The translations under genes and the position numbers were made by a program. A stretch of 64,000 bases of DNA, taken from the NCBI GenBank assembly GCA_019914945.1, contig CM034102.1, positions 7,863,501-7,927,500 on the forward strand, read 5' to 3'. Under the pieces are notes generated by a model. That model worked only from the letters and a program-made list of their open reading frames with translations. It was not told the DNA's origin and did not search any database. This DNA is from Typha latifolia (taxonomy: Eukaryota > Streptophyta > Magnoliopsida > Poales > Typhaceae). Shown in pieces: positions 1 through 64,000 of this stretch (the first letter of the stretch is position 1; each line of letters opens with the position of its first letter).

Positions 1-164
1 ACAGTGCGTTCGAATGCACTGCGTTCGAACTCACTCCACCCGCATTCAAACGCGACTTACAGAAAACTTATTTTATTGGAAATTAAACACTAAAACATGA
101 AAGAAAAACACTCCTAAAGTGAATCCATGCTCGAGACGACGTCGGTGAAGTCCGAATCGTATCA
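1..164 (-). mobile_element. Gy1 LTR fragment (5' end of the LTR, antisense)
   Basis: Reverse complement of the start of a Gy1 LTR. The strand ends with ATCGTATCA at 164, which is TGATACGAT read in element sense and matches the LTR starting at 24358. The first 60 bases carry degraded copies of the palindrome GCGTTCGAACGC. The rest of the LTR lies outside the window. A purine-rich tract (antisense 165-185) follows directly, as expected for a polypurine tract beside a 3' LTR. Confidence 0.85.
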
Positions 165-1935
165 ATCCACCACGCTTCCGCAACCTTGTCCTCAAGGTTT
201 GAAGTTTGTGAAGCGATCTTTGAACTCTGGCTTAAGTTCCTCCATGGTATGATCTTCTGCATTGGTTCTCCACATATCTGAAGATATAGGAAATGCTGGT
301 GCTGAAAGAGAGGCAAGCTTACTTGTGTCAGGTTGGCGCGAAAGAGCATCGGCGGCTCGATTTTCAATCCCCTTTTTGTAGACTAATTCGTAGTCATACC
401 CAAGGAGTTTCGTGACCCACCGTTGTTGGGCTAGGGTGTGCACACGTTGCTCCATGAAGTAGGGTAAGCTACGCTGGTCCGTGCGGATAGTAAACCGTTG
501 GCCAATCAAGTAGGGTCGCCATTTGGTGACGGCGTGTAGAATCGCTAGCATTTCGCGCTCGTAGGTAGATAACTGTCGCGACTGACTTGACAATGCTTTG
601 CTCATATATGCCACGGGTCTGCCCTCTTGCATCAAAACTGCTCCAATGCCCTCACCCGAGGCGTCGCACTCCACTACAAAGGGCTTGCCAAAATCTGGTA
701 GTGCTAGAATCAGAGTTGTAGACATAGCTGTCTTCAAGGCTTCGAAGGCCTCCGTTGCTTTGCCCGTCCATTGAAACCCACCTTTTCTTAGTAAGGAGGT
801 CAGCGGGGCAGCAATTTTGCCATAGTTGGCAACAAATCGCCGGTAGTACCCTGTCAATCCAAGGAATCCCCTCAATTCCCTCTGTTTAGTAGGAATCGGC
901 CAATCCACCATATTCTTGATCTTGCTTGGGTCGACTTTCACTCCTTTTACAGAGATTATATGCCCCAAGTACTCCACTCTTGACTCTCCCCAAAGACACT
1001 TGCTCATCTTAACTTTTAGTTGGTTTTGTCGCAAAATATTTAATACCTCCCGCACGTGCCGCAAGTGCTCACTCCAATTCCTGCTGTATACTAGAATATC
1101 GTCAAAGAAGACGAGCACGTACCGACGCAAGAGTGGGTGGAAGAGGTCATTCATCAGCCCTTGGAAGGTGGCCGGTGCATTGGTGAGCCCAAACGGCATG
1201 ACTCGGAACTCATAGTGGCCATCGTGAGTTCGGAACGCCGTTTTGTGTACATCTTCAGGGTCGACTCGGATTTGATGGTATCCCGCTCTTAAGTTAAGTT
1301 TGCTGAAGTAGGCCGACCCTGTGAGCTCATCCAGCAACTCCTCGATCACCACCGGTATTGGATACCGGTCCTTGACAGTAATTACATTCAAGGCTCGGTA
1401 GTCGACGCAAAACTGCCAACTCCGGTCTTTCTTCCGAACCAGCAACACCGACGATAAGTAGGCACTTCTACTCGGTTGAATAATCCCTTGCTCAAGCATT
1501 TCCTCCACCAATTTACTGATCTCTTCCTTCTGGACATGCGGGTACCGATAGGGTCGGACATTCGCAAGTTCAGCCCCTGGAATGATTTGGATGCGATGGT
1601 CATGACGACGGTTCGGCGGTAGTCCTCGGGGTTCCTTGAAGAGATCCTGAAACTCCTACAGCAGCTCTTCCATGTCAGAGGCTACTTCCCTTGGTGGTGG
1701 ATGTTCTAGTTCAACAACAGCCATTTGCAATAGTAGAGCTCGGTCCCCTGCACAAGGAAAACCCACAAGTGGTTGCAATGTCGGCCCTTGCCGCAGTTGA
1801 TTTCCATCCAGCAGCACCCTTCTTCCATTCCTCCGAAATGTCAATGTGAGGTTTGAGAAATCAAATGTTACGTCCCTAAGTTTTGAAGCCATTGAGTCCC
1901 CAAAACAATGTCGGCATCTCGCAAGGCCAACGGAG
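165..1935 (-). pseudogene. Gy1 gypsy pol relic: protease end, reverse transcriptase, RNase H; integrase missing
   Basis: Minus-strand Ty3/gypsy polyprotein fragment. In element order: the end of the protease/linker region (about 1935-1660), reverse transcriptase (about 1600-900) with the palm motif FFDDIL and the block MPFGLTNAPATFQ, then RNase H (about 830-400) containing VECDASG and ending near DALSRQP at the usual RNase H/integrase tether. One open stretch of 439 codons covers 1511-192. After the tether the sequence jumps to the last residues of the polyprotein (FTNFKP) and the polypurine tract, so the whole integrase, about 1.2 kb in relatives, is deleted. A stop interrupts the frame near 1656. 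The lineage looks like the Reina-type chromoviruses, judged from the integrase of its relatives in this window. It cannot be autonomous. Confidence 0.85.
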
Positions 1936-2055
1936 TTCAAACGCGACTTACAAAAAACTTATTTTAATGGAAATTAAATACTAAAACATGAAATAAAAAT
2001 ACTCCTAAAGTGAATCCATGCTCGAGACGACGTCGGTGAAGTCCGAATCGTATCA
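1936..2055 (-). mobile_element. Gy1 LTR fragment fused to the pol relic
   Basis: About 120 bp of Gy1 LTR (antisense) ending ATCGTATCA at 2055 and nearly identical to 45-164. It joins protease-coding sequence directly, so the LTR 3' part, PBS, leader and gag are deleted. The next bases, GTTTA, would be the right target-site duplication; the left partner is outside the window. Confidence 0.75.
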
Positions 2056-4770
2056 GTTTAATGCAATTTTTGTTCTCAATAGATGAAATAACTTATAGAG
2101 ACTATTTATGAATGCACAAATTAATTTAATCATTTACAACACCGACTTGCATCACTATTTCTTTTAAGGGCATGTTAGCCATTTGATAGGGATATCTTCG
2201 ATGCTCTCTAGGTTATGGAGAGTCATGTTTATCATCCTTCGGAGGGGTATGTGTGTAGTTCGATGCCGTTGATGGTACAAATGATTTAGTTAAGGTCTGA
2301 TGAAATCGCGTGTTCCGCCAAGGTTTGAAAGGCAACACCGGTCAGTGCTTCATCTACCAAGCTAAAGTGTGAAAAGGAGAAATCAGCACAAAAAGAATAA
2401 ACCATCCACATAGATAAAAAGAACATGGTGGTGATAATGTTGCTTTTTTGGAGAATGATAGATATCCTTAGAAAACTTGTCATGATGATATAGCAGCATA
2501 TGTAGTTAAACTTTCAAGCTTAAAACTTGTTCTATGTAGATATCCCTATTTAAGGAGAATCTTTAAACTTTCCATTGCAATGTTGCTTTCTTCAATAATA
2601 AAAATAAAGAACGCATAGTAATGCCCCAAAATATACTTTAAATGCATAGATAATAGTTGCAAATGTTAATTACCGTTGTTGCGGTATGCAAAAGGTTCGT
2701 TCAGAACCCTCACTCCAACTACTCAACAAGTTTCTTTAAAAGCAATATTTATGGTTCTAACTCAAACATCACTGTTTTACATTTTCGAGAGGCAAAAAAA
2801 TCATAGCGATGAAACAGCTAAAGAAAATTCAATTGTGAATAACTATAAAATAGAATCATTTGTCCATGCGTACTAATTAGGACCGGAGGGTTTCTTCGGT
2901 GCAATCGAATTAATTCTTTATCAATCAATTTGATGAAGATCTAACGGTTAAGATCTTTAAGGGTATAAAAGGAATGAAAGATATTATCGGTTCAGCAGGT
3001 AAATTTTTTTAGATATATAATCTTGCACATTATATTTTAATAATTATATTATCTTAATATTTTATTAAGTAAAAGACATATATATCATTAACTAAGAGTA
3101 ATGTATATATATCAAATTAAGGGTATTGATGACTTTTATAATTAACTTGATGAAAATTTAATTACATTTTATCTTTTTAATTATTTTTTATTATTTACAT
3201 ATATCTCCCATAAGTTTAAGATTGATTTAAATTAAATTTTAATAGATAGAGATAGAGAATTATATTTAAATTAAAGTTTATCTTCAAATAATCAAATTTA
3301 AATTATTTAATATTAAATAATATCTCCTATAATTAAGGTATAATTATATTTAAGAGAGAAATCTTAACGGAAGAAAAAAAACTTGTAGAGCGCTTCTTCC
3401 GTATTTATCAATCACTTTGATGAAGATCTAATTGTTAAGATCTTCAAGAGTATAATAAGAAAATTGGGAAGTTAGGCACACGTAATTAATCTTCTTAACT
3501 AATATACTCTTTTTCTTATGTAATGTGATTTTGGAATCGGTACCGGGTATGATAATTGGTTATTATAGTCGTTGGATTAAGATTATAATTTTTAAAGGTG
3601 CATTAAAGTATTTGCCTTAGGACTAACAAGGAATTCCTTTTAGTGTGGTCTGGATGAGTCCAAGATGGTAGAAGCTAGCTTCAGTGCGCTTAATTTCGTC
3701 ATATATAATTTGGCCAAAGATCTATGTGGGAGGAGATTAAATCAATAATATTTGAGCAAGTGATCACTAGGTACAATGAACATGTTTTACAAATTTGCAC
3801 ACATATTCAATGAGCCACGGTTACCCTCCTAACACTCCAATATTAAAGTGTTTAAATAACATGTTGAACGAGAACCACTTGATTAACCCTTTGATAAGCA
3901 CCCGAGCATGGATCAATAACTCTAAAGTGAAAGTGTCAATGTGTGTTTGATATGAACGTTAGCTTGTTACGAGATCATCCTAACTGTAACACAAGTAATT
4001 AGACATGTATAGAAGTCTCCTTACTCAAAGATGAAGCATAAACTCTCTCAAGAAATTTTGATACTTCCATAGATGAGAGTAAAGTTATCTTTCCAATCGG
4101 TAATCTAACCTTTGGATTTCAACTCTATAAAATAAAACTTAGGAATGTCTTTTATTCATGACAAGTACCAAATAAATCTCCAAAATATTATTTAAACAGA
4201 ACTTTCCATTGTTATCCTAGGCGTCTCATCTGGGTGCCATTTATGTCGTCGATTGATCTTGAACCCATTCGGATGTGCTTCTAAAACCTGAAGTTTAAAT
4301 TTTTTTTCTTTATAATCTGATATGATTCCTTATAATGATATGATTACCCATGATCTATGTTACTTGAAAATATGTATGAATCTACCTTTGTACAACTCAA
4401 ATAAATGTGATTTTATTCATAAATTTGCTAGTACAAAAATATCGCTATTACTTTCAAAATATTATAATTGCCACAAATTATTTTGTTCTTTCAAAAATAC
4501 TATTATTATTAGATTAATAGAATATTGGTAATAAATTATTATTAAAGTTAACAAACACATATAAAAGACTAAAATAGCTTTTCTTTTTTTAAGTTTAAAA
4601 CGGTAAAATATTTATCAGAAACTTTTATCTCACATAAAAGAAAATATTTCTTACTACGGTATTGATTATAATATTAGATACTTTTTAAATTATTTGAATA
4701 ATTTATGTAAAGGAAAATAGTCTTGTTTTGAACTTAAGTTATATTTTAATCATGATTAGTTAAATTTATA
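2056..4770. other. AT-rich intergenic DNA, no gene recognised
   Basis: AT-rich DNA with short uninformative open frames only. No retrotransposon domain, tRNA or rRNA was seen. It holds one pair of degenerate direct repeats, listed separately. Confidence 0.6.
2919..3463. repeat. Pair of degenerate direct repeats of about 56 bp
   Basis: The block beginning TATCAATCAATTTGATGAAG at 2919-2974 recurs as TATCAATCACTTTGATGAAG at about 3406-3463. Both continue into a shared GTTAAGATCTT-type stretch and GAGTATAA/GGGTATAA. The spacer is AT-rich and has no coding signal. It could be a relic of a small element with terminal direct repeats or an old tandem duplication; I see no PBS. Confidence 0.5.
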
Positions 4771-5196
4771 GGATAATTATACTTTACCTATTTGTTAGTT
4801 TGGCTCAATTTTACAAAAATATCGTGTACTTTCAAATGAAGTACCTAATCCTCATCTAATCTTGAGTAAAGTTATTATTTATTTTATCATATTTGACTAA
4901 GCGAGATGCCAAATTTACAAATCCCATATGTAAGACAAACTTATAAACTATTAGATAAATTTTTTTATCTAAAATCCTATTAGTATTATTTTTGATATAT
5001 TGAAAAGCCTAATCAATATCTTACAACTTTGTTTCTAATAATAATATTCAAATTCTAGCTCTAATATAGTCAAATACGTTGAAAAAGATAACAATTGTAG
5101 TTTAGTCGATACCATTTGGAGTTTAAGTGCTTAATTTGAAAATTAATGAGGGTTTTGAATTGAACTAACCTAAAAGTGGTAAAGTACAGTTAACCC
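4771..5196. mobile_element. MITE-like element with imperfect terminal inverted repeats
   Basis: The left end (GGATAATTATACTTTACC...) and the reverse complement of the right end (GGGTTAACTGTACTTTACC...) match imperfectly over about 40 bp, including TACTTTACC and a TTAG-TT-G/TTCAAT stretch. The element is about 426 bp, AT-rich and non-coding. The flanks (TAAATTTATA left, AAAATTTAAT right) share AAATTTA and may be a decayed 9-10 bp target duplication, as in Mutator-like elements, but AT-rich sequence makes this weak. It ends about 180 bp before the first exon of the F-box gene. Confidence 0.55.
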
Positions 5197-5229
5197 AAAA
5201 TTTAATTAACGGAATGGCATTTTTGAAAT

Positions 5230-5490
5230 ATCATAAACCCTTACAAAAGGGCGGGATGATTTGAATCGCGACATTTTGTTGCTTCCATCTTCATCCCTCT
5301 TCAGCTGCCGTCGCCTCCAATCTCACAACTAACTACTCATCGTTCTTCTTCATCCCAAATCTTCCTACTATCACGAGGTAAGTGATCAACACAAGCTTCG
5401 CGCTCATCCTTCAATGTACGTCAAATTGATGCTGGATTTTTGCATTTTTGGGCTCCTAAATCTCCATCCCATCATTAATTTTAGTGAAAG
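5230..5490 (+). promoter_or_regulatory. F-box gene promoter and 5' UTR with a probable intron (5378-5484)
   Basis: A C/T-rich leader (about 5280-5375) is typical of a plant 5' UTR. It contains a strong splice donor, CACGAG|GTAAGT, at 5377/5378 and an acceptor, TTAATTTTAG, ending at 5484. This gives a 107-bp intron rich in T that finishes 6 bp before the start codon. No clear TATA box stands out. The intron is inferred from splice-site consensus only. Confidence 0.6.
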
Positions 5491-6576
5491 ATGAGGAGAT
5501 CCAGATCCCCTCATCTTGCCGATGATCTCGTTTATTGCCGCATACTCCCTCTCCTGCCGGCAAAAGTTCTTCTTAGGCTGCAATGTGTATCACAGAGTTG
5601 GTGCCAGGTGATCCGAAAAGAGTCTTACTTCAGTTATCTGCAGTATCTGCATGCACGTCCTCACGCACTTCTCCTAGCTGACGAAATGCCCGGCCCAACT
5701 TTGGCCTCTCGAGACCCAGTATCCGTTGGCTTTCCAAGTTTATCTTCTCAGTTCTTAGACGAGCATGTCACTGTTCTCGCATCATGTAACGGGATTATCT
5801 GCATTGAAATGTGGGGCTTCGGTTTTGCATACGTGGGAAATCCTGTTTTGAAGCTTTGGAGGCTTCTTCCTCGACCTAAAGATCACACCATAAATTTGGA
5901 AGAGAGTGTTGGTTTATCTGTTTTTGCTACTGAGTCTAGTGTCGTCTACAAGCTAGTTCATCTCTTCTACATACTTGGCACAGATGGTTCCAAATACGGG
6001 GAAGTTGGTTTTGAAGTTTTTTCTTCAGAAAGAAGAACGTGGGAGGTATCAAAGGAGAAACTTCTTTTGAAGAGAGCATCCATTTGTAAGTCGTATGCTT
6101 ATGTGGATGAGATTATGTTTTGGGCAGGCTTTGATCAATTAGTGTGGTTTGATCCAAAGGAAGAGCGTTGTGGCACGTTCCGATTGCCATCAAATATTAG
6201 TAGTGCTGGCTCTTTCCTAATGGGAGAATGGAATAGCAGGTTGAGCATAGCACTTATGACTGATTTTGAAATTCAGATATGGTGTTGGAATCAGTCTTCT
6301 TGGTCCAAGCTGTGGTCACTGGCAATTGACAAAATCACTCAACAGAACTTTGAGCTTTTTTCTCCCATATGCCAGAAAATAAATCTACTAAATCGAGAAA
6401 TTGAACCATTGGAGGTGTCTATGATTACCTTTGGAGTTGATTACATCATACTTCAAATATATGGAAAACTGCACTGCTATGACACAAGGACTGGTAAAGC
6501 ATGGAAGCTTAAGAGCAATCGACCATCGTATCCATTCATATCATTTCCGTATGCCAATACACTTTTACCAATTTAG
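5491..6576 (+). CDS. F-box protein (plant F-box plus F-box-associated region)
   Basis: A 361-residue protein in one uninterrupted exon. Residues about 8-50 form an F-box: hydrophobic spacing with LPAKVLLRLQCVSQSW and the typical Arg/Lys-rich end of helix 3. Family knowledge says this binds a Skp1/ASK adaptor in an SCF ubiquitin ligase. The remainder resembles the F-box-associated beta-propeller-like region of plant F-box families: LASCNGIICIE near residue 93, then a GNPVLKLWRLLP stretch, and repeated short Trp/Phe-containing strands to the C-terminus. This region would select the substrate, which cannot be predicted. The start is the ATG 6 bp after the inferred 5'-UTR intron. There is no signal peptide or membrane segment. 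Codon usage and AT content differ from the CpG-rich LTRs around it, and the frame is intact. It is the only convincing host gene in the window. The F-box call is firm; the subfamily is uncertain. Confidence 0.9.
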   Translation: MRRSRSPHLADDLVYCRILPLLPAKVLLRLQCVSQSWCQVIRKESYFSYLQYLHARPHALLLADEMPGPTLASRDPVSVGFPSLSSQFLDEHVTVLASCNGIICIEMWGFGFAYVGNPVLKLWRLLPRPKDHTINLEESVGLSVFATESSVVYKLVHLFYILGTDGSKYGEVGFEVFSSERRTWEVSKEKLLLKRASICKSYAYVDEIMFWAGFDQLVWFDPKEERCGTFRLPSNISSAGSFLMGEWNSRLSIALMTDFEIQIWCWNQSSWSKLWSLAIDKITQQNFELFSPICQKINLLNREIEPLEVSMITFGVDYIILQIYGKLHCYDTRTGKAWKLKSNRPSYPFISFPYANTLLPI

Positions 6577-7799
6577 AAGTACAACAGTATTGTAGATAGC
6601 TAAAACAACAGTCATGATTGACATTACTACCAAGAGTGCATTGTTTCGCACTTGTTAGACAGAGTAGTAGTATTTCAAGAAATACCTCCATTGTTGGGCT
6701 TTCTACTTGCATTCATATTTTTGTTTCATTGAAATCTACTGTCATTAAGAAACAAATAGGCCTGTTTCTTCTTCAAGTTGAATAGTAGTCTTTAAATTGA
6801 TGTAAACTGATGAGTTTCATGAAATATGGCTGAACCATAAGAAGTATATTTTAGAAGAAGAATCATTATTGTTGTTTATTTTTTAGTCAGATCTTTTATG
6901 ATCAGAACAGTAACACATAATCTTGTGTTGACCAGTTCATACTACAATCCCTTCTCATTTCTGGGTTGCTTTTCTGGGTTGAATAGCCTTGGTCCTAGGT
7001 TTCAAAGGGTTGTCTTTCTTTGCAATGCTTCGACTCAAAGGGTTGCTCTTTATGTGTTCTTTTGATTTACTGAACTTCTGACTTGCAGCTTCCTTTAGTT
7101 ATCTAAATGTTCCTTTTTTTAATGTTTTCCTCTTATTAGTCTTAGTAATGTCCAACATATAACATTTCAAGAACAGTCGAATGTGTGTGTATTATGTGCA
7201 TTTCTTGAGAAGTTCATTTTATTTACTCAATTGAGTCAATTCTTAATGATTTTGCAATGATTTCTGGAACACTTGTCCTCAAGGGCAACCAACATAACAC
7301 AATATTAAAAATAATTCCTATGAGCTGTTTAAATATTTCAGCAGGTTCACTGACGAATATGTTGGCAAATAAAACAATTGTTTGCCTTAAATGAACCTTC
7401 CTTGATATTTTTTTAAGCATATATTATTTGTTAAAGAAAATTATATTTCGAAGTCTTACTATGCTTTGTAAGCCTTCTTGATGACTGTGGGCTCCATTTC
7501 TATCTCTAGGGCTATAGGATTATTATACCAAGATACAACGTCTTCGCTGAATGAAACAAGTTAATGTTACATATGGAACCTCATAGAGTTTGATTTTGCT
7601 ACTATTCCAAGGATAGATGTAAGATCACCTTATAAGGTAAGGATAGAAAATCTTTGATACTGGTTAGGATGTTACCGGTTTCAATACTACAAGTTTCTTC
7701 ACTTAATCATGAGTAGGTGTACTCTAACCATTAACAACAACAAAACAAACATATTTTTTTTTATAGACTTTAAAAAATCTCTCATTCTTGTCTTTTGGT
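6577..7799. other. 3' flank of the F-box gene and intergenic DNA
   Basis: AT-rich, with T-rich tracts and no credible open frame or repeat. The first 200-300 bp probably include the 3' UTR of the F-box gene, but no classical AATAAA is well placed. Confidence 0.5.
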
Positions 7800-8285
7800 A
7801 GGCATAGTTCGCTCCATTAAATATTGGAGGCCTAGTTGAAAATTGCGCATCTTTATGGAAATCTATTACCTATAGAGGATTTCTCTCTCAAGTAAAAGAC
7901 TCCTTACTCCGATACTAATTGGAAAACCTAAATACCTGGCTATGATTTTTCGAAGCTCGCTTAGTGTAAATAATAATAGATAAATAAGCAAATATAAACA
8001 TCAAGATTTTTATATGAAGAAATTCAAATTGAGTAAAAAAATCACTAAAATATGATAGCAATTTATAAGACTAACTTACAAACTCTTGTCGATACCCATG
8101 ACTCTATCTGACCCTCTTGCTCGCTAGATCTCATGAATCATTGCTTTTTTTGAATATAAAATTACGTAATGCAAAATTTGTGGACACAAAACACTTTAAA
8201 ATATGATGCATGATTTAACTTTAACGTCAAGAAATATAACTTGCAGAAGAACACTAATATATAGAAGACTGAAAAAATAAAACTA
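7800..8285 (-). mobile_element. Old, degraded copia (Co1-related) 5' end: gag start, PBS and LTR 3' part
   Basis: This aligns by eye, with many differences, to the 5' end of the minus-strand Co1 element at 55740-56120. The matching blocks occur in the same order: the antisense gag start (CATCTTTATGGAAATCTATT against CATCTCTATGAAAATCCATG), the antisense PBS (CTCCGATACTAATTGG against CTCTGATACCAATTG), and LTR parts such as CTTGCTCGCTAGA. It is clearly older than the other Co1 copies. Its right side is cut by a younger Co1 solo LTR. Confidence 0.65.
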
Positions 8286-9224
8286 TGTTAGGTTTTTAAT
8301 TGTTGGCAATTGTGTACAAAATATTCTAAGTGTATTTTTACATGTATGTGAGCTTTATATAAGTCTTATTGGAGAAAAGCTGTTGAGTTCACATCGCGTT
8401 CACAAACGCGTTCGAACGCGGTGCGTTCAAAAATGCGTTCGAACGCGGGTACTTGCGTTCACACAAACCAAGAGCTGCGTTTACAAACGCGTTTGAACGC
8501 GGGTACTACGTTCACACAGACCGAGAGCTGCGTTCATAAACGCGTTCGAACGCAACCTGAAGAATTCAAGTTGTCACGTTCGAATGCACTCAGGCCTGTT
8601 CGAACGCACTCAGGCCCATTCGAACGCACCTGAGATCAAGTCATGCCGTTCGAACGCACTTGGGCCGCGTTCAAATGCACCAACGAAGTTTGAAAATCTT
8701 AAACTTTCTTGAGTACGGATAAGACTAGGATTTGGCTCTATCTTGGAGATCATATATAAGGATTGTGATGCCCTATCTCTAGTGTGGTTGAAGAAGCATT
8801 ATTGAACGAGACTTCTTGTGGCTACATCGGTTCTTCAACTAACAAGTTTCCACTCATCTAAAAAAGTTAATCTTTCGTCTTAAGGGCTATCTAGACGAAA
8901 GATCAATCTCGAGGGTTACTGACGTTGGACTTCAATCACGAGAAGCAGTGAATCGTGGGTTCTAGCAAGCAAGATTGAGAGGAACAAAGTCGTTTGGATC
9001 GACGGGTTGTTTTGTGAGTTAGTCTTGTAACTGCTACTATTCTAGTGATTGGTTTTGATCCGAGTTTGGATTCGTGATTTTTTTCCTATTTGGGTTTTTC
9101 CACATTAAAATCTTGGCGTTCATCTCTGCTTTTGTTCTTAATATTTCTACGGACTTTTACTTAAGCAAACGAGTGATATCATTGCCTAGTATTTAGATAC
9201 ATACTTGTGTCTAGGTGTTTTTCA
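8286..9224 (+). mobile_element. Co1 (SIRE-like copia) solo LTR with 5-bp target duplication
   Basis: Begins TGTTAGG and ends TTTTTCA, 939 bp. It is flanked by AACTA at 8281-8285 and at 9225-9229, a perfect 5-bp target-site duplication. Inside are the palindrome array (about 8395-8680), a TATA box (TATATAAG, 8753-8760) and the conserved downstream region (ATCTAGACGAAAGATCAATC type). With no internal region, it is a solo LTR formed by LTR-LTR recombination. It lies within the older copia relic to its left. Confidence 0.9.
8395..8680 (+). repeat. TTCGAA palindrome array in a Co1 LTR
   Basis: Repeated GCGTTCGAACGC cores and half-sites (GCGTTCACAAACGCG, GCGTTCACACAGACCGAGAG) in units of about 53-54 bp, then more widely spaced cores. 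It ends about 70 bp before the TATA box of the same LTR. Many units carry CG-to-TG/CA changes. Confidence 0.85.
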
Positions 9225-9229
9225 AACTA

Positions 9230-10068
9230 AAATAAGTCAAAATCAACAAATTTGTATATTCAATTCTGCAGGTTGGGTGCGCATACCAAGCAGTGTCATT
9301 CGCACTCTAGCATGAAATTTACATAGAAGTTGCTATTGTTCAGAGCTTGATGCACACTAAATTAGTTGTTACGATCCAGCTTGATGAAGTTGCGAATGAA
9401 ATTCGAGATTAGTCCCAGTTCAGATCAAGGGTAGAACTTTCGATAAGAACTGCGGATGATCTAGTCATCTGATATATTGTTCCTCTTTAAGTAAGCGATA
9501 CAACGCAATCAAAATCATATCGATTAGAGGTGTAGATCAAAAGTTATAAGGGAAATACTAACCATTGGTTAGATTGCAGTGAAATGGACGTGATTAATAG
9601 AAGATAAAATAATGGTTAGGTATTGGGGGTGACAATGGCAGCGATGGTGGGGTAGAGCATTAAGCTAGACAAAGGGGTAGAGATGGACCGATCCTTGAGA
9701 GCTAAGGGGGCACGATCAGATTGAAGGAGGAAGTAGACAATATCCAATGATTGATGCCATTGGAGGAATGAGATAGAGGTATAGGAAGGTAAAACTTTAA
9801 TAATTCATCAATAGTTCAATCAAGTTGCCTTCCACATATTTAGAGGCTAACCTAACAAGCAAAATAATCAAAAAATAGCCCTAAAACAATGTAGTTCATC
9901 GATCACATTCGAACGCGATAAATACGTTCTTTGTATTTGCGAATATATGCAAGTATTTCAAGTCGGGTTCAAATGTGACTACCAGAAATATTTATTCTTC
10001 CAAAGTAAGAGTTATTTCCTTTAAGGAGGGTTGGTTAGGTCCAAGCCTTATCTAGTTGAATCATAACA
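9230..10068 (-). mobile_element. Gy3 LTR (antisense), left limit unclear
   Basis: Antisense LTR whose 5' end is firm: it finishes GAATCATAACA at 10068 (TGTTATGATTC in element sense), followed by a purine-rich tract (GTGAGGTGGGC antisense). It contains one TTCGAA core (GCGTTCGAATGTG in element sense), a TTCGCAAATACAAAGAACG module and the phrase TAAATATGTGGAAGGCAAC, also found in the LTR at 17866-18312. The left boundary is not visible; 9230-9600 may include unrelated DNA. Confidence 0.6.
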
Positions 10069-11274
10069 GCCCACCTCACATGACCCACCTTGCCCTCAAT
10101 GTGTGAAGTCGGGAAATCGATTGACGATCTCGGACTTGAGCTCCTATGTTGCCTCGTCGGATAGTTTGCCCAACCATTCAACCAAGATCTCAGTCTCTAG
10201 CCTCGAGCCATATTGCCTCCGTCATCGTGCTAGTACTCGTATCGGCTCCACCTGATGCAAATCCTCCTCGGGTTTGAGTAGAACGGACCTGCCAGTTGAT
10301 TTGGCTGAATCCTCCCCTTTAGCAATGAAACATGGAACACTGGTTGTACTTTGGTTCCCTTTGTTAGCTCAAGCTTGTAGGCGACTGGTCCAACATGCTC
10401 GCAAACTCAAAATGGACCAAAAAATTTAAATGCCAATTTTTGGTTCTAAATAGGGTGTAAGATGACTTAACGATAGGGTTGGACTCGTACAAACACCATG
10501 CCGCTCACACTAAACTCGCAATGATGCTGATTATACATTTGCTTCATCCAATTCTGGGCTGCTCTCAGATGCACCTACAACCTCCTAAGAATAGCATTGC
10601 GATCTATCAACGTCATATCAACCTTAGTCCGCTCCGATGAAGCCACAAAATCATACCAGCGCAACGTCGGTACCGCCTGCCCATATATTGCCTCGAATGG
10701 GTTCATGCCGGTGCTGCTATGATGAGCGGTGTTTTACTACCACTTAGCCCACGGAAGATACTCCAACTAGCGTTTGGGATGATCACACAAGAAACACCAA
10801 AGATATTGCACAATTCCCTGATTAACGCCCTTTGTTTGCTCATTGGTTTGCAGGTGGTATGCCGAGCTCAAAATTAGTTTTGTGGCCTGTAACTTGAAAT
10901 ATTAAGTCCACTAATAAATATTCGATCATGATTTGAAATTATTGGGCGAGGCATTCCATGAAGTTTAGCGACATTTTGGATTAAACATTTAGCTAGTGAT
11001 TTGGGAGAAAAAGGGTGCACGAAGGTTGAAAAATGAGTGTATTTGCTCAACCTGTCCACCACAACAAAGATTACTGAATATTCACGTACCAGCGGTAATC
11101 CCTCTATGAAATGAAATCCTTAGAGATGTCCTCTTAAACAAGATCCGGTACAAGCAAGGGTTGAAATAGTCCAGCCAGCTTTAAGGTCTCCATCTTCGCT
11201 CATTGACACGTCTTGCGCGCCCTCACATGTGCCTCGTCCTTCTTCATTTTGGCCAAGGTACAACTATAAGATAG
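10069..11274 (-). pseudogene. Gy3 gypsy integrase relic, part 1 (C-terminal two thirds)
   Basis: Minus-strand remnant of a gypsy integrase. At 11062-10874 the core reads MVDRLSKYTHF...KLHGMPRPII, the region of the first and second catalytic Asp; the second Asp is changed in SNHDRIF against the usual SDRDRVF. The C-terminal part runs down to about 10100 and ends near DEAT-ELKSEIVNRFP, the usual end of the chromodomain-like tail. Many stops and frameshifts are present. At 11274 it is interrupted by the Gy2 element 11275-17625 and continues at 17631. Confidence 0.75.
11270..11274. other. Left target-site duplication GATAG of the Gy2 element
   Basis: GATAG occurs immediately before TGATAC (11275) and again at 17626-17630, directly after the 3' LTR end CCATCA. 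The interrupted Gy3 integrase continues on both sides. Confidence 0.9.
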
Positions 11275-12070
11275 TGATACACTTAGTTAGGATTTTATTT
11301 TATTGTATTAGTTTTTTATTTTTATTAAAATAAAATACGTATAGGTCGCGTTCGAATGCCTTTGCGAACGCCTGCACCAAGTTCGCAAATACAGAGAACT
11401 CATATTGTGCGTTTGAACGCGGTCGGACGAGTTCGAACGCCTGCGTTCAAACACTTGCATCGCGTTCGTATATACAGAGAACGTCTTTTGTGCATTCGAA
11501 TGCGATCGACGGGAATCCTCTAGAATTAGGGTTACTTATTATTTTAGAACTTGTTGGCTAGCCTCTATAAATATGTGGATGGCAGCCAAATTCATTATGC
11601 TATTGAATTATTAATTTTTTACCTCCTATCTTCTCTCTAGACTCTCTCCCTCCTCCCTCTTCACCATCCTTCGACCTCTACTATTGGCAAGGTTTCTCCT
11701 AACTTCTAACCTCCCTCGTCTGTCAAGCCACCCCTCTTTTTTGGGATCTCAACCACTTCATTCTCTTAATCAATATCCCTTAATCACATCCACTATCCAC
11801 CCTCATCTCCATACCCATCCATAATCCTAATATCCACTCCATCCGTCACCACCACCATCACCCACATTTTTTCATATTTTTGTCTTAGTTGTAATTCGAA
11901 TATGTGAATGGCATAAATATTGAAGTTGTAGATCAGGAAGTTACAAATCTAATACACTTGATTCCTATAATACATCCAGATCTTAAAAGAATTGTTGCAT
12001 AGCCTATCTTTGGTACTGAGAACCCATTTATTTAGTATTAGAGCCTATTAGTTGGTACAAGAACCCATCA
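11275..12070 (+). mobile_element. 5' LTR of the Gy2 element
   Basis: Begins TGATACACTTAGTTAGGAT and ends AACCCATCA. U3 carries the TTCGAA array (about 11346-11509), followed by a TATA box CTATAAATAT at 11565-11574; transcription would start about 30 bp later. A C/T-rich leader follows. Near the 3' end a PBS-like copy (TTTAGTATTAGAGCC, 12031-12045) precedes a second LTR-end sequence, suggesting that the LTR end plus PBS was duplicated. Confidence 0.8.
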
Positions 12071-12072
12071 AT

Positions 12073-12088
12073 TGGGTATTAGAGCAGG
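12073..12088 (+). other. Primer binding site (initiator tRNA-Met), one base longer than consensus
   Basis: TTGGGTATTAGAGCAG next to the LTR end resembles TTGGTATCAGAGCAGG with an extra G and C-to-T. Family knowledge: this site anneals to the 3' end of initiator tRNA-Met to prime minus-strand synthesis. Confidence 0.7.
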
Positions 12089-12107
12089 CGAACCTCAGAC
12101 CTCCATT

Positions 12108-13310
12108 AATGGTTGAAATAAGGAAGATGACATCAACAAAAAGACTTATAGAGAGCACACCGACAAGGGAAGATTCAATCCACGATGACCCTAACTGTGA
12201 GGCCGATTCATTTGGAGCGACCATGGCAGGACTGAGTCAACCAATATCCATAGGTGTGAATATGGGCTTGGCATATTCCAAATATTGCTACATAGAGTTG
12301 ATGCAATTCAAAAGGATCACAATGATTTCAAGGAATACGTCATGAACTGATTGGGTTCGTCATCTCCTCGATGACGATCAAAGTTTCAAGAAGGACCAGC
12401 GGTGAGATCTCATCGAACCGATACTCCACAGGTTCAGGTGCGTCATGTGAGTGTCAATGATCCCCTCTTACCTATGCATACACATCATCCCCCACCTTCG
12501 GTACAAAACCCAAGACCGGCGGTGGTAGAACCTGAGAGGTGTGCGACACCGATGCGCTTCGTTGATGAGGAGGATTGACACTTTGAGGATGAGGTTGATC
12601 CCTTTGGAGATAGTGATGAACGTGCTCAAGGATTTAGAGAAGGTGATCAACATGCACAAAAGTTTAGACCTGAACCAACGATCTTTCGCAAACCCGACAA
12701 CGCTTTATGGAGGAGAATCGCATGCTTGGACTTTCCAAAATTCTAAGATGGTGATTCAACAGATTGGGTGTTTCAAGTTGAAAAATATTTTGATTGTCAA
12801 GGTATAATGGAAGATGCAAAGGTCCAGATGGCAAGCTTTCACCTCCAAGGAGCGGCATTGCGTTGGTATAGATCAATTATTCGTGGTGTAGGATTTACCG
12901 GTTGGTCTGATTTTTATAGGAAGATTACACGCAGATTTGGGACAGCGACATATGATGATTTTGCTACCACATTAAGTAAGATGGTTCAGAGAATGATTGT
13001 ATTGGAGTACCAAGATGAGTTTGAAAGAGTTAGTAGTCGTTGTGAGCCACCTTAGCCCGAATAGACATTGATGAGCACATTTATTTCAGGGCTGAGGGAT
13101 GAGATACGAGCGGATGTTCGTGCTCTTTGTCCTACTACTCTTGAGGAGGCCTTTGAGAAGGCCGTGAGGATGGAACAAAAGCATAAGGCTCTAAAGATGG
13201 CAACGAAAACCAATTGGGGCAACCATGGGCGGTTTGCACTTAGAACGCTGGTTGGAAATTCTATGGGTTCAAAAATAGTGGTTGTGAGACTAGATCACGA
13301 CTACCTTTGA
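12108..13310 (+). pseudogene. Gy2 gag (capsid region), broken
   Basis: Starts at the ATG of MVEIRKMTSTKR about 20 bp after the PBS, matching the gag start at 39459. The capsid part is readable at 12768-13055 (WVFQVEKYFDCQG, then FHLQGAALRWY, a typical plant gypsy gag helix block) and 13068-13250 (FISGLRDEIRADVRAL). Frameshifts separate the pieces and two stops lie near 13054-13066. Its role in the intact family is the structural protein of the virus-like particle. Confidence 0.8.
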
Positions 13311-13873
13311 GGCCTTCTTCCGATGTTAGAGGAGGCACAAGACCCCCCATTCGAACTCTCACACTTGCCCAAGTGGAGGAGCGAAGAGTGAAGGGCCTTT
13401 GCTTTCGATGTGATGAGCGTTTCCTCCCCAATCATCGGTGTTCTAAACCGATCAGGAGTGTGATGCTTATCGACGCTCTTGAGGAGGATGATGAGGTTGT
13501 TGATGATGAAGAGTGTCCAAAGGAGGTCCATGAGGAGGCCGTTGAGGAGGGCGTGGAGGAAGATATCCAAGCTGAAATATCGATGCATGCATATTCGGAT
13601 ACCTCCGTGCTGAGGACGTTACGGGTAGACGGACTCGTTAGAAAGTATTGTGTGCACATACTCATCGATTCGGGGAGTACACTAACCTTTCTAGACGAGA
13701 GGTTAGTGAGGAGATTGGGTTTGGATGCTGAACCGACCACGGGATTTGACGTTGTTATTAAAGACGGCACAAAGCTTAGGGTAGAGAGCTTATGTCGTTG
13801 GGTCGGAATACGAGTACAAGTACACTGCGAAGAGCAGACATTGTCCTTAGTACTCAGTCGTTACAGAGTTTAG
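13307..13873 (+). pseudogene. Gy2 gag zinc-knuckle-like motif and aspartic protease, broken
   Basis: The open stretch begins with RTLTLAQVEERRVKGLCFRC, whose Cys-x2-Cys...His-x-Cys pattern (CFRCDERFLPNHRC) is the nucleic-acid-binding knuckle typical of chromovirus gag. An acidic linker follows (DEEDDE-rich, about 13470-13560), then the protease active site LIDSGSTLTFLD near 13662-13700. The frame is lost at about 13870 and the protease C-terminal part is decayed. Confidence 0.8.
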
Positions 13874-13932
13874 GACTCATCACATTTGATTTTTGGAGCA
13901 TGTGGATGAAATTTAAATAAGGAAACAAAGAT

Positions 13933-15290
13933 GTGTGGCTTGATGGTGTTCGAACTTCGTCGATTCCTGCGATGCAGCCTATAGTGAGGCTGCCTTGTGC
14001 GTATGATTTGGACTATCTTCTTCAGTTAGGACCAGCAGGTTATGAGCCTCAAATGAGTTCAAATACTACCATTCAATTGTCCAATTTATTAGATAATTTT
14101 TCTAGACTATTTGAGGAGCCACGGGAGTTGCCACTGAGGAGAGTGACGGACCATCGCATAGAGATTGTACCCGGGGCTGCACCGATGCACATGAGGCCAT
14201 ATCAGTATCCACATGTGCAAAAAGAAGTTATCTTAAAGATAGTAGCCAAGATGTTGGAGCAAGGCCCCATTCAACCAAGTCATAGCTCATACTCATCCCC
14301 GTGCTATTATCGTCAAGCACCGATATCCTATTCCGTTTATCGAGGAGTTGCTGGACGAGCTTGCAAGGGCAATTATATTTAGTAAGCTTGACTTGAGGGC
14401 CGGGTATCATCAAATTAGAGTTCACCCAGTGAATGTGCACAAAATTGCATTTTAGACTCCGGACGCACATTATGAGTTTCGGGTGATGCCTTTTGGTCTC
14501 ACCAATGCTCCAGCTACCTTTCAAGGCCTCATGAATAATATATTTTGGCCTCTCTTGGGAAGGTATGTCTTGATATTTTTTGATGATATTTTAATGTATA
14601 GCAGGACTGAATTGGAGCATTGGCGGCATTTGGAGGACGTGTTGAATTTGTTGAAGCGAAACCAATTGAAGATCAAGAAGTCCAAGTGCCTATGGGGAGT
14701 ACCACAAGTAGAGTATTAGGCCACATCATTTCAGTGAATGGTGTAGCGGCGGATCCTCAAAAGGTTGCATATATGATCGCTTGGCCTATTCCTACTATTA
14801 CCACTAGATTGAGAGGATTTTTAGGGTTGACCGAATATTATTGCCGATTCATCGTCGGATATAGCAAGATCATTGCTCCTCTCACTTCTTTATTGCGGAT
14901 GAAGCCATTTCAACCTTTGAAATACTGAAGACAGCAATAACGACGACACCTGTTTTAGCATAGGAGCTGTACTAATGCAAGGAGGACGTCCCATTGCCTA
15001 TCTTAGCAAGGCTTTATCACAAAGATCTCACCAATTACGACTTACAAGAGAGAGATGTTGGCAATTTTGCATGCGGTGATAAAGTGGAGGCCTTATTTGA
15101 TTGGTAGACGATTCATTATCTGAACCGATCAAAGGAGCCTTCCACACTTTATGGGACAACGTATACACACTCTGACACAGCAAAGATGGGTCACAAAATT
15201 GCTGGGATATGATTATGAAATCTAATACAAGAAGGGAACAAAAAATAGAGAGGCGGATGCACTATCGCGCCAACCCGATACCGTTGAGCT
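13933..15290 (+). pseudogene. Gy2 reverse transcriptase and RNase H, broken
   Basis: The N-terminal RT linker (LFEEPRELP) starts near 14108. The segment normally carrying VRKKDGSWRFCVDYRALN is missing near 14300, a deletion of about 100 bp relative to the copy at 192-1511. The palm motif FFDDIL is present at about 14576-14593. RNase H begins about 14930 with its first part deleted (LLRM joins KPFQPLKY) and is recognisable as REMLAILHAV, TDQRSLPHFM and DALSRQPD (about 15262). Several stops are present. The enzyme must be inactive. Confidence 0.8.
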
Positions 15291-16735
15291 TGCAGCCTAT
15301 TCTTCTCCTACCTTTCCCTTCCTTGACAAGCTGAGGTATGCATGTACATTTGACCCAGATATTTTGAGATTGTTGCACGAGGTGATGGATGATTCGGAGC
15401 GCCATCCATAGGTGGAGAATCGAGGTAGTTTGCTATTAGACCGCGGATGCATTCGGGTGTCTGCAAATGATGGATTGCGACAGAAATTATTGGAGCACTT
15501 CCACCAAACTCCAGAGGTTGGTCATGAGGGTGTCTTGAGGACTTAAAGGAGGATATCTCAGAGTTGCACGTGGCCAAGATTGAGGCGGTATGTGAGGCAT
15601 TTTGTCCATACTTGCGAAGTCTGTTAAAGGGTTAAGGCAACTACATTGAAACTGGCCAAATTACTACAGCCTTTACCTATACCAGACCGTGTTTGGGACG
15701 ACATTTCTATGGACTTCATAGAGGGTCGTCCGCTGGTACATGGTTATTCCGTTATCTTTGTGGTGGTTGACAGATTGATCAAGTATGCACACTTTTCGAC
15801 ATTGTCACATACATTTTCAGCCAAGTCGGTGGCTGAAATTTTTGTTAGAAATGATGCTCGGATATATGGCATGCCACGCACGATTGTCTTGGATCGTGAT
15901 CGTGTATTTATGTGCGACTTTTGGACTGAGTTTTTCAGATTGTAGCGGACTCGATTGAACTTCAGTTTAGCCTACCATCCACAAACGGATGGCCAAACCG
16001 AGGTGGTTAATCGAGGCATTGAGCAATATTTGAGGTGCTTTGTTGGAGAGATGCTGAGATGATGGTTGGAGTTCTTACCGTGGGGTCTTATAACACCACC
16101 TACCAAAGCAGCATTGGCATGACTCCATTTGAGGTGGTGTATGGATGCACGGCTTCGACATTACATGCTTATGATCCAATGGCATTTGTAGACCGGACGG
16201 AGGTGGACTTGGCATTGATGGATAGGGACGCTACATTGAGGAGGTTGCGTGCTCATCTTAAACTTGCTCAAAACCGCATGAAGCAAGTTTATGATTGTAG
16301 CCATAGGGAGCAAGAATTTGACATCGGCAATTGGGTGCTTGTGAGGGTGCAACCGTATCGATAGGTGACCTTGCGTCCGATGTGTAACCAAAAGTTAGCA
16401 CATCACTACTTTGGTCCGTTTTGGGTGTTAGAGCGTATTGGTCCGATTTGCATATTATTTGGAGCTGTCGGAGGGGTCGAGAGTGCATCCTGTCTTCCAT
16501 GTTTCAATGCTGAGAGAGTGCATTGGAGAGCATGAGATCGTTGGATCAGTTCTACCGGAGCCATTGGAGGAGATAGAGATTGTAGAGCTAGTTCGTGTAT
16601 TTGTTAGACGCCGACGACAACATGGTACTAGATTGGAGATGGAGATTTTAGTTCAGTGGCTTGGCAAGCCATCCGATGGAGAGTGGCTTGACAAGGGAGT
16701 CAGAGACTAACATTTTGGAGCGTTTCTCTAATTTT
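15291..16735 (+). pseudogene. Gy2 integrase with chromodomain-like tail, broken
   Basis: The zinc-binding His/Cys domain is visible at about 15500-15640 (HFHQTPEVGHEG ... CEVC). In the core, the first Asp is in DDISMDFIEG (about 15700), the second in LDRDRVFM (about 15890) and the Glu in [13 protein letters not shown] (about 16000). A frameshift of about 20 bp lies near 16080 (LEFLPW then GSYNTTYQSS). The C-terminal tail with LVQWLGKPSDGEW (about 16650) resembles a chromodomain, which in chromoviruses directs integration to particular chromatin. Stops occur at 15543, 15630, 15945 and elsewhere. Confidence 0.8.
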
Positions 16736-16749
16736 TCACCTTGAGGGCA

Positions 16750-16771
16750 AGGTGAAGGAAGCGTGATGGGT
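16750..16771 (+). other. Polypurine tract of the Gy2 element
   Basis: AGGTGAAGGAAGCGTGATGGGT lies directly before the 3' LTR. It is purine-rich and in the position where plus-strand synthesis is primed in LTR retrotransposons. Confidence 0.65.
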
Positions 16772-17625
16772 TGATACACTTAGTTAGGATCGTTTCTTAT
16801 TGCATTAGTTGTTTATTTTTATTAAAATAAAATTTCTGCAGGTCATGATCAAACACAGGAGGGGTCGCGTTCAAACGCCCTTGCGAACGCCTACATCAGG
16901 TTCGCAAATATAGAAAATGCATATTGTGCGTTCAAATACGATCGGGCGAGTTTGAACGCCCGCGTTCGAACATCTGCATCGCGTTCGCACATATAGAGAA
17001 CGTCTTTTGTGCATTCGAATGCGATCGAGTGCGTTTGAACGTGATCGGCTGGAATTATCTAGAATTAGTGTTACTTATTATTTTAGGACTTGTTGGCTAG
17101 CCTTTATAAATATGTGGATGATAGCCAAATTCAGTATGCTATTGAATTATTAATTTCTTGCCTTCTATCTTCTCTCTAGACTCTCTCTCTCCTCCCTCTT
17201 CACCATCATTCGACCTCTATTGTTGGCAAGGTTTCTCCTAACTTCTAACCTCCCTCGTCTATCGAGCCACCTCTCTTCTTTGGAATCTCGACCACTTCGT
17301 TCCCCTTTGTCTATATCCCTTAATCACATCCACCATCCACCCTCATCTCCGTACCCAACCATAACCCTAACATCCACTCCAGACATCACCACCACCATTA
17401 CCCACGTTCTTTCATGTTTTCATCCCAGTTGCAATTCGAATTTGCGAAAATACAAAAGCTGTAGATTAGGAAGTTGCAAATCTAATTCTTTTAGTTTCAT
17501 AATTTGCTGACTACTAGAGAATATTTGACAAATATTTTACTACGGTTGTGCGGACTGATTCCTCTAATACATCCAGATCTTGCAGGAATCGTTGCGTAGC
17601 AATCGTTGGTACCAAGAATCCATCA
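16772..17625 (+). mobile_element. 3' LTR of the Gy2 element
   Basis: Begins TGATACACTTAGTTAGGATC, ends GAATCCATCA and is followed by the right target duplication GATAG. The TTCGAA array (about 16865-17045) and a TATAAATATG box (about 17105) are present. It is 854 bp against 796 bp for the 5' LTR and visibly diverged from it, so the insertion is not recent. Confidence 0.9.
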
Positions 17626-17630
17626 GATAG

Positions 17631-17850
17631 TTTCTTGTAAGTCCTAAGAACACCTTCATGACCCACTTCCGGAGTGTTGTGGAAGTGTTCCAGCAGTTTT
17701 GATCCCAATGACACATCCGCGGGCACTCGGATGTACCCGCAGTCAAGTAGTAACCCGTTTCTATCCTCCAAATCAGTATGGCTCCTCGGATCAGCTCTAA
17801 TCTCCTGCAACATATATGACTGGAATTGGATCTAATTATCTTGAGCTGTG
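17631..17850 (-). pseudogene. Gy3 gypsy integrase relic, part 2 (N-terminal region)
   Basis: Minus-strand continuation of the relic at 10069-11274, displaced by the Gy2 insertion. In element order it reads LQEIRADPRSHTDLED, then GYIRVPADVSLGSKLLEHFH and VGHEGVLRTYKKLSD, which is the region before and into the integrase zinc-binding domain. It ends in a pyrimidine-rich tract where the plus-strand LTR begins. Confidence 0.75.
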
Positions 17851-17865
17851 TTTCTTTTTTTTCTT

Positions 17866-18312
17866 TTTGGAATAAAATTTTATCTAATGGTTGCATTCAA
17901 ACAACTATCTACGTTCGCAAATACAGAGAACATGTTTAGAGCGTTGAACGACTCCAATAAAATTCCTACATATGTTCGCAAATATAGAGAACATATTTAG
18001 CGCATTTGAATGCGCTCGACCACGTTCGAACGCGATCAATGAATCTGCACTATTTCTAGGTCTTTCTTTTGACTGTTTTGCTTGTTATGTTAGCCTCTAA
18101 ATATGTGGAAGGCAACCTTATGATGATTATTGAATGAATTGAGCTTCTTCCCTAAATCTTCTCCTCTCCTCTCTCGTTCTCTCCTACCACGGCTACGCTG
18201 CCTCTAATCTCCTCAACTGGCCTATCCCCTTAGACCCTTAGGAATGGCCCTCTTCTTCCTCTCTTCTATTCTCCTTTATACCCAAATATTCCCTATTGAA
18301 ATCAAGATCACA
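17866..18312 (+). mobile_element. Gy3-like LTR, 5' truncated, sense orientation
   Basis: Shares with the antisense LTR at 9230-10068 the order TTGGAATAAAA, GTTCGCAAATACAGAGAACAT, a GTTCGAACGCGATCAATGAA core and GCCTCTAAATATGTGGAAGGCAACC. It ends AAGATCACA at about 18312, 4 bp before a PBS. The start is lost. It is opposite in orientation to the integrase remnant on its left. Confidence 0.7.
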
Positions 18313-18316
18313 ATAG

Positions 18317-18328
18317 TGGTATCAGAGC
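18317..18328 (+). other. Primer binding site (initiator tRNA-Met)
   Basis: Perfect TGGTATCAGAGC, followed by the gag start about 18 bp downstream. Confidence 0.85.
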
Positions 18329-18345
18329 TACCATTTCTCGAACCC

Positions 18346-19550
18346 ATGACCACCACAAGAGCAATGGCCAATCGAAGCAACGCCCATGGAGGTACCCACA
18401 GAGACTGAGCCTAATACGCCCTTGATGCCGATGGGTAGAATGGATGCGAGCACGAGCACGACCTCGATTGATTTAGCACCTAATGTGGATCCAACTTTGA
18501 TCTCCCTTTTCCATCAAATGATGGATCTACAACGAATGCAACAAGAGGAGATGAGAGGCATGAGGGAGGAGTTGCTAAACCTCACGGCCACCGTGTGCAT
18601 GCCCATAATTTCCAATGCCAGCAAATCCAACTATGACGGTGTTGCCTCAACTAGGAGCTAGAGCAACCCTTGTCCAAAATGAACCCTTGCTACCACCACC
18701 CAAAGGACCTTACTAAGGCCTCTATGAACTACCAAGGGGTGCGGAAGGGGCACGTCTAGATCTAAATCCCAATCACGCTGAGGTTGACGCGGGTTGGCTG
18801 AATTGGGATGATTTTGGTTGGCGCCACGAGCGAGATGATCGGAGGCGCCGAGAAAATGATGTACTGATTCTACATCCTGCCATTGGACCTGAACTTGCGT
18901 ATGATATGTAGCGCGACAATCCTATGCGCGGAAGAATGGCGAGGCTCGAGTTCGCTAAGTTCCAATGAGGTAATCCTTTGTATTGGATTTTCCGTGTTGA
19001 ACAATTTTTTGTGTATCAAGGAACAACGGAAGACGCCAAAGTGTTATTGGCAAGCTTCTATTAGGAAAGCACAACTTAATTGGTATCAATCTGTGAGCGC
19101 CCACCAGATGTTCGATAGATGGCTGGCATTCGTAAATGTCCTATCTAGGCGCTTTGGAACTGAATGCTTTGCAGACTGCAATGCCACTTTATCAAAGCTT
19201 GTCCAGGCTGCCTACTAGGAGAACTTGAGCGAATCAACACATTTATTTATGGGTTACGTGAGGAGGTCCAAGTTGATGTACTCTCTCTATGACGTAGAAC
19301 CTTGAGCGAGGAATGCTATCAAGTCGGCTGGAACAACTAGTTTACACTATGAGCAACAGGGGTGATTAGCGCACTAAGTACGGTTGCAAGAGCACCAGCA
19401 GCCACAACAGGTCCACGGGCTGTTCCAAGGCTTGTACCAAGAGTACGAGGATGTGGAGCACCCCTCGAGGTCGGCACTCTTACACTTGCACAAGTGGAAG
19501 ACTGACGAGCCAAGGTATTATGTTTCAAATGCAACGCGATGTTAACTCCG
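18346..19550 (+). pseudogene. Gypsy gag (Gy3-like), broken and cut by a Tk LTR
   Basis: Begins MTTTRAMANR at 18346, the same style of start as the Gy1 gag at 25339. A frameshift leads into MEVPTETEPNTPLMPMG, and a Met/Glu-rich helix (LISLFHQMMDLQRMQQEEM) follows at about 18490-18570. The capsid region is recognisable from about 18990. Near 19480 the sequence reads TLTLAQVED, then LCFKCNAM, the start of the knuckle, where it stops at 19550 because an LTR beginning TGTAACAACCC is inserted. Left target duplication candidate: CTCCG. Confidence 0.75.
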
Positions 19551-19752
19551 TGTAACAACCCAACCTTAAGAAAAAGCTAATTGCATGGCACGACGTAGCC
19601 AGCCACAGTGTGGCCGGCCTCGTTCCATGCAGTGGCAGGAGGGGAGCGCGCCACGCGGCCCAGGCACTGGCCTAACCAACCTAGTTGGGCCAGCTGGCGC
19701 GATGGGCCCTGCCACCGCCGTCGCGGCCTCTTTTCCCACTACCTCTCTTTCT

Positions 19753-19810
19753 CCCTCTATATATATCTCTCTCTCTCTCTTGCTCTCCCTTTCTCACTCT
19801 CTCTCTCGAT

Positions 19811-19858
<48 letters not shown>
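19753..19858. repeat. (CT)n microsatellite
   Basis: About 100 bp of almost pure CT dinucleotides with a few interruptions, inside the Tk LTR. It creates long artificial open frames on both strands. Confidence 0.95.
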
Positions 19859-19859
<1 letters not shown>

Positions 19860-20097
19860 CCGAGGCCGGCCTATCGCCGCCGCCGCCGTCCTTGGAAACC
19901 ACCGCTGCACCTCAGAGCGCCGGTGAGCTCTTTCTCTTTCTCTCTTCTTCTCTCTTCTTTTCTCTCTCTCTCTCATCGAGGCCGACCTATCACCGCCGCT
20001 GCCGTCCTTGGAAACCACTGTCGCCACCTCTACGAGTGCCGGTGAGCTCTTTTTCCTCTCTTCTTCTCTCTTATTTTCTCTCTCTTTCTCTTTCTTC
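19858..20097 (+). repeat. Two tandem GC-rich units of about 120 bp
   Basis: The unit beginning near GCCGAGGCCGGCCTATCGCC (19858) and running through CCGTCCTTGGAAACCAC to GCCGGTGAGCTCTTT and a CT-rich tail is repeated from about 19977 as ATCGAGGCCGACCTATCACC to GCCGGTGAGCTCTTT. Each unit ends with a splice-donor-like GGTGAG. Confidence 0.8.
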
Positions 20098-22720
20098 CTC
20101 CTTAACTTAGGTTTTTTGGAACTGAGCCGCCGGCGAGAGGCCGGCCGCTGGCTGGTGCCCTCCGCACCGGCCTGGGTCCGCGCCCTCCTTCCTCCTTCTC
20201 TTCTTTCTTTTTTCTTTCTTTCTCTTCTTCTTCCTTTCTTCTTCTTCTCCATTCTCGGTCCCTTCTCCTCTTGCTGTCAAAGAGGACTATTATTTTTTTC
20301 TTATACATATAATTATTTTATAATGTTAGGTAACATAGTCTATTTAGGTAATTAATTTTTTTGATAAATTATACTCACTAATATAATTTTCCTAAGTATT
20401 TTTGTATAATAATTTATTAATTACAATTATAAATATTGCCTATAAATTTATTTATAGTTTAGTTATTATTTATTAGTTAATATATGTAGTCTTATTGATA
20501 ATAATCTTATATTTATATTTAATTTATATTTTATATGCCTATTTTTAGTATATTAGTATTGTCTAATAGTTTGTATAAAATGGAATACTAGACTTGCAGA
20601 TTAGTTTTGTATAATATGATAATGATTATTTTACGTATAATTTAGGATTAGTTAAATAAGAGTAAGTATTACAAAATAATTATTAATAATATTATTATAT
20701 AATTATATTTTTATTAAATCATATATTTATAGTCATCTTGGCTATTTACAAAAAGGAGATAAATTACTATATACTTATGTTCTACAATTAGCAAATTAGG
20801 ATTTTATTAAATAAATATAAATAGCATATTAATATTGTCACAATTAAATTTATCCTATAAATCTAATCAATGTTAAACCTAATAAAATATTATATTTTAC
20901 TCGAACGAATTATAATCAGATATACAATAAACTTTATGTTACTTAAATATTTTCAGACTCTAAACCCCCTTATTCGAGACCCCGGGGATCTCACTAGCGA
21001 CGAGTGGCGGTTGATTGATGGACCTGAGACATACGTGTGTTGAGTCTTCTGATAAGAAGTGAGTAATCTTATCTCCTTGACGCCTTTCTCAAATTACGAT
21101 ATATTATATATTATGTACATGCATGTTTTAGCATCCAGCATGATTATATGACTTTATCTAGAGATGATTTCAATCGAGCATATTTTATCATGCATTTGAT
21201 TAGATTGATCTGGGATATGAATACATTGGTGATATATAGAGATGATTGGAGATGATTATACTGTTATGACTTTGTATCAGGGTGATCTCTAGCATGAGTA
21301 TGCATGTGATAGACTAGTAGTGATATACAATGTTAGTTATATAATTGGAGATTGCATTGCATTATTCTCCTCTTGACTTCCTTACCACCTATATTCTTGA
21401 TATACATGACTTGTTATAGTACTAGATATATGCATGTTATCTATCATATAGAAGGAAATGCATAAATCTCATTGATAGGAAAGTTGATAGAAAAAGCATG
21501 AGGGTATCCGAGTAGGCGTCAGGGTTAGGGGTGACTGGAGTGATGATTATGGTCCCTGATATGCGATATCTCGTGGCCCATGTCCGAGGTCAGTTGAGTC
21601 TATGCGCACAGACAATCAGACACCTACCGTTCGCTACGGTATGCGTGTGGCGAGTTACCCTTATGTAATTTCTATTAACTGGTGGGGGTGCTCAATCTAG
21701 ATGGATTTTGATATACCCTTAGCATATGGCAGGGTATGCTTTGAGCCTACGAGTAGAATGTTGAGATCGGGTACCGGGTGTTGACTGTACACAGTGGTCT
21801 AGTATGATATTATACCAAGATGTCGGTGATGATCATGATGTTGAGAACTGCATTTGATTTTATTCTCATCTGAATATCTGATTATCAACGGGTCAATTTA
21901 CACATATATGGTTGCATTTGATATCATAGCACGGTCATAGATGGCATGCATCATGTGTCATATTTGAGAGAGAGAGTTGTGATGATAGTATAACATCGAG
22001 ATCTGTTTACTCATTATTGAGGATTATATACTTTTATCAGTTATGACATATTATCTACTTTTTATTTATATATTATTGAGGATACATTCATATACTCATT
22101 CATGACATGATGCTCTTGCTGATTTATATTATCTAGTACATGATTTATTCTCTATTTGGCATCACTAATTCGAGGTAAGGTCTATTTATTATATGGTTGC
22201 CTTTTGCTCATGACTCTATTTATTTCTTTCTTTTTACCCCCATAGATATTATGGTACGTGATACCGCCTTAAAATATCCTGATGAGATATTTTAGAGCAA
22301 AGATGAGATGAGCTATAGATGCGAGACGGTATAGATGAAAGTTTATATAGAAATTGAGTTGTACTAGTATTTAATATTTGTACTCTTTTGTATTAGACGG
22401 TGATTTGTATAATACAGGTCAAATCATGGCGTACTCTTGTATTAGTTGTTTTAGTTATATCCTGATTGTTTGTTGTGGCCTGTGTGGGTCCTGCCAAATG
22501 AGGTAGTGGTCTAGTGTATATTGTTATGGACTTGGATATTCATATGTTAACAGATTTATTTGGTTAATAATATGATTTATTTGGTGATGGATTATATGAT
22601 CATGGATAGGTTAGCAAGTATTATTTAATGATGTTATGATTATATGTGCATAGAAGAGCATCTGTACGTGACAGGACCCGCCCAACTTATCGCGTGCGTC
22701 GCGCGTGCCGTGTGGACGTG

Positions 22721-23662
22721 TGATACGATCACACCTCTGGGGCTAAGGCTCTGATACCAGCTTGTTACGATCAGGCACGGAACTTTGAAATTAGATCCCG
22801 AAATATTCTATCGTCGGATCGACGTGAGATTTTGATATCTTGTAGCCTCGTAAAAGAGCTTTCCAACAAATCTAGTTACAGGTGAATCGGAGTTGGGGAT
22901 CTCGAGATATTGTTCATTTAGTGGACGAACATCAGGATGCTCTATTTTGGATTCGTGGATGGAGGCACGAGATCCTAAGTAATGGTGGATGGTGGTGGAC
23001 CGGCGTTAATGTGGTGGCACCGGTGAAAAGTGATGGTGGAACGGTTGTGGTTGATGGAAGGATTAGGGCAAGTGTTGGATAGATTGGACGAAGGGGGAGA
23101 AGAGGGCCACCCCTAAGGGACTAGGGTGATTAGCCGGACGAGGCAGGTTAGAAGCGGCGTCGCCGGGGATTGAGAGAACGGGAGCGAAGAAGACGAAGGA
23201 GGTAAGGCAAAACTCAATCTCAATAATTAATACCTGATTTTGGTTGCCCTACACATCCTTTTATAGGCTAACCAACAACTCACATTAACCCTAAAACATA
23301 ATTTTCGCCGACCACGTTCGAACTCGCCCGACCGCGTTCGAACGCACCGAATTAGCTCTTCTGGATTTGCGAACGCGATGTAAGCATTTGAACGCGTGAT
23401 CGAACGCGCCTGTCGGTATTTGCGAACGCGATGCAGGCGTTCACAGTGCGTTCGAACGCACCGCGTTCGAACGCACAGTACATTCTCTTCTCCACGTTCA
23501 CAACCCCGTTCACAAACCGCGTTCGAACTCACTCCACCCGCGTTCGAACGCGACTTACAGAAAACTTATTTTAATGGAAATTAAACACTAAAACATGAAA
23601 TAAAAACACTCCTAAAGTGAATGCATGTTCGAGACGACGTCGGTGAAGTCCGAATCGTATCA
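22721..23662 (-). mobile_element. Gy1 LTR (antisense) with an embedded PBS copy
   Basis: Starts TGATACGATC and ends AATCGTATCA, 942 bp. The antisense palindrome array lies at about 23305-23560. A PBS copy (antisense GGCTCTGATACCAGC, about 22748-22762) lies inside the LTR about 30 bp from its 3' end in element sense. On its right is the antisense polypurine tract (23663-23690) and integrase, so this is the 3' LTR of a minus-strand element. The left neighbour ACGTG (22716-22720) would be one target duplication; the partner is lost. Confidence 0.85.
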
Positions 23663-24357
23663 ATCCACCACGCTTCCGCAACCTTGTCCTCAAGGTTTGA
23701 AGTTTTGAAAGTGATCCATGATATCTGACTCTAGCTACCAGGTAGACTCGTTAGTAGATTTGCCCAGCCACTCAATTAGCACTTCCGTCTCTAATCTGGT
23801 CCCATGGCGTCTTCTCCTACGGTCTAATACTCGGACCGGTTCAGTGGGGCCATCCTCCTTCATTAGTTCGGGTAAGGCCGAACCCACCACCTGGTTAGGC
23901 CCGATCTGGGCCTTCAATGCTGATACATAGAAGACCGGATGTATCCTGGTTCCTTGAGTAGGTCCAACCGGTAAGCTACCTGGACCGATTCGTTGTAGCA
24001 CTCGGTACGGACCGTAGTACTTGTAACCCAACTTTTGGTTCAAAATTGGTCTCAATGTGGATTGCCGATACAGTTGAGCTCGAACGAACACCAATTGATC
24101 CACCTCAAATTCTCGCTCACGTCGGCCTTTGTCATGAGTTTGCTTCATGCGGTTTTGGGCTGTGGCTAGGTGAGTCTTGAGCAGTCTTAATGTTTCATCT
24201 CGATCAGCAAGCTCCAAGTCAAGCTCGGTCCTATCCGCCGCGAGTCTATCATAGGCACGGAAGACAGGGGGAGTGCGCCCAGAAACCGCCTCAAAGGGGG
24301 TCATGCCGATGCTAGAGTGATGAGCCGTATTGTATGACCACTCAGCCCATGGAAGGA
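23663..24357 (-). pseudogene. Gy1 integrase C-terminal fragment with chromodomain-like tail
   Basis: Minus strand. In element order it starts in PWAEWSYN, followed by MTPFEAVSGRTPPV, the helix-rich LLKTHLATAQNRMKQTHDKG, the GPYRVLQRIG core of the C-terminal domain, and a tail LIEWLGKSTNESTW, a chromodomain-like end. The polyprotein ends near NFKP, followed by the polypurine tract. An open stretch of 189 codons covers 24304-23735, with a stop right after STW. The upstream integrase core is missing because a plus-strand Gy1 LTR abuts at 24358. Confidence 0.85.
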
Positions 24358-25297
24358 TGATACGATTCGGACTTCACCGACGTCGTCTCGAGCATGGATT
24401 CACTTTAGGAGTGTTTTTATTTCATGTTTTAGTGTTTAATTTCCATTAAAATAAGTTTTCTGTAAGTCGCGTTCGAACGCGGGTGGAGTGAGTTCGAACG
24501 CGGTTTGTGAACGGGGTTGTGAACGTGGATAAGAGAATGTACTGTGCGTTCGAACGCGGTGCATTCGAACGCACTGTGAACGCCTACATCGCGTTCGCAA
24601 ATACCGACAGGCGCGTTCGATCACGCGTTCGAACGCCTGCATCGCGTTCGCAAATCCAGAAGAGCTAATTCGGTGCGTTCGAACGCGGTCGAGCGAGTTC
24701 GAACGCGGTCGGCGAAAATTGTGTTTTAGGGTTAATGTGAGTTGTTGGTTAGCCTATAAAAGGATGTGTAGGGCAACCAAAATTATCATTGATTATTGAG
24801 ATTGAGTTTTGCCTTGCCTCCTTCGTCTTCTTCGCTCCCGTTCTCTCAATCCCCGGCGACGCCGCTTCTAACCTCCCTCGTCCGGCTAATCACCCTAGTC
24901 CCTTAGGGGTGGCCCTCTTCTCCCCCTTCGTCCAATCTATCCCACACTTGCCCTAATCCTTCCATCAACCACAACCCTTCCACCATCACTTTTCACCGGT
25001 GCCACCACATTAATGCCGGTCCACCACCATCCACCACTACCTAGGATCTCGTGCCTCCATCCACGAATCCAAACATAGCATCCTGATGTTCGTCCACTAA
25101 ACGAACGATATCTCGAGATCCCCAAATCCGATTCGCCTTTAACTAGATTTGTTGGAAAGATCTTTTACGAGGCTACAACATATCAAAATCTCACATCGAT
25201 CCGACGACAGCATATTTTGGGATCTAATTTCAAAGTTCCGTGCCATATCGTATCAAGCTGGTATCAGAGCCTTAGCCCCAAAGAGAAGATCATATCA
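24358..25297 (+). mobile_element. Gy1 LTR (sense), complete, with duplicated PBS region at its 3' end
   Basis: Starts TGATACGATTCGGACTTC and ends GATCATATCA, 940 bp; start and end form a near 10-bp inverted repeat. The palindrome array is at 24469-24712 and the TATA box CTATAAAAGG at 24754-24763. A first PBS-like TGGTATCAGAGCC lies at 25259-25271, within the LTR, before the true end. It is close to identical to the antisense LTR at 22721-23662, giving an inverted pair. Confidence 0.85.
24469..24712 (+). repeat. TTCGAA palindrome array in a Gy1 LTR
   Basis: GCGTTCGAACGC cores at about 24469, 24547, 24617 and 24675 with variants between, interleaved with the module GCGTTCGCAAATACCGACAG / GTTCGCAAATCCAGAAGAGC. 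The array ends 42 bp before the TATA box. Confidence 0.9.
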
Positions 25298-25300
25298 AGC

Positions 25301-25313
25301 TGGTATCAGAGCC
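25301..25313 (+). other. Primer binding site (initiator tRNA-Met) of the Gy1 element
   Basis: Perfect TGGTATCAGAGCC, 3 bp (AGC) after the LTR end. The 30-bp region containing the earlier copy at 25259 is duplicated, including the flanking TATCAAGC. Confidence 0.85.
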
Positions 25314-25338
25314 ACCTTTCCTCGGACAAGCGCTTCCA

Positions 25339-25427
25339 ATGACGACAACCAGATCCATGGCTGCACGGCGAGATGATGAAGAAGAGATTCTCCCAATAGA
25401 GGAGGGAGAAACGATTGCAAGGACTTC
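25339..25427 (+). pseudogene. Gy1 gag start, truncated
   Basis: Only the first 30 or so codons remain: MTTTRSMAARRDDEEE followed by an acidic stretch. The sequence then switches, at a shared GGACTTCGTGAGTACGG, into the middle of a Co1 LTR. Confidence 0.7.
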
Positions 25428-25943
25428 GTGAGTACGGATAAGATTTTGATTTGGCTATATCTTGGAGATCATATATAAGGATTGTGAAACCCTATCTCTA
25501 GGGGGGCTGAAGAAGCATTATTGAAGGAGACTTCTTGAGGCTACATCGGTTCTTCAACTAACAAGGCTCTTCTCATCTACAAATCTTAATCTTTCATCTT
25601 AAGGGCTATCTAGACGAAAGATCAATCTCGAGGGTTACTGAGATTGGACTTCAATCACGAGAAGCGGTGAATCGTGGGTTCTAGCGAGCAAGACTGAGAG
25701 GAACAAAGTCGTTTGGATCGACGGGTTGTTTTGAGAGTCAGTCTTGTAACTGCTACTATTCTAGTGATTGGTTTTGATCCGAGTTTGGATTCGTGGTTTT
25801 TTTCCGTTTGGGTTTTTCCACGTTAAAATCTTGGCGTTCATCTCTGCTTTCGTTCTTAATATTTCTACGGACTTTTACTTAAGCGAACGAGTGATATCAT
25901 TGCATAGTATTTAGATACATACTTGTGTCTAGGGTTTTTTTCA
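25421..25943 (+). mobile_element. Co1 LTR, 3' half only
   Basis: From GAGTACGGATAAG through the TATA region (ATCATATATAAGG, about 25470) to the LTR end TTTTTTTCA at 25943. The U3 with the palindrome array is missing. It is joined on the left to Gy1 gag by microhomology and followed on the right by Tk-like sequence rather than a PBS. Confidence 0.8.
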
Positions 25944-26073
25944 GTTAGGCTAATAAATCACGTGAAAATAGATAAACATGGTTATAAGGTCCAAATGGCT
26001 CCAAATGGGCTAGGCATATTGGGTTAGGCTCAAACCTAACCCAAATGTTTGGGTGGGCTGCAGGTTGCCCCCA
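25944..26073 (-). mobile_element. Tk LTR fragment (antisense)
   Basis: About 130 bp matching the reverse complement of 49440-49600, including GGTCCAAATGG, TTGGGTTAGGCTCAAACCTA and GTGGGCTGCAG. Confidence 0.65.
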
Positions 26074-26910
26074 GCCAAGATTTTAACGTGGAAAAACCCA
26101 AACGGGAAAAAACCACGGATCCAAACTCGGATCAAAACCAATCACTAGAATAGTAGCAGTTATAAGACTGACTCACAAAACAACCCGTCGATCCAAACGA
26201 CTTTGTTCCTCTCAGTCTTGCTCGCTAGAACCCACGATTCACCGCTTCTCGTGATTGAAGTCCAATCTCAGTAACCCTCGAGATTGATCTTTCGTCTAGA
26301 TAGCCCTTAAGACGAAAGATTAACTTTTGTAGATGAGTGGAACCTTGTTAGTTGAAGAACCGTTGTAGCCTCAAGAAGTCTCCTTCAATAATGCTTCTTC
26401 AACCACCCTAGATATAGGATTTCACAATCCTTATATATGATCTCCAAGATAGAGCAAAATTCAAATTTTATCCATACTCACAAATCCAAGTCTTATCCGT
26501 ACTCACGAAAGTCCAATTTTATCAACCTTCGTTGGTGCGTTCGAACGCGGCCCGGGTGCGTTCGAACAGCATGACTTGAACTCAGGTGCGTTCGAACGAG
26601 CCCGAGTGCATTCGAACGCGACAACTTGAATTCTTTAGGTTACGTTCGAATGCGTTTGTGAAAGCAGCTCTCGGTCGTGAACGCAGTACCCGTGTTTGAA
26701 CGCGTTTGTGAACGCGGCTCTTTGTCTGTGTGAACGCAGTACCCGCGTTCGAACGCGTTTGTGAACGCGGTGTGAACTCGACGGCTTTTCTCCAATAATC
26801 TTGCAATTTTTCAAACCAGAGATATTCTAGACTTGTGTAAAGCTCATATACATGAAAAAAATACACTTAGAATATTTTGTACACAATTGCCAACAAATAA
26901 AAACCTAACA
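26074..26910 (-). mobile_element. 3' LTR of copia A (antisense, 3' end truncated)
   Basis: Ends AAAAACCTAACA at 26910 (TGTTAGG in element sense). Contains the antisense palindrome array (about 26535-26785) and TATA region. The last 120 bp or so of the LTR (CTAGACACAAGTATG side) are missing at the left edge, where a Tk-like fragment abuts. Confidence 0.85.
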
Positions 26911-26924
26911 ATCTCCCCCTTTGG
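26911..26924 (-). other. Polypurine tract of copia A
   Basis: Antisense ATCTCCCCCTTTGG, i.e. CCAAAGGGGGAGAT directly before TGTTAG. A similar purine run (AAAAAGGGGGAG, antisense at about 27236-27250) lies just after the third ORF and could be a second tract. Confidence 0.8.
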
Positions 26925-27267
26925 CAATTTGTGACAAAACACCTAGGTTACAAGTTATTACAAAGACTTCAAATTGAGCAATCAACAAGTCTAGAATATT
27001 TTGCACGTCAATCCCTGCAAATACACATATACCAATCCAAGATCAAGTGAAAGTAACTTGAAATGAATAAAAACAATCCAAACACAAGTTATCAATGGAG
27101 CAAGTTCAAAAATACTTAAACAGACAACGTTCACAATTTATCCAAGCAAAGTTATAAGCAAGATTAGAAAGATAGAAAGACTCTAATAAACTCCCCTATT
27201 ACCATGCTCCCCCCTACACACCTAGACACCTAGACACTCTCCCCCTTTTTGCCACAAATGCCAAAGA

Positions 27268-27988
27268 CTAGGAACTCGGAGGAAACTGACGCTGAAGAAT
27301 CGTCAACACAGAGTCAAGTACAGTCCCCTGACGAGCTTGCTCAGCTCGTAAATCAGTCACTGCCGAATGGAGATCCCGCACTTGAGTACTAAGCTGATCG
27401 AAACGATTAGAGTACTGTGGTAACTCCCCCTCAGAGTGAGATGTGTCACCGTCAGAGCTATCATCAGAATTGTCAGGGTGCGATGAGCGACCAGCGGCGG
27501 AAGAGGACGGCTTGAGAGGAGACGACTGGTAGTGAGCTTGACTCCACTTAAGAGTAATCCGATCCAACGGTTTGTGCGAAGTAACGGAAGGTTCCGAAGC
27601 ATCGCACCCCACTCTGAGTGCACAAATTCGTAATAAAGATGCCAAACGGTAACCCTTCACGAGGTGCTTCTTTCTGTTCAGCTATGAGAATCGAATCATA
27701 GATCACCACAGCCAAATCAACAGAGACTCCAGATAACATTGCATTAAGAAGGAATGCACGATCCAGACTGATACTGGAATGTCGAGTCTTGGGAGTAACG
27801 TTGGACAAACAAAACAGGTGAAGCATGCGAGCCACTGGTGTCAGTTTTGCATGCGGCATCATGTTTCCCTTCCAACGTTCCCCTTTGATCAGTACTGTGA
27901 CAGCATATTCATCGACATCAGGAAGTGGAGCAGACGTGGGATACTGGAACTCACCATCAGGAAGACGAAGTTACTTTAACGTGATATC
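27268..27988 (-). pseudogene. Third ORF of copia A (plant transposon / env-like protein), N-terminus deleted
   Basis: Downstream of pol in element order. The readable middle is RAELRLPDGEFQ, KGNMMPHAKLTPVARML, SSISLDRAFLL and GLPFGIFITNL, then after a frameshift a Ser/Asp-rich linker (HPDNSDDSSDGDTSHSE) and a C-terminal heptad-like helix (NRFDQLSTQVRDLHSAVTD...LTILQRQFPPSS), a likely coiled coil. The middle resembles the putative plant transposon protein domain often found downstream of pol in SIRE/Maximus elements, where it is discussed as env-like. The function is unknown. Compared with 48496-49426 the first 115 or so codons are missing, and the junction carries a short templated insertion (27969-27988). 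Confidence 0.75.
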
Positions 27989-28265
27989 ACGTTCAATCAC
28001 ACAAGAAACATCAAGATAGTAACTTTAACGTGATCAAAACTTGAAAACGCACGAAATCAATCAAGATCAAAAGACTTAATTGAATAAAAAAAATAGGAAA
28101 ATTGATGGATGATCATACCTCTTAAAAGTGAAGAAAAACTCAGAAATTCGACCGGAAAGATGCAAGATCCGAGGAGAACTACCCTCTAAAAGGGTTCGAA
28201 CTCAAAAATCTGCGTTCGAACGCTCTTTTTTTTTAAAGTAAAAAGTCTAAAAAAAAATCAAAATG

Positions 28266-29320
28266 TCTTTTTAGAGATGCACTTCTAGAAATTCAAAATA
28301 GATTCAAGACATAGAATATGACAATCGAATGAAATAAGTCATACACAGATCAACCAAATCATCAAAACCATATTATAATCAATTCTAATGCATCACTCAA
28401 AATTAAATTAATCTTGATTGATCATAACAATATGCATATGCAAGGTGAGTATAGATAACATGAAACATTCTTCTTAAATAAACTTTCCTATTTAAACAAT
28501 GATACTACACAGTAGTCAAACCGACTTAGTATTGAAATTTGCACTTTTCGACTTATTCTCCATAACCGAACAGGAATTTTTCCTGTATATTTTTTTTAAT
28601 AAATAAATCATATAGGTGCAATGATGACTTTCACACATGAGTAGGTAGCCTTTTTCTTGTAGTACAAATCAAACAATGTGCGAGAATATATACACAAATA
28701 GCAAAAATTTTATTTAATTTGCAAGTAATGTACTAAGTTAAACTGGACTCTAAACAAGATGGCTTTCACACCAACTCATTGTAGCCCTTTTCAAAAAATC
28801 TTTTTAGAGATGCACTTCTAGAAATTCAAAATAGATTCAAGACATAGAATATGACAATCGAATGAAATAAGTCATACACAGATCAACCAAATCATCAAAA
28901 GCATATTATAATGCATCACTCAAAATTAAATTAATCTTGATTGATCATAACAATATGCATATGCAAGGTGAGTATAGATAACATGAAATATTCTTCTTAA
29001 ATAAACTTTCCTATTTAAACAATGATACAACACAGTAGTCAAATCGACTTAGTATTTAAATTTGCACTTTTCGACTTATTCTCCATAACCGAACAGGAAT
29101 TTTTCCTAGATTATTTTTTTTTATATATAAACCATATAGGTGCAATGATGGCTTTCACACATGAGTAGGTAGGCCTTTTCTTGTAGTACATATCAAACAA
29201 TGTGCCAGAATATATACACAAATAGCAAAATTTTTATTTAATTTGCAAGTAATGTACTGAGTTAAACTGGACTCTAAACAAGATGGCTTTCACACTAACT
29301 CATTGTAGCCCTTTTCATTG
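28266..29320 (-). repeat. 533-bp tandem duplication in the 3' non-coding region of copia A
   Basis: The unit starting TCTTTTTAGAGATGCACTTC at 28266 restarts at 28799 and runs to the ACTCATTGTAGCCCTTTTCA block near 29320. The two units differ at scattered positions. The sister element at 47390-47930 has one copy. Confidence 0.85.
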
Positions 29321-29734
29321 ATCTTTTATGAACACATTTGTGATGACTAAGCATGAGGTCAAACTGTACAAATCAAAGTCAATAGTGAGCTATTTAAAAA
29401 GAATTTCATGATGTCATGCTCACTCAAGAATATACACACGTTATGAGTGCATTAATTTCAATATAATTATCATAGAAGTCGAGAGAGTGAATAACTCAGA
29501 AATGATACAATATACTACAAGATGACAAAATTGACTATAATAACTCATAATCAAGAGAAAAATCATATTTATATGTCAAAAGTATATTATTGAATCTAGG
29601 AGTGCATCAAATTTTTTTTTTATGACAAACACTCTCGACAAATCTGAAACTAAAAATAAAAGAAAATTTCAGAGTAAAGAAAATCTAAAACAAAACATGC
29701 AAACCAAAACACGCAAACCAAAACAAAAGAAAAA

Positions 29735-32700
29735 TCAATCCAAAGCACAAATGCCTAAAGAAGTACAAAGATACTCAAATCTTTGTAAATCCAAAGGTTT
29801 TGTAAATAGATCACCCAACTGTTTCTCTGTCTCAACATGTTCTAGTGCTATTATTTTGTCTTCAACTAACTCGCGTATAAAATGATGTCGGATATCAATA
29901 TGTTTAGTACGCGAGTGTTGAACAGGATTCTTCGATATATTAATAGCACTCATGTTGTCACAATAAAGCACCATAGTATCTTGTTCAATGCCGTAATCTT
30001 TGATCATCTGTTTCATCCATAGTAACTGAGAACAACAACTACCCACTGCAATGTACTCGGCCTCCGCAGTAGATAAAGATATAGAGTTTTGTTTCTTACT
30101 GTGCCAAGCAACTAGATTGTTTTCAATATAAAAACATCCACCAGAGGTACTCTTTCTATCAACACATGAACCTGCCCAATCAGAATCCGTGTATCCAGAT
30201 ATGATAGCTCCCGAGTCATAAGTAAACCAGATACCTAAGTCAACTATGCCACCGACATATTTTATGATACGTTTCACAGTATACAAATGTGTCTCCTTAG
30301 GTTCAGACGGAAACCTAGCACACACATCGACGCTAAATGCAATGTCAGGTCTACTAGTAGTTAAGTACAAAAGACTACCAATCATGCTCCTATACAGTGT
30401 CTGATCAACACTTTGTCCTGAAATATCCTTACCTAGTTTGGTAGTTGTACTCATATGAGTTCTAGCATGTTTTGCATTTTCTAAACCAAATTTAGTCACT
30501 AGATCCTTAGCATACTTGGTTTGAGCGATAAATATCCCTCTTTCCAATTGAGTAATTTGAAGTCCCAAAAAGACCTTCAACTCACCCATCATGCTCATCT
30601 GAAAATGATTATGCATGAGATCAGCAAACTCCTTAGCTAACGATTGACTCGTTGCCCCGAAGACAATGTCATCCACATATATTTGTGCCAAAACTAAACT
30701 TCTGTTCGACCGTCTAATGAACAATGTCTTGTCCACTCCCCCTCGAGTGAACCCCGCATCCACTAAAAAAGTGGTCAACTTCTCATACCAAGCTCTTGGA
30801 GATTGTTTTAGCCCGTAGAGGGCCTTTTTCAGTTTAAACACATGAGAAGAAAATTTTTGATCTTCGAACCCTTTCGGTTGTTCCACATAAACATCTTCAT
30901 TCAGGGTACCATTCAAGAAAGCACTTTTAACATCCATTTGAAACAATTTAAATTTTAAGTGACAAGCAATAGCAAGCAATATACGAATAGATTCTAATCT
31001 AGCAACAAAAGCAAATGTCTCATCAAAATCTATACCCTCAACATGAGTATATCGTTGTGCTACGAGTCTAGCTTTATTTCAAACTATATTGCCATGTTCA
31101 TCACTTTTATTCTTGTAAATCCATTTTGTTCCAATGACGTTCACATTCTTAGGTCTAGGAACTAAATACCAAACATCATTCCTAGAAAATTGCTCTAATT
31201 CCTCATGCATAGCATTAACACAAGAATCGTCTAACAATGCTTCCTTCACATTTTTAGGTTCAAAAGAAGATGTATAACAAGTAAATGATACCTCACTTTG
31301 GATTTGTCATCTTGTCTTAATTGGTTCATTTACGTCTCCGATCACTTGTGACAGTGGATGATTTGATTTCACTCTGGCAGATGGTTCCGGTACGTTGCAG
31401 TCATCTTTGTTCATTTCAACTTTGTCCTCATCCTGATTCTCAATTTCCAGATCAAGCTCCTTTCCAATTTCTTCGTCATATATATCTGCAGAAACAGAAA
31501 TAGGAGTAGCTTCAGTTAAATCAATCGTGGATTCATCTATCATTACATTACCAGATTCCTTCACAATAGAAGTGTTAAAATTAAATATTATGTAGGCTCT
31601 GCTATTATTCGAATATCCTAAGAAGATGCCTTCGTTACTTCTAGTGTCAAATTTAGTCAAATATTCTCGATCACGTAAGATATAGCATTTACTACCAAAA
31701 ACTCGAAAATATTTAACACTAGGTTTCTTACCTTTCCAAATTTCATATGCAGTCAATTTTGTACCTGGTCTTAGATAAACACGATTTATCACATGTATCA
31801 CTGTATTGACCGCCTCTGCCCAAAACCTTTGAGGAACCTTTTTAGCGTGAAGCATAACCCTAGCCATTTCCTGCGCAACTCGGTTCTTTCTTTCCACAAT
31901 CTCGTTCTGTTGTGGAGTTATAGGAGCTGAAAATTCATGTTGAATACCAAGAGAATCGCAAAATATAGAAAAATTTTCATTTTCAAATTCTCTACCATGA
32001 TCAGAACGAATCCTAACTAGGGTAGTAGATTTTTCATTCTGCAATTTTAAGCATAGTGATTTAAAAACTTCAAAGGTTTTAGACTTCTCACGTAGAAAGG
32101 CAACCCAGGTATATCTGGAGTAATCATCGACCATTAAGAAAATATAGCGTTTACCTCCAAGACTTTTCATTTTTGTTGGACCCATCAAGTCCATGTGAAC
32201 TAATTGGAGCACACGGTCGGTGGTAGCTGCATTTACCTTCTTGTGTGAAATACTAGTTTATTTTCCAATTTGACAAGAACCGCAAACCCTTTTTGACATT
32301 TCTTTCATCTTAGGTATTCCTCTTACCACTTCTTGTTTGGACAGAGTAAATAATTCCTTTTGATTCACATGTCCAAGACGTTGATGCCAAAGATCTGCAA
32401 TGTCGAAAGAGGCACTGTTACATTTCAGTTTATGTGACTTTCCAACAACATAGCAATTATCACATGTTCTAGATCCATAACATATAACATTACCACCATG
32501 ATCTAGAATAGTACAATCATTTTTGGAGAATTTACCTCATAATCTTCATCACAAAATTGACTGATACTCAGAAGATTTGCTTTCAAGCCCTTAACATAAA
32601 TAACATTTTTAAGAATAGGAACACCTGGAATACTTACCTTTCCTTTACCTATTACCTTGGATGAATTACCATCTCCGTATGTCACAACTCCCCCTTCATG

Positions 32701-33042
32701 TTTTTTGAGATTAGAAAATAAGGATTTGTCGCCTAACATATGTCTTGAACAGCCACTATCTAAATACCACAAGTCAGAATTTAAAGCTTTCAAGGCAGTA
32801 TGTACAACATAACATTTCAAATCACTTTTCTTGACCCATATGACCTTTGTTTTCATCCCATAAATAAAAGCACTTCTACGTTTTTGCAAAAGTTTGCAAT
32901 GAGGTCGAATATGCCCTAGAATGCTGCAATGACAGCATGTTGGAACAAACCTTTTTCTACTCACCTTTTGTCGAGGAGTGTGACTAGAGTTTACCTTTGG
33001 TACCGTCGAAGTTTCACTAGTTTGTAGATTCAACTTCAGTTT
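29735..33042 (-). pseudogene. Copia A pol: protease, integrase, reverse transcriptase, RNase H
   Basis: Minus-strand Ty1/copia polyprotein. Zinc-knuckle-like CCHCSILGHIRPHC (about 32945-32905), protease LWYLDSGCSRHM (about 32770), integrase with DDYSRYTWVAFL, SDHGREFEN and IVERKNR (one open frame 32212-31307), then RT with [12 protein letters not shown] (about 30690) and RNase H with [16 protein letters not shown] and the ending TSLGICALD. The last open frame (30979-29735, 414 codons) covers most of RT and all of RNase H and is the least damaged pol segment in the window. Stops or frameshifts occur near 31080, 31310, 32260 and 32510. Intact relatives copy genomic RNA into cDNA and insert it in the nucleus. 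Confidence 0.9.
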
Positions 33043-33058
33043 TGATGGATAAAGATAT

Positions 33059-33197
33059 CGAATGGAGGTAGACTTAGTTTTGATGGATAAAGATACCACA
33101 TTGAGGAGGTTCCGTGCCCATCTTAAACTTGCTCAAAATTGTATGAAATAAGTTTATGATCGCAGCCATCGGGAGCAGGAGTTCGACATCAGCAGTT
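33059..33197 (+). pseudogene. Gy2 integrase C-terminal fragment
   Basis: About 140 bp in sense orientation reading MEVDLVLMDKDTTLRRF and LKLAQNCMK, then YDRSHREQEFDIS. It matches 16195-16325 and 62270-62400. Joined to copia A on the left through a templated repeat (see findings) and to an antisense LTR on the right. Confidence 0.8.
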
Positions 33198-34021
33198 ATT
33201 TGACTAAAGTCAAAATATTACGAAATATTACGAAACAAATTTGGTTAGATCCGTAACTTTTTGATATTTGACTGAAGTCAGAACATTACGAAACAAATTG
33301 GGTTAGATCCGTAACTTTCTGATATACAATTTTCATATTTATGTCCTTTATAGATTAGAACAGCAGCAGGGGCTAACGAACGGAATAACGTGGGTGCTGG
33401 TGGTGGTGACGGGTGGATTGGATGTTAGGGTTATGGATGGGTATGGAGATGAAGGTGGATGGTGGATGTGATTAAGGGATATAGACGAAGGGAACGAAGT
33501 GGTCGAGATCCCAAAGAAGAAGGGGGCTCGACAGTCGAGGGAGATTAGAAGTTAGAAGAAACCTTGCCAACGATAGAGGTGGAATGATGGTGAAGAGTGA
33601 GGAGGGAGAAGTCTAGAGAGAAGATAGGAGGCAAGAAATCAATAATCTAATAGCATTATGAAGTTGGCTGCCATCCACATATATATAGAGGCTAGCCAAC
33701 AAGTCCTAAAACAATATGAAACCCTAATTCTAGAGCATTCCCGTCGATCGCATTCAAACGCGCCCGATCGCGTTCAAATGCACCAAAAGACATTCTCTGT
33801 TTGTGCGAATGCGATGTAGGCATTCGAATGCGAGCGTTCGAACTCACCCGATCGGGTTCGAATGCACAATATACATTCTCTATATTTGCAAACTTGATGC
33901 AGGCGTTCGCAAGGACGTTCGAACGCGACCCCTCCTACATTCAAATGCGACCTACAAGAGTTTTATTTTAATGAAAATAAACACCTAATGCAATAAGAAA
34001 AGTTCCTAACTAAGTGTATCA
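33198..34021 (-). mobile_element. Gy2-family LTR (antisense)
   Basis: Ends AACTAAGTGTATCA at 34021 (TGATACACTTAGTT in element sense). Contains the antisense array (about 33750-33935), the antisense TATATATAGAGG box near 33695 and a G-rich antisense leader. Near its left end a segment of about 58 bp (TTGACTGAAGTCAGAACATT... through TTAGATCCGTAACTTTCTGATA) occurs twice in tandem. Confidence 0.8.
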
Positions 34022-34031
34022 CGTGGTGGGC

Positions 34032-34835
34032 TGATACACCTTGTTAGAGTCTTTACTTATTGCATTAGTTATTTATTTTTATTAAACTAAATTTTTTGTA
34101 GGTCGCAGTTGAACGAGGAAGGGGGCGCGTTCGAATACCTTTGTGAATGTGGTTGAACGCCCGCATTCTAACGTCTGCATCAGTTCGCATTGATAGAGAA
34201 TGCCTTTTGTGCATTCAAACGTGGCTGGTCGAATGCCCGCGTTCGAATGTGATCGGCAGGATGCCACTAGAATTATGGTTAATAATTATTATTTTAGCTT
34301 ATTGTCTAGGGTATATAAAGGTGTGGATGGCAGCCAAAATCATTATGCTTAATGAATATTGGTTTCTTTCCTCCTCTATCCTCTCTTTAGTCTCTCTACT
34401 CTAATCTCCCTCTTCCCTCTTTACCAACTATCCACTTCTACTATTGGCAAGGTCTCATCTAACTTCTAATCTCCCTCGTCTGTCGAGTCCTCCTTCTTCC
34501 TTAGGATATTGACCACTTCTTCCCCTTCGTCTTTATCCCTTAAACTACATCAACCATCCACCCTCATCTACATTATCATCCATAATCAATATCCACTCCA
34601 CTCGTCACCACCACCATCATCCACATTATATCATGATTTTATTTCAGTTGCAGTTACAATCTGTGAAGGGTATAATACAAAAAACATAGATTAGGAAGTT
34701 GCGGATTGATCAAACTTTGTTTTGTAATTTTCTGACTATAAAAGAATATTTGATAAATATTTTTCCTCGATTGCGCGGACTACTTCCTGTAGTTAATCCA
34801 GATCTTGAAAGGATCGTTTTGTAGCCTATCATAGA
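34032..34835 (+). mobile_element. Gy2-family LTR (sense), 3' end lost
   Basis: Starts TGATACACCTTGTTAG, only 10 bp after the end of the antisense LTR. Contains a decayed array (about 34100-34260), a TATAAAGGTG box near 34313, the C/T-rich leader and the ATCCAGATCTTGAAAGGATCG block. It fades before the expected end. The 10-bp spacer CGTGGTGGGC resembles the end of a Gy2 polypurine tract. Confidence 0.8.
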
Positions 34836-35536
34836 TTAGAGGCTAAGAAAATGATCTACCAGAATAGATCATGGAGGTGGTGGTCGAGTGGCGAATATGG
34901 TGGAGCTCGGAATATAAAGTGGAGGTGGAGTAATGGTGGTGTGAGGAAGATAGGGGTGCTGCACAAGGCGGAGAAAAGGAGGGGGAAGTGGGTCATTTCA
35001 TCGGGATGAGAGAGACGACTAGATGAAAGGGTTAGGTAGCTCAATAACTAGTAATGGTTGTCCTCGCTTGGGTTGACTCTGCAGTGTTAGTTATCGAGTT
35101 CATGGCGCTGCCCACCATCCAAAAAGTAAAAGATGGTGTCGGCATTTACGAATTATGCTCTTTACTAATAGTGGTCGAAAGAGAAGAGGGAGGAGCTGGG
35201 TCGAATGAAGGAGGAACAAGACAAGTTCATTCTTTGATAATCTGACTATGTGCACACCACATTTGTTTCATAGGTGGCTACCTATGTAACTCAAGTCGGT
35301 TGAGCCTCTAAGGTTAGGTCCGATTAATCCAAGTTCTCTCTAGTCCACATTAACAACATAAGCAAATGATTTGACCCAAAAGGTCTAAAATGGAAAACGG
35401 CAACTAACAAGCAAATCGATGTGAAAAACAAATAAAAAAATATCACGGGCTAAAATGTAAACCCCTGACTCTCTTCTTGGGCTCCGAGCCCAATTCATTG
35501 TGAGTTGCCTAGGCTTGGTCCAACTAAGCCACAACA
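34836..35536 (-). mobile_element. Gy4 LTR (antisense) without a palindrome array; left limit uncertain
   Basis: Ends GGTCCAACTAAGCCACAACA at 35536 (TGTTGTGGCTTAG in element sense), followed by an antisense polypurine tract and integrase, so it is a 3' LTR. No TTCGAA occurs in it. The G-rich left part resembles the antisense leader of the other gypsy LTRs. The left boundary is a guess. Confidence 0.5.
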
Positions 35537-35935
35537 ATCCACCACACTTCCACCACCTTGACCTCAAGGTGCATGGGAAACGATCTGCAATGTTGGACTC
35601 GAGCTCCCACAATGCCTTGTCCTTGTCCGAGTGCCTACCGAGCCACTCAACTAGTTCCTCCATGATGTCGTCGTCATTGAGCTAAGACACGTCCCCTGGT
35701 AGCTCTAGTTGATATGCAACTGGTCCAACTCACTCTAACACTTTAAAGGGTCCAAATAATCGGTGCACCAACTTCTAGTTCTTTATGGGCCTCAAAGTAA
35801 TCTGCCGATATGGTTGAACCCACACATAGACTAGGTTCCCTTCGTTTAATTTCTGCTCATGAAACCCTCTGTCATAGATTTGCTTCGTGTGGTTCTAAGC
35901 TTTTGACATGTGTCATGTCTTGAATGAGTATCATG
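35537..35935 (-). pseudogene. Gy4 integrase C-terminal relic
   Basis: Minus strand. In element order it ends with EELVEWLGRHSDKDKALWEL and ESNIADRFP, a chromodomain-like tail corresponding to the tails at 23735 and 62740, then a purine-rich tract. The upstream half is decayed. A short local duplication (CATGTCTTGA twice) lies at about 35915-35945. Confidence 0.7.
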
Positions 35936-36787
35936 TCTTGAGTAGACCTTCCTCGGTCATAGGCGGCCACCACTGGCAGTGGTGGCCTTGCTTGTCAACC
36001 TAAGTCGACTCACCTCTTCACTTGGAATAGGTGGGTACTGGAGATGAGGGCTTCGAGCCCTTTTCACAAAGTTAGGAATCTCCATGGCCGCCAGCCATGG
36101 AGTAACTCACTACCCACAGTCGGCCACTCCTACTGACGGTTCGACGGCAACAACAACCCAAGTCGACCTCATCGACTTTGGGAGTCATTATAGCTGGCCG
36201 CTGGTGATGGTGATCGCCGATAGCATCACTTTTTCTTCTCTTTGTTTTCTTCCCTAGGAAGAACACGATGAGAAGGGTGGGGGTTGGGCCAGCCCCACCC
36301 TGTTCTCCTTTGAGCTGCGGGTTGGGAAATAGCCCACACCCACAACTCTGCATCCAAGCCTTGGACTAGGCCCTTTTTCATCTTAGTGGGCTAGGCCAAC
36401 CGCAGCCCACTTCCTCACCTTGGTGGACTAGGCCCTTGAGCCCAGTCCACCCTTTCAGATTAGTGGGCTGCGAATAGGCTCGCAACACACTTCCTCAGCT
36501 ATTTAATGTTGGTTGGGCCTTGAGCCCAGCGTAACTTGTGGACCATAGGCCCATTATTAGTCTTTTTTTTATGTTAGCCACCTTTCTAGAATTTTTCTCA
36601 ACCATTTTATTGACAGAAATTTAGATAGATACAAAATTAAGTTAGGAAATTAAACTTATTAATCATTGCACTTTTATTAATGTCCTTAACATTTATAACT
36701 AGGGATAATTCTAATTTTACCATTGGCCTATTTAATTAATAAAAAAAATTGTAAATAGGGATGAATAAATGCAAGGCTAAGTCACTT
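35936..36787 (+). mobile_element. Probable Tk LTR relic, left part
   Basis: Carries GTGGGCTAGGCC / CAGCCCAC repeats like those at 49435-49520, then an AT-rich stretch. Together with 37783-38592 it is interrupted by a Gy1 solo LTR. No coding sequence. Assignment rests on a few short shared blocks. Confidence 0.4.
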
Positions 36788-37782
36788 TGATACGATCACG
36801 CCTCTGGCTATGGAGCTCTGATACCAGCTTGTTACGATCTCGCCTTTTTGGTGAAGGGTCGATCTCTTCCAATTCTTGATCTGGACTAGATCTGGCACGG
36901 AACTTTGAAATAAGATCCCGAAATATTCCGCCGTCGGATCGACGTGAAACATTTATATGTTGTATCCCCAGAAAAGATCTTTCCAACAAATCTAGTTGCA
37001 GGCGAATCGGATGTGGGGATCTCGAGATATCGTCCGATTCGTGGACAAAGGTCAGATGGTCTATTTTGGATCTGTGGATGGAGGCACGTGATCCTAAGTA
37101 ATGGTGGTTGAAGGTGGACCGGCGTTAATGTGGTGGCACCGGTGAAAAGTGATGGTGGAAGGGTTGTGGTTGATGGAAGGATTAGGGCAAGTGTGGGATA
37201 GATTGGACGAAAGGGGAGAAGAGGGCCACCCCTAAGTGACTAGGGTGATTAGCCGGACGAGGGAGGTTAGAAGCGGCGTTATCGGGGATTGAGAGAACGG
37301 GAGCGAAGAAGACGAAGGAGGCAAGGCAAAACTCAATCTCAATAATCAATAATCAATTTGGTTGCCTACCACATCCTTTTATAGGCTAACCAACAACTCA
37401 AATTAACCCTAAAAACACAATTTTCGCCGACCGCGTTCGAACTCGCCCGACCGCATTCGAACGCACCGAGTTCGCTCTTCTGGATTTGCGAACGCGATGC
37501 AGGCATTCGAACGCGCGATCGAACGCGCCTGTCAGTATTTGCGAACGCGATGCAGGAGTTCATAGTGCGTTCGAAAAGCACCGCGTTCGAACGCACAGTA
37601 CATTCTCTTCACCACGTTCACAACCCCGTTCACAAACCGCGTTCGACCTCACTCCACCCGCATTCGAATGCGAGTTACAGAAAACTTATTTTAATGGAAA
37701 TTAAACACTAAAACATGGAATAAAAACACTCCTAAAGTGAATCCATGCTCGAGACGACGTCGGTGAAGTCCGAATCGTATCA
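36788..37782 (-). mobile_element. Gy1 solo LTR (antisense) with 5-bp target duplication
   Basis: Starts TGATACGATCACGCC, ends AATCGTATCA, 995 bp. Flanked by CACTT at 36783-36787 and 37783-37787. It carries the antisense array (about 37430-37670) and, like 22721-23662, a PBS copy (antisense GCTCTGATACCAGC) embedded near its 3' end. There is no internal sequence, so it is a solo LTR. Confidence 0.92.
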
Positions 37783-38592
37783 CACTTATCTGGGCCTAGA
37801 AATTAAGCTTAATGTATGCAATAAGGTAGCTAATTCTATAAGTTTGTCCTTCTTATGTTTTGTTTTATTTTATAAATTATTAGACCCATTACTATGCGAG
37901 GAGAATCTCGAGATTCAGGAGGAGCCCGACTATTTAGCAGAGTGAGACAGATTACAGAAATATTTCAGGCAAGTTAGATCCTATGTTAGTCTACAAATAA
38001 TGTAATTGTTGTAATTATATTATCTTATGTCATTATTGGTTATTTTACAATCATTATTTATTATTTATCGCTTATTTATGATAGACTCAATGCTTAGTTA
38101 CGATACATGTCATCTTGATGATCATAATGTAATAAGGTAATATACGACATGACATTACATGCACATATCATTATTAGTCTACTCTAAACTAGGCAATGCC
38201 CCTCTCACCCACTTAATCCGGGGTTAAAGGTAGAGTGTATTATATAGTATTATTATATTAGTGATCTATACCTGAGGTCATTAGCTGGTAGTGCATTCAA
38301 GTGATTATACTGTCTTGTTTCGAGACTACTTTAGGATGATAGTAGAAAAATGTTTAAAAGGTAGTGTTATAGCTCTACTGGTACCTGAGGATATAGGGTC
38401 AGAGCATCTAATGAGCTATGAGCTCTTTCCTACTATATGCGATGATTATACTCTGTGTGATTATTTTGCTTACAAGTAATGATTCTACTCTATGCATTTA
38501 TTTACTAAAGCGATGATGACATCGATGATGATGGGCCTACGACAGGGGTCCTTAGTCTGACGGCCATAGACAACCGGTCACACGCAACACTG
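37783..38592 (+). mobile_element. Tk LTR relic, right part
   Basis: Shares with 49800-50560 the blocks GAGGAGCCCGACTA/GAGGAGCCGGCTAA, GGTTAAAGGTAGAGTGTAT, ACCTGAGGTC and GGGGTCCTTAGTCTGA, followed by ACAACCGGTCACA. Non-coding. Cut at 38593 by a Gy2 LTR. Confidence 0.65.
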
Positions 38593-39419
38593 TGATATAT
38601 TTAGTTACGATCTTTTTTTATTGCATTAGTTGTTTATCTTCATTATAATAAAATTCTTGTAGGTCGTGTTTGAATGCAAGAGGGGTTGCATTCGAACGCC
38701 CTTGCGAACACCTACATCAGGTTCGCAAATACAGAGAACGCGAAAAGTGCATTGGAATGCGATCGGGTGCGTTCGAACGCCTGTATCGCGTTCGCACATA
38801 TAGAGAATGTCTTTTATGCTTTTGAACGTGATCGGCAGGATTGCACTAGGATTAGGATTACTTTTGTTATTAGGGATTTTGGCTAGCCTCTACAAAGGTG
38901 AGGACGGCAGCCAAATTCATTATGCTATTGGAGTATTAATTTTTTTGCCTCCTATCTTCTCTCTATTCTCTCTCCCTCCTCTCTCTTCACCAACCAACCT
39001 CCCCTACCATTGGCAATGTCTATCCTAACTTCTAATCTGCCACGTCTATCGTGTCCTCCCTCTTCTTTGAGATCTCGACCACTTCTTCTCCTTCGTCTAT
39101 ATCTCTTAAATACATCCACCATCCACCTTCATCTCCATAATCATCCATAATCTTAACATCCACTACACCCGTCACCACCACCATCCTGCGCATTTTTTTG
39201 TGTTTTTATCCCAGTTTTAATTTGAATCTACAAAGGGCATAAATACAGAAATTGTAGATCAGGGAGATATGGATCTAATATAATTGGTTTCATAATTTTC
39301 TGACTATAAGAGAATATTTAGTGAATATGTTTCCATGATTGCACGGATTGATTCTTATAATAAATCCAAATTTTGAAGGAATCGTTCTGTAGCCGATCTT
39401 TTAGTACCGTAACCCATCA
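38593..39419 (+). mobile_element. 5' LTR of a Gy2 LTR-gag-LTR derivative
   Basis: Starts TGATATATTTAGTTACGATC and ends GTAACCCATCA, 827 bp. It contains the array (about 38660-38835) and the downstream leader. The PBS follows at 39422-39437 as TTAGTATCAGAGCCAG, with one mismatch to the tRNA-Met consensus. Confidence 0.85.
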
Positions 39420-39458
39420 ATTTAGTATCAGAGCCAGGTAAACCTTAGACCTCCATTA

Positions 39459-40338
39459 ATGGTGAAAACAAGGAATATGAAATCAACAAGGAGACCAATG
39501 GAGAGCACACCGGCAAGGGAAGACTCAACCCACGATAACCCTAATTGTGAGGCCGATTCGTTTGAAGCGACCACAGCAGGAATGAGTCACCCCACGTCTA
39601 TGGGTGTGAATATGGGCTTGGCGGATGAACTTAAGAGCATGTTCCAAATATTGCTGCATAGAGTTGACGCAATGCAAAAGGATCATAATGATTTAAAGAA
39701 ATATGTCATGAACCGATTGGCTTCATCATCTCCTCGATGACGATTAGTGCCTCAAGAAGGACCAGCGGTGGGACCACACCGAACCGTTACCCCATAGGTC
39801 TAGGTGAGACATGTTAGTGTCAATGATCCCCTTTTATCTATGCCTACATCATCCCCCACCTCCGTTACAAAAGTCAAGACTGACAATGGTGGAACCCGAG
39901 AGGCGTGCGACACCGGTGCGATTCGTTGATGAGGAGGATTGACACTTTGAGGATGAGGTTAATCCCTTTGGAAATGGTGATGGACGTGCTCAAGGATTTA
40001 GAGAAGGAGATCAACATGCACAAAGGTTCAGACTTGAACTAAGGATATTTCGGAAACCCGATAATGCTATTCGGGGGAGAACCGCATGCTTGGACTTTCC
40101 AAAATTCTAAGGCAGTAATCTAAAGGATTGGGTGTTTCAAGTGGAGCAATACTTTGATTGTCAAGGGATAGAGGAGGACGCAAAGGTCCAAATGGCAAGC
40201 TTTCACCTCCAAGGAACAGCATTGCTTTGGTATAGATCGGTTATTTGTGGTGGAGAATTTTTACCGGTTAGACTGACTTTTGTAGGAGGATTACACGCAA
40301 ATTTGGGACAGCGGCATATGAAGATTTTACTGCCACAT
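39459..40338 (+). pseudogene. Gy2 gag, truncated by direct fusion to an LTR
   Basis: Begins MVKTRNMKSTRRPMESTPAR and keeps 93 codons in frame, with GVNMGLADELKSMFQILLHRV, a helix probably involved in assembly. After frameshifts the capsid block VFQVEQYFDCQG and FHLQGTALLWYRS is at 40129-40235. The frame ends in ATYEDFTAT-like sequence and joins an LTR at about 40339 through the shared bases TTAG. Knuckle, protease and all of pol are deleted. Confidence 0.8.
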
Positions 40339-40997
40339 TAGATACGATCTTTTCTTATTGCATTAGTTGTTTATTTTTATTAAAATAAAATTCTTGTAGA
40401 TCGCGTTCGAAAGTAGAAGGGGTCGCATTCAAACGCTCTTGCAAATGTCTGCATCATGTCTGCAAATACAGAGGACACGAAAAGTGTGTTCGAATGCGGT
40501 CGTGCACATTCGAGCGCCTGCATTGTGTTTGCATATATAGAGAACGTCTTTTGTGCGTTTGAACGTGATCGGGCACGTTCGAACATGATCAATAGGATTG
40601 TACTAGGATTAGGGTTAAGTTTTATTATTAGGGCTTTTGGTTAGCTTCTAGAAAGGTGTGGATGGCAGCCAAATTCATTATGCTATTGGATTATTGATTT
40701 CTTGCCTCCTATCTTCTCTCTATTCTCTCTCCCTCCTCCCTCTTCACCAACCAACCACCTCTACCGTTGGCAAGGTCTCTCCTAACTTCTAATCTCCCTC
40801 ATGTGTTGAGTCCTCCCTTTTCTTTGGGATCTCGACCACTTCTTCCCCTTCATCTATATCCCTTAACCACATCCACCATCCACCTTCATCTCCATAATCA
40901 TCCATAACCTTAACATCTAATCCACTCGTCACTACCACCATCACGCGCGTTGTTTTATGTTTTCATCTTAGTTTCAGTTTGAAGCTGCGAAGGATGT
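40339..40997 (+). mobile_element. 3' LTR of the LTR-gag-LTR derivative, first bases lost, 3' part displaced
   Basis: Lacks about the first 8 bp (starts at TTAGATACGATC). Contains an array (about 40400-40590) and the leader. It is interrupted at 40997 by copia F, so its end is not visible next to it. Confidence 0.8.
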
Positions 40998-42025
40998 TGT
41001 TAGATTTTTATTTGTTGGCAATTATGTACAAAATATTCTAAGTGTATTTTTTCATGTATATGAGCTTTACACAAGTCTAGAATATCTCTGGCTTGAAGAA
41101 TTGCAAGATTATTGGAGAAAAGCCGTCGAGTTCACACCGCGTTCACAAACGCGTTCGAACGCGGAATCTGCGTTCACACAAATAGAGAGCCGCGTTCACA
41201 AACGCGTTTGAACGCGGGTACTGCATTCATAGAGACAGAGAGCTGGGTTCACAAACGCGTTCGAACGTAGGTACGCGTTCACACAAAACAGAGAGCCGCG
41301 TTCACAAACGCGTTCGAATGCGGGTACCGCGTTCACACAGACCAAGAGCTGCGTTCACAAACGCGTTCGAACGCAACCTGAAGAATTCAAGTTGTCGCGT
41401 TCGAATGCACTTGGGCCCGTTCGAACGCACCTGAGTTCAAGTCATGCCGTTCGAACGCACCCGGGCCGCGTTCGAACGCACCAACGAAGTTTGATAAAAT
41501 TGGACTTTCGTGAGTACGGATAAGACTTGGATTTGGCTCTATCTTGGAGATCATATATAAGGATTTTGAAACCCTATCTCTAGGGTGGTTGAAGAAGCAT
41601 TATTGAAGGAGACTTCTTGAGGCTATATCGGTTCTTCAACTAACAAGGTTCCACTCATCTACAAAAGTTAATCTTTCGTCTTAAGGGCTATCTAGACGAA
41701 AGATCAACCTCGAGGGTTACTGAGATTGGACTTCAATCAAAAGAAGCAGTGAATCGTGGGTTCTAGCGATCAAGACTGAGAGGAACAAACTCGTTTGGAT
41801 CGATGGGTTGTTTTGAGAGTCAGTCTCGTAACTGCTACTATTCTAGTGATTGGTTTTGATCCGAGTTTGGATCCGTGGTTTTTTCCCGTTTGGGTTTTTC
41901 AACGTTAAAATCTTGGTGTTCATCTCTGCTTTCATTTTTAATATTTCTTCCAATTTTTACTTAAGCGAACGAGCGAGATCATTGCCTAGTGTTTAGATAC
42001 ATACGTGTGTCTAGGGATTTTTTCA
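40998..42025 (+). mobile_element. 5' LTR of copia F
   Basis: TGTTAG...TTTTTTCA, 1,028 bp. The array spans about 41130-41490: four to five tandem units of 53-54 bp plus spaced cores. The TATA region ATCATATATAAGG lies near 41550. The remainder (R-U5) matches the other Co1 LTRs closely. Confidence 0.9.
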
Positions 42026-42026
42026 A

Positions 42027-42042
42027 TTGGTATCAGAGCAGG
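42027..42042 (+). other. Primer binding site of copia F
   Basis: TTGGTATCAGAGCAGG one base after the LTR end, complementary to the 3' end of initiator tRNA-Met. Confidence 0.9.
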
Positions 42043-42073
42043 TTCTCTCACCTTTGAGAGAGATCAGATAGGC

Positions 42074-45000
42074 ATGGATTTTCATAGAGATGGACCATCA
42101 TCTATTAGACCTCCTATCCTAGATGGATCAAATTATGGATATTGGAAAGCTAGGATGAGAGCTTACTTGAAGTCTATAGATGAACGAGTATGGTTTGCCG
42201 TTGTGAACGGTTGGAGTCCACCAATGTACATAGTGGATGATAAACTTGCTGATAAACTGATAGAGTCATGGGATAGGTCAAACTATGAAAAAGTTGGATA
42301 GAATAGCAAGGCAATAAATGCAATTTTTAGTTGTGTTTCCTCGGAAGAATTTAGAAGAATTTCTACTTGTGAGATAGCAAAAGAAGCTTGGACGATCTTA
42401 GAAACTACTCACGAAGGAACTATGGGTGTCAAACTTTCTAAATTTCAGAGGTTGACTACTAGTTTTGAAACTCTACGTATGGAGGAGAATGAGACATTTG
42501 ATGAGTTCTATGCAAAGCTGAGTGATATAGTCAACTCCAGTTTCAACCTAGGAGAGAAAATTTCTGAAAATAAAATTGTCCGTAAGATCCTTAGGTCTCT
42601 TCCAGAGAGGTTTCAAGCAAAAGTTACAGCTATTGAGGAAAGTAAGGACATCGATTCTATGAAAGTTGAACAATTGGTAGGAAATCTACAAACATTTGAG
42701 TCCAGCCTTTCAAGACCGAGGAAGTCCAAAGGGATTGCCTTATCCACAGTTGAACAAAGTATAGAGGACTCTGATGATGAAGGTGATTTAGATGTTGAGA
42801 TGTTGGCCATGTTCGTTAAAAAGTTCAATAAATTCTTTCGGAAGCCACACAAGTTGAATGCTGAAAAACTTGAGAAAAGCAAAGCCTTTGTGAAAAAGAA
42901 GAATACTGCAAGTTCGAACACAGGTGTGAGCAACAATGGTGTCAAACAGAAAATTAAGAATTCTAAGAATAAAGTTCGATGCTTTGAATGTTCTGGTTTT
43001 GGTCACATAGCACAAGAATGCCCTAATCACCTTAAGAAGAAAGGTAAAGCTATGAAAGTTACTTGGGATGACTCAGATGAATCTGATGATGATTCTGGAA
43101 AAGACGAAGAAAACTTTGTAGCTTTTGCCTCTTCTCTACTTAATATTGATTCCGTTATTGATACTGATAGTACAGATGATCAGGATATGTTACTAGCTGA
43201 AGAAGATGAATTTGAAATTCAAAAGACATATAATGACCTGTACCTGGAGTCGTTTAAACTCAAGAAAAGCAATCTTAGACTACATCAACGACTCAAGGTA
43301 ATTGAACCAGAAATAATTCAATTTGAGGTGAAGTACATATTGGAGCTTGAATGTGTCAAAGACCATTCTGAACAACTTGACAATGCGAAAAATAAAATGA
43401 AGGCTGATGAAATTGAACTAGAGCGATTGAATAAGGAAGTGACATTTCTAAAAGGGAAGAACAAACTTGATGAGATTCTAAAAGCTCAGATCTCTGGAAA
43501 AGACAGGTATGGTATTGGATACACTGGTAATTCAAATAATAACAAAACTGTCTTTGTTTCTGCAGGTATACAAAAGGAAGAATACCTGAAGCCATCAACC
43601 GCATTTACAAAGCAATCCTGGATGAATGCTTCTAAACTGAAGTTGAATCTACAAACTAGTGAAACTTCGACGGTACCAAAAGTAAATTCTCGTCACACTT
43701 CTCGACAAAAGGTGAGTAGAAAAAGGTTTGTTCCGACATGCTATCATTGCGGCATTCTAGGGCATATTCGACCTCGTTGCAAAATTTTGCAAAAACCTAG
43801 AAGTGTTTTTATTTATGGGATGAAAACAAAGGCCATATGGGTCAAGAAAAGTGATTTGAAATGTTATGTTGTACATACTGCCTTGAAAGCTTTAAATTCT
43901 GACTTGTGGTATTTAGATAGTGGCTGTTCAAGACATATGTCAGGCGACAAATCCTTATTTTCTAATCTCGAAAAACATGAAGGGAGAGTTGTGACATACG
44001 GAGATGGTAATTCATCCAAGGTAATAGGTAAAAGAAAGGTAAGTATTCCAGGTGTTCCTATTCTTGAAAATGTTCTTTATGTTAAGGACTTAAAAGCAAA
44101 TCTTCTGAGCATTAGTCAATTTTGTCATGAAGATTTTGAGGTAAAATTCTCCAAAAATGATTGTACTATTCTAGATCATGATGGTAATGTTATATGTTAT
44201 GGATCTAAAACATCTGATAATTGCTATGTTGTTGGAAAGTCACATAAACTAAAATGTAACAGTGCCTCTTTCGACATTGCAGATCTTTGGCATCAACGTC
44301 TTGGACATGTGAATCACAAAGAATTATTTACTCTGTCCAAACAAGAAGTGATAAGAGGAATACATAAGATGACATAAATGTCAAAAAGGGTTTGCGGTTC
44401 GTGTCAAATTGGAAAACAAACTAGGATTTCACACAAGAAGGTAAATGCAGCTACCACCGACCGTGTGCTCCAATTAGTTCACATGGACTTGATGGGTCCA
44501 ACAAAAACGGAAAGTCTTGGAGGTAAACGCTATATTTTCTTAATGGTCGATGATTACTCCAGATATACCTGGGTTGCCTTTCTACATGAGAAGTCTGAAA
44601 CCTTTGAAGTTTTTAAATCACTATGCTTAAAATTGCAGAATGAAAAATCTACTACCCTAGTTAGGATTCGTTCTGATCATGGTAGAGAATTTAAAAATTA
44701 AAATTTTTCTGTATTTTGCGATTCTCTTAGTATTCAACATGAATTTTCAGGTCCTATAACTCCACAACAGAATGGGATTGTGGAAAAAAAGAACCGAGTT
44801 GTGCAGGAAATGGCTAGGGTTATGCTTCATGCTAAAAAAGTTCCTCAAAAGTTTTGGGCAGAGGCGGTCAATACAGCGGTACATGTGATAAATCGTGTTT
44901 ATCTAAGACCAGGTACAAAATTGACTGCATATGAAATCTAGAAAGGTAAGAAACCTAGTGTTAAATATTTTCGAGTTTTTGGTAGTAAATGCTATATCTT

Positions 45001-46936
45001 GCGTGATCGAGAATATTTGACTAAATTTGACAGTAGAAGTAACGAAGGCATCTTCTTAGGATATTCGAGTAATAGCAGAGCCTACAGAGTATTTAATCTT
45101 AACACTTCTACTGTGATGGAATCTGCTAATGTAATGATAGATGAATCCACGACTGATTTAACTGAAGCTACTCCTATTTCTGTTTCTGCAGATACATATG
45201 ACGAAGAAATAGGAAAGGAGCTTGATCTGGAAATTGAGAATCAGGACGAGGACAAAGTTGAAATGAACAAAGATGAGCGCAACGCACCGGAACCATCCGC
45301 GAGTGAAATCAGATCATCCTTTGTCACAAGTGATCGGAGACATAAATGAACCAATTAAGACAAGACGACAAATCCAAAGTGAGGTATCATTTACTTGTTA
45401 TACATCTTCTTTTGAACCTAAAAATGTGTAGGAAGCATTGTTAGACGATTCTTGGGTTAATGCTATGCATGAGGAATTAGAGCAATTTTCTAGGAATGAT
45501 GTTTGGTATTTAGTTCCTAGACCTAAGAATGTGAACGTCATTGGAACAAAATTGATTTACAAGAATAAAAGTGATGAACATGGCAATATAGTTCGAAATA
45601 AAGCTAGACTCGTAGCACAGGGATATACTCAAGTTGAGGGTATAGATTTTGATGAGACATTTGCCCCTGTTGCTAGATTAGAATCTATTTATATACTGCT
45701 TGCTATTGCTTGTCACTTAAAATTTAAATTATTTCAAATGGATGTTAAAAGTGCTTTCTTGAATGGTACCCGGAATGAAGATGTTTATGTGGAACAACCG
45801 AAGGGGTTCGAAGATCAAAAATTTCCTTCTCATGTGTTTAAACTGAAAAAGGCCCTCTATGGGCTAAAACAAGCTCCAACAGCTTGGTATGAGAAGTTGA
45901 CCACTTTTTTAGTGGACACGGGGTTCACTCGAGGGGGAGTGGACAAGACATTATTCATTAGACGGTCGAACAGAAGTTTAGTTGTGGCACAAATATATGT
46001 GGATGATATTGGCTTCGGGGCAACGAGTCAATTGTTAGCTAAGGAGTTTGCTGATCTCATGCATAGCCATTTTGAGATGAGCATGATGGGTGAGTTGAAG
46101 TTCTTTTTGGGACTTCAAATTACTCAATTGGAAAGAGGGATATTTATCGCTCAAACCAAGTGCTAAGGATCTAGTGACTAAATTTGGTTTAGAAAATGCA
46201 AAACATGCTAGAACTCCTATGAGTACAACTACCAAACTAGGTAAGGATATTTCAGGACAAAGTGTTGATCAGACACTGTATAGGAACATGATTGGTAGTC
46301 TTTTGTACTTAACTGCTAGTAGACATGACATTGCATTTAGCGTCGGTGTGTGTGCTAGGTTTCAGTCTGAACCTAAGGAGACACATTTGTATGCTGTGAA
46401 ACGTATCATAAAATATGTCGGTGGCACAGTTGACTTAGGTATCTGGTTTACTTATGACTCGGGAGCTATCATATCTGAATACACGGATTCTGATTGGGCA
46501 GGTTCATGTGATGATAGAAAGAGTATCTCTGGTGAATGTTTTTATATTGGAAACAATCTGGTTGCTTAGCACAGTAAGAAACAAAACTTGATATCTTTAT
46601 CTACTACGGAGGCCGAGTACATTGCAGCGTGTAGTTGTTGTTCTCAATTACTATGGATGAAACAGATGGTCAAAGATTACGGCATTGAACAAGATATTAT
46701 GGTGCTTTATTGTGACAACATGAGTGCTATTAATATATCGAAGAACCTGTTCAACACTCGCGTACTAAACATATTGATATCCGACATCATTTTATACGCG
46801 AGTTAGTTGAAGACAAAATAATAGCACTAGAACATGTTGAGATAGAGAAACAGTTGGGTGATCTATTTATAAAACCTTTGGATTTATAGAGATTTGAGTA
46901 TCTTTGTACTTCTTTAGGCATTTGTGCTTTGGATTG
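42074..46936 (+). pseudogene. Copia F gag-pol polyprotein, broken by several stops and frameshifts
   Basis: Starts MDFHRDGPSSIRPPILDGSN. Gag: a helix-rich capsid-like region (42422-42830), knuckle CFECSGFGHIAQEC (about 42980-43020), a Glu-rich coiled-coil-like stretch (43190-43480) and a second knuckle CYHCGILGHIRPRC (about 43740). Protease LWYLDSGCSRHM (about 43905). Integrase: DDYSRYTWVAFL (about 44550), SDHGREF (about 44680), then the Glu region. RT: IYVDDIGFGA (about 46000), where relatives have IVFGA. RNase H runs to TSLGICALD. One frame of 651 codons spans 42422-44377. Breaks: stops at 42299, 44375, 44699, 44939, 45429, 46567 and 46888; frameshifts near 45300, 46166 and 46760. Gag-pol is a single reading frame in this lineage. 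Confidence 0.92.
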
Positions 46937-47955
46937 ATTTTCCTTTTGTTTTGGTTTGCGTGTTTTGGTTTGCATGTTTCATTATTTTACTATTTTCTTT
47001 TCGTTTTGTTTTAGGTTTTCTTTACTCTGAAATTTTCTTTTGTTTTTAGTTTCAGATTTGTCGAGAGTGTTTGTCATAAAAAAATAAAAAAAATAAAAAA
47101 AAATTGATGCACTCATATATTCAATAATATACTCTTGACATAAAAATATGATTTTTCTCTTGATTATGAGTTATTATAGTCAATTTTGTCATCTTGTAGT
47201 ATATTGTTTCAATTTTGATTTTGTCACTCCCTCGACTTTTATAATAATAAAAAATTTTATGCACTCATAACGTGTGTATATTCTTGTGTGAGCATGACAT
47301 CATGAAATTCTTTTTAAATAGCTCACTTTTGACCTTGATTTGCACAGTTTGACCTCATGCTTAGTCATCACAAATGTGTTCATAAAAGATCAATGAAAAG
47401 GGCTACAATGAGTTAGTGTGAAAGCCATCTTGTTTAGAGTCCAGTTTGACTCAGTACATTACTTGCAAATTAAATAAAATTTTTGCTACTTGTGTATATA
47501 TTCTCGCACATTGTTTGATTTGTACTATAAGAAAAGGGCTACCTACTCATGTGTGAAAGCCATCATTGCACCTATATGGTTTATGTATAAAAAAATAATA
47601 CAGGAAAAATTCCTGTTCGGTTATGGCGAATAAGTCGAAAAGTGCAAATTTAAATACTAAGTCGGTTTGACTACTGTGTTGTATCATTGTTTAAATAGGA
47701 AAGTTTATTTAAGAAGAATGTTTCATATTATCTATGCTCACCTTGCATATGTATATTGTTATGATCAATCAAGATTAATTTAATTTTGAGTGATGCATTA
47801 GAATTGATTATAATATGCTCTTGATGATTTGATTGATCTGTGTATGACTTATTTCATTTGATTGTCATATTCTATGTCTTGAATCTATTTTGAATTTTCT
47901 AGGAGTGCATCTCCAAAAAGATTTTTGATTTGTTTTAGTTTTAATTTAAAAAAAA
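46937..47955 (+). other. Non-coding region between pol and the third ORF of copia F
   Basis: AT-rich, with A/T homopolymers near 47085-47110 and no open frame. Conserved in sequence and position with 28266-29730 (antisense) of copia A, where a 533-bp part is duplicated. No separate function visible. Confidence 0.75.
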
Positions 47956-47958
47956 AGG

Positions 47959-48494
47959 GCGTTCGAACGCAGATTTTTGAGTTCGAACGCGGTGACTGGC
48001 GCGTTCGAACGCGCAGACTGGTGCGTTCGAATACACTCGAGGATTCTTTAAATATTGCGTCCGAACCCAAGGGTATTCATCTTCCATCTTCCAAACCCTA
48101 GAAACCCATCATTTCCTCCCTCTCGAATCTTCAAGATCTTGGTATTTTTCATCAAATCTTTTAGAGGGTAGTTCTCCTTTGGATCTTGCATCTTTCGGCC
48201 GAATTTCTGAGTTTTTCTTCACTTTTGCGAGGTATGATCATCCATCAATTTTCCTATTTTTTTATTCAATTAAGTCTTTTGATCTTGATTGATTTTGTGC
48301 GTTTTCAAGTTTTGATCACGTTAAAGTTACTATCTTGATGTTTCTTGTGTGATTGAACGTGATATCTTAGCGTTTTCAAGTGGATGATGGATTTCATTTA
48401 GGGCCTTCATGGTTTCTTTATTTCTTTTTGATTTCTTGTTTTTTTTGGTTGTTTTGGGCATGTATTGAAACTTGCATCTTGTTTCTTCCTCAAG
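47959..48494 (+). promoter_or_regulatory. Internal palindrome array, TATA-like box and probable leader intron before the third ORF
   Basis: Four TTCGAA cores (47959-48033), two of them perfect GCGTTCGAACGC, in a region otherwise AT-rich. A TATA-like TTTAAATA lies at 48047-48054. A C/T-rich leader-like stretch follows (48070-48225), with a donor GCGAG|GTATGA at 48231/48232 and an acceptor CTTCCTCAAG ending at 48494, right before ATG 48496. The antisense copy at 28150-28235 keeps the donor and two cores. Reading this as a promoter plus intron is inference. Confidence 0.5.
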
Positions 48495-48495
48495 A

Positions 48496-49426
48496 ATGCC
48501 TAGGAAAGCTGCAGTTTCCAAGAAACCTAGGCCGCCTTCATCACCATCTTCGGCCCCAAAGTTTTCTACTTCAACGGCTGCAGGATGATACAAAAATAAT
48601 TTTGGCACCCGTCCTATTATTTGTGAACGACCCGTGGTCATTTCCGATTTTTCATCTTTGGGGATCGAACAGATATTTACTGAGCGAGGATGGTTATCGG
48701 TGTGTCGGATGAAAGGGACTGCTTATGTGGAAGTTGTTTGCGAATTCTGTTGTAATGCCACCGTTTTAGAACGTTGTATTCGTTCTACTGTTCGTGGGGT
48801 GTCTGTATACTTGGACTCTGATGTTATTCGAGCTGAACTTCGTCTTCCTGATGGTGAGTTCCAGTATCCCACGTCTGCTCCACTTCTTGATGTCGATGAA
48901 TATGCTGGCACAGTACTGATCAAAGGGGAACGTTGGAAGGGAAACATGATGCCGCATGCGAAACTGACACCAGTGGCTCGCATGCTTCACCTGTTTTGTT
49001 TGTCCAACGTTACTCCCAAAACTCGACATTCCAGTATCAGTTTGGATCGTGCATTCCTTCTTCATGCAATGTTATCTGGAGTCTCTGTTGATTTGGCTGC
49101 GATGATCTATGATTTGATTCTCACAGCTGCATAAAAAGAAGCACCTCATGAAGGGTTACCGTTTGGCATCTTTATTACGAATTTGTGCATTCAGAGTGGG
49201 GTGCGTGTGGATGCTTCGGAACCTTCCATTACTTCGCACAAACCGTTGGATCGGATTACTCTTAAGCGGAGTCAAGCTCACGACTAGTCGTCTCCTCTCA
49301 AGCCGTCCTCTAAGGGGGAGTTACCACAGTACTCTAATCGTTTCGATCAACTTAGTACTCAAGTGCGGGATCTCCATTTGGCAATGACTGATTTACGAGC
49401 TGAGCAAGCTCGTCAGGGGACTGTAC
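48496..49426 (+). pseudogene. Third ORF of copia F (putative plant transposon / env-like protein), broken
   Basis: Starts MPRKAAVSKKPRPPSSPSSA, a basic, Pro/Ser-rich N-terminus that could be a nuclear signal. A frameshift near 48590 leads into one open frame to 49134 with IEQIFTERGWLSVC, YVEVVCEFCCNATV, VYLDSDVIRAELRLPDG, KGNMMPHAKLTPVARML and SSISLDRAFLLHAM. After a stop at 49134 it continues GLPFGIFITNLCIQSGVRV and ends in the coiled-coil-like NRFDQLSTQVRDLHLA before the Tk junction. The middle resembles the putative plant transposon protein domain found after pol in SIRE/Maximus elements. No membrane segment or signal peptide is evident, which argues against a classical envelope protein. 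Confidence 0.75.
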
Positions 49427-51366
49427 CAAGCCTTTGGTGGGCTGTGGTTGGACCCCAGCCCACTTCGGTCAAACTTGTGGGCTGCAGTCCAATTGCAGCC
49501 CACCTTGGCCCTTGCCTATTGGGTTAGGTTTGAGCCTAACCCAATACCTCTAGCCTAGCCCTTTTGGAACCATTTGGACCCTATAACCCCGTTTATCTTT
49601 GGCACCTGATTTAATTAGCCTGATACCACGTAATGATAATTTAGTATCATGTGAATTTTACGATAATATAAGACTCGCCCTAGAAGGCCTTGACTCATGT
49701 AATTGCCAATCATAAATGCGCTAATAAGATAATTAATTCTATTAGTTCGCTAATCTTACGTATGGCTTACTTGTGTGAATTAATAGGATTGACACTGCGT
49801 GAGGAGGATTTTGGGCTTCCGGAGGAGCCGGCTAACTGACGAGTTTTACCATACTGTGGAGATCCCCCAGGCGAGTAGACTTATACAAATCTAAAATAAC
49901 ATATTTATAGTCATTATACCTGTCATGACACTGTAGGAAATGTCAGTATTAATGCATGCAGTTAGTACACCATGTTATATCTTTTGCATATGTAGTTATT
50001 GATAACCTGCTCCTCATTATATTATGAGAAGGTTGAATGTAGCATAAACATTAGTGTGATAATGCTTTACATGTGTCCTGTATGGTATACCATTGCATAG
50101 ATGTATGATTACTGTGAATATAGAATGTAATGATCATGATGACTATAACATGCTTTATACACTCATAGACACTGCACCACTTCCACCTATTATTAGCAGT
50201 CGAATTCTGACTATGCAGTACCATTACTGACTCAGCCCAGGGTTAAGGGTAGAGTGTATCTTATATAACTATACTATTAGCGGCCTACACCTGAGGTCGG
50301 GAAGCCTGTGTGGCATTCAGGTAGTTATACTACATAGTTAGGACTAGATTATGATGATAGAAGAATATGATTATGAGGCGGGGATATAACTCTAGCGGTA
50401 CCCGACGACGCAGGGTTAGGGCGTCTGTGGATGAGCCAAGGGCTCCTGATTCTCCCGCTGAGAGCGGTGATGATTTAGAGAGAGTGAGATACGGGCTTAC
50501 GACTGGGGTCCTTAGTCTGATCGCCACAAACAACCGGTCACATGTAGTGTCGCCATACGCGTGTAGGTGACGTTACCGCTAGATGTGTATATATCCCCCC
50601 TCGATGTATGAGATGATGGATGATTATGTGATGGATGATTATTTCATGAGAGTATTTACCCTGTGTGGTGAATTAGCTCGGTGAGCGATGATAAGTATGA
50701 TTAATGCTTTGGTAGGCATGAGATGACTAAACTGCTATTTTATTGCTATGCATAACATGTAAAACCTATGATTGAGATGTGTACGAATAAAAGATTGTAT
50801 CAAGCTTTATATCTGTGTGAACTTATCATGATACGTTTAGGAACTAGCATGTTCCAGGATAGTGATTGGTAATCTTTATCCATTGCATTGACTTAGTAAA
50901 TTGTGGTAAGTCACTTCAATAAGCATATCGTTATCGTTAGCAAGTATAGGCATACATTGGATATACACATGTGATGCCATTATTTTAGATTGTATGGATC
51001 CTACTCGCTGGGCTCTAAGCTCACCCCTCATGGCGGTATTATTTCAGAGCTAAGGGACGCAGGTGCGGGTGGCGAGGAGTAGCTGCTTTTCCTTTTCTTT
51101 ACGTATATTAGTTGTATTAAGCCCCTGCGAGGGTGTGATGATGATGTTGTATTTTGGACTTTAGGATAGTATTATGGATGTATATTTGGAAGGCTTGTTG
51201 TGGCCTGTGGAACTTGTATCCGGACTATTATAATTGAGTTTATTTATGGTGAAATTGTGCTGTTGTGTGCCTTGTGAAATTTTTGTACTGACAGGTCATG
51301 TGATACACCGCGTGGGGGGATTTACCCACGCGGTTTACACGTGTATTTGGAGGTTTGGGTGTTTCA
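49427..51366 (+). mobile_element. Tk LTR, 3' part including its end
   Basis: Ends GGTTTGGGTGTTTCA at 51366, the inverted match of TGTAACAACCC at 19551. Contains GTGGGCT/AGCCCAC repeats (49435-49520), GGGTTAAGGGTAGAGTGTAT (50230), GGGGTCCTTAGTCTGA (50504) and GCGGTATTATTTCAGAGC (51033), shared with the other Tk copies. Non-coding. It abuts the RNase H end of a minus-strand Co1 element on the right, into which it was probably inserted. Confidence 0.7.
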
Positions 51367-54300
51367 GTTTCTAATATAAAAACATCCACCAGAGGTACTC
51401 TTTCTATCATCACATGAACCTGCCCAATCAGAATCCATGTATCCAGATATGATAGCTCCCGAGTCATAAGTAAACTAGATACATAAGTCAACTGTGCCAC
51501 CGACATATTTTATGATACGTTTCACAGCATACAAATGTGTCTCCTTAGGTTCAGACTGAAACCTAGCACACACACCGACGCTAAATGCAATGTCAGGTCT
51601 ACTAGCAGTTAAGTACAAAAGACTACCAATCATGCTCTTATACAGTGTTTGATCAACACTTTGTCCTGAAATATCCTTACCTAGTTTGGTAGTTGTACTC
51701 ATAGGAGTTCTAGCATGTTTTGCATTTTCTAAACCAAATTTAGTCACTAAATCCTTAGCATAATTGGTTTGAGCGATAAATATCCCTCTTTCCAATTTAG
51801 TAATTTGAAGTCCCATAAATAAGAACAACTCACCCATCATGCTCATCTCAAAATGACTATGCATGAGATCAGCAAACTCCTTAGCTAATGATTAACTTGT
51901 TGCCCCGAAGACAATGTCATCCACATATATTTGTGCCACAACTAAACTACTGTTCGACCGTCTAATGAATAATGTCTTGTCCACTCCCCCTCGAGTGAAC
52001 CCCGCATCCACTAAAAAAGTGGTCAACTTCTCATACCAAGCTCTTGGAGCTTGTTTTAGCCCGTAGAGAGCCTTTTTCAGTTTAAACACATGAGAAGGAA
52101 ATTTTTGATCTTTAAACCCTTTCGGTTGTTCCACATAAACATCTTCATTCAGAGTACCATTCAAGAAAGCACTATTAACATCCATTTGAAACAATTTAAA
52201 TTTTAAGTGACAAACAATAGCAAGGAGTATACGAATAGATTCTAATCTAGCAACAGGAGCAAATGTCTCATCAAAATCTATACCCTCAACCTGAGTATAT
52301 CCCTTTGCTACGAGTCCAGCTTTATTTCGAACTATATTGCCATGTTCATCACTTTTATTCTTGTAAATCCATTTTGTTCCAATGACGTTCACATTCTTAG
52401 GTCTAGGAACTAAATATCAAACATCATTCCTAGAAAATTGCTCTAATTCCTCATGCATAGCATTAACCCAAGAATCGTCTAACAATGCTTCCTTCACATT
52501 TTTAGGTTCAAAAGAAGATGTATAACAAGTAAATGATACCTCAATTTGGATTTGTCATCTTGTCTTAATTGGTTCATTTACGTCTCCGATCACTTGTGAC
52601 AGTGGATGATCTGATTTCACTCTGGCAGATGATTTCGGTACGTTGCAGTCATCTTTGTTCATTTCAACGTTGTCCTTGTCCTGATTCTCAATTTCCAGAT
52701 CAAGCTCCTTTCGTATTTCTTCGTCATATGTATCTGCAGAAACAGAAATAGGAGTAGCTTAAGTTAAATCAGTCATGGATCCATCTATCATTACATTAGC
52801 AGATTCCATCACAGTAGAAGTGTTAACATTAAATACTCTGTAGGCTCTGCTATTATTCGGATATCCTAAGAAGATGCCTTCGTTATTTCTAGTGTCAAAT
52901 TTAGTCAAATATTCTCGATCACGCAAGATATAGCATTTATTACCAAAAACTCGAAAATATTTAAGACTAGGTTTCTTACCTTTCCAGATTTCATATGCAG
53001 TCAATTTTGTACATGGTCTTAGATAAACACGATTTATCACATGTACCGCTGTATTAACCGCCTCTGCCCAAAACCTTTGAGGAACCTTTTTAGCGTGAAG
53101 CATAACCCTAGCCATTTCCTGCACAACTCGGTTCTTTCATTCCACAATCCCGTTCTGTTGTGGAGTTATAGGAGATGAAAATTCATGTTGAATACCAAGA
53201 GAATCACAAAATATAGAAAATTTTTCATTTTCAAATTCTCTACAATGATCAGAACGAATTCTAACTAGGGTAGTAGATTTTTCATTCTATAATTTTAAGC
53301 ATAGTGATTTAAAACTTCAAAGGTTTCAGACTTCTCACGTAGAAAGGCAACCCAGGTATATCTGGAGTAATCATCGACCATTTTTGTTGGACCCATCAAG
53401 TCCATGTGAACTAATTGGAGCACACGGTCGGTGGTAGCTGCATTTACCTTCTTGTGTGAAATCCTAGTTTGTTTTCCAATTTGACACGAACCGCAAACCC
53501 TTTTTGACATTTCTGTCATCTTATGTATTCCTCTTATCACTTCTTGTTTGGACAGAGTAAATAATTCCTTGTGATTCACATGTCCAAGACGTTGATGCCA
53601 AAGATCTGCAATGTCGAAAGAGGCACTCTTACATTTCAGTTTATGTGACTTTCCAACAACATAGCAATTATCAGATGTTCTAGATCCATAACATATAACA
53701 TTACCACCATGATCTAGAATAGTACAATCATTTTTGGAGAATTTTACCTCATAATCTTCATCACAAAATTGACTGATGCTCAGAAGATTTGCTTTCAAGC
53801 CATTAACATAAAGAACATTTTCAAGAGTAGGAACCCCCGAAAAACTTACCTTCCCTTTACCTATTACCTTGGAGGAATTACTATCTCCGTATGTCACAAC
53901 TCCCCCTTCATGTTTTTCGAGATTAGAAAATAAGGATTTGTCACCTGACATATGTCTTGAACAGCAACTATCTAAATACCACAAGTCAGAATTTAAAGCT
54001 TTCAAGGCAGTATGTACAACATAACATTTCAAATCACTTTTCTTGACCCATATGGCCTTTGTTTTCATCCCATAAATAAAAGCACTTCTAAGTTTTTGCA
54101 AAAGTTTGCAACGAGGTCCAATATGCCCTAGAATGCCGCAATGATAGCATGTCGGAACAAACCTTTTTCTACTCACCTTTTCTCGAGGAGTGTGACTAGA
54201 GTTTACCTTTGGTACCGTCGAAGTTTCACTAGTTTGTAGATTCAACTTCAGTTTAGAAGCATTCATCCATGATTGCTTTATAAATGCGGTTGATGGCTTC

Positions 54301-54701
54301 AGGTATTCTTCCTTTTGTATACCTGCAGAAACAAAGACAATTTTGTTATTATTTGAATTACTAGTGTATCCAACACCATACCTGTCTTTTTCAGAGATCT
54401 GAGCTTTTAGAATCTCATCAAGTTTGTTCTTCCCTTTTAGAAATGTCACTTCCTTATTCAATCGCTCTAGTTCAATTTCATCAGCCTTCATTTTATTTTT
54501 CGCATTGTCAAGTTGTTCAGAAAGGTCTTTGACACGTTCAAGCTCCAATTTGTACTTCTCCTCAAATTGAATTCTTTCTGGTTCAATTACCTTGAGTCGT
54601 TGATGTAGTCTAAGATTGCTTTTCTTGAGTTTAAATGACTCTAGGTACAGGTTATTATATGCCTTTTGAATTTCAGATTCATCTTCTTCAGCTGTTAACA
54701 T
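51367..54701 (-). pseudogene. Copia G pol (gag C-terminus, protease, integrase, RT, RNase H start), broken
   Basis: One frame of 468 codons (54701-53295) covers the Glu-rich coiled-coil-like region, knuckle CYHCGILGHIGPRC, protease and the integrase start. The protease active site reads LWYLDSCCSRHM: the Gly of Asp-Ser-Gly is Cys, which should inactivate the enzyme. About 10 codons of integrase (ESLGGKRYIFL region) are deleted near 53380. Further frames: 53124-52759 (integrase end), 52392-51892 (RT with [10 protein letters not shown]), 51864-51475 (RT end into RNase H). Stops and frameshifts separate them. Confidence 0.9.
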
Positions 54702-54704
54702 ATC

Positions 54705-55813
54705 CTAATCATCTGTACTATCAGTATCAATATTGGAATCAATATTAAGTAGAGAAGAGGCAAAAGCTACAAAGTTTTCTTCGTCTTTTCCAGAATCATC
54801 ATCAGATTCATCTGAGTCATCCCAAGTAACTTTCATAGCTTTACCCTTATTCTTAAGGCGATTAGGGCATTCTTGTGCTATGTGACCAAAACCAGAACAT
54901 TCAAAGCATCGAACTTTATTCTCAGAATTCTTAATTTTCTGTTTGACACCATTGTTGCTCAAACCTGTGTTCGAACTTGCAGTATTCTTCTTTTTCACAA
55001 AGGCTTTGCTTTTCTCAAGTTTTTCAGCATTCAACTTGTTTGGCTTCCGAAAGAATTTATTGAACTTTTTAACGAACATGGCCAACATCTCAACATCAAA
55101 ATCACCTTCATCATCAGACTCCTCTATACTTTGTTCAACTGTGGATAGGGCAATCCCTTCGGACTTCCTCGGTTTTGAAAGGCTGGACTCAAATGTTTGT
55201 AGATTTCCTACCAATTGTTCAACTTTTATAGAATCGATGTCCTTACTTTCTTCAATAGCTGTAACTTTTGCTGAAACCTCTCTGGAAGAGACCTAAGGAT
55301 CTTACGGACAATTCTGTTTTCTGGAATTTTTTCTCCTAGGTTGAAACTGGAGTTGACTATATCACTCAGCTTTGCATAGAACTCATCAAATGTCTCATTC
55401 TCCTCCATACGTAGAGTTTCAAAACTAGTAGTCAACCTCTGAAGTTTAGAAAGTTTTACAGCCATAGTTCCTTCGTGAGTAGTTTCTAAGATCGTCCAAG
55501 CTTCTTTTGCTATCTCACAAGTAGAGATTCTTCTTAATTCTTCCGAGGAAACACAACTAAAAATTGCATTTATTGCCTTGCTATTCCATCCAACTTTTTT
55601 ATAGTCTGACCTATCCCATGACTCTATCGGTTTATCAGCAAGTTTATCATCCACCATGTACATTGGTGGACTCCAACCATTCACAACGGCAAACCATACT
55701 CGTTCATCTATAGACTTCAAGTAAGCTCTCATCCTAGCTTTCCAATATCCATAATTTGATCCATCTAGGATAGGAGGTCTAATAGATGATGGTCCATCTC
55801 TATGAAAATCCAT
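54705..55813 (-). pseudogene. Copia G gag, broken by one frameshift
   Basis: Starts MDFHRDGPSSIRPPILDGSN at 55813. The capsid-like region runs to about 55226, where a frameshift (after ILRSLPERFQ) moves into the frame 55214-54705. That frame contains KKFNKFFRKPNKLN, knuckle CFECSGFGHIAQEC and an acidic stretch (DDSDESDDDSGKDEE). A stop at 54705 separates it from the 468-codon frame. Confidence 0.9.
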
Positions 55814-55844
55814 GCCTATCTGATCTCTCTCAAAGGTGAGAGAA

Positions 55845-55860
55845 CCTGCTCTGATACCAA
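55845..55860 (-). other. Primer binding site of copia G (antisense)
   Basis: CCTGCTCTGATACCAA, the reverse complement of TTGGTATCAGAGCAGG, one base from the LTR end at 55862. Confidence 0.9.
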
Positions 55861-55861
55861 T

Positions 55862-56394
55862 TGAAAAAATCCCTAGACACAAGTATGTATCTAAATACTT
55901 GGCAATGATATCGCTCGTTCGCTTAAGTAAAAGTCCATAGAAATATTAAGAACGAAAGCAGAGATGAACGCCAAGATTTTAACGTGAAAAAACCCAAACG
56001 GGAGAAAACCACGGATCCAAACTCGAATCAAAACCAATCACTAGAATAGTAGCAGTTACAAGACTGACTCACAAAACAACCCGTCGATCCAAACGACTTT
56101 GTTCTTCTCAGTCTTGCTCGCTGGAACCCACGATTCACTGCTTCTCGTGATTGAAGCCTAACCTCAGTAACCCTCGAGATTGATATTTCGTCTAGATAAC
56201 CCTTAAGATGAAAGATTAACTTTTTAATAATGAGTGGAACCTTGTTAGTTGAAGAACCGATGTAGCCTCAAGAAGTCTCCTTCAATAATGCTTCTTCAAA
56301 CCAGAGATATTATAGACTTGTGTAAAGCTCATATACATGAAAAAATACACTTAGAATATTTTGTACACAATTGCCAACAAATAAAAACCTAACA
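55862..56394 (-). mobile_element. 5' LTR of copia G with the palindrome array deleted
   Basis: Both ends are intact (TGAAAAAATCCCTAG at left, AAAAACCTAACA at right), but it is only 533 bp. Relative to the LTRs at 26074 and 59129 about 410 bp are missing at 56296-56301, between GCTTCTTCAA and AACCAGAGAT. That removes the whole array and the TATA box. The lost segment is bounded by TTCAA in the intact LTRs. Confidence 0.85.
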
Positions 56395-56524
56395 GTCTTA
56401 GTGGCTTATAGATTTAACTAGACTTGCCTTAAGTGCTTACATAAGAAATAAACATGACTTAGCCAAATCAGCCTTCATTATCATTCTCATATTGATTCTT
56501 CATTCTACCACAAATAGAGTCTGA
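56395..56524. other. Short unassigned segment between elements
   Basis: 130 bp of AT-rich DNA with no recognisable repeat; possibly host sequence. Its last bases TCTGA (56520-56524) form the left target duplication of the next element. Confidence 0.5.
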
Positions 56525-56978
56525 TGATACACTTAGTTAGGATCTTTTCTTATTGCATTAGTTATTTATTTTCACTAAAATAAAATTCCTATAGGTCACG
56601 TTCCAAAGCAGGAGGGGTCATGTTCGAATGCCCTTGCCAACGCCTGCATTAGATTTGCAAATATAGATAACGTGTATTATGCATTGGAACACGATCGGGC
56701 GAGTTCGAACGCCCGCATTCGAACACCTGCATCATGTTCGCACATACAGAGAATGTCTTTTGGTGTGTTCGAACATTATTAAGCGCGTTCGAACGCGATC
56801 GGCGGGAATCGTCTATAATTAGGGTTACTTATTGTTTTAGGACTTGTTGGCTAGCCTTTATAAATATGTGGATGGTAGCCAACTTAATTATGCTATTGGA
56901 TTATTAATGTCTTACCTCCTATCTTCTCTCTACACTCTCTCCCTACTCCCTCTTCACCATCATTCCACCTCTACCCAC
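56525..56978 (+). mobile_element. Truncated 5' LTR of element E
   Basis: Keeps U3 with the array (about 56597-56810), the TATAAATATG box near 56859 and part of the leader, then jumps at about 56978 into gag. LTR 3' end, PBS and gag start are deleted. Confidence 0.8.
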
Positions 56979-57730
56979 AACGATTGGAGCTTCAAGAAGG
57001 ACCAGCGGTGGGACCTCATCGAACCGATACCCCACAGGTCCAGCTGCATCATACGAGTGTCAATGATCCCCTCTTACCTATGCCTACACATTATCCCCAA
57101 CCTTTGTTACAAAACCCAAAACTGGCGGCGGTGGAACCCGAGAGGCGTGCGGCACCGGTTGCGCTTCGTCGATGAGGAGGATTAGCACTTTAAGGATGAG
57201 GTTGATCCTTTTGGAGATGGTGATGGACGTGCTCGAGGATTTAGAGAAGGTGATCAACATGCACAAAGGTTTAGACCTGAACTAAGGATCTTTCGCGAAC
57301 CTGACAACGCTATTCGGGGGAGAACCATACCCTTAGACTTTCTAAAATTCCAAGGCGGTGATCCAATGGATTGGGTGTTTCAAGTTGAACAATATTTTGA
57401 TTGTCAAGGTACAGCGGAAGATGCAAAGGTCTAGATGGCAAGCTTTCACCTCCAAGGAACGGCACATGAAGATTTTGCTGCCACATTAAGCAAGATAGTT
57501 CAGAGGACGACCGTATTGGAGTACCAAGCTGAGTTTGAAAGAGTTAGTAGTCGTTATGAGCCACCTTGGCCCGAACAGACATTGACGAGCACATTTATTT
57601 CAAGGCTACGGGATTAGATACAAGTGAATGTTTGTGCTCTTTATCCTACTACTCTTGACGAAGCCTTTGAGAAGGCCATGAGGATGGAACAAAAGCATAA
57701 GGCTCTAAAGATGGCAGCAAAAACTAATTG
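56979..57730 (+). pseudogene. Element E gag fragment
   Basis: Capsid block WVFQVEQYFDCQG at about 57375, then an internal loss of about 100 bp (FHLQGTA joins HEDFAATL), and TFISRLRD near 57597. It fuses to RT at 57723-57731 in a shared AAAxxAATTG, so knuckle, protease and the N-terminal RT are gone. Confidence 0.8.
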
Positions 57731-58004
57731 AAGATCAAGAAGTCCAAGTTCCTTTGGGGAGTACCAAAAGTGGAGTATTTAGGCCACATCATTTCAGTAG
57801 ATGGTGTAGCGGCGGATCCTTAAAAGGATGCATGCAAGATCGCTTGGCCTATTCCTACTACTACCACCGGGTGATCGAATATTATCGTTGATTCATCGTC
57901 GGATATGGCAAGTTCGCTGCTCCTCTCACTTCTTTATTGAAGAAGGACTCTTTTAGATGGACAGATAAAGCCACTACAACCTTTGAAAAATTAAAAACAG
58001 CAAT
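57731..58004 (+). pseudogene. Element E reverse transcriptase C-terminal fragment
   Basis: Reads KIKKSKFLWGVPKVEYLGHI, then SVDGVAADP, and LLKKDSFRWTDKATTTFE, the thumb and connection region leading to RNase H. The catalytic FFDD segment is deleted. Interrupted at 58005 by a Co1 solo LTR. Confidence 0.8.
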
Positions 58005-59044
58005 TATTAGGTTTTCAATTGTTAGCAATTGTGTAGAAAATATTCTAAGTATATGAGCGTTATACAAGTCTAGAAAATCTCTGGTTTGAAGAATTGCAAG
58101 ATTACTAGAGAAAAGCTTTTGAGTTCACATCGCGTTCACACCACGTTCACAAACGTGATCGAACGCGGGTAATTGCGTTCATAAAGACCGAGAGCTGCGT
58201 TCACAAACGCGTTCGAACGCGGGTACTTGCGTTCACATAGACCAAGAGCTGCGTTCACAAATGCGTTCGAACACGGGTACATGTGTTCACACAGACCGAG
58301 AGCTTCGTTCACAAATGCATTTGAACGCGGGTACATGCATTCACACAAACCGAGAGCAGCGTTAACAAACGCATTCGAACGCAACTTGAAAAGTTCAAGC
58401 TGTCGCGTTCGAATGCACTTGGACCCGTTCGAACGCACCTGAGATCAAGTTAGTCTATTCGAACGCACCCGGGCTGCGTTCGAACACACCAACGAAGTTT
58501 GATATTCTTGGACTTTCGTGAGTTCAGATAAGACTTGGATTTGGCTCTATCTTGGAGATCATATATAAGGATTGTGATGCCCTAACTCTAGGGTGGTTGA
58601 AGAAGCAATATTGAAGGAGACTTCTTCAGGCTACATCCGTTCTTCAACTAATAAGGTCCTACTCTTCTAAAAAGCTTAATCCTTCGTCTTAAGGGCTATC
58701 TAGCCAAAAGATCAATCTCGAGGGTTACTAAGGTTGGACATCAATCATACGAAGCAATGAATCGTGGGTTCTAGCGTGCAAGACTGAGAGGAACAAAGTC
58801 ATTTGGATCGACGGATTGTTTTGTGAGTCAGTCTTCTAATTGCTACTATCCTAGCGATTAGTTTTGATCCGAGTTTGGATCCGAGTTTGGATCCGTGATT
58901 TTTTCCCGTTTAGATTTTTCCACGTTAAAATCTTGGCGTTCATCTCTACTTTTGTTTTTTATATTTCTTCGAACTTTTAGTTAAGCGAACGAGTGATATC
59001 ATTGCCTAGTATTTAGATACATACTTGTGTCTAGGGGTTCTTTA
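58005..59044 (+). mobile_element. Co1 solo LTR in element E (sense), TSD GCAAT
   Basis: Starts TATTAGGTTTTC (TGTTAGG with G-to-A), ends GGGGTTCTTTA, 1,040 bp. Flanked by GCAAT at 58000-58004 and 59045-59049. The array spans about 58130-58490 with units of 54 bp. Removing it restores the RT-to-RNase H reading of element E. Confidence 0.88.
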
Positions 59045-59128
59045 GCAATGACGATGGCACTCGGTTTAGCGCTACCAGACTTCACCAAAGAGTTCATTGT
59101 GGAATGTGATGATTCGGGTGTTGGCATA
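59045..59128 (+). pseudogene. Element E RNase H start between two solo LTRs
   Basis: About 84 bp reading AMTMALGLALPDFTKEFIVE and CDDSGVG, the first strand of RNase H with its catalytic Asp, isolated between two Co1 solo LTRs of opposite orientation. Confidence 0.85.
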
Positions 59129-60102
59129 TGAAATAACCCCTAGACACACGTATGTATCTAAACATTAGGCAAAGATATTTTTCGTTTGCTTAAGTAAACA
59201 TTAGACGAAATATTAAAAAAGAAAGCAGAGATGTACGCCATGATTTTAACGTGGAAAAACCCAAACGGTAAAAAACCACTGATCCAAACTCGGATCAAAA
59301 CCAATCACTAGAATAGTAGCAGTTACAAGACTGACTCACAAAACAACCCGTCGATCCAAACGACTTTGTTCCTCTCAGTCTTGCTCGCTAGAACCCACGA
59401 TTCACTGCTTCTCGTGATTGAAGTCCAATCTCAGTAACCCTTGAGATTGATCTTTCGTCTCTATAGCCCTTAAGACCAAAGATTAAGATTTGTAGATAAG
59501 AAGAGCCTTGTAAGTTGAACAACCAATGTAGCCTCCAAAAAGTCTCCTTGAATAATCTTCTTCAACCCATCAAGTTAGGGCAACACTATCCTTATATATC
59601 ATCTCCAAGATAGAGCCAAATCCAAGTTATATTCGTACTCATGAAAATCCAATAAATTGCAAACTTCATAGGTGCGTTCGAACGCGGCCCGTGTGCGTTC
59701 GAACGGCCTGACTTGATCTCAGGTGCGTTCGAACGGGCCCAAGTGCGTTCGAACGCAATAGCTTGAATTCTTCAGGTTGCGTTCGAACGCGTTTGTGAAC
59801 GCTGCTCTCGGTCTGTGTGAACGCAGTGCCCGCGTTCGAACGCGTTTGTGAACGCGGCTCTCGGTCTGTATGAACGCAGTGCCCACGTTGGAACGCGTTT
59901 GTGAACGCGGCTCTCTGTCTGTGTGAACGCAGATTTCGCGTTCGAACGCGTTTGTGAACGCGGTGTGAACGCGACGGCTTTTCTCCAATGATCTTGCAAT
60001 TCTTCACACCAAAGATATTCTAGACTTGAGTAAAGCTCATATACATGTAAAAATACACTTAGAATATTTTGAACACAATTGCCAACAATTAAAAACCTAA
60101 CA
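59129..60102 (-). mobile_element. Co1 solo LTR in element E (antisense), TSD GCATA
   Basis: Starts TGAAATAACCCCTAG, ends AAAAACCTAACA, 974 bp. Flanked by GCATA at 59124-59128 and 60103-60107. The array at 59672-59975 has seven exact TTCGAA cores and one TTGGAA variant. It sits inside the RNase H coding sequence. Confidence 0.93.
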
Positions 60103-60853
60103 GCATAGGAGCTATATTAATGCAAGGAGGACGTTCCATTGCCTTTCGTAGCAAGGCTTTATCACAAAAATCGAAGCAATTATCGACTTACGAGAGAGAG
60201 ATGTTAGTAATTCTACATGCGATGACAAAGCAAAGGCCTTATTTGATTGGTTGACAATTCATTATCCGAATCGATCAAAGGAGCCTTCCATACTTTATGG
60301 GACAGCATATACACACTCCGGCACAGCAATGTTGGGTCACCAAATTACTAGGGTATGATTATGAAATCCAATACAAGAAGGGAACAGAAAATAGAGCGAC
60401 GGATGCACTATCGCGCCAACCCGATATCACCGAGCTTGTAGCCTATTCTTCTCCTACCTTTCCCTTACTTGACGAGCTGAGGTATGCATGTACATCTGAC
60501 CCAGATATATTGAGATTGTTGCAGGAAGTGATGGATCATCCGGAGCGACATCTAGAGTTGGAGAATCGAGGCAATTTGCTGCTGGACCGCGGATGCATTC
60601 GGGTGCCCGCAAATGATAGATTGTGGCAAAAATTGTTAGAGCACTTCCACCAAACTCTAGAGGTTGGTCATGAGGGTGTCTTGAGGACTTATAGGAGGAT
60701 ATCTCAGAGTTGTACGTGGCCAGGATTGAGGCAGGATGTGAGGAGTTTTGTCTGTGCTTGCAAAGTCTGTCAAAGAGCTAAGGCAACCACATTAAAACCG
60801 GCCGATTACTACAGCCTTTACCTATACCGGATCGTATTTGGAAAGACATTTCC
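60103..60853 (+). pseudogene. Element E RNase H end and integrase zinc-binding domain
   Basis: Continues IGAILMQGGRSIAF, YEREMLVILHAMTK, WVTKLLGYDYEIQYKKGTEN and DALSRQPD (about 60405), then integrase HFHQTLEVGHEGVL and CACKVCQRAKATT (about 60740-60790), giving the His-His-Cys-Cys zinc site. An intact frame begins at 60297 and runs into the next LTR at 60854. Confidence 0.88.
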
Positions 60854-61763
60854 TGATATGATTCGAACTTCGTCGATGTCGTCTCGAGCATGGATTCACG
60901 TTAGAGTGTCTTTATTTCTTGTTTTAATGTTTAATTTCTAAGAAAATAAGTTTTCTATAAGTCGCGTTCGAACGCGGGTGGCCTGAGTTCGAATGCGGTT
61001 GTGAACAGGTTGTGAGAGTGTGCATTATGTGTTCGAACGCCCCATTTGAGCGCACTATGAATGCCTACATCGCGTTCGCAAATCTAGAGAAGTGGGAAAT
61101 AGGTGCATTCGATCGCGCGTTCGCAAATTTAGAAAAGAGCGAACTCGGTGTGTTCGAACGCGGTCAGCGAAATTGGATTGTTTAGGGATAATTTTGAGTT
61201 ATTTGGTTAGCTTCTAAAAGGGATGTGGATGGCAACCAAAAGATAATTATTGAAGAATTGAGTTTTGCCTTGCCTCATTCGTCTTCTTCGCTCTCGTTCT
61301 CTTAATCCCCGGTGACGCCGCTTCAAACCTCCCTCGACCGGCCAATCACCCTAGACCCTTAGGGCCGGCCCTCTCCTTCCCCTTCTTCCAATCTATCAAA
61401 CACTTTCCCTAACCCTACCATCAACCATAACCTTTCCATCACCACTTTTCACCAGTGTCATCCCACAAACGTCGATCCACCTCCAACCAGCATCATCCTA
61501 AGATCTCGTGCCTCCATCCATGGATCCTAAATAGACCATTTTGATGTTCATCCACTAATCAGACAATATCTCGAGATCCCTAGATTTGATTCCCCTAGAA
61601 CTTAATTTGTTAGAAAGCTCTTTTCTGGGACTACAATATATCCATTTCATGTTGATCCGATGGTGGCATCTTTCAAGATCTTATTTCAAAGTTCCATGCC
61701 AAATCCAGTCCAGATCAAAGAATTGGAAGAGATCGAACCTTAGCCTAAGGGGATATCGTATCA
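60854..61763 (+). mobile_element. Gy1 solo LTR in element E, TSD TTTCC/TTTCT
   Basis: Starts TGATATGATTCGAAC and ends GGATATCGTATCA, 910 bp, with a decayed array (about 60962-61175). Target duplication TTTCC (60849-60853) and TTTCT (61764-61768) differ at one base. Unlike the Gy1 LTRs at 22721, 24358 and 36788 it has no embedded PBS copy near its end. It interrupts integrase between the zinc domain and the core. Confidence 0.88.
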
Positions 61764-62815
61764 TTTCTATGGACTTTATAGAGGGTCTTCTACTGATACG
61801 TGGTTATTCCATTATCTTTGTGGTGTTTGACAGATTAAGCAAGTATGCGCACTTTTTGGCATTATCACATTCGTTTTCAGTCAAGTCGGTGGCTGAAATT
61901 TTTGTTAGAGATGTTGCTCGGTTACATGGTATGTCACACACAATTGTCTCAGATCGTGATCGTGTATTTATGAGCGACTTTTGGACTGAGTTTTTCAGAT
62001 TGTAGGAGACTCAATTGAATTTTAGTTTGGCCTACCATCCATAGATGGATGGTCAAACCGAGGTGGTTAATCGAGGCATTGAGCAGTATTTGAGGTGCTT
62101 TGTTCGAAAGATGCCGAGACAATAGTTGGAGTTCTTACCGTGGGCGGAGTGGTCTTATAACACCGCCTACCATAGCAGTATTAGCATGACTCTATTTGAG
62201 GTGGTGTATGGATGCAGGTCTCCGACGTTATGTGTGCTTATGATCCAGTGGCATCTGCAGATTGGACGAAGGTGGACGTAGCTTTGATGGATAGAGATGC
62301 CACATTGAGGAGGTTGTGCGCATATCTTAAACTTGCTCAAAACTGCATGAAGCAAGTTTATGATCGTAACCATAGTGAGCTAGAGTTCGACATCGGCAGT
62401 TGGGTGTCTGTGAGGGTGCAACCGTATCGACAGTTGACATTGTGTCTGATGCATAACCAAAAGTTAGCGCATCGCTACTTTGGTCCATTTCGGGTGTTGG
62501 AGCGTATTGGTCTGGTTACATATCATTTGGACTGGCCAGAGGGCTCGAGGGTGCATCTTGTCTTCTATGTTTCATTGTTGAGAGAGCACATTGGAGATCA
62601 TTAGATCGTTCGATTAGTTCTACCGAATCAATTGGAGGAGATAGAGATTGTAGAGCCAGTTCGTGTACTTGCTAGACGCCGTCGATGACATGGTACCAGA
62701 TTGGAGATGGAGATTTTAGTTCAGTGGCTTGGCAAGCCATCCGATGAGGCGACATGGGAGTTGGAGACTGACATTTTGGAACGTTTCCTTGACTTTTCAC
62801 CTTCAAGGCAAGGTG
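61764..62815 (+). pseudogene. Element E integrase core and chromodomain-like tail
   Basis: Core: ISMDFIEG (first Asp), VSDRDRVFMSDFW (second Asp), [15 protein letters not shown] (Glu). Then LEFLPWAEWSYNTAYHSS, the helix LKLAQNCMKQVYDRNH, FGPFRVLERIG and the tail EILVQWLGKPSDEATWELET. A few stops (62005, 62041, 62125, 62602, 62687) and a frameshift near 62215 break it. It ends before a purine-rich tract (GGCAAGGTGGGGAGT) next to the 3' LTR. Confidence 0.88.
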
Positions 62816-62821
62816 GGGAGT

Positions 62822-63575
62822 TGATACACTTAGTTATGATCTTTTCTTATCGCATTAGTTATTTATTTTTATTAAAATAAAATTCATTTAGGTCGCATTC
62901 GAATGCAAGAGGGGTCGTGTTCGAACGCCCTTGCGAATCCCTCCATCAGGTTCGCAAATACAGAGAACGCATATTGTGCGTTTGAATGCAATCGGGAGCG
63001 TTCGAATGCCTGCATCGTGTTCGCACATACAGAGAACGTCTTTTGGTGTGTTCAAACGTGATCGGGCGCATTCGAATGCGATCGGCGGGAATCCTCTAGA
63101 ATTAGGGTTACTTATTATTTTAGGACTTGTTGGTTTGCCTCTATAAATATATGGATGGCAGCCCTCTTCACCATCCTTCCACCTCTACCGTTGGCAAGGT
63201 TTCTCCTAACTTCTAACCTCCCTCGTCTGTCAAGCCACTCTTCCTAACTTCATTCCCTTCGTCTGCATCCCTTAATCGCATCCATCATCCACCTTCATCT
63301 CCATACCCCATCCATAGCCCTAACATCCACTCCACCCGTCACCACCACCATCACCCACATTATTTCGTATTTTTGTCCCAGTTGCAATTCCAATCTTCGA
63401 AGGGTATAAATACGAATGTTGTAGATAAAGAATTAAAAATCTAATCCACTTAGTTTTGTAATTTTATAGCTATCCGAGAATATTTGAAAAATATTTTTCG
63501 TACAGTTGCGCGGACTGATTCCTGTACTACATCCAGATCTTGAAGTAATCGTTGCATAGACTATCTTTGATACAA
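62822..63575 (+). mobile_element. 3' LTR of element E
   Basis: Starts TGATACACTTAGTTATGATC. Array about 62892-63085, box CTATAAATATATGG near 63140, then a leader shortened relative to 11600-11650 (GGCAGCC joins CTCTTCACC). Ends near CTTTGATACAA at 63575. Confidence 0.8.
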
Positions 63576-63580
63576 TCTGA

Positions 63581-63690
63581 ATCAATAGAAACTTTGAATA
63601 CAGAAGTTGTACATCAGGACGTTTTCGATCTTCTCCAAGTTGTTTCGTAATATTTGGTCATCTGTGGAATATCCTTTGTATATTCTCTCA
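63581..63690 (+). mobile_element. LTR-like debris related to the Gy2 LTR 3' region
   Basis: TACAGAAGTTGTACATCAGG and TTGTTTCGTAATATTTGGTC resemble, in reverse complement, the left part of the antisense LTR at 33198-33340. Too short and diverged for a firm boundary. Confidence 0.4.
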
Positions 63691-64000
63691 AAACTGTACA
63701 TAGCTGAATTTGTTAACTAATAAATTCTAACCTAATAAGACTGTAATTAAACCAAATAAGTAGATAAGATAAATAGAATCAATCCATTGAGCTCAATCTC
63801 CCTTTGATGTAGTTCGATCTAACCCGATTCGCATCAATTATGACACTATTGACATAGTTACTGTGTGGATTCTGACACATTGAGCTATGACAATATTATG
63901 CGCTTATGTGTATTAGAAGTAAATGAAAGTTTATTATAAAAATTTTATTGTATACATTTACCTTGATATATTGATAATTATGGACATTCATTCTATTTGT
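63691..64000. other. Unassigned AT-rich DNA at the window end
   Basis: No open frame or repeat recognised. Confidence 0.5.

Follow-up and report, generated by a model that had tools for sequence, protein, structure and literature searches.

A palindromic array cassette shared by Ty1/copia and Ty3/gypsy LTRs in Typha latifolia

Background

The promoters of LTR retrotransposons are thought to evolve within lineages. The closest described system is that of the Sireviruses, in which Bousios et al. (2010) reported repeated motifs (RM boxes) that are palindromic, multicopy and CpG-rich, that lie a short way ahead of the TATA box in the upstream LTR half and that occur in further copies upstream of an extra frame separating pol from the 3' LTR (PMC2829016). 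In the sections of that study drawn on here, the criterion is at least eight palindromic repeats per element, mostly in the upstream LTR half, the signature core is CGG-CCG with Tnd-1 as one exception, and the motif is called Sirevirus-specific, being absent from the classic copia elements of that study (PMC2829016). The same sections describe identical polypurine octamers that cluster close to the 3' LTR, in the linker, and are rare elsewhere (0.3 per element), and they leave open the factor acting on the palindromic boxes (PMC2829016). In addition, LTRs of Del (Ty3/gypsy) are described as having CpG islands, with a CpG-rich, length-variable region on their 5' side (PMC4029996), and modular evolution of the U3 is described for the Tnt1 group (PMC1838419).

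Results

Palindromic arrays occur in five LTR families

The window analysed here, a stretch of 64 kb, contains 29 copies of the perfect 12-bp palindrome GCGTTCGAACGC and 15 arrays with at least three TTCGAA cores, one of which is located outside an LTR (Table 1). Over all LTR copies analysed, arrays are carried by five families, namely Co1, Co2 and Co3 of Ty1/copia and Gy1 and Gy2 of Ty3/gypsy. The first-pass annotation had observed such arrays in copia and gypsy LTRs, which is confirmed here to a larger extent than first noted. The arrays that it had placed in Gy1 and Co1 are present with their perfect 12-mers, and the one placed in Gy2 is indeed an array (three TTCGAA, five cores within two mismatches) but has no perfect 12-mer; those absent from its list include the six marked in Table 1.

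The internal regions of Co1 match the profiles RVT_2, rve and Pol_BBD, and a copia gag frame follows a Co2 LTR. Gy1 and Gy2 qualify as Ty3/gypsy by gypsy-type RT/RNaseH and integrase linked to their LTRs; the internal RT stretch of Gy2 (14306-14892) has 67.5% identity to the RVT_1 frame at 195-1655, and a protease match at 13244-13870 falls below Pfam's cut-off.

Table 1. Arrays, TATA boxes, shared segments and coding frames in the window (coordinates of the first-pass annotation in brackets; † array absent from its list).
Feature	Position	Strand	Remarks
Co1 LTR array	8408..8657	+	3 perfect 12-mers (8395-8680)
Co1 LTR array†	26537..26756	-	2 perfect 12-mers
Co1 LTR array†	41151..41479	+	3 perfect 12-mers; LTR then copia gag frame
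Co1 LTR array†	58209..58487	+	
Co1 LTR array	59674..59949	-	5 perfect 12-mers (59672-59975)
Co1 internal array	47959..48034	+	4 TTCGAA cores, ahead of extra reading frame
Gy1 LTR array†	23314..23551	-	
Gy1 LTR array	24469..24706	+	4 perfect 12-mers, 7 TTCGAA (24469-24712)
Gy1 LTR array†	37433..37671	-	
Gy1 solo-LTR array	60859..61040	+	
Gy2 LTR array	11348..11503	+	No perfect 12-mer (11346-11509)
Gy2 LTR array	33820..33926	-	
Gy2 LTR array	40403..40586	+	
Gy2 LTR array†	56620..56796	+	
Gy2 LTR array	62895..63079	+	
TATA box, Co1	8753..8758	+	
TATA box, Gy2	11566..11571	+	
TATA box, Gy1	24755..24760	+	
Shared cassette, Gy2 LTR	11381..11440	+	
Shared cassette, second Gy2 LTR	62950..63009	+	
18-bp spacer, Gy2 LTR	63020..63037	+	Identical in Co2 LTR L003
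Co1 polypurine octamer AGGGGGAG	26913..26920	-	Then AT, then LTR start TG at 26910 (-); Sirevirus hallmark
Co1 gag/Pol_BBD frame	42302..44374	+	Copia; preceded by Co1 LTR
Co1 RVT_2 frame	45432..46163	+	Copia
Co1 extra reading frame	48589..49131	+	Transposase_32 match
RVT_1/RNaseH (RT_RNaseH) frame	195..1655	-	Gypsy; adjoins Gy1-like LTR end
SH3_Tf2-1 frame	23738..24373	-	Gypsy; ca. 75 nt before a Gy1 LTR
Integrase_H2C2 frame	60255..60938	+	Within Gy2 element

Co1 resembles the Sireviruses

Seven of the ten Co1 copies contain 8-10 cores (at most two mismatches) within the 450 bases before and the 120 after a reference point near the TATA box, L031, which is listed under Co1, being counted as Co2 for this purpose. 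As described for the RM boxes, most Co1 copies thus have at least eight palindromic repeats in a CpG-rich cluster of the upstream LTR half before the TATA box, and Co1 has a second array ahead of an extra frame (PMC2829016). The one Co1 copy in which the junction was read has the octamer 10 bp before its 3' LTR, and further octamers occur at 27239 and 27424 (minus strand), within 0.52 kb of that junction, where they would be expected. Two others fall within pol frames of this copy (30736 and 32688), which exceeds the 0.3 per element given for Sireviruses (PMC2829016). An inverted repeat, read by eye, borders the octamer and has its other arm in the 3' LTR (26882-26933, minus strand; CACAAATTGCCAA and TTGGCAATTGTG, whose lengths differ by one base).

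Co1 displays hallmarks of the Sireviruses, for which CpG-rich palindromic arrays ahead of a TATA box are published (PMC2829016), so the array architecture is already known and its presence in copia less unexpected than the first-pass annotation supposed. Two differences were found when compared to that description: the core in Co1 is TTCGAA and not the CGG-CCG signature, which Tnd-1 also lacks, and, unlike the RM box, which is described as restricted to Sireviruses (PMC2829016), the same palindrome occurs in gypsy Gy1 and Gy2 and in copia Co3, and Co2 and Gy2 have an entire cassette in common.

A cassette is common to copia and gypsy LTRs

This cassette of ca. 61 bp, composed of spacer, palindrome, spacer and palindrome, is colinear in a Co2 LTR (L030) and a Gy2 LTR (L013), with 55 of 65 aligned positions identical and a score of 42.5, whereas 200 controls in which the cores were kept and the other letters shuffled gave a mean of 19.1 (sd 1.7) and a maximum of 24. 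The alignment supports the initial proposal that unrelated retrotransposons either captured a module or exchanged it. The mean identity of the best cassette-like segments is 0.71 for Co2-Gy2 (48 pairs), 0.77 within Co2 and 0.79 within Gy2, values that are high because segments were picked by likeness to L030. The exact 18-mer common to Co2 and Gy2 spacers, which lies mostly outside the palindrome, occurs in 321 copies genome-wide, its control in none.

With cores masked, and two blindly chosen copies per family compared against 200 shuffles, Co2 and Gy2 spacers score 20, a value reached by no shuffle (maximum 11; reverse complement 6); the score of 11 for Co2-Gy1 is also reached by none and that of 13 for Co1-Gy2 by a single one. 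A failure of the spacer modules to align, raised in the first-pass annotation as a point against sharing, is hence not what is seen for Co2-Gy2, which is far stronger than the Gy1-Co1 example given there. The latter is weak and no more than suggestive, being reached by 0/40 shuffles with four copies per family and not significant with the two blind copies (16/200; reverse complement 11 versus 10 forward). Past the TATA box, no alignment is obtained between copia and gypsy LTRs, the sole matches being of 11-19 bases with E values of 0.046 or worse. Counting against the exchange, only two places were returned when the genome was searched strictly for the spacer in connection with the Co2 TATA region.

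Site arrays are known to have grown independently in LTRs, and the two superfamilies might each have multiplied the site of the same host factor with no exchange of sequence, in which case likeness would be limited to the palindrome. Such convergence fits Co3, which shares the palindromes with gypsy but has spacers of no significant likeness to the gypsy ones (scores reached by 131 and 79 of 200 shuffles), but both the cassette, which exceeds controls with cores kept, and the 18-mer argue against it. For the Co2-Gy2 pair it is refuted by the cassette alignment, and as an overall explanation we consider it unlikely.

Arrays are positioned shortly before the TATA box

In all five families the arrays are located on the upstream side of the TATA box. 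When counted from where the last core with at most two mismatches ends, a TATA box is found 30-99 bp past the array in 34 of 44 LTR copies, at a distance that is nearly constant inside most families (74-75 bp in 7/9 measurable Co1 copies); the other ten are two copies without a core and eight without a TATA match in the 120 bases read. The close upstream position claimed in the first-pass annotation holds, but its range of 42-73 bp is replaced by 48 (Gy1), 62 (Gy2) and 74 bp (Co1), and its TATA starts were exact at 8753 and one base off at 24754 and 11565. Between the two cores closest to the TATA box the spacing is 20-22 bp in 6/9 Co1, 2/4 Co2, 3/3 Co3, 8/11 Gy1 and 4/12 Gy2 copies, and recurring spacings are in phase at ca. 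10-10.5 bp, in a test devised after the spacings had been seen and on related copies. CpG observed/expected ratios are 1.36-2.18 within arrays versus 0.54-0.85 downstream, with a mean of 1.76 for the ten arrays listed as Co1 (L031 included).

Full-length RNA carries the U3 part at its 3' end, and an RNA-structure or silencing role was reportedly proposed for maize Sirevirus palindromes by Bousios and colleagues in 2016. The arrays might likewise be self-pairing RNA at the transcript 3' end (hairpin, packaging or small-RNA source) and have spread for that reason. The four arrays folded all do so far better than dinucleotide shuffles (z from -4.2 to -7.3), but good folding is expected of any palindrome array and cannot tell the explanations apart. 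The two arms of the palindrome show no mirrored changes beyond expectation (pair 3-10, 13 joint changes versus 12.4 expected), and the sole excess of joint changes, at pair 4-9 (6 versus 0.5 expected), involves no mirrored change; no selection on symmetry is therefore visible in these mostly decayed copies. These unlinked arms, and a near-constant TATA distance and ca. 21-bp spacing that are DNA-level features, leave the RNA explanation rather improbable.

In random loci the palindrome is almost confined to LTRs

The genome-wide motif search that had been proposed as a check returned 14,944 copies of GCGTTCGAACGC in 214 Mb versus 0 for the reversed control pattern, chance expectation being ca. 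4 copies when estimated from base composition alone. Twenty random 10-kb loci contain 31 copies, of which 28 fall on the array-bearing side of an assigned LTR, two at LTR edges and one outside any LTR found; in this sample the 12-mer is thus not, as the first-pass annotation had allowed, equally frequent outside LTRs in the manner of a satellite. Capture by several LTRs of a host tandem repeat would be consistent with the 53-bp steps between cores in Co1 (seen 15 times) and with ca. 61-bp units outside any LTR found at one locus (L016), but this distribution and the position upstream of the TATA side in every family render it very unlikely.

Candidate binding factors

VANC proteins of Arabidopsis VANDAL elements offer a comparison case for a factor encoded by an element. 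That the product of the Co1 extra frame, or another element protein, binds the arrays as an activator or against silencing and is exploited by other families has only a slight probability: the internal Co1 array precedes that frame as if self-regulated, but the frame may be the usual Sirevirus env-position frame, and DNA binding by its product is putative. Among host factors, the VOZ site (consensus GCGTN7ACGC) was rejected, GCGT and ACGC being four bases apart in the 12-mer and not seven. The CHR element TTYRAA is bound by LIN54, whose reading residues are conserved in Arabidopsis TSO1 (PMC4974476). TTCGAA fits this element, but both of its central positions are C-G pairs, whereas LIN54 is described as preferring an A-T pair in at least one of them (PMC4974476), and the GCG...CGC arms are not explained by the CHR.

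Discussion

The cassette is shared by copia and gypsy LTRs, in which it is colinear and located upstream of the TATA box. CpG islands of Del LTRs are alike in forming a CpG-rich region on the 5' side of a gypsy LTR, but that paper makes no mention of palindromes, describes a eudicot Del group without islands and, in the sections drawn on here, claims no sharing with copia (PMC4029996). In the Tnt1 group, the U3 regulatory part also evolves separately from the coding part, but within one Ty1/copia group and with no transfer to Ty3/gypsy reported in the corresponding sections (PMC1838419). Sharing of palindromic arrays with Ty3/gypsy appears to be new.

These data are probably best explained by an exchanged promoter-proximal U3 cassette, bound by a common putative host factor driving LTR transcription. 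The arrays would be cis-regulatory, made up of palindromic sites that are repeated directly ahead of the TATA box of the LTR, often ca. two helical turns apart, and whose most likely binding partner is a dimeric DNA-binding factor of the host; we infer this factor, its binding and the activation of LTR transcription that it would exert. The cassette, sites and spacers together, would have passed between Sirevirus-type Ty1/copia and Ty3/gypsy lineages by a presumed route, probably template switching or recombination, and may have been retained because both lineages use the same factor. Position, CpG richness, ca. 21-bp spacing and the second array before the extra frame only point towards enhancer activity and a host factor common to both lineages. 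A retrotransposon-wide regulon, in which one cassette moved repeatedly between the superfamilies and thousands of LTRs would answer one factor, possibly a Sirevirus-type element's own (its extra frame having its own array) and exploited by others, is a long shot.

Nearly the same short DNA just before the likely transcription start in two anciently separate kinds of element suggests a swapped control switch, and the ca. 21-bp palindrome pair adjoining the TATA box can be tested directly as a bait for the factor. If the exchange is true, two independent promoter backgrounds would provide a handle on the factor behind the Sirevirus palindromic boxes (PMC2829016), and unrelated parasites of one genome would share a control switch, by which they may be awakened or silenced together.

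LTR families carrying the palindromic arrays

Comparison of the window with itself and Pfam scans defined three LTR families, one of the Ty1/copia superfamily (Co1), in which a tRNA-type primer site and then the gag frame come after the LTR, and two of the Ty3/gypsy superfamily (Gy1 and Gy2). The features on which these assignments rest are given in the table. Genome-wide, 150 of 2,048 RVT_2 candidates and 150 of 3,402 RT_RNaseH_2 candidates were scored. The genes met in the scanned DNA (F-box propeller, Petal formation-expressed, Neprosin and bHLH-MYC) point to a plant.

Position of the frames, arrays and neighbouring features (bare coordinates refer to the window; L numbers designate loci sampled elsewhere in the genome)
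Family	Feature	Position	Strand
Co1	copia gag frame	42302-44374	
Co1	RVT_2 frames	45432-46163; 29738-31078	
Co1	four more cores, between pol and 3' LTR	47959-48034	
Co1	Transposase_32-matching frame, between pol and 3' LTR	48589-49131	
Co1	two cores left at the equivalent internal place of another copy	28195-28220	
Gy1	SH3_Tf2-1 frame, followed after ca. 75 nt by one LTR	23738-24373	-
Gy1	RVT_1/RNaseH frame, adjoining a second LTR end	195-1655	-
Gy1	solo LTR inserted within the integrase part of a Gy2 element	60855-61761	
Gy2	uninterrupted counterpart of that region	near 15702	
Gy2	Integrase_H2C2 frame	60255-60938	
Gy2	RT stretch, 67.5% identity to RVT_1 frame	14306-14892	
Gy2	protease-like frame, match under Pfam's cut-off	13244-13870	
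Gy2	LTR spacer TTCGCACATACAGAGAAC	63020-63037	
Co2	six LTR matches	G000 C5:9788200-9819251	
Co3	LTR flanked by exon-like parts of a Neprosin gene	L009:7177-7900 (within 6600-9600)	
	array, weak Gy1 match only	L013:3907	
	12-mer at outer edge of a Co1 array	L011:4884	
	12-mer in Gy1-like stretch	L013:9689	
	12-mer outside any LTR found	L016:6486	
	tandem units with TTCGAA cores	L016:6303-6497	
	bHLH-MYC reading frame	L016:7935-9095	
	local tandem repeat	19733-20090; pieces also in L006 (ca. 4000-4120) and L013 (ca. 3090)	

Two further copia families were found elsewhere in the genome. Co2 was sampled at four loci (L003, overlapped by L028; L029; L030; L031), which come from the 40 scored among 1,358 candidates, and its R-U5, measured on L003, shares 71% identity with the Co1 R-U5 across 425 bp. 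At L033, which has a further Co2 LTR identified by its R-U5 match, a gag frame akin to that of Co1 lies ca. 350 bp past this match on the same strand (tblastn, 5.8e-32). Four of the five steps between the Co2 matches on G000 C5 are of ca. 5.12 kb, as if LTR-internal units were arranged in tandem there. Co3 was recovered at L009 (overlapped by L025), L026 and L027 after scoring 40 of 255 candidate places; its R-U5 has no likeness to those of the other families past 11-21 bases. In L032, copia gag-like and Pol_BBD sequence is found downstream of the Co3 LTR, and the family presumably resembles Tork-type copia. The Co3 LTR of L009 looks to have carried an array and a TATA box into a Neprosin intron.

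Abundance and location of the palindrome

The perfect 12-bp palindrome GCGTTCGAACGC (hereafter 12-mer), centred on TTCGAA, occurs in 29 copies in the window and in 14,944 copies in the whole 214-Mb genome, against 0 for the pattern read backwards, which rules out chance or composition as the source of the arrays, the clusters of 12-mers or variants (cores) found in LTRs. Arrays were present at the window places proposed by the first-pass annotation; in the case of Gy2 these consist of close variants, the perfect 12-mer being absent.

Of 60 loci of 10 kb chosen at random in 158 Mb of larger contigs, the 20 that were read contained 31 perfect 12-mers (a 12-mer-rich sample, with 155 per Mb versus a genome mean of 70) and 18 arrays of at least three TTCGAA. 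By flank likeness, 14 of these arrays belong to Co1, Gy1 or Gy2 and one (L009) to Co3, while three, in L006, L013 and L016, have no family. Assigned LTR copies contain 28 of the 31 12-mers, on their array side. In these loci the palindrome is almost confined to LTRs, and a simple satellite, an alternative named beforehand, is rejected as the main explanation. The tandem units in L016, of ca. 61 bp and located ca. 1.4 kb upstream of the bHLH-MYC frame, include a stretch resembling the Co1/Co3 spacer in reverse and may be an old LTR relic or reflect host promoter use.

Position relative to the TATA box

In 44 LTR copies reaching the TATA side, and with up to two mismatches allowed per core, at least one core was found in 42 and at least three in 39, and in 34 there was a TATA-like word downstream of the last core. 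The distance between them is 74-75 bp in seven of nine Co1 copies (95 and 99 in the other two), 74 bp in three of four Co2 copies (95 in one; L031 counted as Co2), 30 bp in all three Co3 copies, 48-49 bp in all seven Gy1 copies and 61-64 bp in ten of 11 Gy2 copies (once 83). No distance was obtained for ten copies, two without a core and eight, mainly Gy1 and Gy2, in which cores were present but the 120 bases read contained no TATA match. Five LTR families, belonging to two superfamilies, carry real arrays, whose location ahead of the TATA box is fairly constant.

A step of 20-22 bp separates the last two cores before the TATA box in 6/9 Co1, 2/4 Co2, 3/3 Co3, 8/11 Gy1 and 4/12 Gy2 copies. For a period of 10.5 bp the phase of recurring core spacings is close to zero (R 0.42, p ca. 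0.002), and for one of 10 it is 1.5 (R 0.50), only a hint of phasing, given by a test chosen after the data were seen and applied to related copies.

A cassette common to copia and gypsy LTRs

The spacers between palindromes had also been proposed to be common to both superfamilies. One of them, TTCGCACATACAGAGAAC, has the same sequence in a Gy2 LTR as in Co2 at L003; the genome contains 321 copies of it and none of the reversed pattern. When palindromes and half-sites were masked in two blindly chosen copies per family (200 shuffles), the score for Co2-Gy2 was 20, versus a shuffle maximum of 11 and 6 for the reverse complement. Scores for Co2-Gy1 (11), Co1-Gy2 (13), Co1-Gy1 (10; reverse complement 11) and Co1-Co3 (10) were reached by 0, 1, 16 and 11 of 200 shuffles, respectively, and those of Co3 against Gy1 and Gy2 (8 each; 131 and 79 of 200) were not significant. 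In a second test, which used 40 shuffles and as many as four copies of each family, the score was reached by none for Co1-Gy1 and Co1-Gy2 and by 18, 32 and 29 for Co2-Co3, Co3-Gy1 and Co3-Gy2. Alignment of spacers across superfamilies holds for Co2-Gy2; for Gy1-Co1 it is only suggestive, being non-significant with the blind copies and unmatched by the shuffles with up to four.

In the gapped alignment of Co2 (L030) with Gy2 (L013), the parts follow one another in the same order in both LTRs: a spacer and a palindrome, then another spacer and another palindrome. This ca. 61-bp cassette scores 42.5 (55 of 65 aligned positions identical, one gap), whereas 200 controls with palindromes kept in place averaged 19.1 and did not exceed 24. 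For this pair, the shared part exceeds TTCGAA, as had been claimed, and a likeness confined to that motif is rejected by both the spacer and the cassette scores. The best-matching segment was further extracted from all 44 copies, and alignment of the 34 segments with a score of 22 or more gave mean identities of 0.71 for Co2-Gy2, 0.67 for Co2-Gy1 and 0.76 for Gy1-Gy2, and of 0.77 within Co2 and 0.79 within Gy2. The Co2 figures lean high, since resemblance to Co2 L030 was the basis for choosing the segments. The value for Co1-Co2 (0.60) is not like-with-like because the Co1 segments have a palindrome where others have spacer; the Co1 form of the spacer sits further upstream (4 mismatches).

The cassette or a decayed form occupies the same LTR place in all four Co2 loci, which speaks against a single nested insertion. 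Under strict criteria, a genome-wide search for the spacer linked to a following Co2 TATA region gave only two places. At the sequence level, these data establish that Co2 and Gy2 have a homologous cassette, to which Gy1 has a less close counterpart. Independent origin of the copia and gypsy arrays by convergence is excluded for Co2-Gy2; it still fits Co3, given its spacer scores against the gypsy families, and is unlikely as a general explanation. Among open-access PubMed Central matches, no report of such a shared cassette was recognized by title or start of abstract, no plant-retrotransposon title was among the matches listed for the 12-mer, and no plant-LTR report was found by title for TTCGAACGC with retrotransposon, all three being weak negatives.

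Second array and Sirevirus features of Co1

The Transposase_32-matching frame of Co1 has its own palindromic array and TATA-like box, TTTAAATA, upstream of it. In having palindromic boxes before an extra frame, Co1 is like the Sireviruses with an envelope-like frame, in which they occur at the same place (PMC2829016). The Sirevirus octamer junction is present in Co1, though two octamers are also found within its pol, and the copia side is probably a new member of an already known kind.

Decay of the arrays and candidate factors

Among cores with a single change, 59 of 113 are CpG transitions, which make up 6 of the 36 possible changes, and the CpG observed/expected ratio is 1.36-2.18 in arrays versus 0.54-0.85 downstream, indicating that arrays in old copies decay like methylated CpG DNA. 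Changes mirrored on the two palindrome arms did not exceed expectation, and selection on palindrome symmetry was not seen in old array copies. The arrays fold well, as an RNA or silencing role would predict, but the arms do not covary and such a role appears slightly less probable than convergence.

The tRNA B-box (TFIIIC) and the heat-shock element were rejected by reading the sequence: the closing C that ends the B-box consensus is missing from the palindrome, and TTC directly adjoins GAA, whereas the heat-shock consensus has two bases between them. The VOZ site (GCGTN7ACGC) was also rejected, the half-sites being four bases apart and not seven. TTCGAA fits the CHR element (TTYRAA), but LIN54 prefers an A-T pair in the centre (PMC4974476), which makes this a weaker candidate.

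Proposed role of the arrays

Interpretation is based on one genome, read in small part. Capture of a satellite as the origin of the arrays is very improbable, and action of an element-encoded factor on them marginally more so. Instead, the arrays are predicted to bind a host factor and to drive LTR transcription; the cassette would have moved between elements by template switching or recombination, and shared use of this putative factor may have kept it.
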